Source: Haliclona indistincta (Eukaryota; Porifera; Demospongiae; Haplosclerida; Chalinidae). Taken from it: 64,000 bases of DNA. The stretch is taken from positions 3,944,588 through 4,008,587 of the forward strand of contig OZ024785.1 of NCBI GenBank assembly GCA_964017065.1. Direction: 5' to 3'. This document shows positions 1-64,000 of the stretch, piece by piece. A model generated the notes under the pieces. It was not told the origin of the DNA and ran no database searches. It worked only from the letters and a program-made list of their open reading frames with translations. The translations under genes were made by a program, and so were the position numbers. Every line of letters begins with the position of its first letter. The first letter of the stretch is position 1.

Positions 1-171
1 GATCCTTATTGAGATAAGCCTCGTCAAGCATTCCCCTGGCCGACTATTTGTGATTCTTAATGAGGTTAGCATTTTCTAGCCTCTAGATAATATTATGCTG
101 CATGAATGTTGCACAGCGCAATGCCACAAAGATTTATGCAAGAGTTCCAAGATTTATTTCAAGCAATTGCA

Positions 172-838
172 ATATGGCAGCATATTTTTCAAACAGAAAA
201 CAGTCATCCGGCTTTACCAAACATAAATCTGCATTAACTGGATATTGCAGAAAAGCACAAGTTAAACCAATACTAGGTGATGTGTAAAAAATTAAATTAA
301 CTTAATTAAGTCACATTTTTTGCACAGATACTACTGAGACTAATGCCGAGTTCCATCTGCAACCAAAAAACCAATTGAAGGTTTCTGAAAAACCAACTGA
401 GGCCACTTTTACAAGTTTGCAAAGTAATTGCTTATTTTATTTACTTGAAATGTTGCCAGGTGCAGCAAGCCTGATGTCTCCTCAATGCAAAACCTTTTAC
501 TTAACAGAAGCACAAATGATGAAGGCATGTGGCCTTCCAATCGTCTCTGTATTAAAGTATGAATGATTGTTACACAATTTGTATTTATAATCATATTTTA
601 TAGATGGCCATCTGCCTTGCCTTTTGATGCTTTCACACTGACTGATGAGGTAATGCAGCATAATATACAGTCATAGTTGTGTGCATGAATTTTCATGAAT
701 CAATTTTCCTCTTGGTACGACTTGATGGGCTCTTGTCGATACTGTTATGTATTGTAGGCTGGTGCAGAAAAGAAAATGCTGCTTGAAGACCTCCCTGACA
801 AGCATGATTGGAGATATGACAAATCAGTCTTGGTATGA
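172..838 (+). CDS. 3' part of an unknown multi-exon gene
   Basis: Three exons join in one frame: 328-556, 604-649 and 758-832, with stop TGA at 836-838 if the last exon reads through. The joints give ..VSVLK|WPSALPF.. and ..TLTDE|AGAEKKM.., all with GT/AG borders. An upstream exon ending at 276 (..KPIL) joins in phase to ..DTTETNAEF, but another frame there is also open, so the 5' part is unsure. The protein is hydrophilic. It shows no signal peptide, membrane segment or motif that I recognise, and it does not resemble the receptors that follow. I assign no function. The splice logic makes a real gene likely, but it could be an older duplicated fragment. Confidence 0.45.
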
Positions 839-1257
839 ATCATATCATGTCATGAGTTGCTTATTGTTCTCTATGCAGCCTACTTAAGATCGCTTTTAAA
901 AAGGAAAGACACAAAAATAGTCCTATGTTATCTATGCTATAGTTATCTATATATCTGTGTATTATAGAATCCTGCATGCATCTATACTAGTTTATTTTCC
1001 TGTTCTGTACATGTAGTCTTAGATACTTTGTTGTCATCCTTATGCTGACTAATATAGATCATACACAATGTATTATAATGTCCATGTGATACTTGTTTAT
1101 TACCATTAAATCCATACATGCTGGCTGACTTTGCTCATTGCTCTATTACATGTAGCTAAGATAGGGTACTCATGGCGCAAGTTAGCTGGGAAAAGTAACC
1201 GTTGATAGTAAAATTTAAATAAGTACGTACAATATTTGTTATGTTATTTTTGAAAAG
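839..1257. other. Intergenic, AT-rich, nothing recognised
   Basis: I see no open frame with splice support and no repeat structure. The segment ends where similarity to the M1 receptor tail begins. Confidence 0.4.
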
Positions 1258-2330
1258 GCAGTTTTCCGTAAGCAGCACATTGCTGAAACCTCATGAGTTG
1301 TGAAGTGTTTGCTTCAGATCCAAGCAGCTCCTGTGCATTCTCATATAGGACTAGCTGGACTCAGTCTGGTTACTAGTACATCATTTTAGAGACCAGCTAA
1401 AATCATGGGATTACTGGCTTTCACTACCATCATTGTAGCATCTTGTTGCCTAGTAACTGGTAATTTATAGACAAGGAATTGATCAAAATTGCTTTCGTGA
1501 CAGATATACCTTTGTATTGTGCTACCCTTCTCCTGTGTATCATGAGGCAGCCTGACAGTATCAGTGCAGTGGAAGTAGCACCTGATAGCGCCCCTAGTTC
1601 AGGTGTTAATACAGTAGTGTGCAGTATACCATTCATTGCTGCTGTGAGTAGTGTTTTAGAATGAATCGAAGCAGTTTACTTTCAGTTCCTTACCAAAGTT
1701 ACTACTGAGAGATGATGTTGGGAAATAATGCTCTGTTGCAGATGGTTGAGGTGTGGGGATTAAAAACACACCATCCAGAATAAACACTGGCTGTTTACCA
1801 AGAGCTGTTCCATCACTATCAGTATCATGCACTGCTATACTGTATGACCCAGCTAGCTGTGGTTCATCATCACAGTTCTGTGATGTTTTGTGCTGTGTCT
1901 TGGGCACCAAGAACGACTTCATAACGTCATTATTAGTAATCCATGCCAGGCATGCATCCATTTGAGGAATAGTCACTATCAGCAAAAGTACATCGAACAC
2001 AAATCAGCCCAGCACTGGGAATATGCTGAGCTGTATAGCATTTTCAACAATGCAGTACCTGTAGAATAGTCTATGAATGTCATACATATTATACACAATA
2101 GCTAGCGTACTGAGACTGAATGAATCAGATGATACATTACCAAAGACACTGGAGCAGTGTGTAGTGAGTATGTGCTTCTAATGCACTAGTATTAGTGAGA
2201 GTAGCAGTTACTGTTGACCAGTCAGACTGAGCTGTGTGGTTGACTATCATGGGACACCATGATGGTGCTGCTGTGAGGCTTGATTGCGTGCTCCCCCTAA
2301 GTGATGGTTTTTTGGATTTCAACTTTTTTA
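1258..2330 (-). pseudogene. Receptor pseudogene, 3' half only (M1-like)
   Basis: On the minus strand this copies the last four exons of the intact receptor M1 at 39.4-41.9 kb: a partial Cys-rich exon (2127-2330), the second Cys exon (about 1692-2060), the transmembrane exon (about 1488-1640) and the tail exon (about 1258-1458). It is clearly broken. The hydrophobic core of the membrane helix is missing, so TSTAL joins directly to ILSGCL. The second Cys exon has a 1-base loss near 2050, a 4-base gain near 1950 and a deletion near 1930. The tail has an early stop after NPMILAGL. No Ig or FN3 exon follows. It marks an old duplication of the M1 region to this end of the cluster. Confidence 0.75.
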
Positions 2331-2742
2331 GTCTTACTTGAAGTTGTCGTCATTCTTCCAGTCTACAATTGGGACAATAGAAATTTTCACAGAATGAATC
2401 TACTGGTAAGTATATAATACTGTGTTTTGATTTTTATTATTATTGTATTCTTTCCAGTCTGAACTTCCCTCATAATCGTGATTGGTCGCAATAGTGCTGA
2501 ACACTTGTGTGTAGTTCGGGACAGTTGTTTATTTATTTTAGTGTGTTGTCTGCTTAGTCAGTCCTGAACTTGAATGCTTATGCTAGTACACTGTATTGCT
2601 GCTGCATAAATGCAAAGTTGCTGCATACATTTGTAAATGCAAAGTTGCCGTATTACTCTAATAATATTTATGTAAAGTGGGCGTGACAATTATTTTAAAA
2701 TTCTCAAAGATGTCTGCATCTGGTACGGGTAGAGAGCGCTAG

Positions 2743-5700
2743 CAGATCCTTCTCATATTTTTCGTTACGCTCTACTTTAGCTTATGTACTCCTTCACGCA
2801 TTTTGGAATCGGACGAAGACAGATGTATTGAAAGCGTCGATTGTGGAAACAATCTTCCATCTTCCTGCCTGCAGGCTCAATCATTCTCAAACTGCTGTAA
2901 GTTTATAGTCCCGCTTAGTACTCCACTACTCTAACATTTTATCCTTTTCAGCGATTCTTATCAATCAAGCAGTTGTGTATGCTTACAGTGACGAGGTAGT
3001 GAGCTTCACTGCCACTTATAACAGTAGCTGTCCCGTTACTAACCTGGAGTGCTATGTCGATGGTTGCAAGAGCTGGAACACTTCCTTCGCTGAGCAGACA
3101 CTGAGATGTGATGTTTGTACCAACGCCAATCAGACTACTGAAGTAGCATTTCGCGCTTTTCATCATCAGAAAGGTTTCTGTTCAGGCACTGCCTATTTAC
3201 ATCCAATAGGTAAGGACAACATGTAAATTATAGACTATACAAGTACCTGTGATATAGGGAAACCGGCAATAGTTACGGATCTTACGTACGAGTTGGATTG
3301 TCGGGGATTCACTGTTTCGTGGAACCATTCTCTAGTAAATACAACTCATTTTTGGGTAACCGTAACTTCAAATGAAGAGAAACTATATCAAAATACGACA
3401 AAGAATACCTCATTCTACTACACAACTGTTGGTTGGAACAGATCCGCTGAATAAGAAGTCACAGTACAAGCGGTCAATCCGTCTGGCGCATCTTTAGCTA
3501 CAACAAAGAATATCAACTTAAACAAAAGTAAGCTGCTCAAATCCACACTTCAAGCATCTCTCATCTCTGTACATGCATATAACCAGCTTTGGGTAAGAGA
3601 TCTTTAACTTTAAGTTACTGACTTACACTAACTTTGACTTACTTTGACATGTATGCTCTAACTTCGGCTTTGGTAATGAATAATGAGTATTTTTACAAAC
3701 TTTTATAGTTGTTTCAAAGCTCATGTTTACAATGTGCTAATGCTTCTCTCAGATTCAAATCTTGACATTACGAAGCATATTGTGCGAATGAATGATAATG
3801 GTTTACCCACTATACAAGTGACCTTTGAACCGGTTAGTGAGTAATGTGTTTAATAACTAGTGTTGTTGATTGTTGTTGTTTCTTATCACTTGCTCATAGT
3901 TTGCTCCTGACTGCCCATTACGACACCCACCTTATCTACATGCCTTCATTGCTTGTCGTTATGAGGGCAAAGAACAAGGACATGTATATTTGTCGGCTGA
4001 GATCAAGGATGGAGCGAGTTCTGTTATTCTGAATTTGACAGGGATACGAATGTCTCGTCATTGTAAAGCTACTCTAAGCATCCATGGACGAAACTTGTCG
4101 GCGTTTAACTTCAGTAAGTCATGTACTGGCATGTCTGTATACTAAATATAATTATACCCATAATTATTAGGAAAGTTAAATTTTTAGAATGAGTTATTCA
4201 CAGCCATGCATGTTATGTGCTCTTTATTTGGCTGTGAAGACAACACTTGTGCTTAATGTTGTCTTCTATTGGGCCTGTTATCACACCAGGAGTTTATGAG
4301 TAGCCATTGCCAGTTTTAATTGTTTGATCAAACCATTGAGGCTGGTTTGATAAAACCATAGGTCAGACTATCCTCGAGCTTATAAGTCAGTTATACTAGC
4401 TTAATTGGTCCATGAAAGTTGTTGAAACTACTCACTCACTGCCTATTGGAGTTGGTAATTATTTCAGCCCAGAAGCCACATAGGTTCATAAAATATGGGA
4501 TCATATTATCATACAAACATGTGGATTCACGTTGAAAGCAATTGTGTGAGCAAGAGCTCCCTGAGAAAGGAAGATTTCCCTTCTAGCTCCAGTTCGCCTT
4601 TCTCCAGCATCATGGTCAGAAAGTTAGCTGTTTTGGTGTCCAAAAATAGCCTTGAAAGCCTCAAAATCACTCTTAGGGGGTTAAAATTGAAAATATTTAT
4701 CCCATAACCCCTATAAAGCTGATTGACACTTCAGCATGTGGGAAATTGACCTAGGAACGATTTCTGTTTGAAACCCATGGTGGGTGTGGCATGCTGTACA
4801 TGATCAATGGTTGAAATTTGTAAATACGTAGTAAGCCCTTGTTAATACTGTACATGCACAACAACTAGTGCATTAAATACACACTGTATATTACTCACTC
4901 TATGATCAAGTATGTTGCTTTGTTGTTATAGGTATGTTTGACATTCAAAATGTCACCATAACAGTGGAGGGAAACTTCGTTCTTGTTCAGTGTATTTATG
5001 CATTGAACAGCCAAGCACGAGGTTGCTGTATCAAATCAGCTACACAAAGAGACCTCGATCCACTTTGGATTGGAAGAAATAATTCTACTACAAGACGATT
5101 TGGTCCATTATGCAATGGTTCACATCACTTCATCGTGTCCTCATCACAAAGATGTGACTTTACTAGAATTGATTTTGACAAGTATGCAACAATCTCATCG
5201 CTTATAAATAATGGCAGTAATAATACAAGTAAGTGATAACACTTTATTGGCTATGTCATAATAATAATATGCTTCTTCAGCTAACGAAATGGCACCTCTA
5301 TCAAGTAAGTCTGCAACCATTTGAACATAATTGCTATGTTTGTTGTGTTTCTCTAGATGGGCAAATTGCCGCCATTGTGATCGGATCTGTTGTTTTGATT
5401 TTGATTGTCTTGGCTGCTGTGGTTGCTGTTATTCTGTTGCTCTACTTTCGTCCTTGTAAGTAAACTCATGTTCTGTACTTGAGTACTTTGTTGACCTCTC
5501 TTTCTCGTGATATGTTCTCTACTTACTGTGTCTCTTTGAAGGGAAAACAAAACCTAAACATAAGTGAGCGTAGAGACCAAATTCATTGATGGATATTATT
5601 GTGTGTTTCTTTTCAATTCAGACGGCGTCCAAATAATAGGAGTAGCAGTCGTGGTGGTGTTCAAACCGATAGCTGCTTGCCACCAAACAGCCAACTGTAA

Positions 5701-6248
5701 TTTTATAGAGTTATGTCGACTAAAGTTATTTATGTTTTACTTACAGTGAGTTATCAACAAGTGTAATGTCTACAACCACTCCCACTGATGATTCTACAGT
5801 GGAGTTACTGGTAAGTTAAACTAAAATTAATATCATCATCTGTAACACACATACATGGTGTTTTATTCTCTAGGATAAGTATTCGAAGGATGAAATTGTA
5901 ACTAATGAATCTAGCTTTTCGAATAAACCACCTGATGGAGATTTAGTTGGAGTCTCTACTACTCTGAAAGAGAACAAGTCTGAATTGACCTCAGAACATC
6001 CTCATGAAGAAACTGGAGAAGGTCATTCCAAAGTTGATATACCCGAACAACCATCTCACCCGAAACTGAATGAGCCTGTTAGCATGCTGTCACCTACAAG
6101 TTCCCATATCTCTCAGAGCAAACCAGTCTACAACAAAGAGTCATTCAGTCATCTGAGAAATAATGATGCCTTCGACTATCTTGACGGCAGCTATCGTGAG
6201 ACACACTGGTTAGTGGAAAGAAGTGGTTACCTATGTATGTCATTGTGA
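2743..6248 (+). CDS. Receptor A, Ig/FN3-type membrane receptor with an in-frame stop
   Basis: Exons: 2743-2896 (hydrophobic leader ILLLIFFVTLYFSLC; no ATG seen), 2952-3209, 3258-3527, 3753-3832, 3900-4113, 4932-5228, 5281-5304, 5357-5455 (membrane helix), 5542-5563, 5622-5696, 5747-5810 and 5874-6248. All phases agree. Order: Cys-rich Ig-like domain with several N-glycosylation sites, FN3-like exon (WNHS..VTVQAVNPSG), short exon, two Cys domains, stalk, helix IAAIVIGSVVLILIVLAAVV, then a long acidic tail with SKPVYNK, DAFDYLDG and SGYLCM tyrosines. The exon plan equals that of R1-R6, so the family assignment is firm. A TAA at 3452-3454 interrupts the FN3 exon in an otherwise intact frame. Together with the missing ATG this suggests a null allele or young pseudogene, unless it is an assembly error. 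Confidence 0.7.
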
Positions 6249-7233
6249 TTCTATTTATTCAGAATGGCGGTTTCACTTCTACTTGCAAGCTTTTATGGGA
6301 TGTCATGTTCAATGTCTTATAATTTTCATGTCATATTATAGACCAACCTTTTGTAAAACTATCAGTGCAATACTGTGCTATAATGCTTTATGATCATAAA
6401 GAGTGCATTGTTGTTGTTAGACTTTTTATGTCAGCAAATTTTGTACTGTTTTTGCACCCGTAAAGACCATTGGTGTATGAATACCCAGGAATGTGATTAG
6501 ATTAATCATGAAGCAATCGTCTCTGTGCCTCACTATTACACCTCTGGAAGACAGCAATACTATTTGACAAGTGTATAATATTGATGGCATTCAGTGCAGT
6601 ATGCAAGGTGCGGTGAATGGTGTACAGTTTATTAACCCTCGGCGCATGCGCGAGGGTTACGGTACTTAGTTTCTGTCCAATGAGCTGCAGAGACCATCGC
6701 TCACTTCTGAAACTCGGTAAAGGTATGAACAGGCTTAGCACGACAATGGCTTGCAATGTGACTCGTGGATTTTGCTAAAGTGCTTTCGTTCTTGAGTTAT
6801 TTTATTTGTATCAACTGATGCTATGAGCATGCAGCTTATCAAAGCGTGTTTTAGCTCTAATGAGAAACTGTCCCTGTACTCCTGACTAGGCAATGTGTTC
6901 ACAATATTTATTTGCCAGCCAAAGCATTCAAGAAGTTGCTTGACTGGCAATTGCATCAACAACATCTTCATTTTCTGTTTGTTGTTTACTCTAATGAATA
7001 GAGTAATAGTAACAAAGCAATCACCATCATACTCCCAGTTCATGGGAATTCTATAGCTGAATCATAGTGCAAATAATTTTTATAACAACTGCATGTGTAA
7101 CTTTCATGTATAGTTGATATACTGTGGGCATATGCTAGATATACTCAGATAGTGGACTGGTCCTATACCAACCCCTCCTTCCTTACTACAGTCTTGTGAC
7201 TCTGATTGAGTGGTTTAGTTAGTACAAAGCTAT
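6249..7233. other. Intergenic; hairpin-headed repeat and R1 upstream region
   Basis: The segment holds a hairpin at 6633-6659 (separate entry). At about 6930-7230 it holds a stretch that also occurs upstream of R3 (about 25640-25880); shared words include TTCATTTTCT, GTTGTTT and GTAACAAAGCAATCA. This points to a duplicated 5' flank or promoter. No coding sequence was seen. Confidence 0.5.
6633..6659. repeat. Hairpin head of a dispersed insertion
   Basis: Stem TAACCCTCG pairs with CGAGGGTTA around a 9-base loop (GCGCATGCG), which is itself GC-palindromic. The sequence after it (ACGGTACTTAG...) resembles that following the hairpins at 55399 and 60544. Read directly from sequence; membership of one element family is inferred. 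Confidence 0.6.
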
Positions 7234-9748
7234 ATGAGGCTTTCAATGAAGCTGCAAGTTCTTGCTATTGGTTTAACTTTGGAATCTCTGATTGTAGCTC
7301 TCTTCTGCATTTGGATCACATCTAAAACTGCTCATTCTGCTGGTTTGTTAGTAATATAATACCTATATGTATGCTCAGTAAAAGCTTATTAATTTTGTTA
7401 TTCTCTAGCACTCACAGAGGGTCCAGTGTCAGTGAGTGCACTGGTTGGAGAGAATGCTCTGTTCCACTGTAATGGTAGTGGTATTACTATAGCATGGACA
7501 GTGGATGAATTTTTAGGAACTGATATCAGAATTGCAGAACGTGGAATAACTTATCATAATACAGTATCATCAGGCACAGTAAAGTCCACTCTCACTGTAC
7601 CAGCAACACTAGTGAACAATGGCACTACTGTACAGTGTATAGTGCTTTCTCTATCTAGTTCAGTGACAAGCAACAATGCTACTCTGACTGTTCTCCTTGG
7701 TGAGCCGTGAACTGTATGCACAATGAATGTATGCATGCATATGCAGGTGGCCCGGTCGTCAATGTGAGGTTCACTCCATCATTCAGTGCTGTACTGTGGG
7801 ATCCTCCAGCAACTGCTGGTGTACTCAGTGGTCTCTCCTATATAGTGATTGTGATGAACAACAACACTGGTCAAGTGATTGTCAGTGACACTACCACCAA
7901 CACTAACTATCCACTACCAGTTCTTGTACTGTGTCAGTACTACACAGCTAATGTGACAGCATTCTCATCTCAGCATCATAGTGAGAGTGTGGTTACTGGA
8001 GGGAGAGCACCAGGAGGTGAGTGAGAGGCCAGATGTACATGAGACAATCAATAAAATTATTGTGCTCAATGATAGTACAAGTAGTATTGTTATTTCTACA
8101 GAGTACTATGAACTTATTGAAGTATCAACAGCTCTGATAGCTAGCTACAATATCACTCATTTTGCTGTTATTTTTGCTGTTAATATACAACAGGTGAGTG
8201 ACTGTATCACTGTTTGTGATTAAACTATTATTATTTCGTATCCATAGCAAAATATTTTTGTTTGTCCTGATCAAGAGCTGTTGCTTGTAACGTATCCATC
8301 TGCAAACAGTTCAGATAAAAGTACACATGTGAAATTGGTTATAACACATCCTGGTGTGATACAGCACACAATCTATGTTAAAAGAAAATGTCATTGTGCA
8401 GCTGATATAATGATAATTGCTAATGACAAAGTGAAAACTGTTCTATTTAGTAAGTCATTCTAGTTGATTGTTTACTTTTACAAACTGGTCATACTGTGAC
8501 AGGTTCCTATAATGTTCAAGACTGTGATGTATCCAGTGACCAGCACACTAGCTCCATACTAGTGGAGTGTACATTTGCCATCAATTCAACAGCACCAGGG
8601 ATTGTAGTGATACAAGATGACCAGAGTCAATATACCATCAACAAGACACTGCAGAGACTGCTACAGGATAGTGATAAAGGATCTGTCAACATTACTGGTC
8701 TGCTAGCAGGAGAGTATAGTGTGAGAGTGTATGACAACAGTCCAGCTACTGACAGCACTAGTGCTGCATATCAGCATTCTCAGTTAGTACACATTATGGA
8801 ACTACCAGCTGGTTCTGCTTCATCAACCATCAATGCAGCATACATGTATACTTCAGGTAATGATCAGTTATAACAATAATTAATTGAAAGCTTGATCTGT
8901 GATAGTACAGCTCGCACAACTCCATAGGCTACAGTGAAACTAGCGAGCGAAAGCGTGTAACTAACTGCTCGTTAGGTGATCCGGAGAGAGCAGAGCAGTT
9001 ACAGTCACGCCCTGCTACACTTGAGCATTGGCTTCACTACAAATTTTATACAACAGCTTGTAGAACTGCTGGATAGCTACTACTGCCTATGCTCCCATAG
9101 GCTCTATTGCTATGATCTGCTGCTTGCCTGCATGTTCCCTGGATCTGCTGGTCACTTCTGCATTGCATGCTTCCATGATACTGTTTGGTGCTTCCATGGA
9201 TCTACTGCATGCATACGTGCTGTCATAATTATGCATCCGCTAATTGCATGCTAGCATACATGCTACTGCACCGAGGCATCTGCACCTTTGGTGCTTTATT
9301 TTTATATAGTAATTGATGGCATCACATCAACACCACAAAATGAGAATGAAAGCAACAACACAATTATACTAGCTTCTTCCATTACTACTGGACTAGTAGT
9401 GTTGCTCCTGTTTGTGATACTGATTGCTAGTGTAGCACTAGTGTGCTCAACTGTTGCTCTGAGAAAAAGAAAAAAGCAGCATTCTAAAGGTTCATAATTA
9501 TAATTATATTCTATGTACTCATTTTATTTTTATCTACTTTAGGAGGTGCTGCAGGTGTTATTGATCATGTTCCTGTTGATGATAATCCTGCTTACATCAC
9601 AATGAAGAGGATCACCTTGAACAAGAACACTGCTTATGAGACTGTTAATATGAAAGATTGTCATTATGAGACTGTTACTGTAGCTGCTGGTGATTATGAG
9701 ACTGCTAAAACTAGTGCAGTTTATGATACTGTTAACAAAATTTGGTAA
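7234..9748 (+). CDS. Receptor R1, Ig-FN3 receptor with ITSM-like tail
   Basis: Eight exons: 7234-7342 (signal peptide MRLSMKLQVLAIGL..), 7409-7699 (Ig: ALFHC, W, VQC), 7747-8016 (FN3: VLWDPPATAG..YYTANVTAF), 8102-8193, 8248-8449 (CPDQ..CHC), 8503-8856 (QDCDVSS..GEYSVRVYD), 9310-9489 (helix TGLVVLLLFVILIASVALVC) and 9543-9748 (tail). Every length fits the splice phases and the frame is open to TAA at 9746-9748. The tail carries NPAYITM (YxxM type), NTAYETV (T-x-Y-x-x-V), CHYETV, GDYETA and AVYDTV, so it is a plausible phosphotyrosine dock for SH2 proteins. It sits at the cell surface as a type I protein. The ligand is unknown. The 453-bp intron before the helix holds a dispersed repeat. Confidence 0.85.
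8930..9295. repeat. Dispersed repeat in the R1 intron
   Basis: This intron is far longer than its counterparts in R2-R6. Its right end reads CACCGAGGCATCTGCACC followed by TTTGGTGC. The same end occurs at about 61757-61784, in weaker form at about 55750, and degraded at about 19537. I read it as the terminus of a short dispersed element. The left border is uncertain. Confidence 0.5.
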
Positions 9749-10356
9749 CCGGAAACAGCAAGTAAATAATCATATTCACGGTTTATTCATAGATATCGAT
9801 CGTCAACCGGCTATGCCCAATAGTTGTACTGTAATAAAAATTTGGCGGCGCGCGCTCACCATCATGGCGGCTAATGAGGACAGTTTTTAGGTACACAATG
9901 CTTCGCCGTTTCTTGACGCAGGCTGCCGTTGCTAGCTGGATTGATTCCCTTAGACATCAGGCCATAGACATTTGCATTGATTTTAACCAAGTAAGCTATA
10001 TCTTCCGTGTAATAGCTGCATATCGACACGTGAGTAGCAGAACTGGCTAATATTCAAGAAACCAGGCTTTATTTCGGGAAAAACTATGCAAATGCATGTG
10101 AAGCACAAGAAGGCAAGTGTGCCAGTAGTATTTATTCTCATCTGTCTTGTGTCGCTGTCGCACATAGTGTACCTAACGCTCGCCAGCAGGCATCGTCCGT
10201 CCCGCTAATGCTGTTTATGCAACAGCACTCAAACCACTAGGTGACTCAAACCACTAGGTGACTGATGAGACCACTAGGTGACTGTGCACCACACACAAGA
10301 ACTCCATAACCAAATGTATTGTAGAAAAAGAAAGGGTAGCTGCATAAAGTATGAAT
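9749..10356. other. Intergenic, GATGGCGGC-type motif, no gene seen
   Basis: A GCGCGCGC stretch and ATCATGGCGGCTAATG lie near 9845-9870. The segment 10235-10280 repeats the phrase AACCACTAGGTGACT several times. I see no coding exon. Confidence 0.4.
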
Positions 10357-11583
10357 TATGCCACGCGGTAGTCGTGGCATATTTAGGGTTGAGCGGAAAA
10401 CAAGATGGCGGCTACACTTAGGCTAAACGCAATAATTCGCGTATATCTTGGCTGTTGACGACATCAGGGGTATTTTAACTACCTAGGGGCTATCCTAAGA
10501 GGTAAGCGCTTACAATGAGTCTACTATTAAAGACTATAAGGCCAGTTGGTACGGGCATGAAAAGATGGCGTCTCGCCTGGAGGCACTAAGTACGGCACTG
10601 CCATATCTTCGCCGTACGGGCGTTTCAAGCTAATCTAACGTTCTGAAGCTCCTTGCACGATTTGTGCGATTACAAAGAGACCTTCAGAAGCACAAGAAAC
10701 CAGGTCTAAGGTGGTAAACCAGAGTTCACGTGGTCACCCGTTTGTTCATCTTCTTTCTTCTTATTCTTCTTCTTCTTCAGAGAGCCTAGCACCGTGGCTA
10801 GTGAGCTATTCGAGACAAAACCTACACAGAAACTACACTAGTCGTTGGGAGCAGTGCACCTGATATCTATTTAAGCCTAAAACACTAGCAGAAGCGAGTA
10901 TTTTCAGGAAAACAGCGATTTTTGGTCCATAACAGACTCCATTCCATCATTCTGTTTGAACTCCGTTACTAGGTTACGCCTACTCGCGCACGCCCGTGTA
11001 CGCAATTATTCTAATACAAGCGCACCTTAGTACAAATTGCTTGGAACGCGAGTGCTGCTGCCACTAGCATGCAGTGTTCACAGCAGACAACGAGCAAATC
11101 TTCACTGTTACACTGGATTTGCAATTGTATGTTCAGGCTTGTAAGAATGCTAGCCTAAGCTTAGCTAATGTTGCATGATACGTGTTGCATTCAGTGCACA
11201 GTCGCTGATCGCCGGAATGCAGTCAGCTGATAGCTAGTTCTCTTTTACACTGTATTAGCATAAGTGCCAACTAAGTCATTAATAAAAAAAGAAAAGAAAC
11301 AAGTAATAAAAAACATTTTAACCAAAATACAAGAGATTTAGGGTTGGTACATTTATCGAAAAAGTATGGAAACAAGATTTTGAAATGAAAAGGCAATAGC
11401 AGTGTAATGATACCTCCCTAAATTAACTGCTTTCGATAGTTGTGGTTAATTTAATAGGGAGGTATCATTACACTGCTATTGTTACAATCCTTTTCATTTC
11501 AAAATCTTGTTTCCATACTTTTTCGATAAATGTACCAACCCTAAATCTCTTGCATTTTGGTTAAAATGTTTTTTATTACTTGT
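10357..11583. mobile_element. Composite insertion 1: hairpin head, GC motif, foldback end
   Basis: It begins with the hairpin TATGCCACG / CGTGGCATA (10357-10381). Then follow AAGATGGCGGCTAC (about 10404), AAGATGGCGTCTC (about 10562), a TTC-rich tract (about 10750-10780) and AGAGCCTAGCACC. It ends in a near-perfect foldback with arms 11302-11435 and 11452-11583 around a short loop. No ORF of note, so it is non-autonomous. The same order of parts recurs at 15548 and 46954. It lies directly upstream of receptor R2 and may contain its promoter; that is inference. Confidence 0.6.
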
Positions 11584-11843
11584 AATATTAACTACTTCCT
11601 ATTTCCGGTGAAGCGCCACCTTAATCACGTGACGAGCTTAGCTAAGCCCGCTTTAGCTAATTAGGCGCTGCGCGCGCGGTCCGCGGCGAGAAGCCTAGAA
11701 GAGAACTTGACACTTACTCATGTTACGGTTGTCGAAGTAGCGAGCTTGGTTTTCGACAGAAGAAAAAAACCTACTGTACAGCGTACTGGAACTCTATCTA
11801 TGTGCTATCTGTCTCTATTACGAATGAAAATTGTGATCAACTG

Positions 11844-14800
11844 ATGGCTGATAGAAAGCAGATAACTACGATTTTTTTCGTGGTCGTCAGCATCTTCCTC
11901 AAAACTGCCAGTACCGCTAGTATGTGTTATTGTAAATGACTAGTATGTCTTTTGTTTAAACCTCTGCTCGCTGTTTCATTCTCTAGCGCTCACAGAGGAT
12001 CCGGTGTCTGTGAGTGTACTGGTTGGAGAGAATGCTCTGTTCCACTGTGCTGGTAGTGATGGTGTTGTTACCCTAGAATGGATAGTGGATGGATATTTAG
12101 TAACTGACACTATCATTGTGGAGCGAAGAATCACTTATGATACAGTATCATCAGGCACGATCTTCAAGTCCACTCTCACTGTACCAGCAACACTAGTGAA
12201 CAATGGCACTACTGTACATTGTATAGTGCTTTCTCTATCAGGTTCAGTCAACAGCAGTGATGCTACGCTAACTATTCTCCCTGGTGAGCTTTGCAAGATT
12301 GACAAAGATAGACTATTGTATATGTTGTTGGCTGTTACAGGTATTGATCCAGTTGTCAATGCAAATTTTTCTTCGTTTTTCGGTGGTGTACGGTGGTATC
12401 CTCCAGTAACTGCTGGTGTACTCAATGATCTCATGTATCGGGTGATTGTGGTAAACGACAACACCGATCAAGTGATTGTAAATGGAACCACAAACGGAAC
12501 TTATTATGATCTACCTCGTAATGGCACTAGTACTATCCAGCCATGTCAGTACTACACAGCTAATGTGACAGCATTCTCATCTCAGCATCATAGTGATAGC
12601 GTGGTTTTTAGTCAGATGTCTCCAGGAGGTGAGTTGTGTGTGACATTGCTGATGCTTTAAACCACTCACCTGCAACCACGATTACTTTGTTCCATACTCA
12701 CTCATGCCTATTATGTCAACAATAGTTTCACAATGCTAAGGTTACAGAATTTATTTATTTCTATTCTCTAGAATACTTTGGTCTGAACATTCCTTCATTA
12801 AGGGTGGTCAGCTATAATGACACTCACACTGCTGTTACTTTCAATGTTACAATATTTGAGGTAAGATTTGTTGTTAAAGGTGTTGCAATTACGGGCTAAA
12901 AATGTCAATTATTAACTACAATTTTTGCTTTTAGCGAAAACAGCTTTGTCCTGATCAAGAGTTGATGTCTGTGACATATCCAGTTTCAGACAGTTCAGAT
13001 AGAACTCCACAGCTGGTAGTCAATATAACACAACCTGGTGTGATACAGTACACTGTCTTTGTTGAAAAGAGTTGTCATTGTGCAGCTGACTTTATGATCA
13101 TTAACAATGAGAAAAATATGAGGAGTGTTAATTTCAGTAAGTCACTAGTTGATGTTGTGTTTAATCTGCTCATACTGTGACAGGTTCCTATAATGTTCAA
13201 GACTGTGATGTATCCAGTGACCAGCACACTAGCTCCATACTAGTGGAGTGTACATTTGCCATCAATTCAACAGCACCAGGGATTGTAGTGATACAAGATG
13301 ACCAGAGTCAATATACCATCAACGGCACATTGCAGAGACTGCTGCAGGATAGTGATAAAGGATCTGTCAACATTACTGGTCTACCAGCAGGAGAGTATAG
13401 TGTGAGAGTGTATGACAACAGCTCAGCTACTGACAGCACTAGTGCTGCATATCAGCATTCTCAGTTAATACACATTATGGGACCCACCAGCAATTCAACA
13501 GGTAAATTTAGTTACAGATTGCTAAAGTCATTGATCTTTTTTCTCCACTCAGTTCCTATTACTGTTATCATAATAGGGATACCAGTATTGTGTGTTTCCT
13601 GTGTTATTGGTTTGTGTGTGATTATGATTGTGGTCTCCATCAAGCTTCGTATCCACAGACATATCAGGCAAAGTAATTCACAGTATTGTCACATATTGTG
13701 TTTTGTGATGCTGTATTGATATTCACAGTGTTTGTTGATCTGCCGAAATGTTGTACTAAAGAAGATGATAGGTTTGTCATGTGTTCATTGTTAGTGAGCT
13801 AGCAGTCACTGAGTATGTGTCCTTTGTTATAGATCCATTCATATGAGAGATATTTCACAGGTGAGAATGGTATTGTTGTTCCAAGAATTATAATAATTAT
13901 ACTGCACTAGAATAGTTCTTAGTATTATGACCTCAATAACATGAATACTATTGTCTTTTTTAAATTGGTAAATCCAAACATAGCACATATTGTTATGCTA
14001 AAATTAATAATTTCCTTAAAAGGAATAATAAAAAAAACTAAAGCTAGTAGCCAGCTACACTAATGTTACTTTCTGATGGTAAATATCTGCCATGGTATTG
14101 CATTCCTCAGTTTGCTGATTATTTAACTGGAACTCCTTATTAATTTTTTTGCCTCAGCATGCTGAGTCTTCTGCTCATGGAGATCTGGAAAAAGGTGTCA
14201 GTGACCTTACTCCACCTACTAGTGCTCACGAGGAGGTGACTTTATAGACATTCAAATGTGATTCTCATTTCTGCTGACTAACAGAATGAACAACCAGTGA
14301 ATACAGGACCAGTCTATGCTGATCTTCAGCACTCTGCTAATCCACCAGCTCCCCCTATACCAGTTGAACCAGTACTATATGCTACTGTCACTGGCAATAA
14401 CATAGTCAGACTTCTAAATAAGCTGACTTTGGAACAACAGGTGTGTTATTATTTTCATTTCCTTTTGGTCACTTGTCACATGCATAGTTTAGTAGCCACA
14501 AACTATGTTATAATTGCATAGTATAATACCAGCATAATAACATGCAGAATTCTATAGCAATTAAACTGTTTGTGCTACTGTAGTTTGTGCTACTGTAGAC
14601 TGTAGTTGGTCACATGTTGGTGTGTTCTGTGTAACTATGTACGCTATCTATTTCTTGGGTACACTAAACAGGAACCAGTCTACACTGAACTCTGTCACTC
14701 TATTAATCCTCCTCCATCATTTGCTGAACCAGTACCAATACAACATGATATTGTGATTGCTACAGGCAAAACATCTATAAATGTGAGTGTAAAGTATTTT

Positions 14801-17571
14801 TATAGAAGCAGTTTCAGATTAATTACAATTCCAAATTTTATAAGTGTAAGATGTCCCTTCTCAACACGACCTCCTGCATGATTTCTAACATTAATTTTAA
14901 TAATTTTTTATAGTCTACAAACAAAGATGAACATCCTCACTCTTTCTCATCTGGTTACCATTCAGCACCTAGTGCTGATTTGCCTACTGTATCTACTGAA
15001 TCTACATGTACTGGACCTTTTCAAAAAATCTTTATACAACCATCAGCGTGTAAACCTGACTACCCACAGCTTAATGAATTAGGGCCGCTTTCTGTTCACC
15101 AATCATCTTTAGAAGGTGGAGGTAGGTTTTCTGTGAATTCTGTTACCTAGTAGATAAAGTACTGAGTTACAATAATTGCACTCACTGTACAGTGCATATA
15201 CCTATCACTAGTGCATGTATGATTCCAATGCTGCTATTGTTCAGATTCTTCCAGTGATCATTATCAGCTGCAATCAGAGGAGTGCAATGATACCACCGTT
15301 TGTAAGCTACAATAATTATTGTCATCAGATGGTTTTCATGTTTTTACTCAGCACAAGACCAGCATGTCATTTATAGTCCAGTTAGCGACATCACTCCTAG
15401 TTTGACAGAGAGAGATGAGTGCACTGTGAGAATCCACTCAGGAATGGAACAGAATGCTTTTTTGAAACAAGACCAACTGATTTCTGTGGTACGTGCGCCT
15501 TAGTTTTATCCTGATTCATAATAATAGTGTGGTATATATATATATATTATCATTGCCGATCGGCAATGATATGTAGGGATGACCTCGAACTAAGATGGCG
15601 GCTACTCATGTGTGAAAATGAGTTTTCGCACATATCTCTACTGTTATACATTTCTACTGCATTTTCACTATCTCTAAGGGAATCTGAAGTGCGAGCGCTT
15701 GTAGGAAGTCTAAGAAAGTCGCCGGGACTGCTTGCTTGTCGACGAAAATCAAGATGGCGACTCTCAGGGAGGTCGTTGCAGATCTTGGCTGTTGTAGCGT
15801 TTATCGAGATTCCAGACATCTAGGATTGATCAGGCGATTGTTCTGAGCATGGAAATACCTTTGGCGAAGCGGGCAGACGTTTCTAAAGTGGTAAACAGAA
15901 ATCGCCGCCCACGCGAATTGTTCATCTTCTTCTTCTTTCTTCTTCTTTCTTCTTTCTTCTTTCAGTAAGCCTGACGCTGTCCTGAGTGAACGAATCACTA
16001 CCAAACCTTCACAATTGCACGTGTATATACCTGGAATAGTGCACTTACGTCTTAGATAGGCATTAAACACTACCAGAAGCGAGTAATCCTTGAAAAACAT
16101 GGTTTTTAGACCGTTTTGGACTGAATACGCCATTAAATAATTAACCCTATTGTCGCTACTTATTATTGACTCCGCCCACATCAGCTTTGCAGCTATCTCG
16201 ATGGATACTTCGTTTGTCTCTGGTCTGGACGCTTGAGCGCGCAAGCCAGAGGTATGAAATTTGTCTAGAGCTGTACTATACTCTAAATAACACTGATCTG
16301 TTTGTTAAAGCTTTAGATGGCTGGTTAAAACTGACATGCCCAGACGTGAACCGCCGGGGCTGAGTACTGTACCGGCGCCGCTTACCTACGCACAGAAAGG
16401 TTCCTACACCACGCAGCGTAAGGACTAGAAGCCACTGTGAGTGTGATATTGGCATCAACAAGATTCTACTAGGCGTGGTCCAATTCAGTGTCAGTATTAG
16501 TCAGTCTTCATCCATTACAGTACTAACAAGTATCATGTTGTCAAATCTGTCATACATGGACTTGATATTTTAAACCTTTCATTGAATGATTGGTAATATT
16601 AAATGATTATTTTAGACCACACTCCTTACTCTCAAGACCCGTGCACGTTCACATCTGCATGCTAGACTAGTAACTCAGTGCGCTGCTCACAGAGTTGTCA
16701 AAATGAAATAACATCTAACATAGAATAAGTTCAAACTGGTAGTGATCAAAAAAGTAACAGGAACAAGTAAAGTAAAAAAGCTTTAATAAAAAAACTGAAA
16801 AGTGTAGGGATGACTCTTAAAAAAGGAAAGGAACAAGATGGGATGATGCTTGCAAAAGTAAAGGAACAAGATGGAATAATGCTTGCAAATGTAAAAGTCC
16901 CAAGTATCCCTACATCAGCGGCTTGAAGGAGGACGCAGTCCGATGACGTAATTGACGGTTCTAAATAACTAGAGGTATCTGTGTTTGGAGGACGCAGTCC
17001 GATGAAGTACTTGACGGTTGTAAATAACTAGAGGTGTCTGTGTTTAGGAGGACGCAGTCCGATGAAGTAGTTGACTGTTGTAAATATGCTGCAGGTAGCT
17101 GTGTTTGGAGGACGCAGTCCGATGAACTAATTGATGGTTGTAAATGTATAGGAAGAGGATTCCGCAATTGTCAGTTGCACGTTGTCGCAACAAGCCGCTG
17201 ATGTAGGGATACTTGGGACTTTTACATTTGCAAGCATTATTCCATCTTGTTCCTTTACTTTTGCAAGCATCATCCCATCTTGTTCCTTTCCTTTTTTAAG
17301 AGTCATCCCTACACTTTTCAGTTTTTTTATTAAAGCTTTTTTACTTTACTTTATATATATATGTACAATTCACGAATCACTATAGGCGAAACCAGTAGAG
17401 ATAAAGAATGAAGTGATGGTTAGCACAGGGATCAGACCTGATAGCTGTTACGAATTAGACCACTTGGTAAGTGCTGTAGTCTTAGTTATCAAAATAAAGG
17501 CAAGTAACTCCTAACCTTACTAGCCTCATGCACACCAAAGCTACCAATTAATTATGGGAAGGTGGATATAA
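11844..17571 (+). CDS. Receptor R2, Ig-FN3 receptor with long ITIM-type tail
   Basis: Ectodomain exons: 11844-11919 (signal MADRKQITTIFFVVVSIFL), 11987-12283 (Ig), 12341-12628 (FN3), 12772-12860, 12935-13136, 13184-13501. Helix 13553-13672 (VLCVSCVIGLCVIMIVV). Tail exons: 13729-13771, 13833-13860, 14158-14235, 14285-14440, 14672-14782, 14914-15121, 15245-15301, 15352-15488, 17386-17466 and probably 17524-17571 (ends SYQLIMGRWI). All phases agree. The tail holds GPVYADL, VLYATV (fits ITIM), EPVYTEL, HVIYSPV, SDHYQL and SCYEL. A cassette tyrosine is replaced in VPIQHDIV. Its Ig and FN3 exons are the most divergent of R1-R6. The intron 15489-17385 is occupied by composite insertion 2. The last exon is the least certain. 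Confidence 0.8.
15548..17346. mobile_element. Composite insertion 2 with foldback and inner minisatellite
   Basis: Head: a perfect 24-bp palindrome, half TATCATTGCCGA (15548-15571), followed by TGTAGGGATG. Then AAGATGGCGGCTAC (about 15592), AAGATGGCGACTC (about 15751), a TTC-rich tract (15927-15965) and a stretch alike to insertion 1 (GCATTAAACACTACCAG, AGCGAGTA). The end is a foldback: arms about 16775-16922 and 17195-17346 are inverted copies that each contain a TAGGGATG-type word. Between the arms lie four tandem units of about 60 bp (see separate entry). It sits in a tail intron of R2. Non-coding as far as I can see. Confidence 0.65.
16923..17165 (+). repeat. Four-copy ~60-bp minisatellite inside the foldback
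   Basis: Each unit starts with GGAGGACGCAGTCCGATGA (near 16928, 16987, 17048 and 17107), followed by TTGACGGTTGTAAAT. The core GGACGCAGTCC is itself palindromic. The units differ by a few substitutions. Confidence 0.75.
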
Positions 17572-18688
17572 TAAATTAAATTATGAGCCTAGTAGTGAGT
17601 GTCTATTCATGCCCTCTGTAAGATTCTGAATACACTATATGCAGCCTACCCTAGGCCCCAAAAGGATTTCAGGTCATAACCATAGGTTTAAGAATTTGTA
17701 TGGGAAAGATGGCTACATGTATAGGTATTACCAGAATTACACAAGAGGGCACGAAAAGTAAGCAGGCTACATTATGCTTGCAATTGAGTGTGGTTGAGAG
17801 GGTGATTCAAAGCACTTGTATGCTGATTTCTATCGTATATAGTAGCAAACACACTATATAAAGTGTGCGATCACATAATCTGCAGTTCCCAATAGTTATC
17901 TCTGTATTTCGATATTATTTCTCAAAAATTTCAAAATTCAAAGGCGAGGAGGCCCACGTGTACCTAAAGCTAATAATTATGAGTAGCCACCATCTTAATT
18001 CTCTACATATCATTGCCGAGTGGCAATGATAATTGTTTTTGAATTGGTTAATAATTATTCAGGTGTATGATTGCCGATCAGTCACCAGAAACGGAAAAAT
18101 TGATTGACTCTGACCTTTGACTACTAAAAACCACAAGTTTCAAAACAAAACAAGAAGTAAGAAAGTACTAAACATTATTTTTTCAAATTAAATTTTTGAT
18201 CTTTTCCAGCAACAAAAGAAAGTTTCAAAATAACGAAGAACGTCACACAGCACATTGTTGTGCACACTTGTTTGTTTATGTAGTAGCTAACTAAAACATG
18301 CTTTAATTACTTTATCTTTTTCAAAAGTTCCTCTTAATTTGTGTTAGCAACTTAGCATTGTTGGTTTTCCATTGTTTACAAAAATTGATTTACATTTGTA
18401 AAATGATCAGGTGCACGTTGCTAGAATTAAAAACTCACAGCTTGTGGGCTGTCTTCTCCAGTGCACTTGACCAACAATTTCTGTGAATATCGTAGATACT
18501 TTTTGGCTGATTACTCCCTTGAAGACCAGCAATCATGAGATTGGTTGCTTGCTTTTATTACTATTGTAGCATCTTGTTGCTTAGCAACTGGTAAACAATA
18601 GCAACAATCACTATCAAGCTTTCAGTAGTACCAGTTGCAGCCACTACTAGTTTAGGTGTTAATATTAAAAGTGTTAACTTTCTTGTAG
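17572..18688. repeat. Duplicated non-coding block and decayed M1-type tail exon
   Basis: About 17690-18640 matches about 20810-21620 over most of its length (shared phrases include ACACAAGAGGGCA and GGGTGATTCAAAGC). A small palindrome (TATCATTGCC..GGCAATGATA, 18008-18031) lies in an extra piece present only in this copy. At about 18420-18595 the minus strand still resembles the cytoplasmic tail exon of receptor M1, with stops. The same decayed exon is at about 21380-21560. Confidence 0.6.
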
Positions 18689-20504
18689 TACCTTGACTAT
18701 TCTGTTATGTTGAACAGCAGTGTCATTCCTACTAGAGTAGTGATAAGGACAACAGCAGGTATTAACATCGCTGCTCTAATTACCAGCACCGTGTGTGTTA
18801 TTACAATCGCTGCTATCTTCATTGTCCTTGGGATGGTTATGTGTGTTTTTCACAGAAGGACCAAACTTAGTAAGTCACCATTTTTTGATTACACAGCCAG
18901 CCTAAAATTTTATAGCCAGTTGACTTCTATGACTTCTATATTGAGCTATAATGTAAAGATCCACTACAGACAGCTAATGAATACACTAGCAGGTTTGTCA
19001 TGCATGCGTAATGTTATAGTCAGCTAGCTGTCACTGAGAGTGTTCTTCATTGTAGATATGTTTATATGAGAGACATCTCACAGGTGGGAACAGTATTGTA
19101 GTACAGTATAGTTAGATGTGGTTCCAGGAAAATGACCTCAATCCCATGACTTTAATGAATACAATTGACCTGATAATGTCTACACTTTCTTACGCTGTGT
19201 ATACAAGGAATAAACTTCTGTGTTGAACCAAATTATGTCCATAACTATAACATGCTCACTCCACACTATGATCTTCTATTCTGCATTGATTGGTCATAGA
19301 TCTCATAATAGAAGGTTACTTGTCCGCCATGTTTGGTGTTATACACTGTTGCTATATTTTTGCTTCAGCGTGCTGATACTTCTGCTCATGGGTCTGACCT
19401 AGAAGGTAGTGATCCTACTCTACCCACTAACAAGGAGGTGACTTTATATAACTATTATACTGCATTGTGATTGCTGTACAGAAAAGTACAACAGCTGCAG
19501 TTTGTTGCTGTGTATGTGAAATGGTTGCATTCCACTGAGGCATCTGTACCTTTGCTGCTTCATTCAAATGTGACTCATGTTACTGACTATTACTATAGAC
19601 TGAACAACCAGAACCAGTCTATGCTGATCTCCATCACTCTACTCATCCACCAGCTCCTCCTCTACCTTTTGAACTAGGTCCAGTATACTACTGTCAGGGA
19701 TCCACAAACTGATGATACTGTGACTACACAGCCTCATGAGGCAAACAAGGTAAGTCTGTTATTGTATTGTGCATTCATAGTGTGTTTATAGTCTCAGGTG
19801 AGGGAGTTACATTATGCTGAAGTACATGTACAGCACTCTACTATTGAACAACCAATGTCTGCCCTACCTGCCGAACCAGAGGTGTCTCAGAAGCAAGGAT
19901 CACACTGTGCTGACCTCCAATATTCTACTAATCCTCCTTTACATGTTGAATCAGTTCAATGTGCTATTGTCATGGAGGAAACTAACACCAACATGGTTGG
20001 GCTTTTAATGAACTTAATTTTGCTTTGATTTAATGGTAGCTACTTCATGGTTGATTTAGTGCTCCCCAGTTAGTTAGTCAGTTAGTTAGCTGGCTGCTAA
20101 CCCTCTCCCCACCTATTGTTGATGTTTGGAGGGTGAGCAGTTTTGACCTGGGAACCACAGCTGTTGTATTAAAACAACAACAACAAGTCTGTGTTTTTTC
20201 ACTTCCTTTTTTATGAAAGCATTAATTTTATGCACAATACCAGTAGTAATTTTGGCATAATTATTATAACATATAGATTCCAGCAAATGGACTCCATGCT
20301 GAAGTGCAACTTTCTACTGCTATTCAACTAGCTCCTGCCTTATCAGCTGATGAACTAATAATGAAATCCAACTCAGTGACACTTCCACAGGAACCAGTCT
20401 ATGCTGATCTCCATCACTCTACTAATCCACCAGCTCCTCCTCTACCTGTTGAACCAGCACAGTGTGCTACTATGATGGCTACAGGCAAAACATCATCCGT
20501 AGAT
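18689..20504 (+). pseudogene. Tail-only receptor remnant with lost ITIM tyrosines
   Basis: A membrane exon (18689-18869, helix IAALITSTVCVITIAAIFIVLG) is followed by R2-like tail exons: about 19056-19083 (YVYMRDISQ), 19369-19437, 19599-19713, 19798 to about 20005, and 20277-20504. No leader, Ig or FN3 exon precedes it; upstream is repeat. Exon 19599 keeps EPVYADL but has lost 5 bases at the next motif, which ends the frame at GSTN. The later exons show SHCADL, VQCAIV and AQCATM where other genes have SHYADL and VQYATV. GLHAEV has lost the Tyr codon seen in LHYAEV. This is most simply a decaying duplicate of the R2 3' end. Use as an extra tail module cannot be excluded. Confidence 0.6.
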
Positions 20505-21744
20505 GTGAGTATAATAATTTTGCTACAGTATCGATAGAAACTAAATAATTATTCGGCACAGCAGCCCATCCATGGCCATAACAAGAAGGAGCATCCTACA
20601 TGACACTCAAATAGGCCTTATAGAACCAAACTTTCCAACTTACAAGTAATGATAGCTATGAAATCACACTTATTAAAAGTATAGGTTGACTCTAATTATT
20701 GACTGGCTGATGCTCCTTGTGAGAACTATTCTTTCTTGCTGCCCTTTGCACAATATGATTTACAGTGTCCTGGCTGTTACTTGCCCGTTTTACATGGAAA
20801 AGTAGCCTGCATGTAGCCATCTTTCCCATACAAATTCTCGAACCTATGGTTCTGACCCGAAATTAGATATTATCAGAATTACACAAGAGGGCATGAAAAG
20901 TAAGCTAGTTGCATAATGCTTGCAAATGAGTGTGGTTAAGAGGGTGATTCAAAGCTCTTAATGCTGATTCTATCATAGTGTTTCATCACATAGTCCAATT
21001 CTCAATAGTTATCTCTGTATTTCAATATTGTTTCTCAAAAGTGTCAAAATTCAAAGGCGAGGAGACCCATGTATAAAGCTAGTATTATGAGTAGCCACCA
21101 TCTCAATTCTGTACATATCATTGACTACACAAGTTTCAAGAAGTAAGAATGTACTAAACATTTTTCAAATTGATCTTTTCCAGTAACAAAAGGAAGTTTC
21201 AAAAATAATGAACAATTCATGCACACAAGTTTGTTGTGTGCACTTGTTTGTTTATGTAGAAAACATGCTTTAATTACTTTATCATTTTCAAAAGTTCCTC
21301 TTAGCAACTTAGCATTGTTGGTTTTTCATTGTTTACAAAAAATGATTTACTTTTGTAAAATGATCAGGTGTACGTTGCCGGAATGAACAACTCATAACTT
21401 GTGACTGTCTTCTCCAGTGCACTTGACTAACAATTAATTTTCCAGTGAACAACGTACATGTGTAAATACTTGTTGGCTGATTACTCCCTTGAAGACCAGC
21501 AATCATGGGATTAGTTGCTCGATGCTATTACTATTGTAGCATCTTGTTGCTTAGCAACTGGTAAACAATAGCAACAATCAGTGTTAACTTTGTTGTAGAA
21601 CCTCTTCTAATGTTGTATAGTGCAGCTAATAATGTAATTTCTAGATGTTTGATAAGCCTGCTGCTCTGCACGGTGTGGGGTCAGGTTCACAACTAGTCGA
21701 GAAGTGAACAATCTACTCTAGACCTAGTCTCTGAGCTTGCTATG
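20505..21744. repeat. Second copy of the duplicated non-coding block
   Basis: The part from about 20810 to 21620 pairs with 17690-18640. It includes a decayed minus-strand M1-type tail exon (about 21380-21560) with stops. Positions 21625-21744 show nothing recognisable. The retrotransposon target-site copy AGAGG is at 21745-21749. Confidence 0.55.
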
Positions 21745-21749
21745 AGAGG

Positions 21750-21899
21750 TGTAGTATCTTTTGAGAAATAATTCTTATTATTATTATTCTGATTTGACCT
21801 GAATATGACACAGTATTTATACCAGTTCAACATGATTGTTCAAATTTACATAATCACAGACTCCAGACATCTGGCACCAGTTGTTCGAAATATACCACA
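21750..21899 (-). repeat. 3' LTR (150 bp)
   Basis: Identical to 25315-25464 by direct comparison; preceded in element sense by the purine-rich tract. Confidence 0.93.
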
Positions 21900-21921
21900 T
21901 TCCTTCCCTCCTCATTAAGTA

Positions 21922-24900
21922 TTAATTCGCATAGGTATCGCAGTAACGATCTGGAGGTCTCCTGTTTCTGCGAGGATAACGTGGTGGGGTTGGAATGACG
22001 GGTGTTGCAGGAGAATCAGATTTGGTCTCTTCTGAGCTATCAGCAGTTGGAAACTCTTCTTCAAGATCTTCATCTTTAAAAGAGATATCATCATCATCGT
22101 TGGTCACAGTCACAGGAGGCTGAGATGGTACTAGTTTCAGGTGATCCACGTGACGCTTCCAAAGGCGTCCGTCATCTAACTTGATGAGGTAGGTTAGTGG
22201 ACCAAGCTGTTTAACAATAACTCCTGGTAACCACGGAATCGACTGCTTAGGATTTTTGATGAGGACAGCATCATCAACTGCGAATGATCTTGGGTGGATA
22301 TTTTGATCGTGCTGTCTCTTTTGTCCTGCTTGATTGTTCGTTACTGTCTGGTTCAAATCAGGTCTGAGTAAATCAAGTCTGGTCCGTAGCTTCCTTCCCA
22401 TGAATAGAGTACACGGAGCCTCGTTAGTAGTAGCATGGATAGAGGTCCGGTACGTCAACAGGAAGCTGGCGAGGCGATGTTGAAATGATCTGGCATCATT
22501 ACGTCCAGCCTTCATAGCTTCTTTGAACGTTCTGACAAATCGCTCAGCGGCACCATTCGATGACGGATGGTAGGGTGAAGAACGAATGTGTTTGATGCCA
22601 TTTTCTTTCAGAAAGGTAGCAAACTCATCTGAGGTGAACTGAGGACCGTTGTCGGTGACGATCTGTTCTGGTAGTCCATATGAACTGAACAGTTTGCGAA
22701 GTATGGTGATGGTCTTCTCAGCAGTGGTTTTCTTCATTTCAATCACCTCGGGCCATTTTGAATGAGCGTCTACAGAAATGAAAAACATCTTTCCAAAGAA
22801 CGGACCAGCGAAATCAAGATGAACTCTTTGCCATGGTTTAGATGGCCATACCCATGGATGTAAGGGTGCACGAGGAGGATTACCCTTCACTGATTGACAG
22901 TCTACACAGCCTTTCGCCTTCTTCTCAATTTCTTTATCCAGATGTGGCCACCAGAAATAGCTCCTGGCCATGGTCTTCATTCTCACGACACCTGGATGAT
23001 CCTGATGAATCTCATCTAGGATAGTAGACTGCAATTTCTTGGGAATAACAACTCTGGTTCCCCATAGTAATACTCCTCCTTCCATAGTGAGTTCGAACCT
23101 CTTTGAGCGGTAGGGTTTCAACTCATCGGACATTTGAGCTGGCCATCCAGATTTGAGGTAGCGAATCACCTTGCTCAACACTGGATCTTTCTGGGAGCAT
23201 TTCTTGATGTTCTTGTAGGTGACAGGTAATGCTTGAATCTGTGCCATATTGTAGATAGCAGGAACTGATGATGTTCGATCAGTCTGGTGTAGGGGTAGAC
23301 GTGATAGTCCATCAGCGTTGCAATGNNNNNNNNNNNNNNNNNNNNNNNNNNNNNNNNNNNNNNNNNNNNNNNNNNNNNNNNNNNNNNNNNNNNNNNNNNN
23401 NNNNNNNNNNNNNNNNNNNNNNNNNNNNNNNNNNNNNNNNNNNNNNNNNNNNNNNNNNNNNNNNNNNNNNNNNNNNNNNNNNNNNNNNNNNNNNNNNNNN
23501 NNNNNNNNNNNNNNNNNNNNNNNNNCGTCGATGTAACATACCACACCAGGTAACTTCTGCAACAAAAGATCCATTGTCTTCTGGAAGATTGCGGGAGCTG
23601 AAGCTACACCGAATGGTAGTCGAGTGAATTGATACAAGCCTCGGTGAGTGTTGATAGTGAGATAGTGTCGAGAATCCTCTTCTAGCATTAGCTGAAGGTA
23701 GGCTTGAGAAAGATCTAGTTTAGAGAACTTCTGACCACCAGAGAGTGAAGAAAACAAATCTTGTGTCTTCGGTAATGGGTATTGATCAACATCAAGTGCT
23801 GGATTGACGGTCAGTTTATAATCTCCACAGATCCTTATTCTACCATCCTTCTTTGGTACAGCCACTATCGGAGCTGCCCAGTCACTGTGAGAAACCGATT
23901 GGATGATTCCAGATGACTCGAGTAAGTCCAACTCTTTATCGAGGGAATCTTTGATGGCATACGGTACAGGTCGAGCTTTGCAGAACTTAGGAGTGGCTCC
24001 TTCTCGGACTTGCAGTCTTGCACGATATGGATGAATAGTCCCAGGTTCTGACTTGAAAACAGCTTTGTGAACAGAGAGCAATTCCTTCAGGTCAGAATCT
24101 AGCTTTTTCTCAACAAAATGCACAGCACCGACTGCCCTCCAATCTAACCGCAGACATTTCAGCCAATCTCTTCCCAACAAAGGCGGTCCTTCCTGAGCAA
24201 CAACAACAAAAGATAACAATTCTGTCTGCTCAGCATACTGAACTTCTACTGGAACCTCACCAACCACTGGCATTTTCTCACCAGAGTAGGTTTCCAGCTT
24301 AATCTTCGATGGTTGTAACTTTATGCGAGGAAGAATTCTTTTCAACTGGCTTTCAGCGATGATGGATACTGCTGCTCCGGTATCAAGTTCCATCTTCAAG
24401 GGCTGGTTGTTTACGAGCACATCAACATGGAATGGTTGATTCTTCTTGGAACCCAAGGCATGGATCTGCTTGATCGACACTTCATCAGAACTAGAGTCGT
24501 CGACTGCAACATACTTATTTCGTCTTTTAGAAGGCTTCTTGGAGTTATCTCCACGTCTAGGACGCGTACTAGACCTGCAAACAGGAGATATGTGACCAGT
24601 ACGACCACAATTGTGACACTTAGCAGTTTTAAATCTGCACTCCTCAGGGGTGTGATTTCCTTTTCCACAACGATAGCATGGACCGGTGGAAGGTTTGTTC
24701 ACAGATACTTTCCCCACACTATCAGAGACTCCGGTGTCAGTAGCAGAGCTCTTGAGGGCTTTGACGTTCAATTCAGCTGCCTCGTAAGCTTGTGATAGCT
24801 TCACAGCGTCGTCAAGAGTTAGAGTATCCTTAGAGAGTAACTGTCTTTGTAGCACTTCACTGCGAATTCCCGCAACAAGACGGTCACGAATGGCTTGAGT

Positions 24901-25269
24901 CAAGAACTCTCCGTAGTCGCAGTTAGCCGACAAACGACGAAGCTCGGCGACGTATTCAGCTATCGTCTCTCCTTCTTTCTGGCTCCTTTGACCAAAATAA
25001 AATCTTTCAGCAATGACTAATGGCTTAGCTTTGTATTGCTGTTCCAGGAGTTCAGTGAGCTCGCCGTAGGTCTTCGTTTCCGGCAGAACGGGCCTACAGA
25101 GGTCGCGTAGGACAGTGTACGCTGCTAGTCCCACAGAACTGAGGAGAACTGCAACTTTCTTCTCGTCAGCTGTCCCACTTGCCGTCATGAAGAGATTAAT
25201 TCTTTCTAGGTACGACGAAATTGTCTCTGCTTCTGGTGTGAACGATACGAAGAAACGTCCAGCAGCCAT
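21922..25269 (-). CDS. Gag-Pol polyprotein of the retrotransposon
   Basis: One frame, probably starting at MAAGRFF (25269; the frame is open further upstream into the LTR) and ending at TAA 21922-21924. Domains in order: gag-like region; two zinc knuckles (CYRCGKGNHTPEEC and CHNCGRTGHISPVC); retropepsin with active site DTGA; reverse transcriptase (FSKLDLSQAY, RLPFGVASAP) whose catalytic YID.. runs into the gap; an RNase H end fragment (NADGLSRLPL); integrase with an HHCC finger and a DDE core (VHLDFAG, VTDNGPQF, NGAAERFVRTFKEAM); and a C-terminal GPLTYLIKL module. The order RT-RNaseH-integrase is that of Ty3/gypsy. There is no envelope gene. Apart from the gap I see no stop or frameshift, so the copy may be active. 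Confidence 0.9.
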   Translation of the reverse strand: MAAGRFFVSFTPEAETISSYLERINLFMTASGTADEKKVAVLLSSVGLAAYTVLRDLCRPVLPETKTYGELTELLEQQYKAKPLVIAERFYFGQRSQKEGETIAEYVAELRRLSANCDYGEFLTQAIRDRLVAGIRSEVLQRQLLSKDTLTLDDAVKLSQAYEAAELNVKALKSSATDTGVSDSVGKVSVNKPSTGPCYRCGKGNHTPEECRFKTAKCHNCGRTGHISPVCRSSTRPRRGDNSKKPSKRRNKYVAVDDSSSDEVSIKQIHALGSKKNQPFHVDVLVNNQPLKMELDTGAAVSIIAESQLKRILPRIKLQPSKIKLETYSGEKMPVVGEVPVEVQYAEQTELLSFVVVAQEGPPLLGRDWLKCLRLDWRAVGAVHFVEKKLDSDLKELLSVHKAVFKSEPGTIHPYRARLQVREGATPKFCKARPVPYAIKDSLDKELDLLESSGIIQSVSHSDWAAPIVAVPKKDGRIRICGDYKLTVNPALDVDQYPLPKTQDLFSSLSGGQKFSKLDLSQAYLQLMLEEDSRHYLTINTHRGLYQFTRLPFGVASAPAIFQKTMDLLLQKLPGVVCYIDXXXXXXXXXXXXXXXXXXXXXXXXXXXXXXXXXXXXXXXXXXXXXXXXXXXXXXXXXXXXXXXXXXXHCNADGLSRLPLHQTDRTSSVPAIYNMAQIQALPVTYKNIKKCSQKDPVLSKVIRYLKSGWPAQMSDELKPYRSKRFELTMEGGVLLWGTRVVIPKKLQSTILDEIHQDHPGVVRMKTMARSYFWWPHLDKEIEKKAKGCVDCQSVKGNPPRAPLHPWVWPSKPWQRVHLDFAGPFFGKMFFISVDAHSKWPEVIEMKKTTAEKTITILRKLFSSYGLPEQIVTDNGPQFTSDEFATFLKENGIKHIRSSPYHPSSNGAAERFVRTFKEAMKAGRNDARSFQHRLASFLLTYRTSIHATTNEAPCTLFMGRKLRTRLDLLRPDLNQTVTNNQAGQKRQHDQNIHPRSFAVDDAVLIKNPKQSIPWLPGVIVKQLGPLTYLIKLDDGRLWKRHVDHLKLVPSQPPVTVTNDDDDISFKDEDLEEEFPTADSSEETKSDSPATPVIPTPPRYPRRNRRPPDRYCDTYAN
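23326..23525. other. Assembly gap (200 N) inside reverse transcriptase/RNase H
   Basis: Exactly 200 N replace the region from the RT active site to the end of RNase H. Known Ty3/gypsy proteins have over 200 residues there, so the true gap is probably about 600-800 bp. Confidence 0.9.
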
Positions 25270-25314
25270 CTTTGAGTACAGCAGCAGGGGTCGCACCAAC
25301 TCTCGTCGCCAATA

Positions 25315-25464
25315 TGTAGTATCTTTTGAGAAATAATTCTTATTATTATTATTCTGATTTGACCTGAATATGACACAGTATTTATACCAGTTCAACATGA
25401 TTGTTCAAATTTACATAATCACAGACTCCAGACATCTGGCACCAGTTGTTCGAAATATACCACA
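25315..25464 (-). repeat. 5' LTR (150 bp)
   Basis: Identical to 21750-21899; followed in element sense by the candidate primer-binding site. Confidence 0.93.
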
Positions 25465-25469
25465 AGAGG

Positions 25470-25898
25470 CGTTCTAAATTTGGGCTCCACAGACTGAGGC
25501 GTTACTTGATATTCATGTAACTATAATACTGATGCTTAGTTAGTCCTGTATTCACTGATCACCCTCTGATATCGGTTGGCTTCTGCTGAAAGAGGAGCTT
25601 GCAAAGACAAGAAAGGCTTATTCACTGTATGTGATGTTTGACAGAGTTACTTGACAACTGATAATGTCTTCATTTTCTATTTGTTGTTTCTCTATTGGGC
25701 AATGTACTAGTAACAAAGCAATCATTACTGATAATACTATGCTGAATGTGTTTTAAACAGACAGAGTGCTTTCGTTGTAAACATTATTATGTGTAGATAG
25801 CGTGGTTTCTCCGTAGTACTCCTAGATATATTGGGCTGGTCTTACAGCAAATGACCAGCCTCTCAGTCTTGTGGTAAAGATTCTTAGAAAGGAGCTCT
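25470..25898. promoter_or_regulatory. R3 upstream region shared with R1
   Basis: Part of this stretch (about 25640-25880) resembles the flank upstream of R1 (about 6930-7230). This suggests that gene and promoter were duplicated together. No core promoter element was identified. Confidence 0.35.
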
Positions 25899-27911
25899 AT
25901 GAAGCAGCAAGCATTTGCTAAGGGCTTGTTGGAATCTATATTTGTATGTTTCTGGATCACATATAGAACTGCTCATTCTGCTGGTATGTGTAGATTAATA
26001 TAATGCATGCATATCTTTAGCTAGCTTTTATAGTTCAGCTTCTTCTTTTTTCTCTAGCACTCACAGAGGGTCCAGTGTCAGTGAGTGCACTGGTTGGAGA
26101 GAATGCTCTGTTCCACTGTGCTGCAGATACTGGTGCTGCCATAGTATGGATAGTAGATGGTTTATTAGCAACTGATCCCATTATTGTGAACCGAACAATT
26201 ACTGTAAATGGTGTATCATTATCATCAGGAGCAATACAGTCCACTCTCACTGTACCAGCAACACTAGTGAACAATGGCACTACTGTACAGTGTGTGATCT
26301 ATCCTGGTTCATTGACAAGCAACAATGCTACTCTGTCTGTTCTCCCTGGTGAGCTGTGCAGTACTGATAATAATTTTGTTTTAACGTTATACAGGTATTG
26401 GTCCAGTTGGCAATGTGAGAATCAATCCATCTTTCAGTGATGTAGAATGGGATCCTCCAGCAACTGCTGGTGTACTCAGTGGTCTCTCGTATATAGTGAT
26501 TGTGATGAACAACAACACTGGTCAAGTGATTGTCAGTGACACTACCACCAACACCAGCTATCCACTACCAGTTCTTGTGTTGTGTCAGTACTATACAGCT
26601 AATGTGACAGCATTCTCATCTCAGCATCATAGTGAGAGTGTTGTTACTGTACAGAGAGCACCAGGAGGTGAGTAGTTAAATAAGTAACTGTAATGCATAA
26701 TCAAGAAGCTGTATCTATCTACCTCATGTATAGAGTACTATGTCCTTGGAGAAGTTTCACCCCCTGAGGTAGCTAGCTACAATACAACTCATCGTGCTGT
26801 CATTCTTACCATTGGTTTACAACAGGTGACAATCATAATAAAAATGTAATAATACTTAGTCTTTTATTGACAGCTTGGCGGCATTCTGGTCTGTCCTGAT
26901 CAGAAGCTGATGTTCACTGCTTATTCAATAGATGAAAGTGTTCAAAAAATAAGAGTTCAAGTATTTATAACACAACCTGGTGCAATGCAGTACATACTCT
27001 ATGTTCTAAGGAGCAATCGCTTTGCATGTGATATCATGATAGCTGATAATGACAGAACGGTTGAGTCGATAACTTTCTCTTTTAGTAAGTTAAAACAATG
27101 AGTCATTGTACATAAGTGTATGCATGGTATTAAATTCAGGTTCCTATAATGTTCAAGACTGTGATGTATCCAGTGACCAGCACACTAGCTCCATACTAGT
27201 GGAGTGTACATTTGCCATCAATTCAACAGCACCAGGGATTGTAGTGATACAAGATGACCAGAGTCAATATACCATCAACAAGACACTGCAGAGACTGCTG
27301 CAGGATAGTGATAAAGGATCTGTCAACATTACTGGTCTACCAGCAGGAGAGTATAGTGTGAGAGTGTATGACAACAGTCCAGCTACTGACAGCACTAGTG
27401 CTGCATATCAGCATTCTCAGTTAATACCCATTATGGTACTCGACACTGACTCTAGTCTGTTGAGTTTACAGCTAATACACACACACACTTTTTCAGGTAA
27501 AATTTTCATAATCGAGACATTAATTTTTTGAATTGTTTCTACAGTTGAATCAAATTCATCACCATCACCTGTTCAGTCTCCATCAAAACAAATCGACAAC
27601 AACGCAATCATACTAGCTTCCTCCATTACTACTGGACTACTGCTAGTACTGCTTGTGATACTGATTGTAGCTATTACTAGTATATTGTGTGCAGCATGTA
27701 CAATTAGACGAAAACAACATACAGGTATTTTATGACTTATTCAGTTCACTAATTATCATTGTTCATTAATTTAATAGAAACAGGTGTTATTGATCATGTA
27801 CCAGTTGATGACAATCCTGCTTACATCACAATGAAGAGGATCACCTTGAACAAGAACACTGCTTATGAGACTGTTAATATAACCAGTCATTATGAGACTG
27901 TTACATTGTAA
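25899..27911 (+). CDS. Receptor R3, Ig-FN3 receptor with ITSM-like tail
   Basis: Exons: 25899-25983 (signal MKQQAFAKGLLESIFVCFWI), 26058-26348 (Ig), 26395-26667 (FN3), 26734-26825, 26874-27084, 27140-27496, 27545-27724 (helix TGLLLVLLVILIVAITSILC) and 27778-27911 (tail). Phases all fit and the frame is open to TAA at 27909-27911. The tail has NPAYITM, NTAYETV and SHYETV, near-identical to R1 but shorter. The fifth exon lacks the CHC motif of the paralogues (SNRFAC instead). The 27140 exon is almost identical at DNA level to those of R1, R2, R4 and R5. Only 113 bp separate the stop from the R4 start codon. Confidence 0.87.
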
Positions 27912-28024
27912 TTTCAGTAAACTTGTTAATTGCATTCCGACTGTGGTTTGTCATGTGCTTATTAAAGTACCCAGCGAGAGTCTTCTAGCTGTATCGCTAG
28001 CTGAATTACTCGAGAACAGGCGCC

Positions 28025-31000
28025 ATGCTAGCCTCACTTTCCTCACTAACGGCGTTGAAGAATCATATCGCGATTGTCGGATTGCTCTTGACTTTAGTTG
28101 GATCTGCTGCTCGTGCCTGTAAGATTGTTTTCTGTTTCAGTTGTAAACATGTGCATGTACCTCGGCATGTACTCAGGTATACAATCTGTTTTCTATTCTC
28201 TAGCACTCACAGAGGGTCCAGTGTCAGTGAGTGCACTGGTTGGAGGGAATGCTCTGTTCCACTGTAGTGGTAGTGGTTTCACTATAGTATGGATAGTGGA
28301 TGGGTTAAATGCATTGAACAAGAACATTACTGATCGAAACGTCACTCAACACACATTGACACCTTCATCAGGCACAGTACAGTCCACTCTCACAGTACCA
28401 GCAACACAAGAGAACAATGTCACTACTGTACAGTGTGTGCTCTATCCTGGTGAGGTGACCAGCAACAATGCTACACTGACTGTTCTTCCAGGTGAGTTGT
28501 ACAGGAGTAATGCCATGAAGTAATTGATTTAATATTATTGTTGCAGGTATTGATCCAGTTGTCAATGTGAGGTTCACTGATACATTCAGTGCTGTACTGT
28601 GGGATCCTCCAGCAACTGCTGGTGTACTCAGTGGTCTCTCCTATATAGTGATTGTGATGAACAACAACACTGGTCAAGTGATTGTTAATGATACTACCAC
28701 CAACACTAACTATCCATTGCCTCCACTCCCATTTTGTCAGTACTACACAGCTAATGTGACAGCATTCTCATCTCAGCATCGTAGTGAGAGTGTGGTTACT
28801 GGACAAAGACAGGGAGGTGAGTAAGAAAATATTTGTAATGTGGTTTGAATGTGTTGTTACATTTTAGAGTACTACGATCTGATAAGTCCTTCAGTTGCTA
28901 GTGTAGCCATCTACAACACCACTCATCGTGCTGTTACTTTTACTGTTGAAGTAAAACAGGTGAGATGCTTTAGCATTAAGAACAACATAAACTAAGATTT
29001 TTGTCTTAGCGAGGCCTTCTGGTTTGTCCTGATCAAAACCTGATGTCTGTGACATATCCAGTGTCAGATACTTCAAATAAGACTCTTCATCCAGAGGTTG
29101 CTGGAGCACAACCTGGTGTGATACAGGACACAATCTATGTTGAAGAGAGTTGTCATTGTGCATCTGATATTATGATTGTTGATGCTGACAAAGTAAAGAC
29201 AGTTCTATTCAGTAAGTCATGACTAGTTGATGTTGTGTTTAATCTGCTCATACTGTGACAGGTTCCTATAATGTTCAAGACTGTGATGTATCCAGTGACC
29301 AGCACACTAGCTCCATACTAGTGGAGTGTACATTTGCCATCAATTCAACAGCACCAGGGATTGTAGTGATACAAGATGACCAGAGTCAATATACCATCAA
29401 CAAGACACTGCAGAGACTGCTGCAGGATAGTGATAAAGGATCTGTCAACATTACTGGTCTACCAGCAGGAGAGTATAGTGTGAGAGTGTATGACAACAGT
29501 CCAGCTACTGACAGCACTAGTGCTGCATATCAGCATTCTCAATTAATACACATTATGGGACTACCTAGTTCTAGTCCTACTTCTTCAAACATCATCCATA
29601 TACTCTCATCAGGTATTACATATTACACAAACTTTGTTGAACCATGCTCTTTTTGCGACATCTTTTCTCCAGAGTATTCCATGAGCTCCAGCTCATTTTT
29701 TAAGTTACCCATGATGAGCGACAGTGCTGTTCCTGGTGTGGGACTTGATCTACCTTGTTTATACTAATAATCTGTGATCTCTTTTTTTTATACAGCCAAC
29801 ACTACAACTATCGCTGTTACACTAACAGCAGTGTTGATTGTCATTTTGATCATCATTGTGCTGGTTACTATAATAGTGATAGCCGTCTACATCAAGTGTC
29901 GTGCACACAACGAGATCCGAATAGGTACTTTATTATCTAATATTATGGTGTGTGTTACTCATTGTTTTCCCAGGTTCACTAGAGATTAGGTATCGGAAAG
30001 AAAACGAGAACAGGTTTGTCGTATTATTAGTGAATCTTTTTGATTATGAGTTCTAATAATAATTATAGTTATGTTGAAAGAAGTGAAATGGAAATTGAAG
30101 TGTCAGCCAGTAACCATGACGCTACTTATATGGAGCTAGTTACTAGTTATCTACCTACTCCGCCCACTGATAGTCGTCATGATGAGGTGTGTGATGGGGG
30201 CACTGCCAGCACATTAATTATATTCATGCACTGAATAGGTACAGAAAAAGCTACCAGCGAAGCAACAATCACACTATGCTGATCTCCACCACTCAACTAA
30301 CCCTGCTAAACCTGCTATACCAGTTAGACCAGTACAATACGCTACTGTCAAACAACAAACTGACAACACATCCCCTAATGTCAGTCTGTTTTATGATAGT
30401 AATAGCAACATTCTCATGTGTAATAGCAACATATGATAGTAATAGAAACATTCTCATGTCTCAGAACCTTCTAAATGAACCGATGTATGCAGATCTCTAT
30501 CACTCTACAAACCCAGCAGCCGCTGTTCCACCATCAGAACTAGAACCAGTACAATATGCTGATATCAAGAAACCAGTGAAGCGATAATCACACTATGCTG
30601 ATCTCTATCACTCTACTAATCCACCAGCTCCTCCTCTACCTGTTGAACCAGTACAATATGTTACTGTTAAGGAGACGAACACCCTACACTCTGAAGCAGA
30701 TCTCATTGTGCCCAAAGAACCAGTCTATGCTGATCTCCATCACTCTACTAATCCACCAGCTCCTCCTCTATCTGTTGAACCAGTACAATATGCTGCTGTC
30801 AGAGAACAAACTGACAACATGTTACCTAATATTAATGTCAGTCTGTTTTATGTTAGTAATAGTAACATTCTCATATCATGTGTTTTAGTCTCAGAACCTT
30901 CCAAATCAACCGATGTATGCAGATCTCTATCTCTCTACAAACCCAGCAGCCGCTGCTCCACCATCAGAACTAGAACCAGTACAATATGCTGATATCAAGA

Positions 31001-31556
31001 AACCAGTGAAGCAACAATCACATTATGCTGATCTCTATCACTCTACTAATCCACCAGCTCCTTCTCTACCTGTTGAACCAGTATAATATGCTACTATCAA
31101 GAAACAAACTGCTACAGTTTCAGGGGAATCTGCAGTCTATGCTGATCTCCATCACTCTACTAATCCACCAGCTCCTCCTCTAACTGTTGGACCAGTACAA
31201 TATGCTACTGTCCAGAAACAAACTGAGAATACGTGCACGTTTCCTAATATTAATGTCAGTCTGTTTTATGTTAGTAATAGCAACATTCTCATATCATGTG
31301 TTTTAGTCTCAGAACCTTCCAAATCAACCGATGTATGCAGATCTCTATCTCTCTACAAACCCAGCAGCCGCTGCTCCACCATCAGAACTAGAACCAGTAC
31401 AATATGCTGATATCGAGAAACAAACTGACAACATGTCCCCTAATGTCAGTCTATTTATAACAATAATTAATAATAATAATAATTGAACTACAGCACTCTA
31501 CTAATCCACCAGCAGCAGAGAAGAAATTAGTTGCGTTTAGAATACCTGATAAATAA
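28025..31556 (+). CDS. Receptor R4, Ig-FN3 receptor with an array of ITIM cassettes
   Basis: Exons: 28025-28118 (signal MLASLSSLTAL..IVGLLLTLVGSA), 28204-28491 (Ig), 28547-28816 (FN3), 28868-28959, 29010-29211, 29262-29612, 29796-29924 (helix TAVLIVILIIIVLVTIIVIAVYI), 29974-30013, 30069-30186 (ATYMEL) and 30239-30379 (SHYADL, VQYATV). Three repeat-derived phase-0 exons follow (30465-30836, 30895-31254, 31313-31444), then terminal exon 31494-31556. Exon 30465 ends the frame at TAA 30585-30587 after PMYADL and VQYADI. Skipping to 31313 would instead reach TAA at 31554-31556. Several motifs fit the ITIM consensus, so an inhibitory receptor is the natural guess. Which tail is made needs transcripts. 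Confidence 0.8.
30239..31444 (+). repeat. Tandem array of tyrosine-motif tail cassettes in R4
   Basis: A coding unit (xYADL..HSTNPPAPPLPVEPVQYATV) recurs about six times. It alternates with a variant unit (PMYADLY..NPAAA..PVQYADI) preceded by the same roughly 55-bp intron. The blocks at about 30826-30995 and 31245-31413 are nearly identical. All cassette exons are multiples of three with phase-0 ends. Two single-base nonsense changes (TAA at 30585 and 31084) sit where sister cassettes have CAA. Confidence 0.85.
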
Positions 31557-33570
31557 TTGGCTGTGTTTGGCTGCTTTGAGATTCAGACAAGCTTCCACAG
31601 TGCCTATCTTCTTACCTCAATAAAGGCATCAAACACGACTTACCTGCTCTTGAAGTGCTGCCCGGGATGGTTTTACCGAGTAAAGCAAACAATACCACAG
31701 ATCTTGACATAAAAATTGGCGGATCCCTATTGTTCTGAATTTTCCTAGTCGTCGGTCTCGGACCAGTTAGCACTTAAACAGGTCTATAGTAATTTTTCAA
31801 GAATAATTTGCTTCACAAAAATCACCTAGCTTCTCTGGTTTCTCGTTCAGCTGCTATTATATTAGGTCCAGCCAACATGTATGTGCATGGCATTATAGTA
31901 ACATCCCTTTGTAGGGAAATAGTGGAGCCTCTCAAATTTTGTCACCAGTAGGATAAAATTATCCACTTCAGAGGCTGAAATAAATGTATATGCATTTTAT
32001 GCTTACACAAAGAGTCCACATAATGTGATGCCCCATTTCAGAGACCTAATTATTACAGGGTTTCATTGTATCTTAATTTTTTGTGACTGTCATAATATTA
32101 TTGTTCAGATGACTGCAGCCATTCATGCAGCTACCAGCACTCATCAATGGAGTGTGATGATACCAATAGCACTTACAGTGAGCTTTATGCAACACTGCTA
32201 TTATTTGTAGTAACTGTTCATATTTGCTTGTCTCCTCAGGATCAAAAACACAGGTCATTCCTAGCTTTAACACTGACACTATTGTCAAGATGCTTGCTAA
32301 TGAAGACAGTCACAATTAAGAATTCGTCATCCGGCAGCTTAATTTAAATAAATTCTCTTTCACTTATTAACTGATTTTGATGATCCATAGCTAGTACAAA
32401 CTGTCATTCACAATCATGATCCGTCATTGTCTCCATTATTCATGAATCTTAACCAATGATGATTTTGCTTTATACTCTTAGTCTTATCTGCATGTGAGGG
32501 TATAGCTACATGTACAATATTTAGTTTTCATCATGTTATTGATTGTCTCTTGCTGAGAACCAATGGAAGTCATCAGGGTTGCTTTACCTCATAATCATTG
32601 TGTATCGTTGTTTTAATTGTGTACTGAAGCAGGAGCAGAGATCCATACCAACTCCTTTACAACCTGCTGAACCTATTTTAAAACTAGCTCAGGTTGTTTG
32701 AAAGAAGCATTTCCTTAATGATATTCACATCTAACATAATTGCATTGAGTGGTTACCACTCAGCCAGTGCACACACTGTGGGTGTTTATGGTATATCTAC
32801 TGGACCTAAAGACGAGGCTGTGTATATGCAACCATAAACTGGCCATGTTCAAACTCACAAATCATGCAAATTAATTTATTAAAATTGATTATGTAACCGT
32901 CATGGTTATATAATATATGCATATTATTATTACATGCTGCATGCTAAGCAATTCTAGTATGCTTTTTCTACAAACAGAAAAGACACTTTAACAGGTAATA
33001 CATCTACTATACTTGACCATAATTATACCTGTTTGTTTCTTTAGCTCTTAATTTTATTCATAACCACATATTAATTATGCCTGTCATTAATATTTGCAAG
33101 TGTGCCACAATAGTTTTCCTGTATTAGTGTATTGGAGTACCATTACTTTCTATGTGATTGTTAGCAAAAGGGGCTCACACCCAGAACCATGCTCAACTTT
33201 TTGCCTAAATTTTGTTGATCTGAACATTGAATTTTCAAATGATGCTACAGTAAGTACTCAGCTAACCAAATGCATGCAGCAAGTAAGGCTGGCATGGCTT
33301 ATGACATTAAGTGGTGCTTTACAGTGAATAGAATGTTAAACCTTGTAGGTTCAATCCCATATGTATGTATTAATTTCTGAATTGCTTATTTACACATCAT
33401 TTATTGTTTGTACAATAGTAATTATTGTAACAACAGTAAGAGTTTACTTTCAGTATAACTCGTGCGGTGTGATAATAAATCCAGTTTTTAGTAAAGCCGT
33501 TGTGCATGCAACGCTGTATACGATGTTTCGTTGTAGAGTCTAGCACAATTTCACAACTCTGAATCAAATA
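31557..33570. other. Intergenic with a decayed R2-type tail exon
   Basis: Near 32109-32180 a reading DDCSHSCSYQHSSMECDDTN continuing STYSELYATL follows a good acceptor. It resembles the R2 tail exon at 15245 and includes STYSEL, which fits the ITIM consensus. Nothing joins it to a complete gene, so I treat it as an orphan exon. The rest is AT-rich with no supported coding sequence. Confidence 0.45.
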
Positions 33571-35541
33571 ATGGATTCTCTATTTACAACTGTTTTCTGT
33601 ATTTGGATGACATGTAACACTGCTCATTCTGCCTGTAAGTGTATACACTGTACTATTGGTCTATACAATACACAGTGAGAATTAAAAGCATGTATAATAT
33701 TTTGTTTCTAGCACTCACAGAGGGTCCAGTGTCAGTGAGTGCATTAGTTGGAGGGAATGCTCTGTTCCACTGTAATGGTAGTGGTGGCACTCTACTATGG
33801 ATAGTGGATGGAGCTTTAGTAACAGATCCCATCATTGTGGAGCGAGGAATAAGTAGTACAATAATATCATCATCAGGCATAATACTGTCCACTCTCACTG
33901 TACCAGCAACACAAGTGAACAATGGAACTACTGTACAGTGTGTGGCCTATCCTGGTGAGGTGACTAGCAGCAATGCTACACTGACTGTTCTTCCTGGTGA
34001 GCTGTTATGTAGGGCCGCATAGTATGTACCATGAAAGAATTTACATACAGGTATTGGTCCAGTTGTCAATTTGAGGTTCACTGATACATTCAGTGATGTA
34101 CTGTGGGATCCTCCAGCAACTGCTGGTGTACTCAGTGGTCTCTCCTATATAGTGATTGTGATGAACAACAACACTGGTCAAGTGATTGTCAGTGACACTA
34201 CCAACAACACCATCTATCCACTACCAGTTCTTCAGCTATGTCAGTACTACACAGCTAATGTGACAGCATTATCATCTCAGCATCGTAGTGATATTGTGGT
34301 TACTGGACAGAGAGTCCTAGGAGGTGAGTGAGGGGCTGTTAATTTTTGGGCTCTGAAGTGTCAATATCCTCTAGAGTACTTTAATATAGCAAATGTGTCA
34401 CAGCCAGCAATAATAATCTACAATTCCACTCATCTTGATGTTATTTTCATAATTTTCATACTACAAGTGAGTTTACACTCTATTTCTCTGTTATAATTAT
34501 TATTATATTATTTTTGTCTTAGAAAGGTGCTCTAATTTGTCCTGACCAAAAACTTACAGCTGAGACCTATCCAATTGAAGACTCAAGTAACAGAACACCA
34601 CATAAACAACTTACTATAACAGAACCTGGTGTGATACTGTATACCATCTTACTAGAAAATAGCTGTCACTGTGGATCAAACATTCTTATTATTGGCAATG
34701 AAAACAATTTGAAGAGTGTCAACTTCAGTAAGTCATGACTAGTTGATGTTGTGTTTAATCTGGTCATACTGTGACAGGTTCCTATAATGTTCAAGACTGT
34801 GATGTATCCAGTGACCAGCACACTAGCTCCATACTAGTGGAGTGTACATTTGCCATCAATTCAACAGCACCAGGGATTGTAGTGATAGAAGATGACCAGA
34901 GTCAATATACCATCAACAAGACACTGCAGAGACTGCTGCAGGATAGTGATAAAGGATCTGTCAACATTACTGGTCTACCAGCAGGAGAGTATAGTGTGAG
35001 AGTGTATGACAACAGTCCAGCTACTGACAGCACTAGTGCTGCATATCAGCATTCTCAGTTAATACACATTATGAGACTGGCTGTATATCCTGATCTTTCA
35101 AACTCTCAGTTTATGACACATTCTAATTCAATTCAAGGTTTTTTTAATAGTTTCATTACTATGCTAACTTTATTATGTGTTTTCATAGACAAACCAAGTT
35201 CCATCAATACATCACCTGCTCAGTCTCCATCACAACATGATATTATTAACAACAACACAATCGTACTAGCTTCCTCCATTACTACTGGACTAGTGTTGCT
35301 GCTGCTGCTAGGGATAACATTTGTGGTTATTTCTAGTATTGTATGTGCAGCAAATGCTATGAAGCAAAAGCAACACACTAGAGGTATAATGCATGATCAA
35401 TGAATACACTTGCTATAATGAATCTTGCTAGCTGCAGGTGTTATTGATCATGTTCCAGTTGATGATAATCCTGCTTACATCACAATGAAGAGGATCACCT
35501 TGAACAAGAACACTGCTTATGAGACTGTTAATACTGTTTGA
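33571..35541 (+). CDS. Receptor R5, Ig-FN3 receptor with short ITSM-like tail
   Basis: Exons: 33571-33634 (signal MDSLFTTVFCIWMTCNTAHSA), 33712-33996 (Ig: ALFHC..LLWIVDG..VQC), 34051-34323 (FN3), 34375-34466, 34523-34727 (CPDQ..CHC), 34778-35137, 35189-35383 (helix TGLVLLLLLGITFVVISSIVC) and 35432-35541 (tail). The frame is open to TGA at 35539-35541 and all phases fit. The tail keeps NPAYITM and NTAYETV and ends directly after them, the shortest of this tail class. Leader and helix resemble R1 and R3, while exons 4-5 resemble R6. That mosaic pattern fits exchange between neighbours. Confidence 0.87.
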
Positions 35542-35906
35542 CATGCTTGTTGCAATTACGTCATATTAATGACGTCAACGTACTTCCGGGTGGCAAACAA
35601 AGGCAGTTGCAAAAGTAATGTATTTTTACCTAAACGCCGCCTAAAATTTCGAGATGGTGCAGTCTTCGGAGCAGTCGTACCTGTCTGATGTGTTTTATAA
35701 GCTCGATGCAAACATAGATACAATATACTCAGTAGTTGGTGTACTGTATCTATGATGCAAAGCACAAAGCCCGGTATCTAGTAATTTGTGACGTCACATG
35801 CACCCGCCCTGTTCATTTCTATTGCGTGGGCGAGCTCATCTTGTGTGGTCAACGTCGGCACTAACTCAGCAAAGAGATACTAACCTTCGATAGCTAGAAA
35901 CCTTCG

Positions 35907-38900
35907 ATGGCCATCCTCATCATTTGTGGGGTCATATATATCAGTATCTGGACCGAAAAAGCATCAGCTTGTACGATAATAGCTAAGGTAGTATTTATTT
36001 ACAATTCTCCCCAGCATTCACAGAGAACCCCGTGTCCGTGAATGCACTGATCGGGCAGAATGCTCTCTTCCACTGCAATGGAACTGGTGTCAACATAGTG
36101 TGGACAGTGGATGGATTATATGCTCATAGCGTGCAGATTGTTGAAAGAGGAATCTCTCGACACACAGTATCATCATCAGGCACAGTACAGACCACCCTCA
36201 CTGTACCAGCAACACTAGAGAACAATGGTACTACTGTACAGTGTGTGCTCTATCCTGGTGAGGTGACCAGCAACAATGCTACATTAACTGTTCTCCCTGG
36301 TGAGCTAGCGAGTTACAATACTTTAAAATAATTATTCATGCATGAATCATTGTGCACATTGCAGGTATTGGTCCAGTTGTCAATGTGAGGTTCACTCCAT
36401 CATTCAGTGCTGTACTGTGGGATCCTCCAGCAACTGCTGGTGTACTCAGTGGTCTCTCCTATATAGTGATTGTGATGAACAACAACACTGGTCAAGTGAT
36501 TGTCAATGACACTACCACCAACACCATCTATCCACTAGCAGTTCTTCACCCATGCATGTACTACACAGCTAATGTAACAGCATTCTCATCTCAGCATTAT
36601 AGTGATACTGCGTTTACTGGACAGGAATTTTCAGGAAGTGAGTGAAGAGTGTGTCTCATTTTAAAGTTTCAAATCTTGCTCTAGAGTATTTTGTTATAGA
36701 AAGCGTGTCCCAGCCGATCGTAATAATCTATAATTCCTCTCATTGTGATGTTACTTTCGATATGGTTGTCATAGGACAGGTGAGTATACTTTTAGCACAA
36801 TGGTTCTCGGTTTTAATTTTTGTCTTAGAAAGGTGTTGTAGTTTGTCCTGACCAAGAACTTACAGCTGAGACCTATCCAATTGAAGACACAAGTAACAGA
36901 ACACCACATAAGCAACTAACTATAACAAAACCTGGTGTGATACACTATAAAATCTTACTGGAAAATAGCTGTCACTGTGGATCGAAGATTTTTATTATTG
37001 GTAATGAGAACAATTTGAAGAGTGTCAACCTCAGTAAGTCCTTCTAGTTAATGTAGCTATAGGTTTAATCTGGTCATACTGTGACAGGTTCCTATAATGT
37101 TCAAGACTGTAACGTATCCAGTGACCAGCACACTAGCTCCATACTAGTGGAGTGTACATTTGCCATCAATTCAACAGCACCAGGGATTGTAGTGATACAA
37201 GATGACCAGAGTCAATATACCATCAACAAGACACTGCAGAGACTGCTGCAGGATAGTGATAAAGGATCTGTCAACATTACTGGTCTACCAGCAGGAGAGT
37301 ATAGTGTGAGAGTGTATGATCAGACGGAAGACTCGCTTAAAAATGATGACAATTTTGCATACATGCTGTCACTGTCACTGAATTTTTCCATGGAGCAATC
37401 AGCTACCCGTATGGCTACTCCATCAGTTGTGACAGGTACAATGTAATTACTGTCAAAAAATTCATGTTAAATATCTTCCACATAGACACTTCCATTGCAC
37501 CTATAACTCCTACGAGTACTACATCTCCTCCTCAAATATGTATGTGTTCACTAGTAATAAATGTGTGATAAGGATTGAATGCTGTTTCTACATCCAGTTA
37601 TTACTCCTATTGGTGCTATATTAGGTGGTATTGCTGCTGTCACCATTATTTTATTAATGTGTGGTTTGTTTCTTGCACTAATAATAGTGCGTGTACGTAA
37701 ATACAGACAGAAAAAGCGACATATAGGTAATGATGGTTTCATTAGTCTAGTCATACGTAATCACTGCTGTTATTTAAATTAGTTCCTGTTGAGGTGAGTG
37801 CAAGGCATCAACAAGAGAAAGAGAACCGGTTAGTCATGATAATGAGCTAATTAGTTGATAGCTGATAATTTGTCTCTTTCTGTACATGTAGTTACGTTGG
37901 AATAAAAGAGTTGAAGCAGCAAACATCATTAACTGTGACCTATGTATGTGTGACCTATCCACTTATACATGTAGCTATAAACATAAGCATATGAAGTGTG
38001 GAGCTTCACCAATACGTACATCGTGGTATCCACATATGCATTTATGAAGATTTGACCTTTGCCAATCTCTTCCGCTTTTGCTGAGTTTTATCTAAAGCAG
38101 TCAACATTATTTTATTATCATGTTTACGCTCAGCTTATGAGGAGTAATGTGGAACTTAAATCATGTCTATAGCTCAGTTTGATCAAAAGTTATGGTTAAT
38201 TTTATATACATGGGTAAACAAACCACGCATACATGTATTTTGTAGTTGCACTTGTAAATGAAATTGACTGCATAGCTAATCCTCTTTTCTTTAAGCATGC
38301 TCATTAGTGAGCTGATTGCTGTAACTTATACCTGAATGGTTGCTAGTTTACTATATATAATTCATGTTGAATAATTATTCATGTTTAATTAAGACTGTGA
38401 TGGTATTGCATGCCATAGCGTTTTAAATTTCTTGCAACCATAGACAAGTTAAATAGAGAGTTACAAGCTATTAGATCCACAGTAACTTGGGCCATCAAGA
38501 GTGAAGACTGATTGGACCAATTGCCAATAGTCACAAATGAGTTATTGCAATGCTTAGCCAAGTCAACACAGCAAGATTTATGATATGTAGCAAGCACAGT
38601 TTGTTGTCTATACCAAAGTTATTAAAATATTGAAAGTTCACCCAACACACTGAAATGTTTGTAGATAGAGGAGTAGCTAGATCTACTTTTTTAAATTGCA
38701 ACGTGTTGACTTGGCTAAGCATTGCATTTGTGAGGTTTTGACAAATGCAACAATTGGTTCAATCAGTCTTCTCTCTTTGATGGCCCAGCTATAGACATGA
38801 GTTAAGTCTCCTTATAAGCTGAGCTTAAGCATGATACAATGATTATTAATTAATTTTATTAGTTCAATATTGTTCATGATTATTGTTAAAGTGGTTATTT

Positions 38901-39245
38901 TTCTCAGTCATTGGATTTACCAACCAATGTTGCATCATCTAGTGCACAGGAAGATTTGATGTCAGTCATAGACATTGAAGGTATGTGCAATATCATTAAT
39001 TTGAGAAATCAAGCGTAAACATTTATATCCATTTCAATTAAGTGTTGCATGCGACATCAATTAACTACACTAAATACATAATTATTACATAATAGTATTT
39101 TTATAGATACATACTTATTAAATACATAGTACATGTATTATGTGATTGTTATTATTATTAATTTTCAAAGCTAACACCAGTGTCTGATACCAGCAACACT
39201 GAATGGCCTGTGCGGCACTGTGACAATGGTCTGTTAAATAAATGA
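35907..39245 (+). CDS. Receptor R6, Ig-FN3 receptor with a different tail
   Basis: Exons: 35907-35970 (signal MAILIICGVIYISIWTEKASA), 36015-36299 (Ig), 36365-36637 (FN3), 36685-36779, 36829-37033, 37088-37435, 37486-37539 (Thr/Pro stalk), 37598-37726 (helix ILGGIAAVTIILLMCGLFLALIIV, given in two parts: ILGGIAAVTIILL and MCGLFLALIIV), 37783-37828, 37892-37943, 38908-38980 and 39181-39245 (ends RHCDNGLLNK, stop TGA). All phases fit. The sixth exon matches its paralogues up to GEYSVRVYD, then switches abruptly to unrelated sequence. The tail has only weak tyrosine signals (RYVGI, VTYSLD; VTYVCV if the donor at 37944 is read through). A palindromic element lies in the 37944-38907 intron. The last two exons are less certain. 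Confidence 0.78.
38129..38825. mobile_element. Palindromic non-autonomous element in an R6 tail intron
   Basis: The left end GCTCAGCTTATGAGGAG is inverted at the right end (CTCCTTATAAGCTGAGC). CATGTCTATAGCT near 38165 is inverted as AGCTATAGACATG near 38788. Further in, 38488-38580 is inverted against 38690-38783 (GGGCCATCAA.. / ..TTGATGGCCC). Left-arm parts are separated by about 300 bp that is absent from the right arm. No coding capacity. Confidence 0.6.
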
Positions 39246-39424
39246 CAATAATCACAATGACATTTATTTCATGTGTCCCCCAATTTTTGTACATGCATTC
39301 ACGTGCACCATTCAAAATTTACAATAATAATTTGACTGAAAAACTTTATGAATGGCAAAGGTTCATTGATTTGTTCTCTTATGGTTACTTTATTATTCTC
39401 TTACAAACACAATGTTGAGTTTGT

Positions 39425-41885
39425 TCATGATTGTTGTTGAAAAGGCAATTGTCCATAAGCAACGCATTGTTGGAAGCTCATAGCTTGTGAGTTGTCTTCT
39501 CCAATGCACTTGACTAACATCTCCTGAGCATTATCATAAATAGGACTGCTTGCTGGCAGATCACTCCCTTGGAGACCAGTGATCATGGGATTGCTTGCTT
39601 TCACCATCATCGTAGCATCATGTTGCCTAGCAACTGGTAAACAAAACCAATGATCAACAAATGATCATTATTCATACTTGCAATGAATAATGCATACCCG
39701 TGACAATATTCAGCTTACCTTTGTATTGTGCTACCCTACTCTTAGTGTAAATGAGGCAGCCTGATAGTATAGCTACTATTAATACCAGCATAGCAATCAC
39801 TATCACTGTGACCACAATACCAGCAAACAGTGCAGTGGAGGTCACTCCTGATAGCGGCCCTAGTTCAGGTGTTAATACAGTAGTGTGCTGTATACCATTC
39901 ATTGCTGCAGTGAGTAGTGTATTAGAATGAATCGAAGCAGTTTACTTTCAGTTCCTTACCAAAGTTACTACTGAGAGACGATGTTGGGAAATAATGCTCT
40001 GTTGATGGTTGAGGTGTGGGGATTAAAAACACACCGTCCAGGATAAACACTGGCTGTTTACCGAGAGCTGTTCCATCACTATCAGTATTATACACTGCTA
40101 TACTGTATGACCCAGCTAGCTGTGGTTCATCATCACAGTTCTGTGATGTTTTGTGCTGTGTCTTGGGCACTAAGAACGACTTCACAACACTTCCAGAGTC
40201 ATTATTAATAATCTGTGCCAGGCATCCACTTGAGGAATAGTCACTATCAGCAAAAGTGCATCGAACGCAAATCAGCCCAGCACTGGGAATATGTTGAGCT
40301 GTAGCATTTTCAACAAATGCAGTACCTACAGAAAATTAATGAATGTAATAAATGTTTATTATACACAATAGCTAGCTTACTGAAACCAAATGAATCAGAT
40401 GATACATTACCAAAGACACTGGATACAAGTACTAGCAGTGTGTAGTGAGTATGTGCTTCTAATGCACTAATATTAGTGAGAGTAGCAGATACTGTAGACC
40501 AGTCAGACTGAGCTGTGTGGTTGACTATCATGGGACACCATGATGGTGCTGTTGTGAGGCTTGACTGTGCTCCACCCAACTGGCATGGTCCTATCTCCTG
40601 GATGTTGTCAGAGCCGACAGACTCGATTGTGATGTTCAATGGGTACTTTATCAAGCACTCACTGTTTACCTGAAAATGATAGCAAATTTTATTAGTGTTT
40701 CCTATGTAGCGTACAAACCACACTCTTACTCGGAATTTGACCAATACTGATACCATTAAAGATGAGAATAGAACAGTATGATTCACATTCCCTTCAATCA
40801 ATGGTCCTGTATAAGAAATTAACTATTAGTGACAGGTTTTCATCAATAAAACTTAGTTATGTATACATGCATTGTGGGCGTACCATTCATAAAAGTTACA
40901 GATATCGCACTAGTACCACCTTCACCAACTCCATTGACACTGGTTATGTTAATGTTATACACAGGACACCAGTTGCTGGTCACAAGATGAAACTCATCCT
41001 CAGTTGTGTTGACTTCTTTGTCAGTAGCTCCGTCATCTGATGAGATACGGATTGTGTACATGAAGGGTACACCAGCAAGTGATTGAGGATGATTGTACTG
41101 CAGTGTGAAGGTGGTGCGGTTGATCTGGTCAGCTGTGAGGTTCTGCACAGGTCCCAGCAGCCCTGCACGAAGAAATAAAACATCTCTGTGTTTACCACTG
41201 TGATCAAAGTGCTGTTTACTCTAGCGAGATGAGTGTTGCGCAATCAGTTGATCGTATCACAAGGACTGTTTATAATAATACTGTCAATATCTATATAACT
41301 CACCTTGTATTTGCAAGTATATCCGTGCACTGGAATTAACTTGGTTACCATAGTAAGCACTGCAACGTATTTCAATATTATTATTCGCATCTACTGCAGG
41401 CACTCTTAGTATGTATTTTTCACTGCCCTCTGGAGCTCCTGCAGGAGCGGGTAGGGGACCATCAGTAGTCACATTTCTGTGCTTGTGGTTGAGATGGGTA
41501 GTGGCTAGGTCATTGATAAGCCAGAACTGTCCAGTTGCTATACAGACACATGTGAATACTGCAGTAGAACCAACTGTAGTGTTCACTGATACTGGCTCTT
41601 CAATAAATCCTGTTTAGAACAAGGATATAAAATAATAGAGTGCACAATAGAGTGTACCAGGAATGAATGCCTTAGTACATTAGCCTACAATGTTCATTAA
41701 TTTTTTGCAAAATATATTGCATAGCATTTTTATGCAGAGTAGAGATATCAAACTATAGAGTGCACCAAGAGACTCATTTTGCACACAGATGTATGTTAAA
41801 TTGAGTACTTTAGTAGTTTATTCTCACTTGGAAGTTGTGCTGTGACAGCTGAAATAATCAATAGTAGCACTGCAGGGAACGACAT
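39425..41885 (-). CDS. Receptor M1, minus-strand Ig-FN3 receptor
   Basis: Exons in transcript order: 41885-41828 (signal MSFPAVLLLIISAVTAQLP), 41609-41304 (Ig: VFTCVCI, FWL, IRCSAYYG), 41162-40884 (FN3: PVQNLTADQ..ITSVNGVGEGG), 40806-40730, 40669-40411, 40325-39960 (ICVRCTF..LAGSYSIAVYN), 39904-39719 (helix FAGIVVTVIVIAMLVLIVA) and 39633-39425 (tail). Exon phases are the same as in R1-R6 on the other strand. The tail holds SPIYDNAQEM and CVAYGQLPF. The first has no ITIM form, so signalling may differ or be absent. The start codon is 124 bp from that of S1 on the opposite strand. Decayed copies of its tail exon lie at 1.3, 18.5 and 21.5 kb. Confidence 0.85.
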
Positions 41886-42009
41886 AGTAGCATCTGCAGG
41901 TGGTCTGGAGTGGAGTACATGTGTATGCAGCACATTGATTTTGTACTCTAAAAATAATTAATTATTCAGAGGCGTGTCGTTGCTATTAGCCCCGCCCATC
42001 ATTTTTATA
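41886..42009. promoter_or_regulatory. Bidirectional promoter interval between M1 and S1
   Basis: Only 124 bp separate two divergent start codons, so both promoters and 5' ends must lie in or overlap this stretch or the first exons. No TATA box is obvious. Inferred from gene arrangement alone. Confidence 0.55.
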
Positions 42010-45135
<3,126 letters not shown>

Positions 45136-45239
45136 GGTACACAACTAGTCTATTATAGCACTGAGCATCACATTCTGTATTCCATTTGTAGATATGCTGA
45201 TGCTGAACAGCTCCGTCACAGACACACACAGACACGCAT

Positions 45240-45322
<83 letters not shown>

Positions 45323-46109
45323 AGAAACTGAAACCTGCTCATATTTTTAACACAGCCATTAATATTTTTGTAGGAAATATCTATTATTATTATTATTGAA
45401 AGATGTGAATTTTTAATAAAGACATGTAAATCAAAATTTAGATCACTACTTGAGCCAAAAAGCTTTAACTTTCAAAATGTAGCATTCATGCAATTTTTGG
45501 TGAGAGCAATAGACTCGACTTGCTAGGGTCTAAAGATCCTATTATCTATCTCCAGGTTTGTAAGTTGATTATGAAAGGTTACTTTTCTGTTGAATTGCTA
45601 GCTTGAATGAATAACACTGTAAGAATACGTGGTTGCTAGCAGCGTGAGTATTCATACTTGCACTATTACTAAGTTTCTTGCTACTCCACTTCTTACCAAC
45701 TCAAGCAGAAGCGAAACACTCATTAGAACACACAATGGATGCTGGTACTACTGGTGGTGGTGATACAGTGTGTACTATGGAGTATGCACTGTTCTCTTGT
45801 ACTGCAATACTCTTCAGTGTGACCTGCTCTGAGTGCTCATAAGCAGGATTACTATCTCACTGTTAATTATCACATCCTGTGCAGGCGGGAGCCGGAATAA
45901 CTAATGCTGCAATAGGCACAAGCAATAATAGGAAACAGGACCTCAAATTCATTCTTCATGATATGCTTTACGCGATGCGCTGCAGTTTACTGGTACCATA
46001 GCATCCTGGTACTCTGTTTTCTGCTGTCATGAACAGTCACGTTCTCATACTGTGTACGAGTACGGGGCGGAGCCAAGACCACCGCCCGGCCCTGCCAAAA
46101 CTACAAGCC
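45136..46109. other. Intergenic: CA microsatellite and decayed tail exon
   Basis: Contains (CA)n at 45225-45318. On the minus strand at about 45741-45898 is a decayed tail exon that still reads NPAYE..EQVTLKSIAV..NSAYS. It has stops upstream and resembles the tail exons at 52942 and 60166. Confidence 0.6.
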
Positions 46110-49100
46110 ATGCAAGGCGTCCCACTAGTACTATTGCCTATTCTGCAATTCACTCTGCTGGTTGGCATTGTGTGGAGCTCATGCGGTGAGCTAGCTATAA
46201 ATGCATGAGTGTGCTGTGCCGGACTTGCTATGCATTGGTCATTAATTTTATACAGATATTGCAAGTTTCTCATCAATCAATGCTACTGTAAACACGACGA
46301 TACTGATTGAATGTAAAGCCAACTGTACACCAATCCGGCTATTAACAAAACAAGGAACGGGCCCAGAGATAGAAATAAGACCTTACACAGATGTACCACC
46401 AGATTCCAATGATGCTTATTACGGAGTGAAAGCAGATCTATTCTTGAATGCATCTTTACACAATGCAATACTAATTTGTAGAACTTTCGAAGATAGACTT
46501 TACACCAAAACATCTAGAATACTGCTGCAAGGTCAGTTAGCATCATGGCTATGAAGTGTTTAACTGCATTTTTACAGAGTCATTACAATCTGTGAAACAT
46601 TTGACCATTACAGAGTCAAATGCAACACATACAACTATCTCATGGTCGAGGCCTCCTGCTGTACTTGATGGCATTCAAATCATGTATAGTGTTCAGTTAT
46701 ATCAAGAAAACAACATTTGCTATAATAGAACAGTGACAGAGACTTTCGTCAGTGTTCGATCTATTTGTCCTCCTTGCTGCCCATCCTACTTCAGTGTGAC
46801 TCCTGTTGCTGAGCAACTGAGAGGAGAGACAGAAGAAATCTTCAACAAAGCATCCTGTATTGAAGGTTGAATTGCAAATTAAATTCCCTAACAAAAAAAT
46901 AATGTTAATACATGTTTTAAGTCAAGTTACAGCAGAAAGTATTCATTGCATATTAGGGAGGCATGGTAGTGCCTCCCTATGTAGGGATGGGCAAGAAAAT
47001 AAAATGGCGGCTACATACATGTATTAGCCGATATTTCACCTGGTGGTAAATTTTGTACGTCTAAAGACACTTAGATCTGCTCTCTGGCGTTGCCCCATCC
47101 TCACATAGTCATAAAATTGCTCAAAATTGTCACCAAAGGGACGAACCTGGAAACGGTGAAAATCGAGTTTCGTCATCTTCGTTTTCTTCTTATTCTGATT
47201 CTTCTTTCTTTCTTCAGCGCGCCTAGCACCTTTATGCGAGCAGTGCTGAGACCAAAACACCCACGAACAGTCGTGAAATTCTCCTGGCAGGTGCCTTTTG
47301 AACTTTGTTTTTAGCGAAACGGCGATATATATTTCGCAATCTCTCGATCGTGACCCATTGTCAGCTAAGTGTTAGATGCCATTATTGTGATTGCGCAATA
47401 CGCACGTGACCAAGCTGTGACTAATGCACGTGACCAAGTGCTAGCTTGAGTATCTCCGCGCCATATGGAACACATGATTGTTTGTCTGGAGTCTTCGAAG
47501 AACAGTAAGCTAGTGTAGGATAGATGTCGCTACAAATAATTGTGGGTGGGGCTGCATGAATGCGTAGGCGACAACAGGAAAGCCATCGACAACAGGAAAA
47601 CTAAACTAATCAGGGTTCTATCTAGGATTCTTATTTTGGGGGGAAGGCTTTAGTGAGAGGTGTGAGATGGGACTGTAGCGGACTGTAGCGTAGCTACAGT
47701 CCGCTAGGGGGTCTGGGGGCATGCCCCCCAGGAAAATTTTGAAATTTAGACCTTTAAAATGGCCATTTTGAGACACTTTGACGTAATTTAAGTCATTTAG
47801 TGGCAAATTTTTGGGGGGAAGTTGGAGAGTTTGGGGGAGAATCTTCCCCTCCACCCCCCAGTGGCTAGAAGCCTGCTAATGGTGGAAACAAAGACGGCTC
47901 GGTGCATGCATGATATTGAACTGCACTTCACTGAAAAAGAAAAAAAGGACACAAACAAGAAATTTTAAAAGATTTCTATCGAAATCAAAAGGATGTAGGG
48001 ATAAAGAAATCTACCACTGGTTCACAATGTAAACTAACAAGGAACAAGCATGGAATGGTAACACGATTGACTTGCTAACAGACCATAGATCCCTACATCA
48101 GTGGCTGTACTGACATAAGATCAATATTATGTCACAAGCTGAATTCAGTTCAATGCACGTCATGTGTCAGTCAACGGCAACTAGCTGAACTAGCTATAGT
48201 CTGCCACAGCAGCCACTGATGTAGGGATCTATGGTCTGTTTGCAAGTCAATCGTGTTACCATTCCATGCTTGTTTACATTGTGAACCAGTGGTAGATTTC
48301 TTTATCCCTACATCCTTTTGATTTCGATAGAAATCTTTTAAAATTTCTTGTAATAATGACATGTGACATGGAAATATCATGTGATAATAATTTTTAAGAC
48401 AATGAATAATAATGAAGTAAACAAGGCAAGTGGTTGTTGTATGTAGGTCATCAAATCACTATGACGATGATGAACAGTACAAGTTTCTCAAAAAATTATA
48501 CTGAAAATTCAGTGCAGATTGCTTTTAAAATCAAGGTCAATTAAAAAAATGATTAATCATAGTTTTAATCATTAATTTTTTTGTACAGATCCATGAAAAA
48601 GGGTGTATGCCCTTTATTGCTATTATGACTGCTTTCTGCCATCACTCAAAGACAAGCAAGAATCACACGATTCGTAACCTAACAGACGATGAGCCCACTA
48701 CTGCCAGCTTACCAGCACATGATACATGCAGTGTTTCTCTGATACCAGAGTACAGCAATGGATATTCACCACCATCACTACAAAAGCCTTTCAACTTGAG
48801 TGAGCCTTACATGCTATGTTGCAGCTATAATATTCTCACACAGGTTTGTTTGATACTGAGTCAATTACAACTGACACTATATCAACTTCTCGATCATTGT
48901 GTGTTACATGTTACTTTGCTCCATGGACCATTGAGAACACCACATGCACAATCCTTATTCACATATTGGAAACATCAAACAAATCAAGTCTGAACATTCA
49001 CAAGAACAGCAGTACAGGCAAAGGACGAGAATGCATCTCTAAACTACCGACTGACAAGGAATACATAGTTAACATCGCTGTTGTTGAAGATCAGACTATT

Positions 49101-49562
49101 CATGTACACCCTGTGAACATATCTATTAACTTCACGTCAAGCGATAGTTCTAGTAAGTCAATATGTGTATATGTGAACTGTATAACTCATTGTGCATCTT
49201 ACTTTCACTTGTAGCCGGTGATACTGAAGGTGATTCAAAGCACACGGTAGCAATTTTCCTATTGTACTTTCACTGCAGGCAACCATCAGGCAATAGTTAT
49301 CCCTCTGGTGATCGTACCATTAGTAGTAACGATAGTTGTCCTCCTTATAGTAGCTACGCTATCATACATAAGGAAGTCTCATAGAAGAGGTTCGTATAAT
49401 CAAAACAAGGAGCACAAATCAAGCTTTACTTGATTTTCAGGTGTTGTGCGTCTGCGTCGAAGTTCTGGAACGGATGAAAAGAATGATCAACAAACTGAAA
49501 AGTGCATTATAATGCAGCTAATGGTATTATGCACACATTCTCTCCTTTTACAGAGACAGTAA
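46110..49562 (+). CDS. Receptor S2, second subfamily
   Basis: Exons: 46110-46185 (signal MQGVPLVLLPILQFTLLVGI), 46256-46531 (Ig-like: LIECKANC..LICRTF), 46578-46865 (FN3: TTISWSRPPAVLDG..PCCPSYFSVTPVA), 48447-48535, 48589-48799, 48844-49152 (LCVTCYFAPW..INFTSS), 49215-49229, 49279-49389 (helix IVIPLVIVPLVVTIVVLLIV), 49441-49523 and 49554-49562 (stop). All phases fit and no stop interrupts, so this copy looks functional. The tail is short and basic and has no tyrosine at all, unlike R-type tails. It resembles the short-tailed partner expected in a paired-receptor set, though the helix has no charged residue. The 1.58-kb intron after FN3 contains composite insertion 3. Confidence 0.82.
46954..48353. 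mobile_element. Composite insertion 3: hairpin head and foldback end
   Basis: Head hairpin TAGGGAGGC / GCCTCCCTA (46954-46979), directly followed by TGTAGGGATGGG. Then AAAATGGCGGCTAC (about 47001), a TTC-rich tract (about 47180-47217) and GCGCCTAGCACC. A low-similarity middle follows (GGGGGG near 47640 and 47815). It ends with foldback arms about 47958-48105 and 48205-48353, each containing GATGTAGGGAT-type words. Same order of parts as insertions 1 and 2. It sits within an S2 intron. Confidence 0.6.
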
Positions 49563-49874
49563 ACGTACTAGAAGGCGAGTACATGTACCTACTGTGATGA
49601 ACTTGAATGAACTGGATCAAGATCAATAATGGGGATCGAATTATTTACAAGAACAGTAGCTGCATATATGATTGTGTCTGATAACATTATAGCTACTAAT
49701 TTGTACTTTCAACTTACTTGAAACTAGGAGACAGCAGAACAGTTGAGCTGAGCACTGACTGATGCGCATTGATCAGATTGCATGCTGATGAGCATCGCCA
49801 TGTTTAGAGGCGTGGTTTATAGTCACATGTATATGTACGTAGCTTGTGCTCCACCCTGCTCCACCTATTCTTCT

Positions 49875-52820
49875 ATGGAGTCAGTGCTAGTGAGACCTCG
49901 TTTTAGTCGACAAGTCAGTTTTACTCTCTCTCTGATCAAGTGGTCGGCATGGATTGGCTTGTTGATTTTCCCGAATTTAGCATGGAGCACCTGTGGTAAG
50001 TCAAAGGGACCATGCCTATAATATTCAAGAAACTCGGTTATTATATATGGTAGTAAATACTTACTTTTTCTCTGTGTAGGATTCGACAGCTTTCCCTCAG
50101 TCTATGCTACTGTGAACAAGACTGTAATGGTTAAGTGTAGATCGAACTGTACACCAATCCGGATACTTCATGTGGTTGACGACAGTGAGACCGATGAAGT
50201 TGACCCTCAATCAGAAGATTCCGTCCTTAATGAGAGCTACCCGTACGTCACCATTGCTGCTATCCACTTGGATCTCACCTACAATGATACTGGTCTCATA
50301 TGTAAAGCTGTCAGTGTGCCCTCTCAGCCGAGCACTGATGTAGCCTGGATACACATTCAAGGTAACGGGTACTATGCTATTTTAGTGTGTCTGTTACAAC
50401 AGTGCCTGTTGCAGATTTTTTACAAGCTGTTAAAAATTTAAGACCCGCTTTCAATGCTACTCATATACAGTTCAAATGGGAACCTCCTCCTGTGCTAGAA
50501 GGTATTAAACTACGATACAAAATCCATCTGTTTCGTGAAGGTGTGGTTATCGTCAACGATACCGTCAATCGAACTAACTATGTGGTCGGCTTCAATTGTC
50601 CTTGTCAGCCGTCTTGTTTTGTAGTCACACCAATAGCTGGGTTGTTAGTGGGAGAAGAGCAGGTTATCAGTCCTGGACCTAACTGTACTGAAGGTAAAAT
50701 TATAGCAGTGTTGTCTTAAATTACATGCTTGATTCTTTTATCATCTGCTTATACACAGATGATCCCAAAATCTCGCTTAATAAAAATGGATTTGTGAAGA
50801 ATATTGTTGCTGGTTTAGTGAGAATTGCATTTAAAATTCAGGTCTGTTATATCTTGATTTAGCATTTTTAGCTCTTCTTCATCTATAGACATTCAACAGT
50901 TGGTGTTTGCCGTCTGCAGCTGTAATGCATGCTCACTGTCAACACACACACGTACACAAGATTCACACGTTCGGTCAATTTGTCTGCGATGATAGTATCA
51001 TCAAGCTACTCAGCCCAAGCAGTGCCAGTCTGCCTGCACACGACTTCTGCACTGTTTCTCTGACTCTGAAGTTCAGCGATAACTACACTGCACCTCCTCA
51101 AGATCCTTTCAATATTAGTAAGTTTTTAAATTTGTGAGTGAGTGAGTGAGTGAGTGAGTGAGTGAGTGAGTGAGTGAGTCAGTGAGTGAGTGAGTGAGTG
51201 AGTGAGTGAGTGAGTGAGTGAGTGAGTGAGTGAGTGAGTGAGTGAGTGAGTGAGTGAGTGAGTGAGAGAGTCAGTGAGTCAGTGAGTGAGTCAGTGAGTG
51301 AGTGAGTCAGTGAGTCAGTGAGTGGGTGAGTGAGTCAGTGAGTGAGTGAGTCAGTGAGTCAGTGAGTGGGTGAGTGAGTGAGTGAGTGAGTCAGTGAGTG
51401 AGTGAGTGAGTGAGTGAGTGAGAGAGTCAGTGAGTCAGTGAGTGAGTGAGTCAGTGAGTGAGTGGGTGTGTGAGTGGTTACTGTCTCCTCACTAGAATAG
51501 CTGTGTGACTACTTGTGGATAGTTCATGAGTGATTTTGGCAACAGTTATTCTGATGATTCTTTTTATATTCTCTGAAGTTACTAGTTCTGTGTTCTATAG
51601 GTTTATTTGACACACAGTTAGCTACTATAGAACTCATGGAAAGCTCTCCTGCTCTTTGTGTGACATGTCACCTTGCTGTGTGGGCTAAAGATGCTTTAGA
51701 GTGCATCGTGTATATTCGTATCCCTCGCGATCAGAACCCGACGTTTTATGAAAACAAGACTACATCTGAAGGACAATTAGCTTGTTTCCAGGAACTTCCA
51801 ACAGATAGACGCCTCTCTGTCTACATTGCAGTTTTTGATGAAGACCGGCGCTATATGCATCGTGTTGCTATCCGCAATGAGACCTGGATTAATTTCACGT
51901 CAATTCAACGTAAGCCTTTGTGCACATTGTTTTACAATTTCTACTCTTTACAGCTGGTAATAAGATTCCTCCTAACAATGGTATATTGATGGCTTTTATG
52001 AAACCATGCAATCATTCTTTTGTTTTACAGATGATAGTCATCAAATAGCTAAATCAGTTCCGCCTGTGGTGTTTCTACTGGCAGCAGTAGTGATAGTGAT
52101 TGTCGTAACATCATGCCTGGCGTACCATTTTTTATGGAAAAGTGATAGCACAGTCCAGCACACGTTTAGTTCATGTTTATCAGATCAGAGGAAGAGCAGC
52201 ATATCACTGAAAATTCCAAAGAAGTATGCAACTACATTGTAGCATTAATTTTGATACGTTATAATGTTATTGTCGTTCAACAGGATGGATCGGGCAGCAG
52301 TAAAGCAAGAACTCGGGTATTTATTTTGATTTTCTGTACATCACTTTTGGATTATTTTCTTCCAGTGATGGTGTTGGTACATTTACGTACTTAGAATCAC
52401 ACGAGGTGCAAAAAGATGGTGACTCATCTTTTCAGTGAGTAAGAACAAAACTGTGACATTTAATATTATTGTTCTCCACAGGTCTGGTGTATCTAGCCAA
52501 CTTTTAATACCAGGCAGTCAAACGAATGAAAAGTATGTGGTGGATTTGTAACGTACTGAATTCCGTCTATTTCTGCAGAATTGACAGGCAAGTGTCGTGG
52601 CGGTCTACATCCACATATTATTCTGCGGGAAACAGGTCGGTTATGTCAGTACATTGTATGGTCTCATTGTATGTGTGTTCATGAGACTTTATTTTTCATA
52701 ACTGTGTAGGTCAGATTGTTCTATTAGTGGTCTTGATGAACTAGTAAGTAACAAGTGATGGATTTACACATCATGCACTGTTTATTATTGTAGTCAAGCG
52801 ATGGATCGGAACAATACTAG
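49875..52820 (+). CDS. Receptor S3, second subfamily, intact, long tail
   Basis: Exons: 49875-49995 (signal ..WSAWIGLLIFPNLAWSTC), 50080-50361 (Ig-like), 50415-50693 (FN3), 50759-50841, 50889-51117, 51601-51909 (LCVTCHLAVWAKDALEC), 51954-51980, 52031-52223 (helix PVVFLLAAVVIVIVVTSCLA), 52284-52316, 52366-52434, 52482-52532, 52579-52635, 52710-52743 and 52794-52820 (stop TAG). Every phase fits. Ig and FN3 exons are close to S1 (RSNCTPIRIL, FNATHIQFKW). The serine-rich tail is divided over tiny exons and has FTYLESH, STYYSAG and SEQY at its end; none is a clear ITIM. A GAGT repeat fills the intron after 51117. Confidence 0.83.
51134..51478. repeat. (GAGT)n tetranucleotide repeat, about 345 bp
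   Basis: GAGT units with CAGT variants, in the intron after exon 50889-51117. This is the same intron position that holds the TG microsatellite in S1. Confidence 0.95.
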
Positions 52821-52941
52821 TTAATATTGGAGTGTCTTGACAGATACTGTAACATATTTTTTTATCCCATTATCCAGGCTCAGTTATTTTTTTATTCATC
52901 ATAAAATGATAAATCATAATGATTGTTGTTTGTAATTTATT

Positions 52942-53088
52942 TTCACTTGTGTACAAGTACTGCTACTGGTGGTGCTGATACAGTATGTACTGTGGAGTAT
53001 GCACTGTTCTCTTGTACTGCAATACTCTTCAGTGTGACCTGCTCATAAGCAGGATTACCACTCACTGCTATCACATCCTGTGGTGGAG
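52942..53088 (-). pseudogene. Alternative tail exon of the broken receptor D1
   Basis: The minus strand reads APPQDVIAVSGNPAYEQVTL.. then NSAYSTVHTVS to TGA at 52944-52942, behind an acceptor TTTTCCAG. It is the counterpart of the D2 tail exon at 60166-60347, but needs a slightly shifted acceptor because one base is lost upstream. It belongs to D1, whose ectodomain is broken, so it is probably not expressed as a receptor tail. Confidence 0.55.
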
Positions 53089-53710
53089 CTGGAAAACTAA
53101 TGCTGCAAATAGTCACTTAACAATAATTATTTCTTCTTTGAGAGTCAGAAGAGGAAGCAGCTAAGAACAGCATTGAATCATTGTGGTATAAACAATTTTA
53201 GCAATCACCCTCCTAGTGATGTACTCCACCTCTTGATTCAGGCTCTTTATGCAGTGCATTGACTGAATGCCCATACATGCTTGTATAGCTGCTGGCAGTG
53301 ATTGTTAAGGAAGCCATTAGAGATTCCCTTTCACAATGCACTTAGCTGTGTTTATTTAGGAATACACCTATGATTACCAACTAATGGATGGTGACAATGG
53401 GTCCCTCCTATAGTGGTGTTTACAACTAGTGTTTACAACTAGTGTTTACACTGCTTTGGTAATATTATTCTTGCATTAGCTACTTCAGAGTGTTGTTATG
53501 GATGGCTCTAGTTCCATGAATTATCACATGCAATGTCAGTCACTGTCAAAATATCCTTGACTTGCATGCATCTATGGTAAGATTCGGTTTATCACGAACA
53601 ATATCAAAATGAAGATGCAATTTGGAAATGTTAATTCTCTTTAAGATTTGTTACAATGGAATTTATAATAACAATGATGCATGTGTACAGGCTCTGTCAA
53701 TTCTCAGTAG

Positions 53711-54930
53711 CTATTTTATGACATTGTATGCATTATTTTCACACACATCAATCCTTTGTGATGGTTTTGACAATTCAGCATACACTGGATTTTCACTCGT
53801 CATGATAAAATCCTCTCGACTAGCTTGTGCTTCTGAGATTCGACAGTTAAACTGCAGTACAGTGCACTCAATTTAATATACCTTGGATTTTAACATGCCT
53901 CCTCTTTAAACCATACAGCAGTAGCGCTGTTGATAGCAGCAGAACCAGGACAACGCCAACAACAGGTGAAGCTACCATGGCAACCACTTCAACAGTTGAT
54001 AAACATAGCAAGGCTGTGTGCAAGGAATAAATAGTAAAATCGATTTTTATTTGACAAAAATAATTATACCATTGTTATCAACTGGTGCAATAAAAATTAA
54101 TGATGTGCTGTTTGTAATGGAGTCAGTATATTTCATAGAAGAAGTCTTAGTTATAATAATATTGGTATCTGTAGCAATAACAATTACATTGGATATAGTA
54201 CTGCTAGGTAGTGTGTACAAATTACCTGGAATTGCTATCATGTTAGTAGATAACACTTGAAAAATGGAAGGTTTTGGTAGAGAAATGGTAGTAACAGCTG
54301 GCTCTCCTGGTCCAGCTCCATTGATGGGTACCACAGTGACAGTGAAGTTGTTGTCAGGATCAGGATGGCCAATGGAGTAGTACAGCATGGTAGTGTCCCC
54401 CTCTACTGACATTGTCTCATTCTCTCCACTGGTGGTGTTGGTGATGGTGACATTGTAGCCCAGGATGGGTACCCCCTCCAGAGTGAAGGGAGGACTCCAG
54501 GAGATGAGGACAGTAGTGGAGTTGATGGAGACCACAGTGAAGTTACTGACTGACTCTAACAGACCTATGAAATTTCTTGCAATTTAACAATAATCGTAAT
54601 ACACAATATACCTTGAACAAGTAGTAATGCTGGTTCACTTTTATTTCCCACAAACAGTAGTTGAGAATATTCTAGAATAGCAACACACACAATGCTTGCA
54701 TTGTTACTATGTGCAGATCCAAGCACTTAGTGATGCTGTGCGCAGGCTTTGTGAGGCATCAAGAACAACTACTGCTAGTTCGTGAAATCCTTTGTTCTCA
54801 TAGTCAGTATTGAAACTATCATCGTTTACTTTCCAGTTGAGATCTGTTGCAATAGCAGTGCTGAGTTGAACACAGCATGATCACCACTGGAGATATTGAC
54901 AGACTGTGGAGAGATGATGATACCTGCATT
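53711..54930 (-). pseudogene. Receptor D1, broken duplicate of D2
   Basis: The minus strand carries an Ig exon (about 54925-54613), an FN3 exon (about 54563-54070; SWSPPFTLEGVPILGYNVT), a helix exon (54013-53882) and a tail (53832-53711: ENPVYAEL, NNAYNVIK, stop). Compared with D2, the Ig exon has a 2-base gain near 54853 that removes the first Ig cysteine (FNC becomes FNS) and a 2-base loss near 54733. The leader is unrecognisable. FN3 and helix are over 90% identical to D2 by eye, so the damage is recent. Confidence 0.75.
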
Positions 54931-55212
54931 TGCATCGATCATCAGCAAGACTGATATAGTTTGTGTAATTATTTTGTACTATATTATCTATGGTATAATT
55001 ATTCTATCAAATTTAATATACTTGCTTCTTGAGCTTGTAGCACACAGCCTTAATTAATGGTAGAGGCTAGAGCCGAGCTGAATAGAACCATCGTACCTGT
55101 AATCATTATCACAAGAGACAGGTGATAAGTGAATACTAGCGCTAACATAGATAATACCTGGTACGTACACATGATACTAATAAGCGGCAAGTTTGAAGGC
55201 GTGACCATAACA

Positions 55213-58200
55213 ATGTGCTCGACAATAATGTGTAGCGTGACTGACACTGTCTGTTTTCTTTTCAGCGTTGTATCGCTACTGGTGATTTCAGATGCTTCGC
55301 CCAATATAAGTGAGTTTGATTTTATGTTTACACGATGATGAGTGCGCTACCCTAGCTAGCGCTAGTAGTCTCAGTCATGTCATGTCAGTCTCCTTTGTTA
55401 TGCCTCGGTGGGCGGAGCTACGAGGCATAGGTCAGCGAGTAGGTCAGTCCTCGGGTCAGTCATGCCGTGACCCCGTCTGTTACTTCAGTCTTGCGGCGCA
55501 CGCTGAACTATGCGAGCCCTGAAACTAGCAATGCATTAGAAGTTGTAGAACTCCATATTATCTTGCTTTTCAATGGCTGTTGCTGGCGATCTGGAGTTCT
55601 CCGTAGACATAAATATCCACAGTTGACTGCCTAGAAGCTGATAGGTTAGAATAGCAGCGCATGTCTAAAGAAATTGGGTGTAAGCAAGCTATGAACGCTA
55701 TCTCGCTCGTGTGCTGTGCCGTGCTGAGTGAATTGGTGGCATTTCACCTAGGCATCTGCACTTTGGTGCTTCATTGATGAAAGTCATTCGTGCCTCCAGC
55801 AGCATGGTGGGACCAAGAGAAATGATACCTTTGTCTTTTTATAACTGTACGGTGTTGTTTTAATCTCAGTTCATGACAGGTTACTATAATTATTGTCAAC
55901 TTATCGTAGATCTTCTGATCTGAGTCGACTACGGGCCCTTCTCTTTATGTTACTCTTAAATTAATGATGGAAATTGTAAAAATGCATGAGTCTTTGTAAG
56001 ATTTTAGAACGCAAGGGCGCATGATTAGGTTTAGATAGCACTTGGCTGATGCATTGCATCATCCACCCCATATAAAGTGCATAAAAGCACTCACATTATA
56101 TAAAGCACGTGCACGTGCTTCATATACAGAGCCTGGTTCTGTGTAAGGAACTTAATTAGTACAGTGTCAAGGTTGTTTATGCAGTTTAGTATATAGAAGC
56201 AGTCTAATAGTACTACACGAATCTCACTACAGGTATTGTTGCCCCACCTAAGTCGGTAAACACCACCAGTGGTGAAGATGCCATGTTCAACTGCACGGCT
56301 ATTGCAGACTATATCAACTGGAAAGTTAATGATAGCAGCATTGATTCTAACCTCATGAAAAGAGGATTCGAACCACAATCATTGGTTAATGTGAATGCCT
56401 CAAAAAATTTACGAATGAAATCTCTGGTAGTCTCTGGATCACCTGACAATAACAATACCAGAATAGTGTGTGTTGCTGTAGTAGAGACATCCTCTGGAGA
56501 ATTTTTATCTAACCAAAGTGAACCGGCACTGCTTATAGTTCAAGGTAACTAACTGTACCCAGGAACCCATTTTGTATTTATTTATTTATCGTTACTATTC
56601 AGATCCAATTGGTCCTATCAATCCTAATTCTGTCCCTATTGATGAAACTGGATCAGAAGAGCATTCAACACAGTCAGAGCTTGTTTTTTGTAAGTATACA
56701 TATTGAATGGTAGGAAATGATGTGTATGCAAATGGGACAGTAGCATAATGAATTTACTGACATCACATAAAAAGCATGTCTCCCTCTCTCTCTCTTCCTC
56801 CGTCCCTCTTTCTCCCTCCCTCCCTCCCTTCCTTCCTTCCTTCCTTCCTTCCTTCCTTCCTTCCTTCCTTCCTTCCTTCCTTCCTTCCTTCCTTCCTTCC
56901 TTCCTTCCTTCCTTCCTTCCTTCCTTCCTTCCTTCCTTCCTTCCTTCCTCCCTCCCTCCCTCTTTCTCCCTTCCTCCCTCCCTCCCTCTTTCTCCCTTCC
57001 TCCCTCCCTCCCTCTTTCTCCCTTCCTCCCTCCCTCCCTCTTTCTCCCTTCCTCTCTCCCTCCCTCTTTCTCCCTTTCTCCCTCCCTCTTTTTCCTCCTT
57101 CCCTCTCTTTCTCCCTCCCTCCCTCCCTCCCTCCCTCCCTCCCTCCCTCCCTCTTTCTTCCTCCCTCCCTCCCTCCCTCCCTCCCTCTTTCTTCCTCCCT
57201 CCCTCCCTCCCTCCCTCCCTCCCTCCCTCCCTCCCTCCCTCCCTCCCTCCTCCCTCTCTCCCTCCGGCCCTCTTTCCCTCCCGCCCACCATTTTCAATGA
57301 TGCAAATAAGTACACTTGTTATAGTGTGGATGTAGCTAAAACATGTTATGACAACATCTGCTGCAAGCACTATTCATATGTGCCTTCATCTCTATGTTTT
57401 TCTCCATTAGCATAATGTAGGAGGATTATGATGTGTAATAAGTTTGTAGTACACGTCCGGTATGTTAACACATAAAAATATTTCTCAGCAACTACAGGCA
57501 GTACCTTCTCAACTGGCTCATCCAACTCTGTTACAAGTATGCATTACATGTATACACGAACACAAATTAATTGCTATGATTGTGAATTTTGTACATATAG
57601 GCACCAGTATCAGTACAAGCGAAACATCTGTTCTACCAACCCCAACATCAATAGCTGATAGTAGATGTAATGCTGGTAAATGCTTTTGTTTGATATTATG
57701 TAATAAGTTTTCATGACTAAAACAGTCGGGATTGCCATTGGTGTGATGGTCTCCTCTCTAATAATAATATGTTTAGTGGTAGTCTTGATCCTATTTGCAT
57801 GTTATTCTTGCAGGAAGAAGTGTAAGCAAGGTATGTTTTTATTAAAAAATAATGAACAACTTTTGTTCTTTTTTGTTAGCATTTTCAAATTCAAGACAAA
57901 AACAAATTGATGTTGAGGTAAATACTGAAAAAGTTTTAAACTGTATTTCGTGAGTTCATCTTTCTACAGGCGAACGAACTTGAGCAACAAGACAATAATC
58001 CGGTATTGATGACATGTGTATTAAAATATTGTAAGTATATAATTTTCATTCAGCACCAGGTACCTCCTACTGATGATTCTTTTAAACCAGCTAATGAATT
58101 ACCAGAAGCATCGGTATGCCAATTTTCTTTACTGTACACGCTCACATATTGTTTCTTTCTGCCCTTATTTGTTACTGGACAGCAATCTCCAAAATTATCA

Positions 58201-59003
58201 TCGTCACCTTCTTCAGAGGTATTTTTACTCTGTATTCAATCAGTACATACATGTACATGTATAATAATGTTATTGTTTATATAATAGTTAGAGAGCGCAT
58301 CCGAGGATCTACGCGATTTAGAAGCCCGAGAGCCGTTGCTATATAGCGTCCGAGCGTAGCGAGGGCGCTATGGTAACAGCGCGAGGGCTTCTACATCGCG
58401 TAGATCTGATTGGATGGGCTGTCTAACTGATTTAGACCATAGCAACAGCAAACAGAAATGACGCGAATGACGAGCAAGGACACGCGAGCGCTGTTAAAAT
58501 AGCGCTGTTAAAATTATTCAGTAGAACTCCGCGCACAGAATCGTAATCTGCGCCGTGTGGTGGGATTCCATTATGAAGTCGCGGCAGTGGCGGGATTCCA
58601 TTATGAGATTTATGGACCCGCAGCTACGCAACCTGATTGGTCAACATCACTTAGCTGTGGTCTAAGATCTAATGGTTTCACTATACTGATAGTGCAGCCT
58701 TGTGCTTACCAATGCGTTGAGGTATAGTATACTGCTAACTGTGTTAATGCATAGGCTCAAAACGATCAACAGAGTGCCCAACCTTGTGACTCAAATGACG
58801 AGGTAGATTGTAATTTTATCACTGTCTATTGACTGTCTTTTATTCTGCCTCAATGTCTCAAGGATGATAAACAGAGAAAACTAACCTGTAAGTTAAACCT
58901 ATTATCATGCCTACAGTGTGTATGCACATGTAAGTGGGTTCTTAGTAAGACAAATCAAAGTGTGCAGAAAGTGGCTTGTACTTATGCTAGCGAGTCGGAA
59001 TAA
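55213..59003 (+). CDS. Receptor V1, single-Ig receptor divergent from D1
   Basis: Exons: 55213-55309 (signal MCSTIMCSVTDTVCFLFSV..), 56233-56544 (Ig: MFNCTAIADYINWKV..IVCVAVV), 56603-56689, 57489-57536 and 57601-57675 (Ser/Thr stalk), 57726-57830 (helix IAIGVMVSSLIIICLVVVLI), 57880-57917, 57970-58002, 58054-58113, 58183-58218, 58755-58802 and from 58863 (end uncertain; read-through stop 59001-59003). Phases fit throughout. The Ig domain is close to that of D1/D2, but FN3 is replaced by a stalk. The tail is acidic, with no tyrosine motif before the uncertain last exon. Intron 1 holds a hairpin-headed repeat; another intron holds a 500-bp pyrimidine tract. A soluble or tail-variant form is possible. 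Confidence 0.7.
55399..55790. mobile_element. Hairpin-headed insertion in V1 intron 1
   Basis: Head stem TATGCCTCG / CGAGGCATA (55399-55429) with loop GTGGGCGGAGCTA. The right end GAGGCATCTGCACC-like motif (here TAGGCATCTGCACTTTGG) is at about 55749-55770. It is close to the insertion at 60544 (both contain TTGCTGGCGATCTGGAGTTC). Confidence 0.6.
56780..57285. repeat. 500-bp pure pyrimidine tract (TTCC/TCCC)n in a V1 intron
   Basis: An almost uninterrupted C/T strand made of TTCC, TCCC and CTTTCTCCC units. The long proline/serine and glycine/arginine readings on either strand are artefacts. Confidence 0.95.
58304..58410. repeat. Nested GC-rich palindrome in a V1 tail intron
   Basis: GATCTACGCGAT is inverted as ATCGCGTAGATC, AGAAGCCC as GGGCTTCT, and an inner hairpin is built on TAGCG../..CGCTA. 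The whole can fold into one long stem with a stepped loop. Confidence 0.65.
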
Positions 59004-60165
59004 CGGAGGTTATAGTGTGCAAAAAGTGGTTGAAGCTTACATTTGCTGGTAGAGATGGTAGAAAGTAGTATATAAGTGGTTGAAGCTTGCGCTGGTTGTA
59101 GTGGAACAAAGTGCAGACAGCACAAATTACTTTATACCAAGAAAATTGGTAGATTATACATGACTAAAACTCCTGTGCTTAAATTGTAATACTGAATTTT
59201 ACTTTTATGCAGGAATTTGCTCCGGCTTTAAAAAGAGATCAATGTGTACAGTGTATATAGTATAGAGTGTAATATTTGTCATAATTATTATTATAATTAT
59301 TATCATGACTGCTCCCTTATACATTATTTTAGTCAGTGCTATTGTCATTGTCATTTTTTGTTTTCGTACCAAGGAGTGGTGGTGGTTGATTTTAATAATA
59401 GAATATGCACTGTTCTTAAGAGTTTTGTACTGCAATACTATAGTGAGTTTGTCTGTAAGCAGGATTACCGCTCAATGCGGGCTTCCTTTACTCTGAGCTA
59501 GACCAATATCTCCACCTATAGACAAACAATGATCTCACCCACACACTGACAAGAAGGTGGACTCACTCAGCACAGCTTTCCTACTGATATTCTCATACTC
59601 TGATAGTGGTGATGCAGTTAGTATTGTTCTCTTGCAAGTCACCTGCCCATAAGATTAGCACTATATAATAGTGAAACATGTACATGCTTGTCTTATTGAT
59701 CTTGAGGGATATTTATCATGTCCGCTATGTGTATGTGCTTATGCTGAGTTACTTATGCCATCGAGAGCCTATGTTTATCAACGGATTTACTCATCAATAA
59801 TTGTCATCAAATGGAGCTATTATGCTGCTGTTGAGCACAAATGTTTACAAGAGGTCACCCCAATGTTGACTTGAGAATATTTTTTTATTGTTACTGGTAC
59901 ATCCACTGCAGTAGCCCTCTCTCCTTCGTCTATTTGTTATTAGCCACCATTGAGTGATTATTCACAGATTGTGGTGGGATTGTGATATCTTATATCAGTC
60001 CTCTAAAATGCTATGCTATGGACATCATGATGTGTCACTGCTTGTTATTGTGTGTTCATAGATAAGCAATGAGTCTGAAGACAGTACTCAAAATGGTGCT
60101 ACTGGTCTATAATGGTGTCTTGATAAGACTATAAACACTTCTTTACCTCAATCCAGAATCACAGA
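59004..60165. other. Intergenic with decayed tail-exon fragments
   Basis: Segments near 59395-59470 and 59600-59660 resemble, in degraded form, the minus-strand tail exon at 60166-60347. No intact coding sequence was seen. Confidence 0.4.
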
Positions 60166-60347
60166 CTATAATATTGCTTTCGTTGATTTTTTTTTATACC
60201 TGTACTGAGCTACTGGTGGTGATACAGTATGTACTGTGGAGTATGCACTGTTCTCTTGTACTACAATACTCTTCAGTGTGACCTGCTCATAAGCAGGATT
60301 ACCACTCACTGCTATCACATCCTGTAGTGGAGCAGGAATAACTACTG
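60166..60347 (-). CDS. Alternative tail exon of receptor D2
   Basis: Behind an acceptor (TTTTGTAG) the minus strand reads AVVIPAPLQDVIAVSGNPAY.. with NPAYEQVTL, ENSAYSTV and VAQYRYKKK, stop at 60166. Its phase allows splicing from the D2 helix exon (62497-62366), skipping the nearer tail exon. The paired NPAY.. and AY.TV layout equals the R1/R3/R5 tail (NPAYITM, NTAYETV). It could instead be an orphan exon. Confidence 0.55.
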
Positions 60348-60543
60348 CTACAAAATTAATAGTCACTTAACAATAATTATTTCTTCTTTGAGAGCCACAA
60401 GAGGAAGCAGCTAAGAACAGCATTGAATCATTGTGGTACAAACAATCAATCACATCGTGATGTACTCCACCTTTTTATTCAGACTCTTTATGCAGTGCAT
60501 TGACTGAATACCCATACGTGCATGTATAGCTGCTGGCAGTGAT

Positions 60544-61785
60544 TATGCCTCGGTGGGCGGAGCCACGGGGCATACGCGGTAGTCGGTTTGTGTATGTATG
60601 TATGTGTGTATCTGTCTGTCTGTCGGCAGGATTTCTCGTCGCTCGCTGAAAACTAAGCGCTGAAACGTGCAACACAAGCTAAAGTCGATATTTGCTTGAA
60701 AATGAATTGTAAGGATTTTGGTTATAAGGCTCTGTTCGTGAGTTACCTCGTCACCTGGTTAAGTTTTGTAGGCGCACGCTGTAAATTAAGCTCTGAAACT
60801 AGCAATGCAAGTAGAACACGGTATTATCTCGCTTTCGATCATGTGAAAACTTCATACGAAGCTTAGTTCATGAGTTATGGCGCAATTTGCTCCCTCGCGA
60901 TTTATCATGGCTGTTGCTGGCGATCTGGAGTTCTTCAAAGGCAAAGCTATCCACAGTTGACTACCTAGAAGCTGATAGGTTAGAATTTCACTACAGGATA
61001 GCAGCGCTGGCCCAGAGAAATTGTGTTAGCAAGCTATGGAAGCTATCTCGCTCGTGTTCAGTATAATTATGCATGGGCAGTACTAGCCTCGCCTCCAGGC
61101 CACTCCCCCTGCTGAGGAGATGGCCTGGTCCAGACTGTCTGCGCATGCTCCAATATTACCAGTAAAACCTGGTAATCAGTAAAACATCGAACACGATCGG
61201 GGCATTTAACGCACACTATCGAGACATGTCCGTTTCATCTTCCTATTGGAACAGCTAGTTTAAACTACGCAAGAAGGCTTCTGGTGCATACATGCTGTTG
61301 TACCCAAAAGAAATGGCGTTTTTGGTCTCGAGAGAGTGATTCTAGCACACGGAAGTCGGTAGATCGTCAAGTGGGCGTGGCTAACTTCGCTCGCAAGCCA
61401 TCGCGCAAGAATCACGTTGTGCTAGTTGATATTGCGTATTATCAGTGATCACAGCACTAGTTTGTACGAGTAATGGTTACAAAGGTTAGTGAAATGCACA
61501 GAAACAAAGGCTAGAATTACTGTCCGCACTTTGAGGGTTAAGGAAAATCTTCGCGCATGCGTATGCAGTCATTACCAGGCCATTATATAAAAATGGCCTG
61601 GATGCGAGGCTAGGGTAGTACTGAACATTGTAGACACGCCCAGTTGAATTGTGGTCAGCACTGATTGGCTTCAGCTGATTGCATAACTATTGCTTTGTGA
61701 TTGCTGTACAGAAAGGTATAATAGCTGCAGTTACTGTGTATGTCAAATGTTCCACCGAGGCATCTGCACCTTTGGTGCCTAGTTG
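60544..61785. mobile_element. Hairpin-headed insertion within the D2 locus
   Basis: Comparison with the D1 copy gives the borders. D1 reads GGCAGTGATT|GTTAAGGAAGCC without interruption, whereas here 1.24 kb lies between the two halves. It starts with TATGCCTCG / CGGGGCATA (one G-T pair; 60544-60574) and ends with CCACCGAGGCATCTGCACC and TTTGGTGCC. A second element is nested inside (61083-61613). No coding capacity seen. Confidence 0.7.
61083..61613. mobile_element. Nested element with 20-bp terminal inverted repeats
   Basis: CTAGCCTCGC.TCCAGGCCA at 61083-61102 is inverted at 61594-61613 with one mismatch. About 530 bp, no ORF; a non-autonomous DNA transposon by structure. Confidence 0.6.
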
Positions 61786-62070
61786 TTAAGGAAGCCATTA
61801 GAGATTCCTTTCACAATGCACTTAGCCTGTGTTTATTTAGGAATTCACCTATGATTACCACCTAATGGATGGTGACAATAGGTCCCTCCTATAGTGGTGT
61901 TTACAACTAGTTACTGTTTACACCGCTATGGTAATATTTTTCTTACAATAGCTACTTCAGAGTGTCCTTATGGATGGCTCTAGCTAGTTCCATGAATTAT
62001 CACATTCAATGTCAAAATAAGATTGACTTGCACGCATCTATAGTAAGATTATGTGTATCATGAGACAATT

Positions 62071-63531
62071 TCAAAATGGAGCTGCATGTAAAATAAGTTG
62101 GAAATGATAATTCTCTTTAACATTTGTTACAATGGCATTTACGTATAATAACAATGATGCATGTGTATAGTCTCTGTCGTTTTTCGGCAGTAGGTTTTTT
62201 ATGACGTCGTATGCATTATTTTCACACACATCAATCTTTTGTGATGGTTTTGACAATTCAGCATACACTGGATTTTCACTTGTCATGATAAAATCCTCTC
62301 GACTAGCTTGTGCTTCTGAAATTTGACAGTTAAACTGCAGTACAATGCACTCAATTTTAATATACCTTGGATTTTAACATGCCTCCTCTTTAAACCATAC
62401 AGCAGTAGTGCTGTTGATAGCAGCAGAACAAGGGCAACACCAACAACAGGTGAAGCTACCATGGCAACCACTTCAACACTTGATAAACATAGCAAAGCTG
62501 TATACAAAGAATAAATGAGTAAAATAGATTTTTATTTGACAAAAGTATACCATTGTTATCAACTGGTGCAATAAAAATTAATGATGTGCTGTTTGTAATG
62601 GAGTCAGTATATTTCATAGAAGAAGTCTTAGTTATAATAATATTGGTATCTGTAGCAATAACAATTGCATTGGATATGCTACTGCCAGGTAGTGTGTAGA
62701 ACTTACCTGGAATTGCTATCATGTTGGTAGATAACACTTGAAAAATCGAAGGTTTTGGTAGAGAAATGGTAGTAACTGCAGGCTCTCCTGGTCCAGCTCC
62801 ATTGATAGGTACCACAGTGACAGTGAAGTTGTTGTCAGGATCAGGATGGTCAATGGAGTAGTACAGCATGGTAGTGTCCCCCTCTACTGACATTGTCTCA
62901 TTCTCTCCACTGGTGGTGTTGGTGATGGTGACATTGTAGCCCAGGATGGGTACCCCCTCCAGAGTGAAGGGAGGACTCCAGGAGATGAGGACAGTAGTGG
63001 AGTTGATGGAGACCACAGTGAGGTTACTGACTGGTTCCAGTAGATCTATGACATTTCTTGCAATTTGACAATAATCGTAATACACAATAATTATACCTTG
63101 AACAAGTAGTAACGCTGGTTCACTTTTATTTCCCACAAACATTAGTTGAGTATATTCCAGAATAGCAACACACACAATGCTTGCATTGTTATTATGTGCA
63201 GATCCAAGCACTCTTAGAGATGCTGAGCGCAGGCTTTGTGAGGCATCAAGAACTACCACTGCTAGTTCGTGGAATCCTTTGCTCTCATAGTCAGTATTGA
63301 AACTATCATCATTTACTTTCCAGTTGAGATCTGTTGCAATTGCTGTGCAGTTGAACACAGCATGATCACCACTGGAGATATTGACAGACTGAGGAGAAGT
63401 GATGATATCTGCAGCATTTTGCATTGAGATGTAATAATTTTGTACAACATATTATTCTTACCTGCTTCTTGCGAGAATACTGCATCATGTAGCAGTAGCA
63501 CACAGAATAGCAGCAGAGCGAGCTGAGCCAT
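62071..63531 (-). CDS. Receptor D2, Ig + FN3 receptor with tyrosine tail
   Basis: Exons in transcript order: 63531-63462 (signal MAQLALLLFCVLLLHDAVFS), 63408-63097 (Ig: VFNCTAIATDLNWKV..IVCVAIL), 63045-62551 (FN3 SWSPPFTLEG..GPGEPAV plus a stalk), 62497-62366 (helix VVAMVASPVVGVALVLLLST and LLLYGL) and 62315-62071 (tail). The frame is open throughout and phases fit. It has no counterparts of the short and Cys exons of R and S genes, so it is a simpler plan. The tail has NPVYAEL, NNAYDVI, LLYVNAI and ENYHFQL, of which LLYVNAI contains a YxN (Grb2-type) site. A second possible tail lies at 60166-60347. Confidence 0.85.
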
Positions 63532-63745
63532 AGTAGACTAGTATATGCACACGATGACTGAGTCTGTTGTATGACGATATAGCGATAACAATTTGAGTCG
63601 TGACCATCGGATACGTCACAAATATTATTATCGACTCAAAATCGACTTAGGTAAGTCTTACGTCACTTATTTACCTATGACGCAGCGTCGGTTTTGTCTA
63701 CAAGTCTACAAGTCAAGTAAGCATATACCAACAGTACCATCTACT
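63532..63745. promoter_or_regulatory. Bidirectional promoter interval between D2 and a plus-strand gene
   Basis: Two signal-peptide exons point away from each other across 214 bp, as at M1/S1. Inferred from arrangement; no motif identified with confidence. Confidence 0.45.
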
Positions 63746-63866
63746 ATGTATCGACTCCCGAGCCGGCTACGCTTTTTCGCCGAGTACGTATACGATAATA
63801 TGTCGATGATCGGCTTTATTGTCTTAACCTATTTCCTAGCGATTCTAGCAGCTTCATCATCTTCAT
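63746..63866 (+). CDS. Leader exon of a further receptor, cut by window end
   Basis: MYRLPSRLRFFAEYVYDN then MSMIGFIVLTYFLAILAASS, with a GTGAGT donor giving phase 1, as in every other leader here. Translation may start at the second Met (63800). By analogy with D1/V1, the rest is expected to be a V1-like gene beyond the window. Confidence 0.6.
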
Positions 63867-64000
63867 GTGAGTTGGTTTGTGACGGACGAGGCCTCGTGTA
63901 TTTACTAATTAGCAATGCGTGTGTACAGTTATTAGAACAAAAGATATGATTGCATGATTTAGCTGTTTCAGTATAATAGTTTATGTAACTAGCACAGACA
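63867..64000 (+). other. Start of intron 1 of the partial receptor
   Basis: AT-rich sequence after the GTGAGT donor; no exon seen. Confidence 0.4.

What the first reader, a model, noticed from the sequence alone, without database searches (positions are those of the whole stretch)
7234..63531. Cluster of Ig-type receptors with ITIM/ITSM-like tails in a sponge-like genome
Seen: about a dozen linked type I receptors with Ig and FN3 exons, several with multiple tail motifs fitting vertebrate inhibitory consensus (VQYATV, VQYADI, VLYATV, SHYADL, TAYETV) or YxxM (YITM). Known: in vertebrates such motifs recruit SH2 phosphatases or kinases, and the Hydractinia allorecognition complex also encodes clustered Ig-like receptors with such motifs. 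Inferred: this locus is a recognition or self/non-self receptor complex of a basal animal, with both tyrosine-bearing and tyrosine-free (S2) tails as in paired receptors.
Basis: partly seen in the sequence, partly recalled or inferred. Interest (0 to 1): 0.92.

Follow-up and report, generated by a model that had tools for sequence, protein, structure and literature searches.

The report
Sponge's giant ITIM-like receptor cluster
This stretch is one part of a very large cluster of immune-receptor-like genes in a sponge, whose inner tails carry tags like those vertebrate immune cells use for on/off signalling, which suggests that such recognition systems may reach back to the earliest animals.

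Summary
The window encodes six Ig-FN3-D3-D4-TM receptors (family A) plus smaller families B-E. Two tail kinds occur: T1 (NPAYITM, TAYETV, xHYETV) and T2 (repeated YADL / VQYATV-type pairs 21-24 residues apart). Of 150 scored D4-exon matches genome-wide, 103 lie on one contig at 2.85-3.98 Mb; the window holds that cluster's right edge, and family D goes on to about 4.45 Mb. The same genome holds three SHP2-like genes and a SYK/ZAP-70-like gene. SHP2 places the animal near the demosponge Amphimedon queenslandica, but it is not that species. Exons of one gene differ strongly in synonymous divergence (D4 0.11, D3 about 0.8), and the Ig exon has near-invariant frameworks around a variable core, which points to exon-wise homogenisation. 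Tail tyrosines are enriched for YxxPhi and NPxY; strict ITIM is enriched over shuffles but borderline against translated background once repeats are removed. Best reading: a diversified receptor family that signals through tyrosine motifs and SHP2-type proteins in recognition. Allorecognition is possible but untested: no polymorphism, expression or function data, and dN/dS is below 1. Classical activating/inhibitory pairing is not supported.

The parts
7409..9748 (+). Receptor A1: Ig 7411-7701, FN3 7749-8016, D3 8101-8193 + 8248-8451, D4 8505-8798, TM 9354-9485, tail T1 9543-9748 (NPAYITM, NTAYETV, HYETV, VYDTV); start exon not settled
11844..15121 (+). Receptor A2: signal peptide 11844-11919, Ig 11987-12283, FN3 12341-12628, D3 12771-12860 + 12944-13138, D4 13186-13479, TM 13546-13668, tail T2 14158-14782 (VYADL, VLYATV, VYTEL); later exons uncertain
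18689..20504 (+). TM-like exon and T2 tail exons without an ectodomain (VQYTTV, LHYAEV, VYADL; second-site Tyr replaced by Cys in two units)
26058..27911 (+). Receptor A3: Ig 26058-26350, FN3 26397-26667, D3 26733-26825 + 26880-27080, D4 27142-27435, TM 27544-27723, tail T1 27777-27911 (NPAYITM, NTAYETV, SHYETV)
28025..31432 (+). Receptor A4: likely signal peptide 28025-28118, Ig 28204-28493, FN3 28547-28816, D3 28867-28959 + 29010-29213, D4 29262-29557, TM 29795-29926, long T2 tail 30046-31432; an in-frame stop at the edge of one repeat unit and inside another leave the tail's full length uncertain
33712..35541 (+). Receptor A5: Ig 33712-33998, FN3 34051-34323, D3 34374-34466 + 34523-34729, D4 34778-35073, TM 35197-35379, tail T1 35437-35541 (NPAYITM, NTAYETV)
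36015..37680 (+). Receptor A6: Ig 36015-36301, FN3 36365-36637, D3 36684-36770 + 36829-37035, D4 37088-37326, TM 37597-37680; no tyrosine tail found
39717..41885 (-). Family B receptor: signal peptide 41885-41828, Ig 41609-41302, FN3 41162-40882, D3 40669-40379, D4 40325-39961, TM 39905-39717
   Evidence: Pfam fn3 E 3.6e-7
1508..2307 (-). Degenerate second copy of family B (TM helix missing, frames broken)
42206..43779 (+). Family C receptor 1: Ig 42206-42485, FN3 42538-42811, D3 43015-43245, D4 pieces 43482-43779
46256..49388 (+). Family C receptor 2: Ig 46256-46531, FN3 46614-46867, D3 48604-48801, D4 48843-49139, TM 49272-49388
50079..51902 (+). Family C receptor 3: Ig 50079-50361, FN3 50414-50693, D3 50889-51119, D4 51600-51902
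60208..63531 (-). Family D receptor: signal peptide 63531-63462, Ig 63409-63095, FN3 63040-62756, tail 62316-62200 (NPVYAEL, NNAYDVI) and 60333-60208 (NPAYEQV, SAYSTV); joining of the last tail exon is uncertain
52958..54921 (-). Degenerate family D copy: Ig exon with stops, FN3 open 54559-54275, tail pieces 53833-53717 and 53089-52958
56235..56546 (+). Family D-type Ig exon on the plus strand
2951..6245 (+). Family E receptor-like gene: domain exons 2951-3208 and 4934-5227, TM near 5365-5451, Ser/Thr-rich tail with few Tyr

Best explanation
The window holds the right-hand edge of a demosponge multigene complex of single-pass Ig-FN3-type cell-surface receptors. Shown by sequence: a near-constant frame with a variable core in the Ig exon and a diverged D3 exon; a nearly uniform FN3-like D4 exon next to the membrane; two tail cassettes (T1: NPAYITM plus ITSM/ITIM-like sites; T2: tandem YADL/VQYATV-type pairs 21-24 residues apart); SHP2-like and SYK-like genes in the same genome. 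Inferred: when the Ig face binds a ligand on a neighbouring cell or a microbe, a Src-type kinase phosphorylates the tail tyrosines; paired phosphotyrosines recruit tandem-SH2 proteins such as SHP2 to dampen or tune signalling, and NPxY/YxxM sites recruit PTB or PI3K-type adaptors. Repertoire diversity comes from tandem duplication plus exon-limited homogenisation (gene conversion or unequal exchange) that keeps stalk and tail uniform while recognition exons diverge.
Against: No transcripts, binding data or population data. Mean dN/dS is below 1 in every exon class, and 0.76 (column bootstrap 0.53-1.05) in the variable Ig blocks, so diversifying selection is not shown. Strict ITIM excess is borderline against background without repeats. 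Two A4 repeats are touched by stops, and of 35 T2 pieces my expressions find the first tyrosine site in 22 and the second in 21. Low exon dS could also reflect constraint on synonymous sites. SHP2 and SYK are general animal genes, so their presence is necessary but not specific.
Confidence: 0.6

Rival explanations
1. It is the sponge's allorecognition complex: individuals carry different Ig cores, and match or mismatch between touching sponges is read through the ITIM-like tails, as proposed for Hydractinia Alr and Botryllus fuhc.
For: Cluster architecture, Ig receptors and ITIM-like tails parallel those told for Hydractinia (41 Alr genes; passages of PMC11999971) and Botryllus FcoR (passages of PMC12065747). 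Variable Ig core in a constant frame.
Against: No polymorphism or graft data. The published sponge candidates are aggregation factors (recalled; that paper was not held). The held text of an Amphimedon graft transcriptome has no occurrence of 'immunoglobulin', 'receptor' or 'tyrosine' (PMC5450542).
Confidence: 0.28
2. It is an innate repertoire against microbes or symbionts: a lineage-specific expansion whose tails set activation thresholds in phagocytic cells.
For: Very high copy number and satellite clusters on other contigs; no named homolog among the hits listed in two protein searches, which fits a fast-turnover defence family. SYK and SHP2 present.
Against: No induction or binding data; Ig-FN3 receptors also serve adhesion.
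Confidence: 0.35
3. They are ordinary adhesion or cytokine-receptor-like molecules whose tails mainly use NPxY and YxxPhi as sorting or PTB sites; the ITIM resemblance is incidental.
For: NPxY is strongly enriched (5 of 45 overall, 3 of 30 non-redundant), YxxPhi is also an endocytosis signal (general knowledge), and non-redundant strict ITIM is borderline against background. The FN3 domain matches cytokine receptors.
Against: T2 units hold two tyrosine sites 21-24 residues apart in repeated pairs; 11 strict ITIMs over all tails. Sorting needs only one site.
Confidence: 0.25
4. The exon pattern is not gene conversion but strong constraint on coding and synonymous sites in D4 and the Ig frameworks (for example a nucleic-acid signal).
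For: Introns beside the conserved exons are mostly far diverged, close to shuffled values.
Against: The intron upstream of D4 is shared almost letter for letter by many genes but different in others (mean identity 0.575 against 0.36-0.39 shuffled), as tract edges would leave it; D4 and D3b dS are uncorrelated.
Confidence: 0.2

Closest known systems
Hydractinia allorecognition complex (Alr family)
   Same: Clustered Ig-type receptors, some with ITIM/ITAM-type motifs (as told in PMC12065747 and PMC11999971, passages read)
   Different: Here Ig-FN3-D3-D4 in a sponge, more copies, repeated YADL/VQYATV tails, exon-wise homogenisation; no genetics; homology to Alr not tested
Botryllus fester co-receptors (FcoR) in the fuhc locus
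   Same: Ig-superfamily receptors with ITIM or tyrosine-core motifs in a recognition locus (PMC12065747, passages)
   Different: FcoR ectodomains are told to be Ig-sushi-Ig-Ig; here Ig-FN3-D3-D4
Vertebrate LILR/KIR/Siglec inhibitory receptors
   Same: Type I Ig receptors in clusters with ITIM pairs that recruit SHP1/SHP2 (general knowledge)
   Different: FN3 units, NPxY motifs, T1 without a basic TM residue; the profile of whole A receptors found no such chain in the PDB at E 1 or better
Sponge aggregation factors
   Same: Sponge recognition candidates (recalled)
   Different: Those are secreted proteoglycan-like proteins (recalled); these are membrane receptors with tyrosine-bearing tails

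Membership tests
Ig superfamily receptor | Ig domain by sequence, with core Cys/Trp/Cys | tested here: met
   Cys/Trp/Cys in 20 of 21 aligned family-A exons (3841874 lacks the Trp); Pfam 'ig' in 12 of 20 members, best 1.1e-6, and Ig_3 in 11 of 13 family-D members, best 7.3e-6, at a threshold of 0.1 (one of 21 A exons left out because it spans two loci); PDB profile hits to antibody light chains, best E 4e-4, none at 0.01 for family D
Ig superfamily receptor | Ig fold in the model | tested here: inconclusive
   Ig part pLDDT mostly 75-95; Foldseek lists NCAM Ig5-FN1, CD22 and PTP delta Ig but also EpoR, with TM-scores near 0.3 over the two-domain model; the Ig half was not searched alone
ITIM-bearing receptor | [SIVL]xYxx[LIV] in the tail beyond chance | tested here: met
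   11 against 2.1 in shuffles; non-redundant 6 against 1.42; but p 0.05 against six-frame background
ITIM-bearing receptor | Tandem-SH2 phosphatase in the genome | tested here: met
   Two single-ORF SH2-SH2-PTP genes and a third in several exons
ITIM-bearing receptor | Phosphorylation-dependent SHP binding and inhibition | not testable with these tools
   needs biochemistry
Classical paired receptors (KIR/LILR type) | Short-tailed partner with a basic TM residue and no inhibitory motif | tested here: not met
   T1 tails carry TAYETV or SHYETV, and the TM stretches of A1, A3 and A5 show no K/R inside
Hydractinia-type allorecognition complex | Tandem cluster of Ig-type receptors | tested here: met
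Hydractinia-type allorecognition complex | Sequence homology to Alr genes | not tested
   no Alr sequence in hand; no named homolog among the listed hits
Hydractinia-type allorecognition complex | Allelic polymorphism and control of fusion and rejection | not testable with these tools
   single assembly; no genetics
Demosponge genome | Conserved gene groups with demosponges | tested here: met
   SHP2 proteins group with Amphimedon and unnamed proteins (100/99), Ephydatia next (100/99); Dysidea, also a demosponge, falls on the other side of a midpoint root

The most novel reading that the evidence does not exclude
A demosponge carries a megabase-scale complex of over a hundred Ig-FN3 receptor units in which exon-by-exon homogenisation holds stalk and tyrosine tails constant while an Ig core varies, working through ITIM-like/SHP2 signalling as the sponge's self/non-self receptor system. 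That would place the ITIM logic of NK-type recognition at the base of animals.
Probability: 0.25. Interest if true: 0.93.

Novelty: new variant of a known kind. Interest (0 to 1): 0.74.

Why it matters
A review of which I read passages says that the candidate allorecognition proteins of sponges, cnidarians and ascidians are not conserved, and that ITIM/ITAM-type motifs were found in Hydractinia and Botryllus candidates, from cnidarians to mammals; the passages shown name no sponge with such motifs (PMC12065747). A sponge cluster with such tails, and SHP2 and SYK in the same genome, would extend that link to Porifera and gives concrete genes for grafting and cell-aggregation tests. In ten literature searches no listed title or abstract start reports ITIM-type receptors in a sponge. 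I saw listings only, several capped (for example 20 of 554 and 15 of 849), and the library lacks most subscription papers, so this is weak evidence of absence. The exon-wise mosaic is also a good system for asking how a recognition repertoire stays uniform in signalling and diverse in binding.

Tried and rejected
Rejected: 'the whole complex is built of T1-T2 pairs'. In the 23 units of C3:3.81-3.99 Mb, 7 of 9 T1 units are followed by T2 and 2 by a unit without a found tail. Over the 18 units with a tail (5 without left out) 14 of 17 steps alternate, shuffle p 0.012. Genome-wide T1 matches (120, of which 89 on C3:2.85-3.98 Mb) outnumber T2 pieces (54, several per gene), so T1 predominates elsewhere. 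The grouping also attaches the headless tail to A2.

Rejected: diversifying selection as shown. Mean dN/dS is 0.47-0.73 in the seven exon classes and below 1 in each Ig block; the conserved E-F framework (0.79) is not lower than the variable C-D block (0.70).

Rejected: silicatein as a test of origin. The active-site pattern (recalled, not from a call) had 0 hits, with 1 in the reversed control; it may be split by an intron or differ. Origin rests on SHP2.

Led nowhere: gene finding over whole strands merged neighbouring genes; region-wise runs plus homology were used instead. The D3 half of the second model is poor (pLDDT 24-51 by tens), so D3's fold is open. A profile of whole A receptors matched the PDB only at E 0.066 or worse. 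No Alr or KIR chain was seen as a leading fold match (one KIR3DL1 row at E 0.011), which excludes nothing.

Rows left out of the rate tables: pieces under 85% of full length: 3 of 24 IgA, 6 of 24 FnA, 6 of 22 D3b, 8 of 25 D4, 5 of 14 FnD, 4 of 10 T1; one of 14 IgD for stops. Saturated pairs were dropped from the means (6 of 120 D3b, 18 of 78 IgD), which lowers those two dS values.
Full report
Where it is. The window is G000:C3:3944588-4008587 of a 144.0 Mb genome in 46 contigs. The animal is unnamed. A SHP2-like protein of this genome has Amphimedon queenslandica as its best named relative (64% identity over 92% of the query); the listed Dysidea, Oscarella and Ephydatia proteins are at 55-58% (120 of 5421 hits listed). 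A 24-row tree puts both single-ORF SHP2 proteins with Amphimedon and unnamed proteins (100/99), with Ephydatia next (100/99); Dysidea, also a demosponge, falls on the other side of the midpoint root with Oscarella and bilaterians. I conclude a demosponge near Amphimedon, not A. queenslandica itself. One unnamed protein is 100% identical to one SHP2 and another (P0008) 99.6% identical to a receptor gene at C3:3815196, probably the same species.

Tails. T1 reads GVIDHVPVDDNPAYITMKRITLNKNTAYETVN..HYETV: an NPxY, a YxxM, an ITSM-like and often an ITIM-like site. T2 is a repeated unit of the kind EPVYADLHHSTNPPAPPLPVEPVQYATV; within and between units, YxxPhi tyrosines lie 21-24 residues apart in most steps (32 and 83 also occur). 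In strict terms VQYATV, VQYADI, VLYATV, SHYADL and SHYETV are ITIMs; EPVYADL is not. Over 45 tail tyrosines: ITIM 11 (shuffle mean 2.1, 0 of 5000 reach it), YxxPhi 31 (8.9; 0), NPxY 5 (0.23; 0), YxxM 4 (0.74; 23), ITSM 3 (0.57; 85). With one tail per kind (30 tyrosines): ITIM 6 (16 of 5000), YxxPhi 20 (0), NPxY 3 (2), YxxM 2 (511), ITSM 1 (1416). Against the six-frame background, non-redundant ITIM p is 0.05, YxxPhi 2e-5, NPxY 2e-4. In the 254 kb I could read, NPAYIT is in 9 of 10 T1 pieces; of 35 T2 pieces my expressions find the first tyrosine site in 22 and the second in 21, others being truncated or having Cys, His or other letters. Family-D tails carry NPVYAEL, NPAYEQV and SAYSTV and resemble T1 (44% identity, E 1e-5).

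The cluster. Of 150 scored D4 matches (204 candidates), 103 lie at C3:2,851,868-3,981,916; the other 47 are on C6 (13), C4 (11), C3:16.2 Mb (8), C5 (7), C7 (3), C9 (2), C10 (2), C1 (1) (counted by hand and checked). Some are split or partial exons, so these are not gene counts. Ig-A: 150 scored of 273 candidates. T1: 120 matches, 89 in the main cluster. T2: 54 pieces, 51 on C3 and 3 on C7. Family D goes on to about C3:4.45 Mb. The window is thus the junction between the A-rich and D-rich parts of a complex of roughly 1.6 Mb. In C3:3.81-3.99 Mb 21 of 23 units have Ig, FN3 and D4; of these 9 carry T2, 8 T1 and 4 no found tail; the 2 partial units have T1 or none. T1 and T2 tend to alternate there (14 of 17 steps, p 0.012), but T1 predominates in the rest of the cluster.

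How it evolves. In the 254 kb read, mean pairwise dS differs between exons of the same genes: D4 0.106, FN3 0.224, Ig 0.335, D3b 0.818; in family D, FN3 0.175 against Ig 1.215 (saturated pairs dropped). D4 is lower than D3b in 78 of 78 gene pairs, lower than Ig in 114 of 120 and lower than FN3 in 76 of 91; D4 and D3b are uncorrelated (Spearman -0.02). Inside the Ig exon, framework dS is 0.18 and that of the C-D plus FG blocks 0.70. Introns are mostly far diverged; the one before D4 is shared by many genes and different in others. One neutral rate cannot give this within one gene, so I infer exon- and sub-exon-limited homogenisation, with synonymous constraint as a rival. Mean dN/dS stays below 1 (0.47-0.73 by exon class; variable Ig blocks 0.76, bootstrap 0.53-1.05), so the data do not show diversifying selection.

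Signalling partners. The SH2 search gave 90 matches. Two ORFs of 577 and 564 aa on C9 are SH2-SH2-PTP; the 564-aa one has PTPN11 as best PDB match. C2:12784001-12789000 holds a third gene of the same plan in several exons, read by eye from six-frame ORFs. C8:9493801-9499800 has two SH2 exons whose best PDB matches are ZAP-70 and SYK (E 1.1e-35, 2.4e-35) and a kinase-like exon read by eye. These are general animal genes; they show the pathway is available, not that it is used.

Mechanism. Shown: the architecture, the motifs, and the effectors in the genome. Inferred: ligand contact through the Ig face, Src-type phosphorylation, SHP2 recruitment by doubly phosphorylated T2 pairs, PTB/PI3K adaptors on T1. 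The ligand is unknown. Microbial recognition and allorecognition are both open; I put slightly more weight on a general innate repertoire than on allorecognition proper.

Compared with what is known. It looks as if it works like the clustered ITIM-type Ig receptors told for Hydractinia and Botryllus (passages of PMC11999971 and PMC12065747) and like vertebrate LILR/KIR, but I do not file it as Alr: homology, polymorphism and genetics were not tested. Podocoryna's complex is told to hold 22 Alr genes (passage of PMC13119343). It fails the classical paired-receptor test. Protein searches showed no named homolog among the 11 hits and the 120 listed of 199; both searches capped their candidates.

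Limits. Gene models are mine and unverified. One assembly gives no population data.

Noticed in passing
window 21925-25404 (-): Gypsy-type retroelement-like ORF with CCHC knuckles, RT-like and integrase-like stretches (read by eye), with a 200-base withheld gap at 23326-23525, sitting between receptor units
   Followed up: no
G000:C9:7648001-7656000 (L009): Two SHP2-like genes, each a single long reading frame, beside a multi-exon one on C2 (L030): possible retrocopies or intron-loss duplicates
   Followed up: partly
G000:C3:4079130 (-) / 4344588 (+); C3:4272073 / 4318313; C1:16375291 / C3:2871160: Pairs of matches with identical scores suggest recent segmental duplications, inverted in the first case, or assembly duplicates
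   Followed up: no
G000 C10:6.1-6.5 Mb, C1:5.9-6.35 Mb, C5:0.92-1.03 and 5.1-5.2 Mb: Other dense blocks of FN3 exons, probably further tandem families
   Followed up: no
window 19909-19986, 20382-20474; C3:3883434-3883556: T2 units in which a motif tyrosine is replaced by cysteine, possibly decoy or decaying tails
   Followed up: partly
window 43247-43450, 45217-45318, 51134-51476, 56812-57286: Long simple repeats (TG, CA, GTGAGTGA, CTCC) in or between receptor genes of families C and D, possible recombination sites
   Followed up: no
window 27911-28206: About 0.3 kb between the stop of A3 and the Ig exon of A4 with a likely signal peptide exon in between, so the two genes are nearly contiguous
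   Followed up: partly
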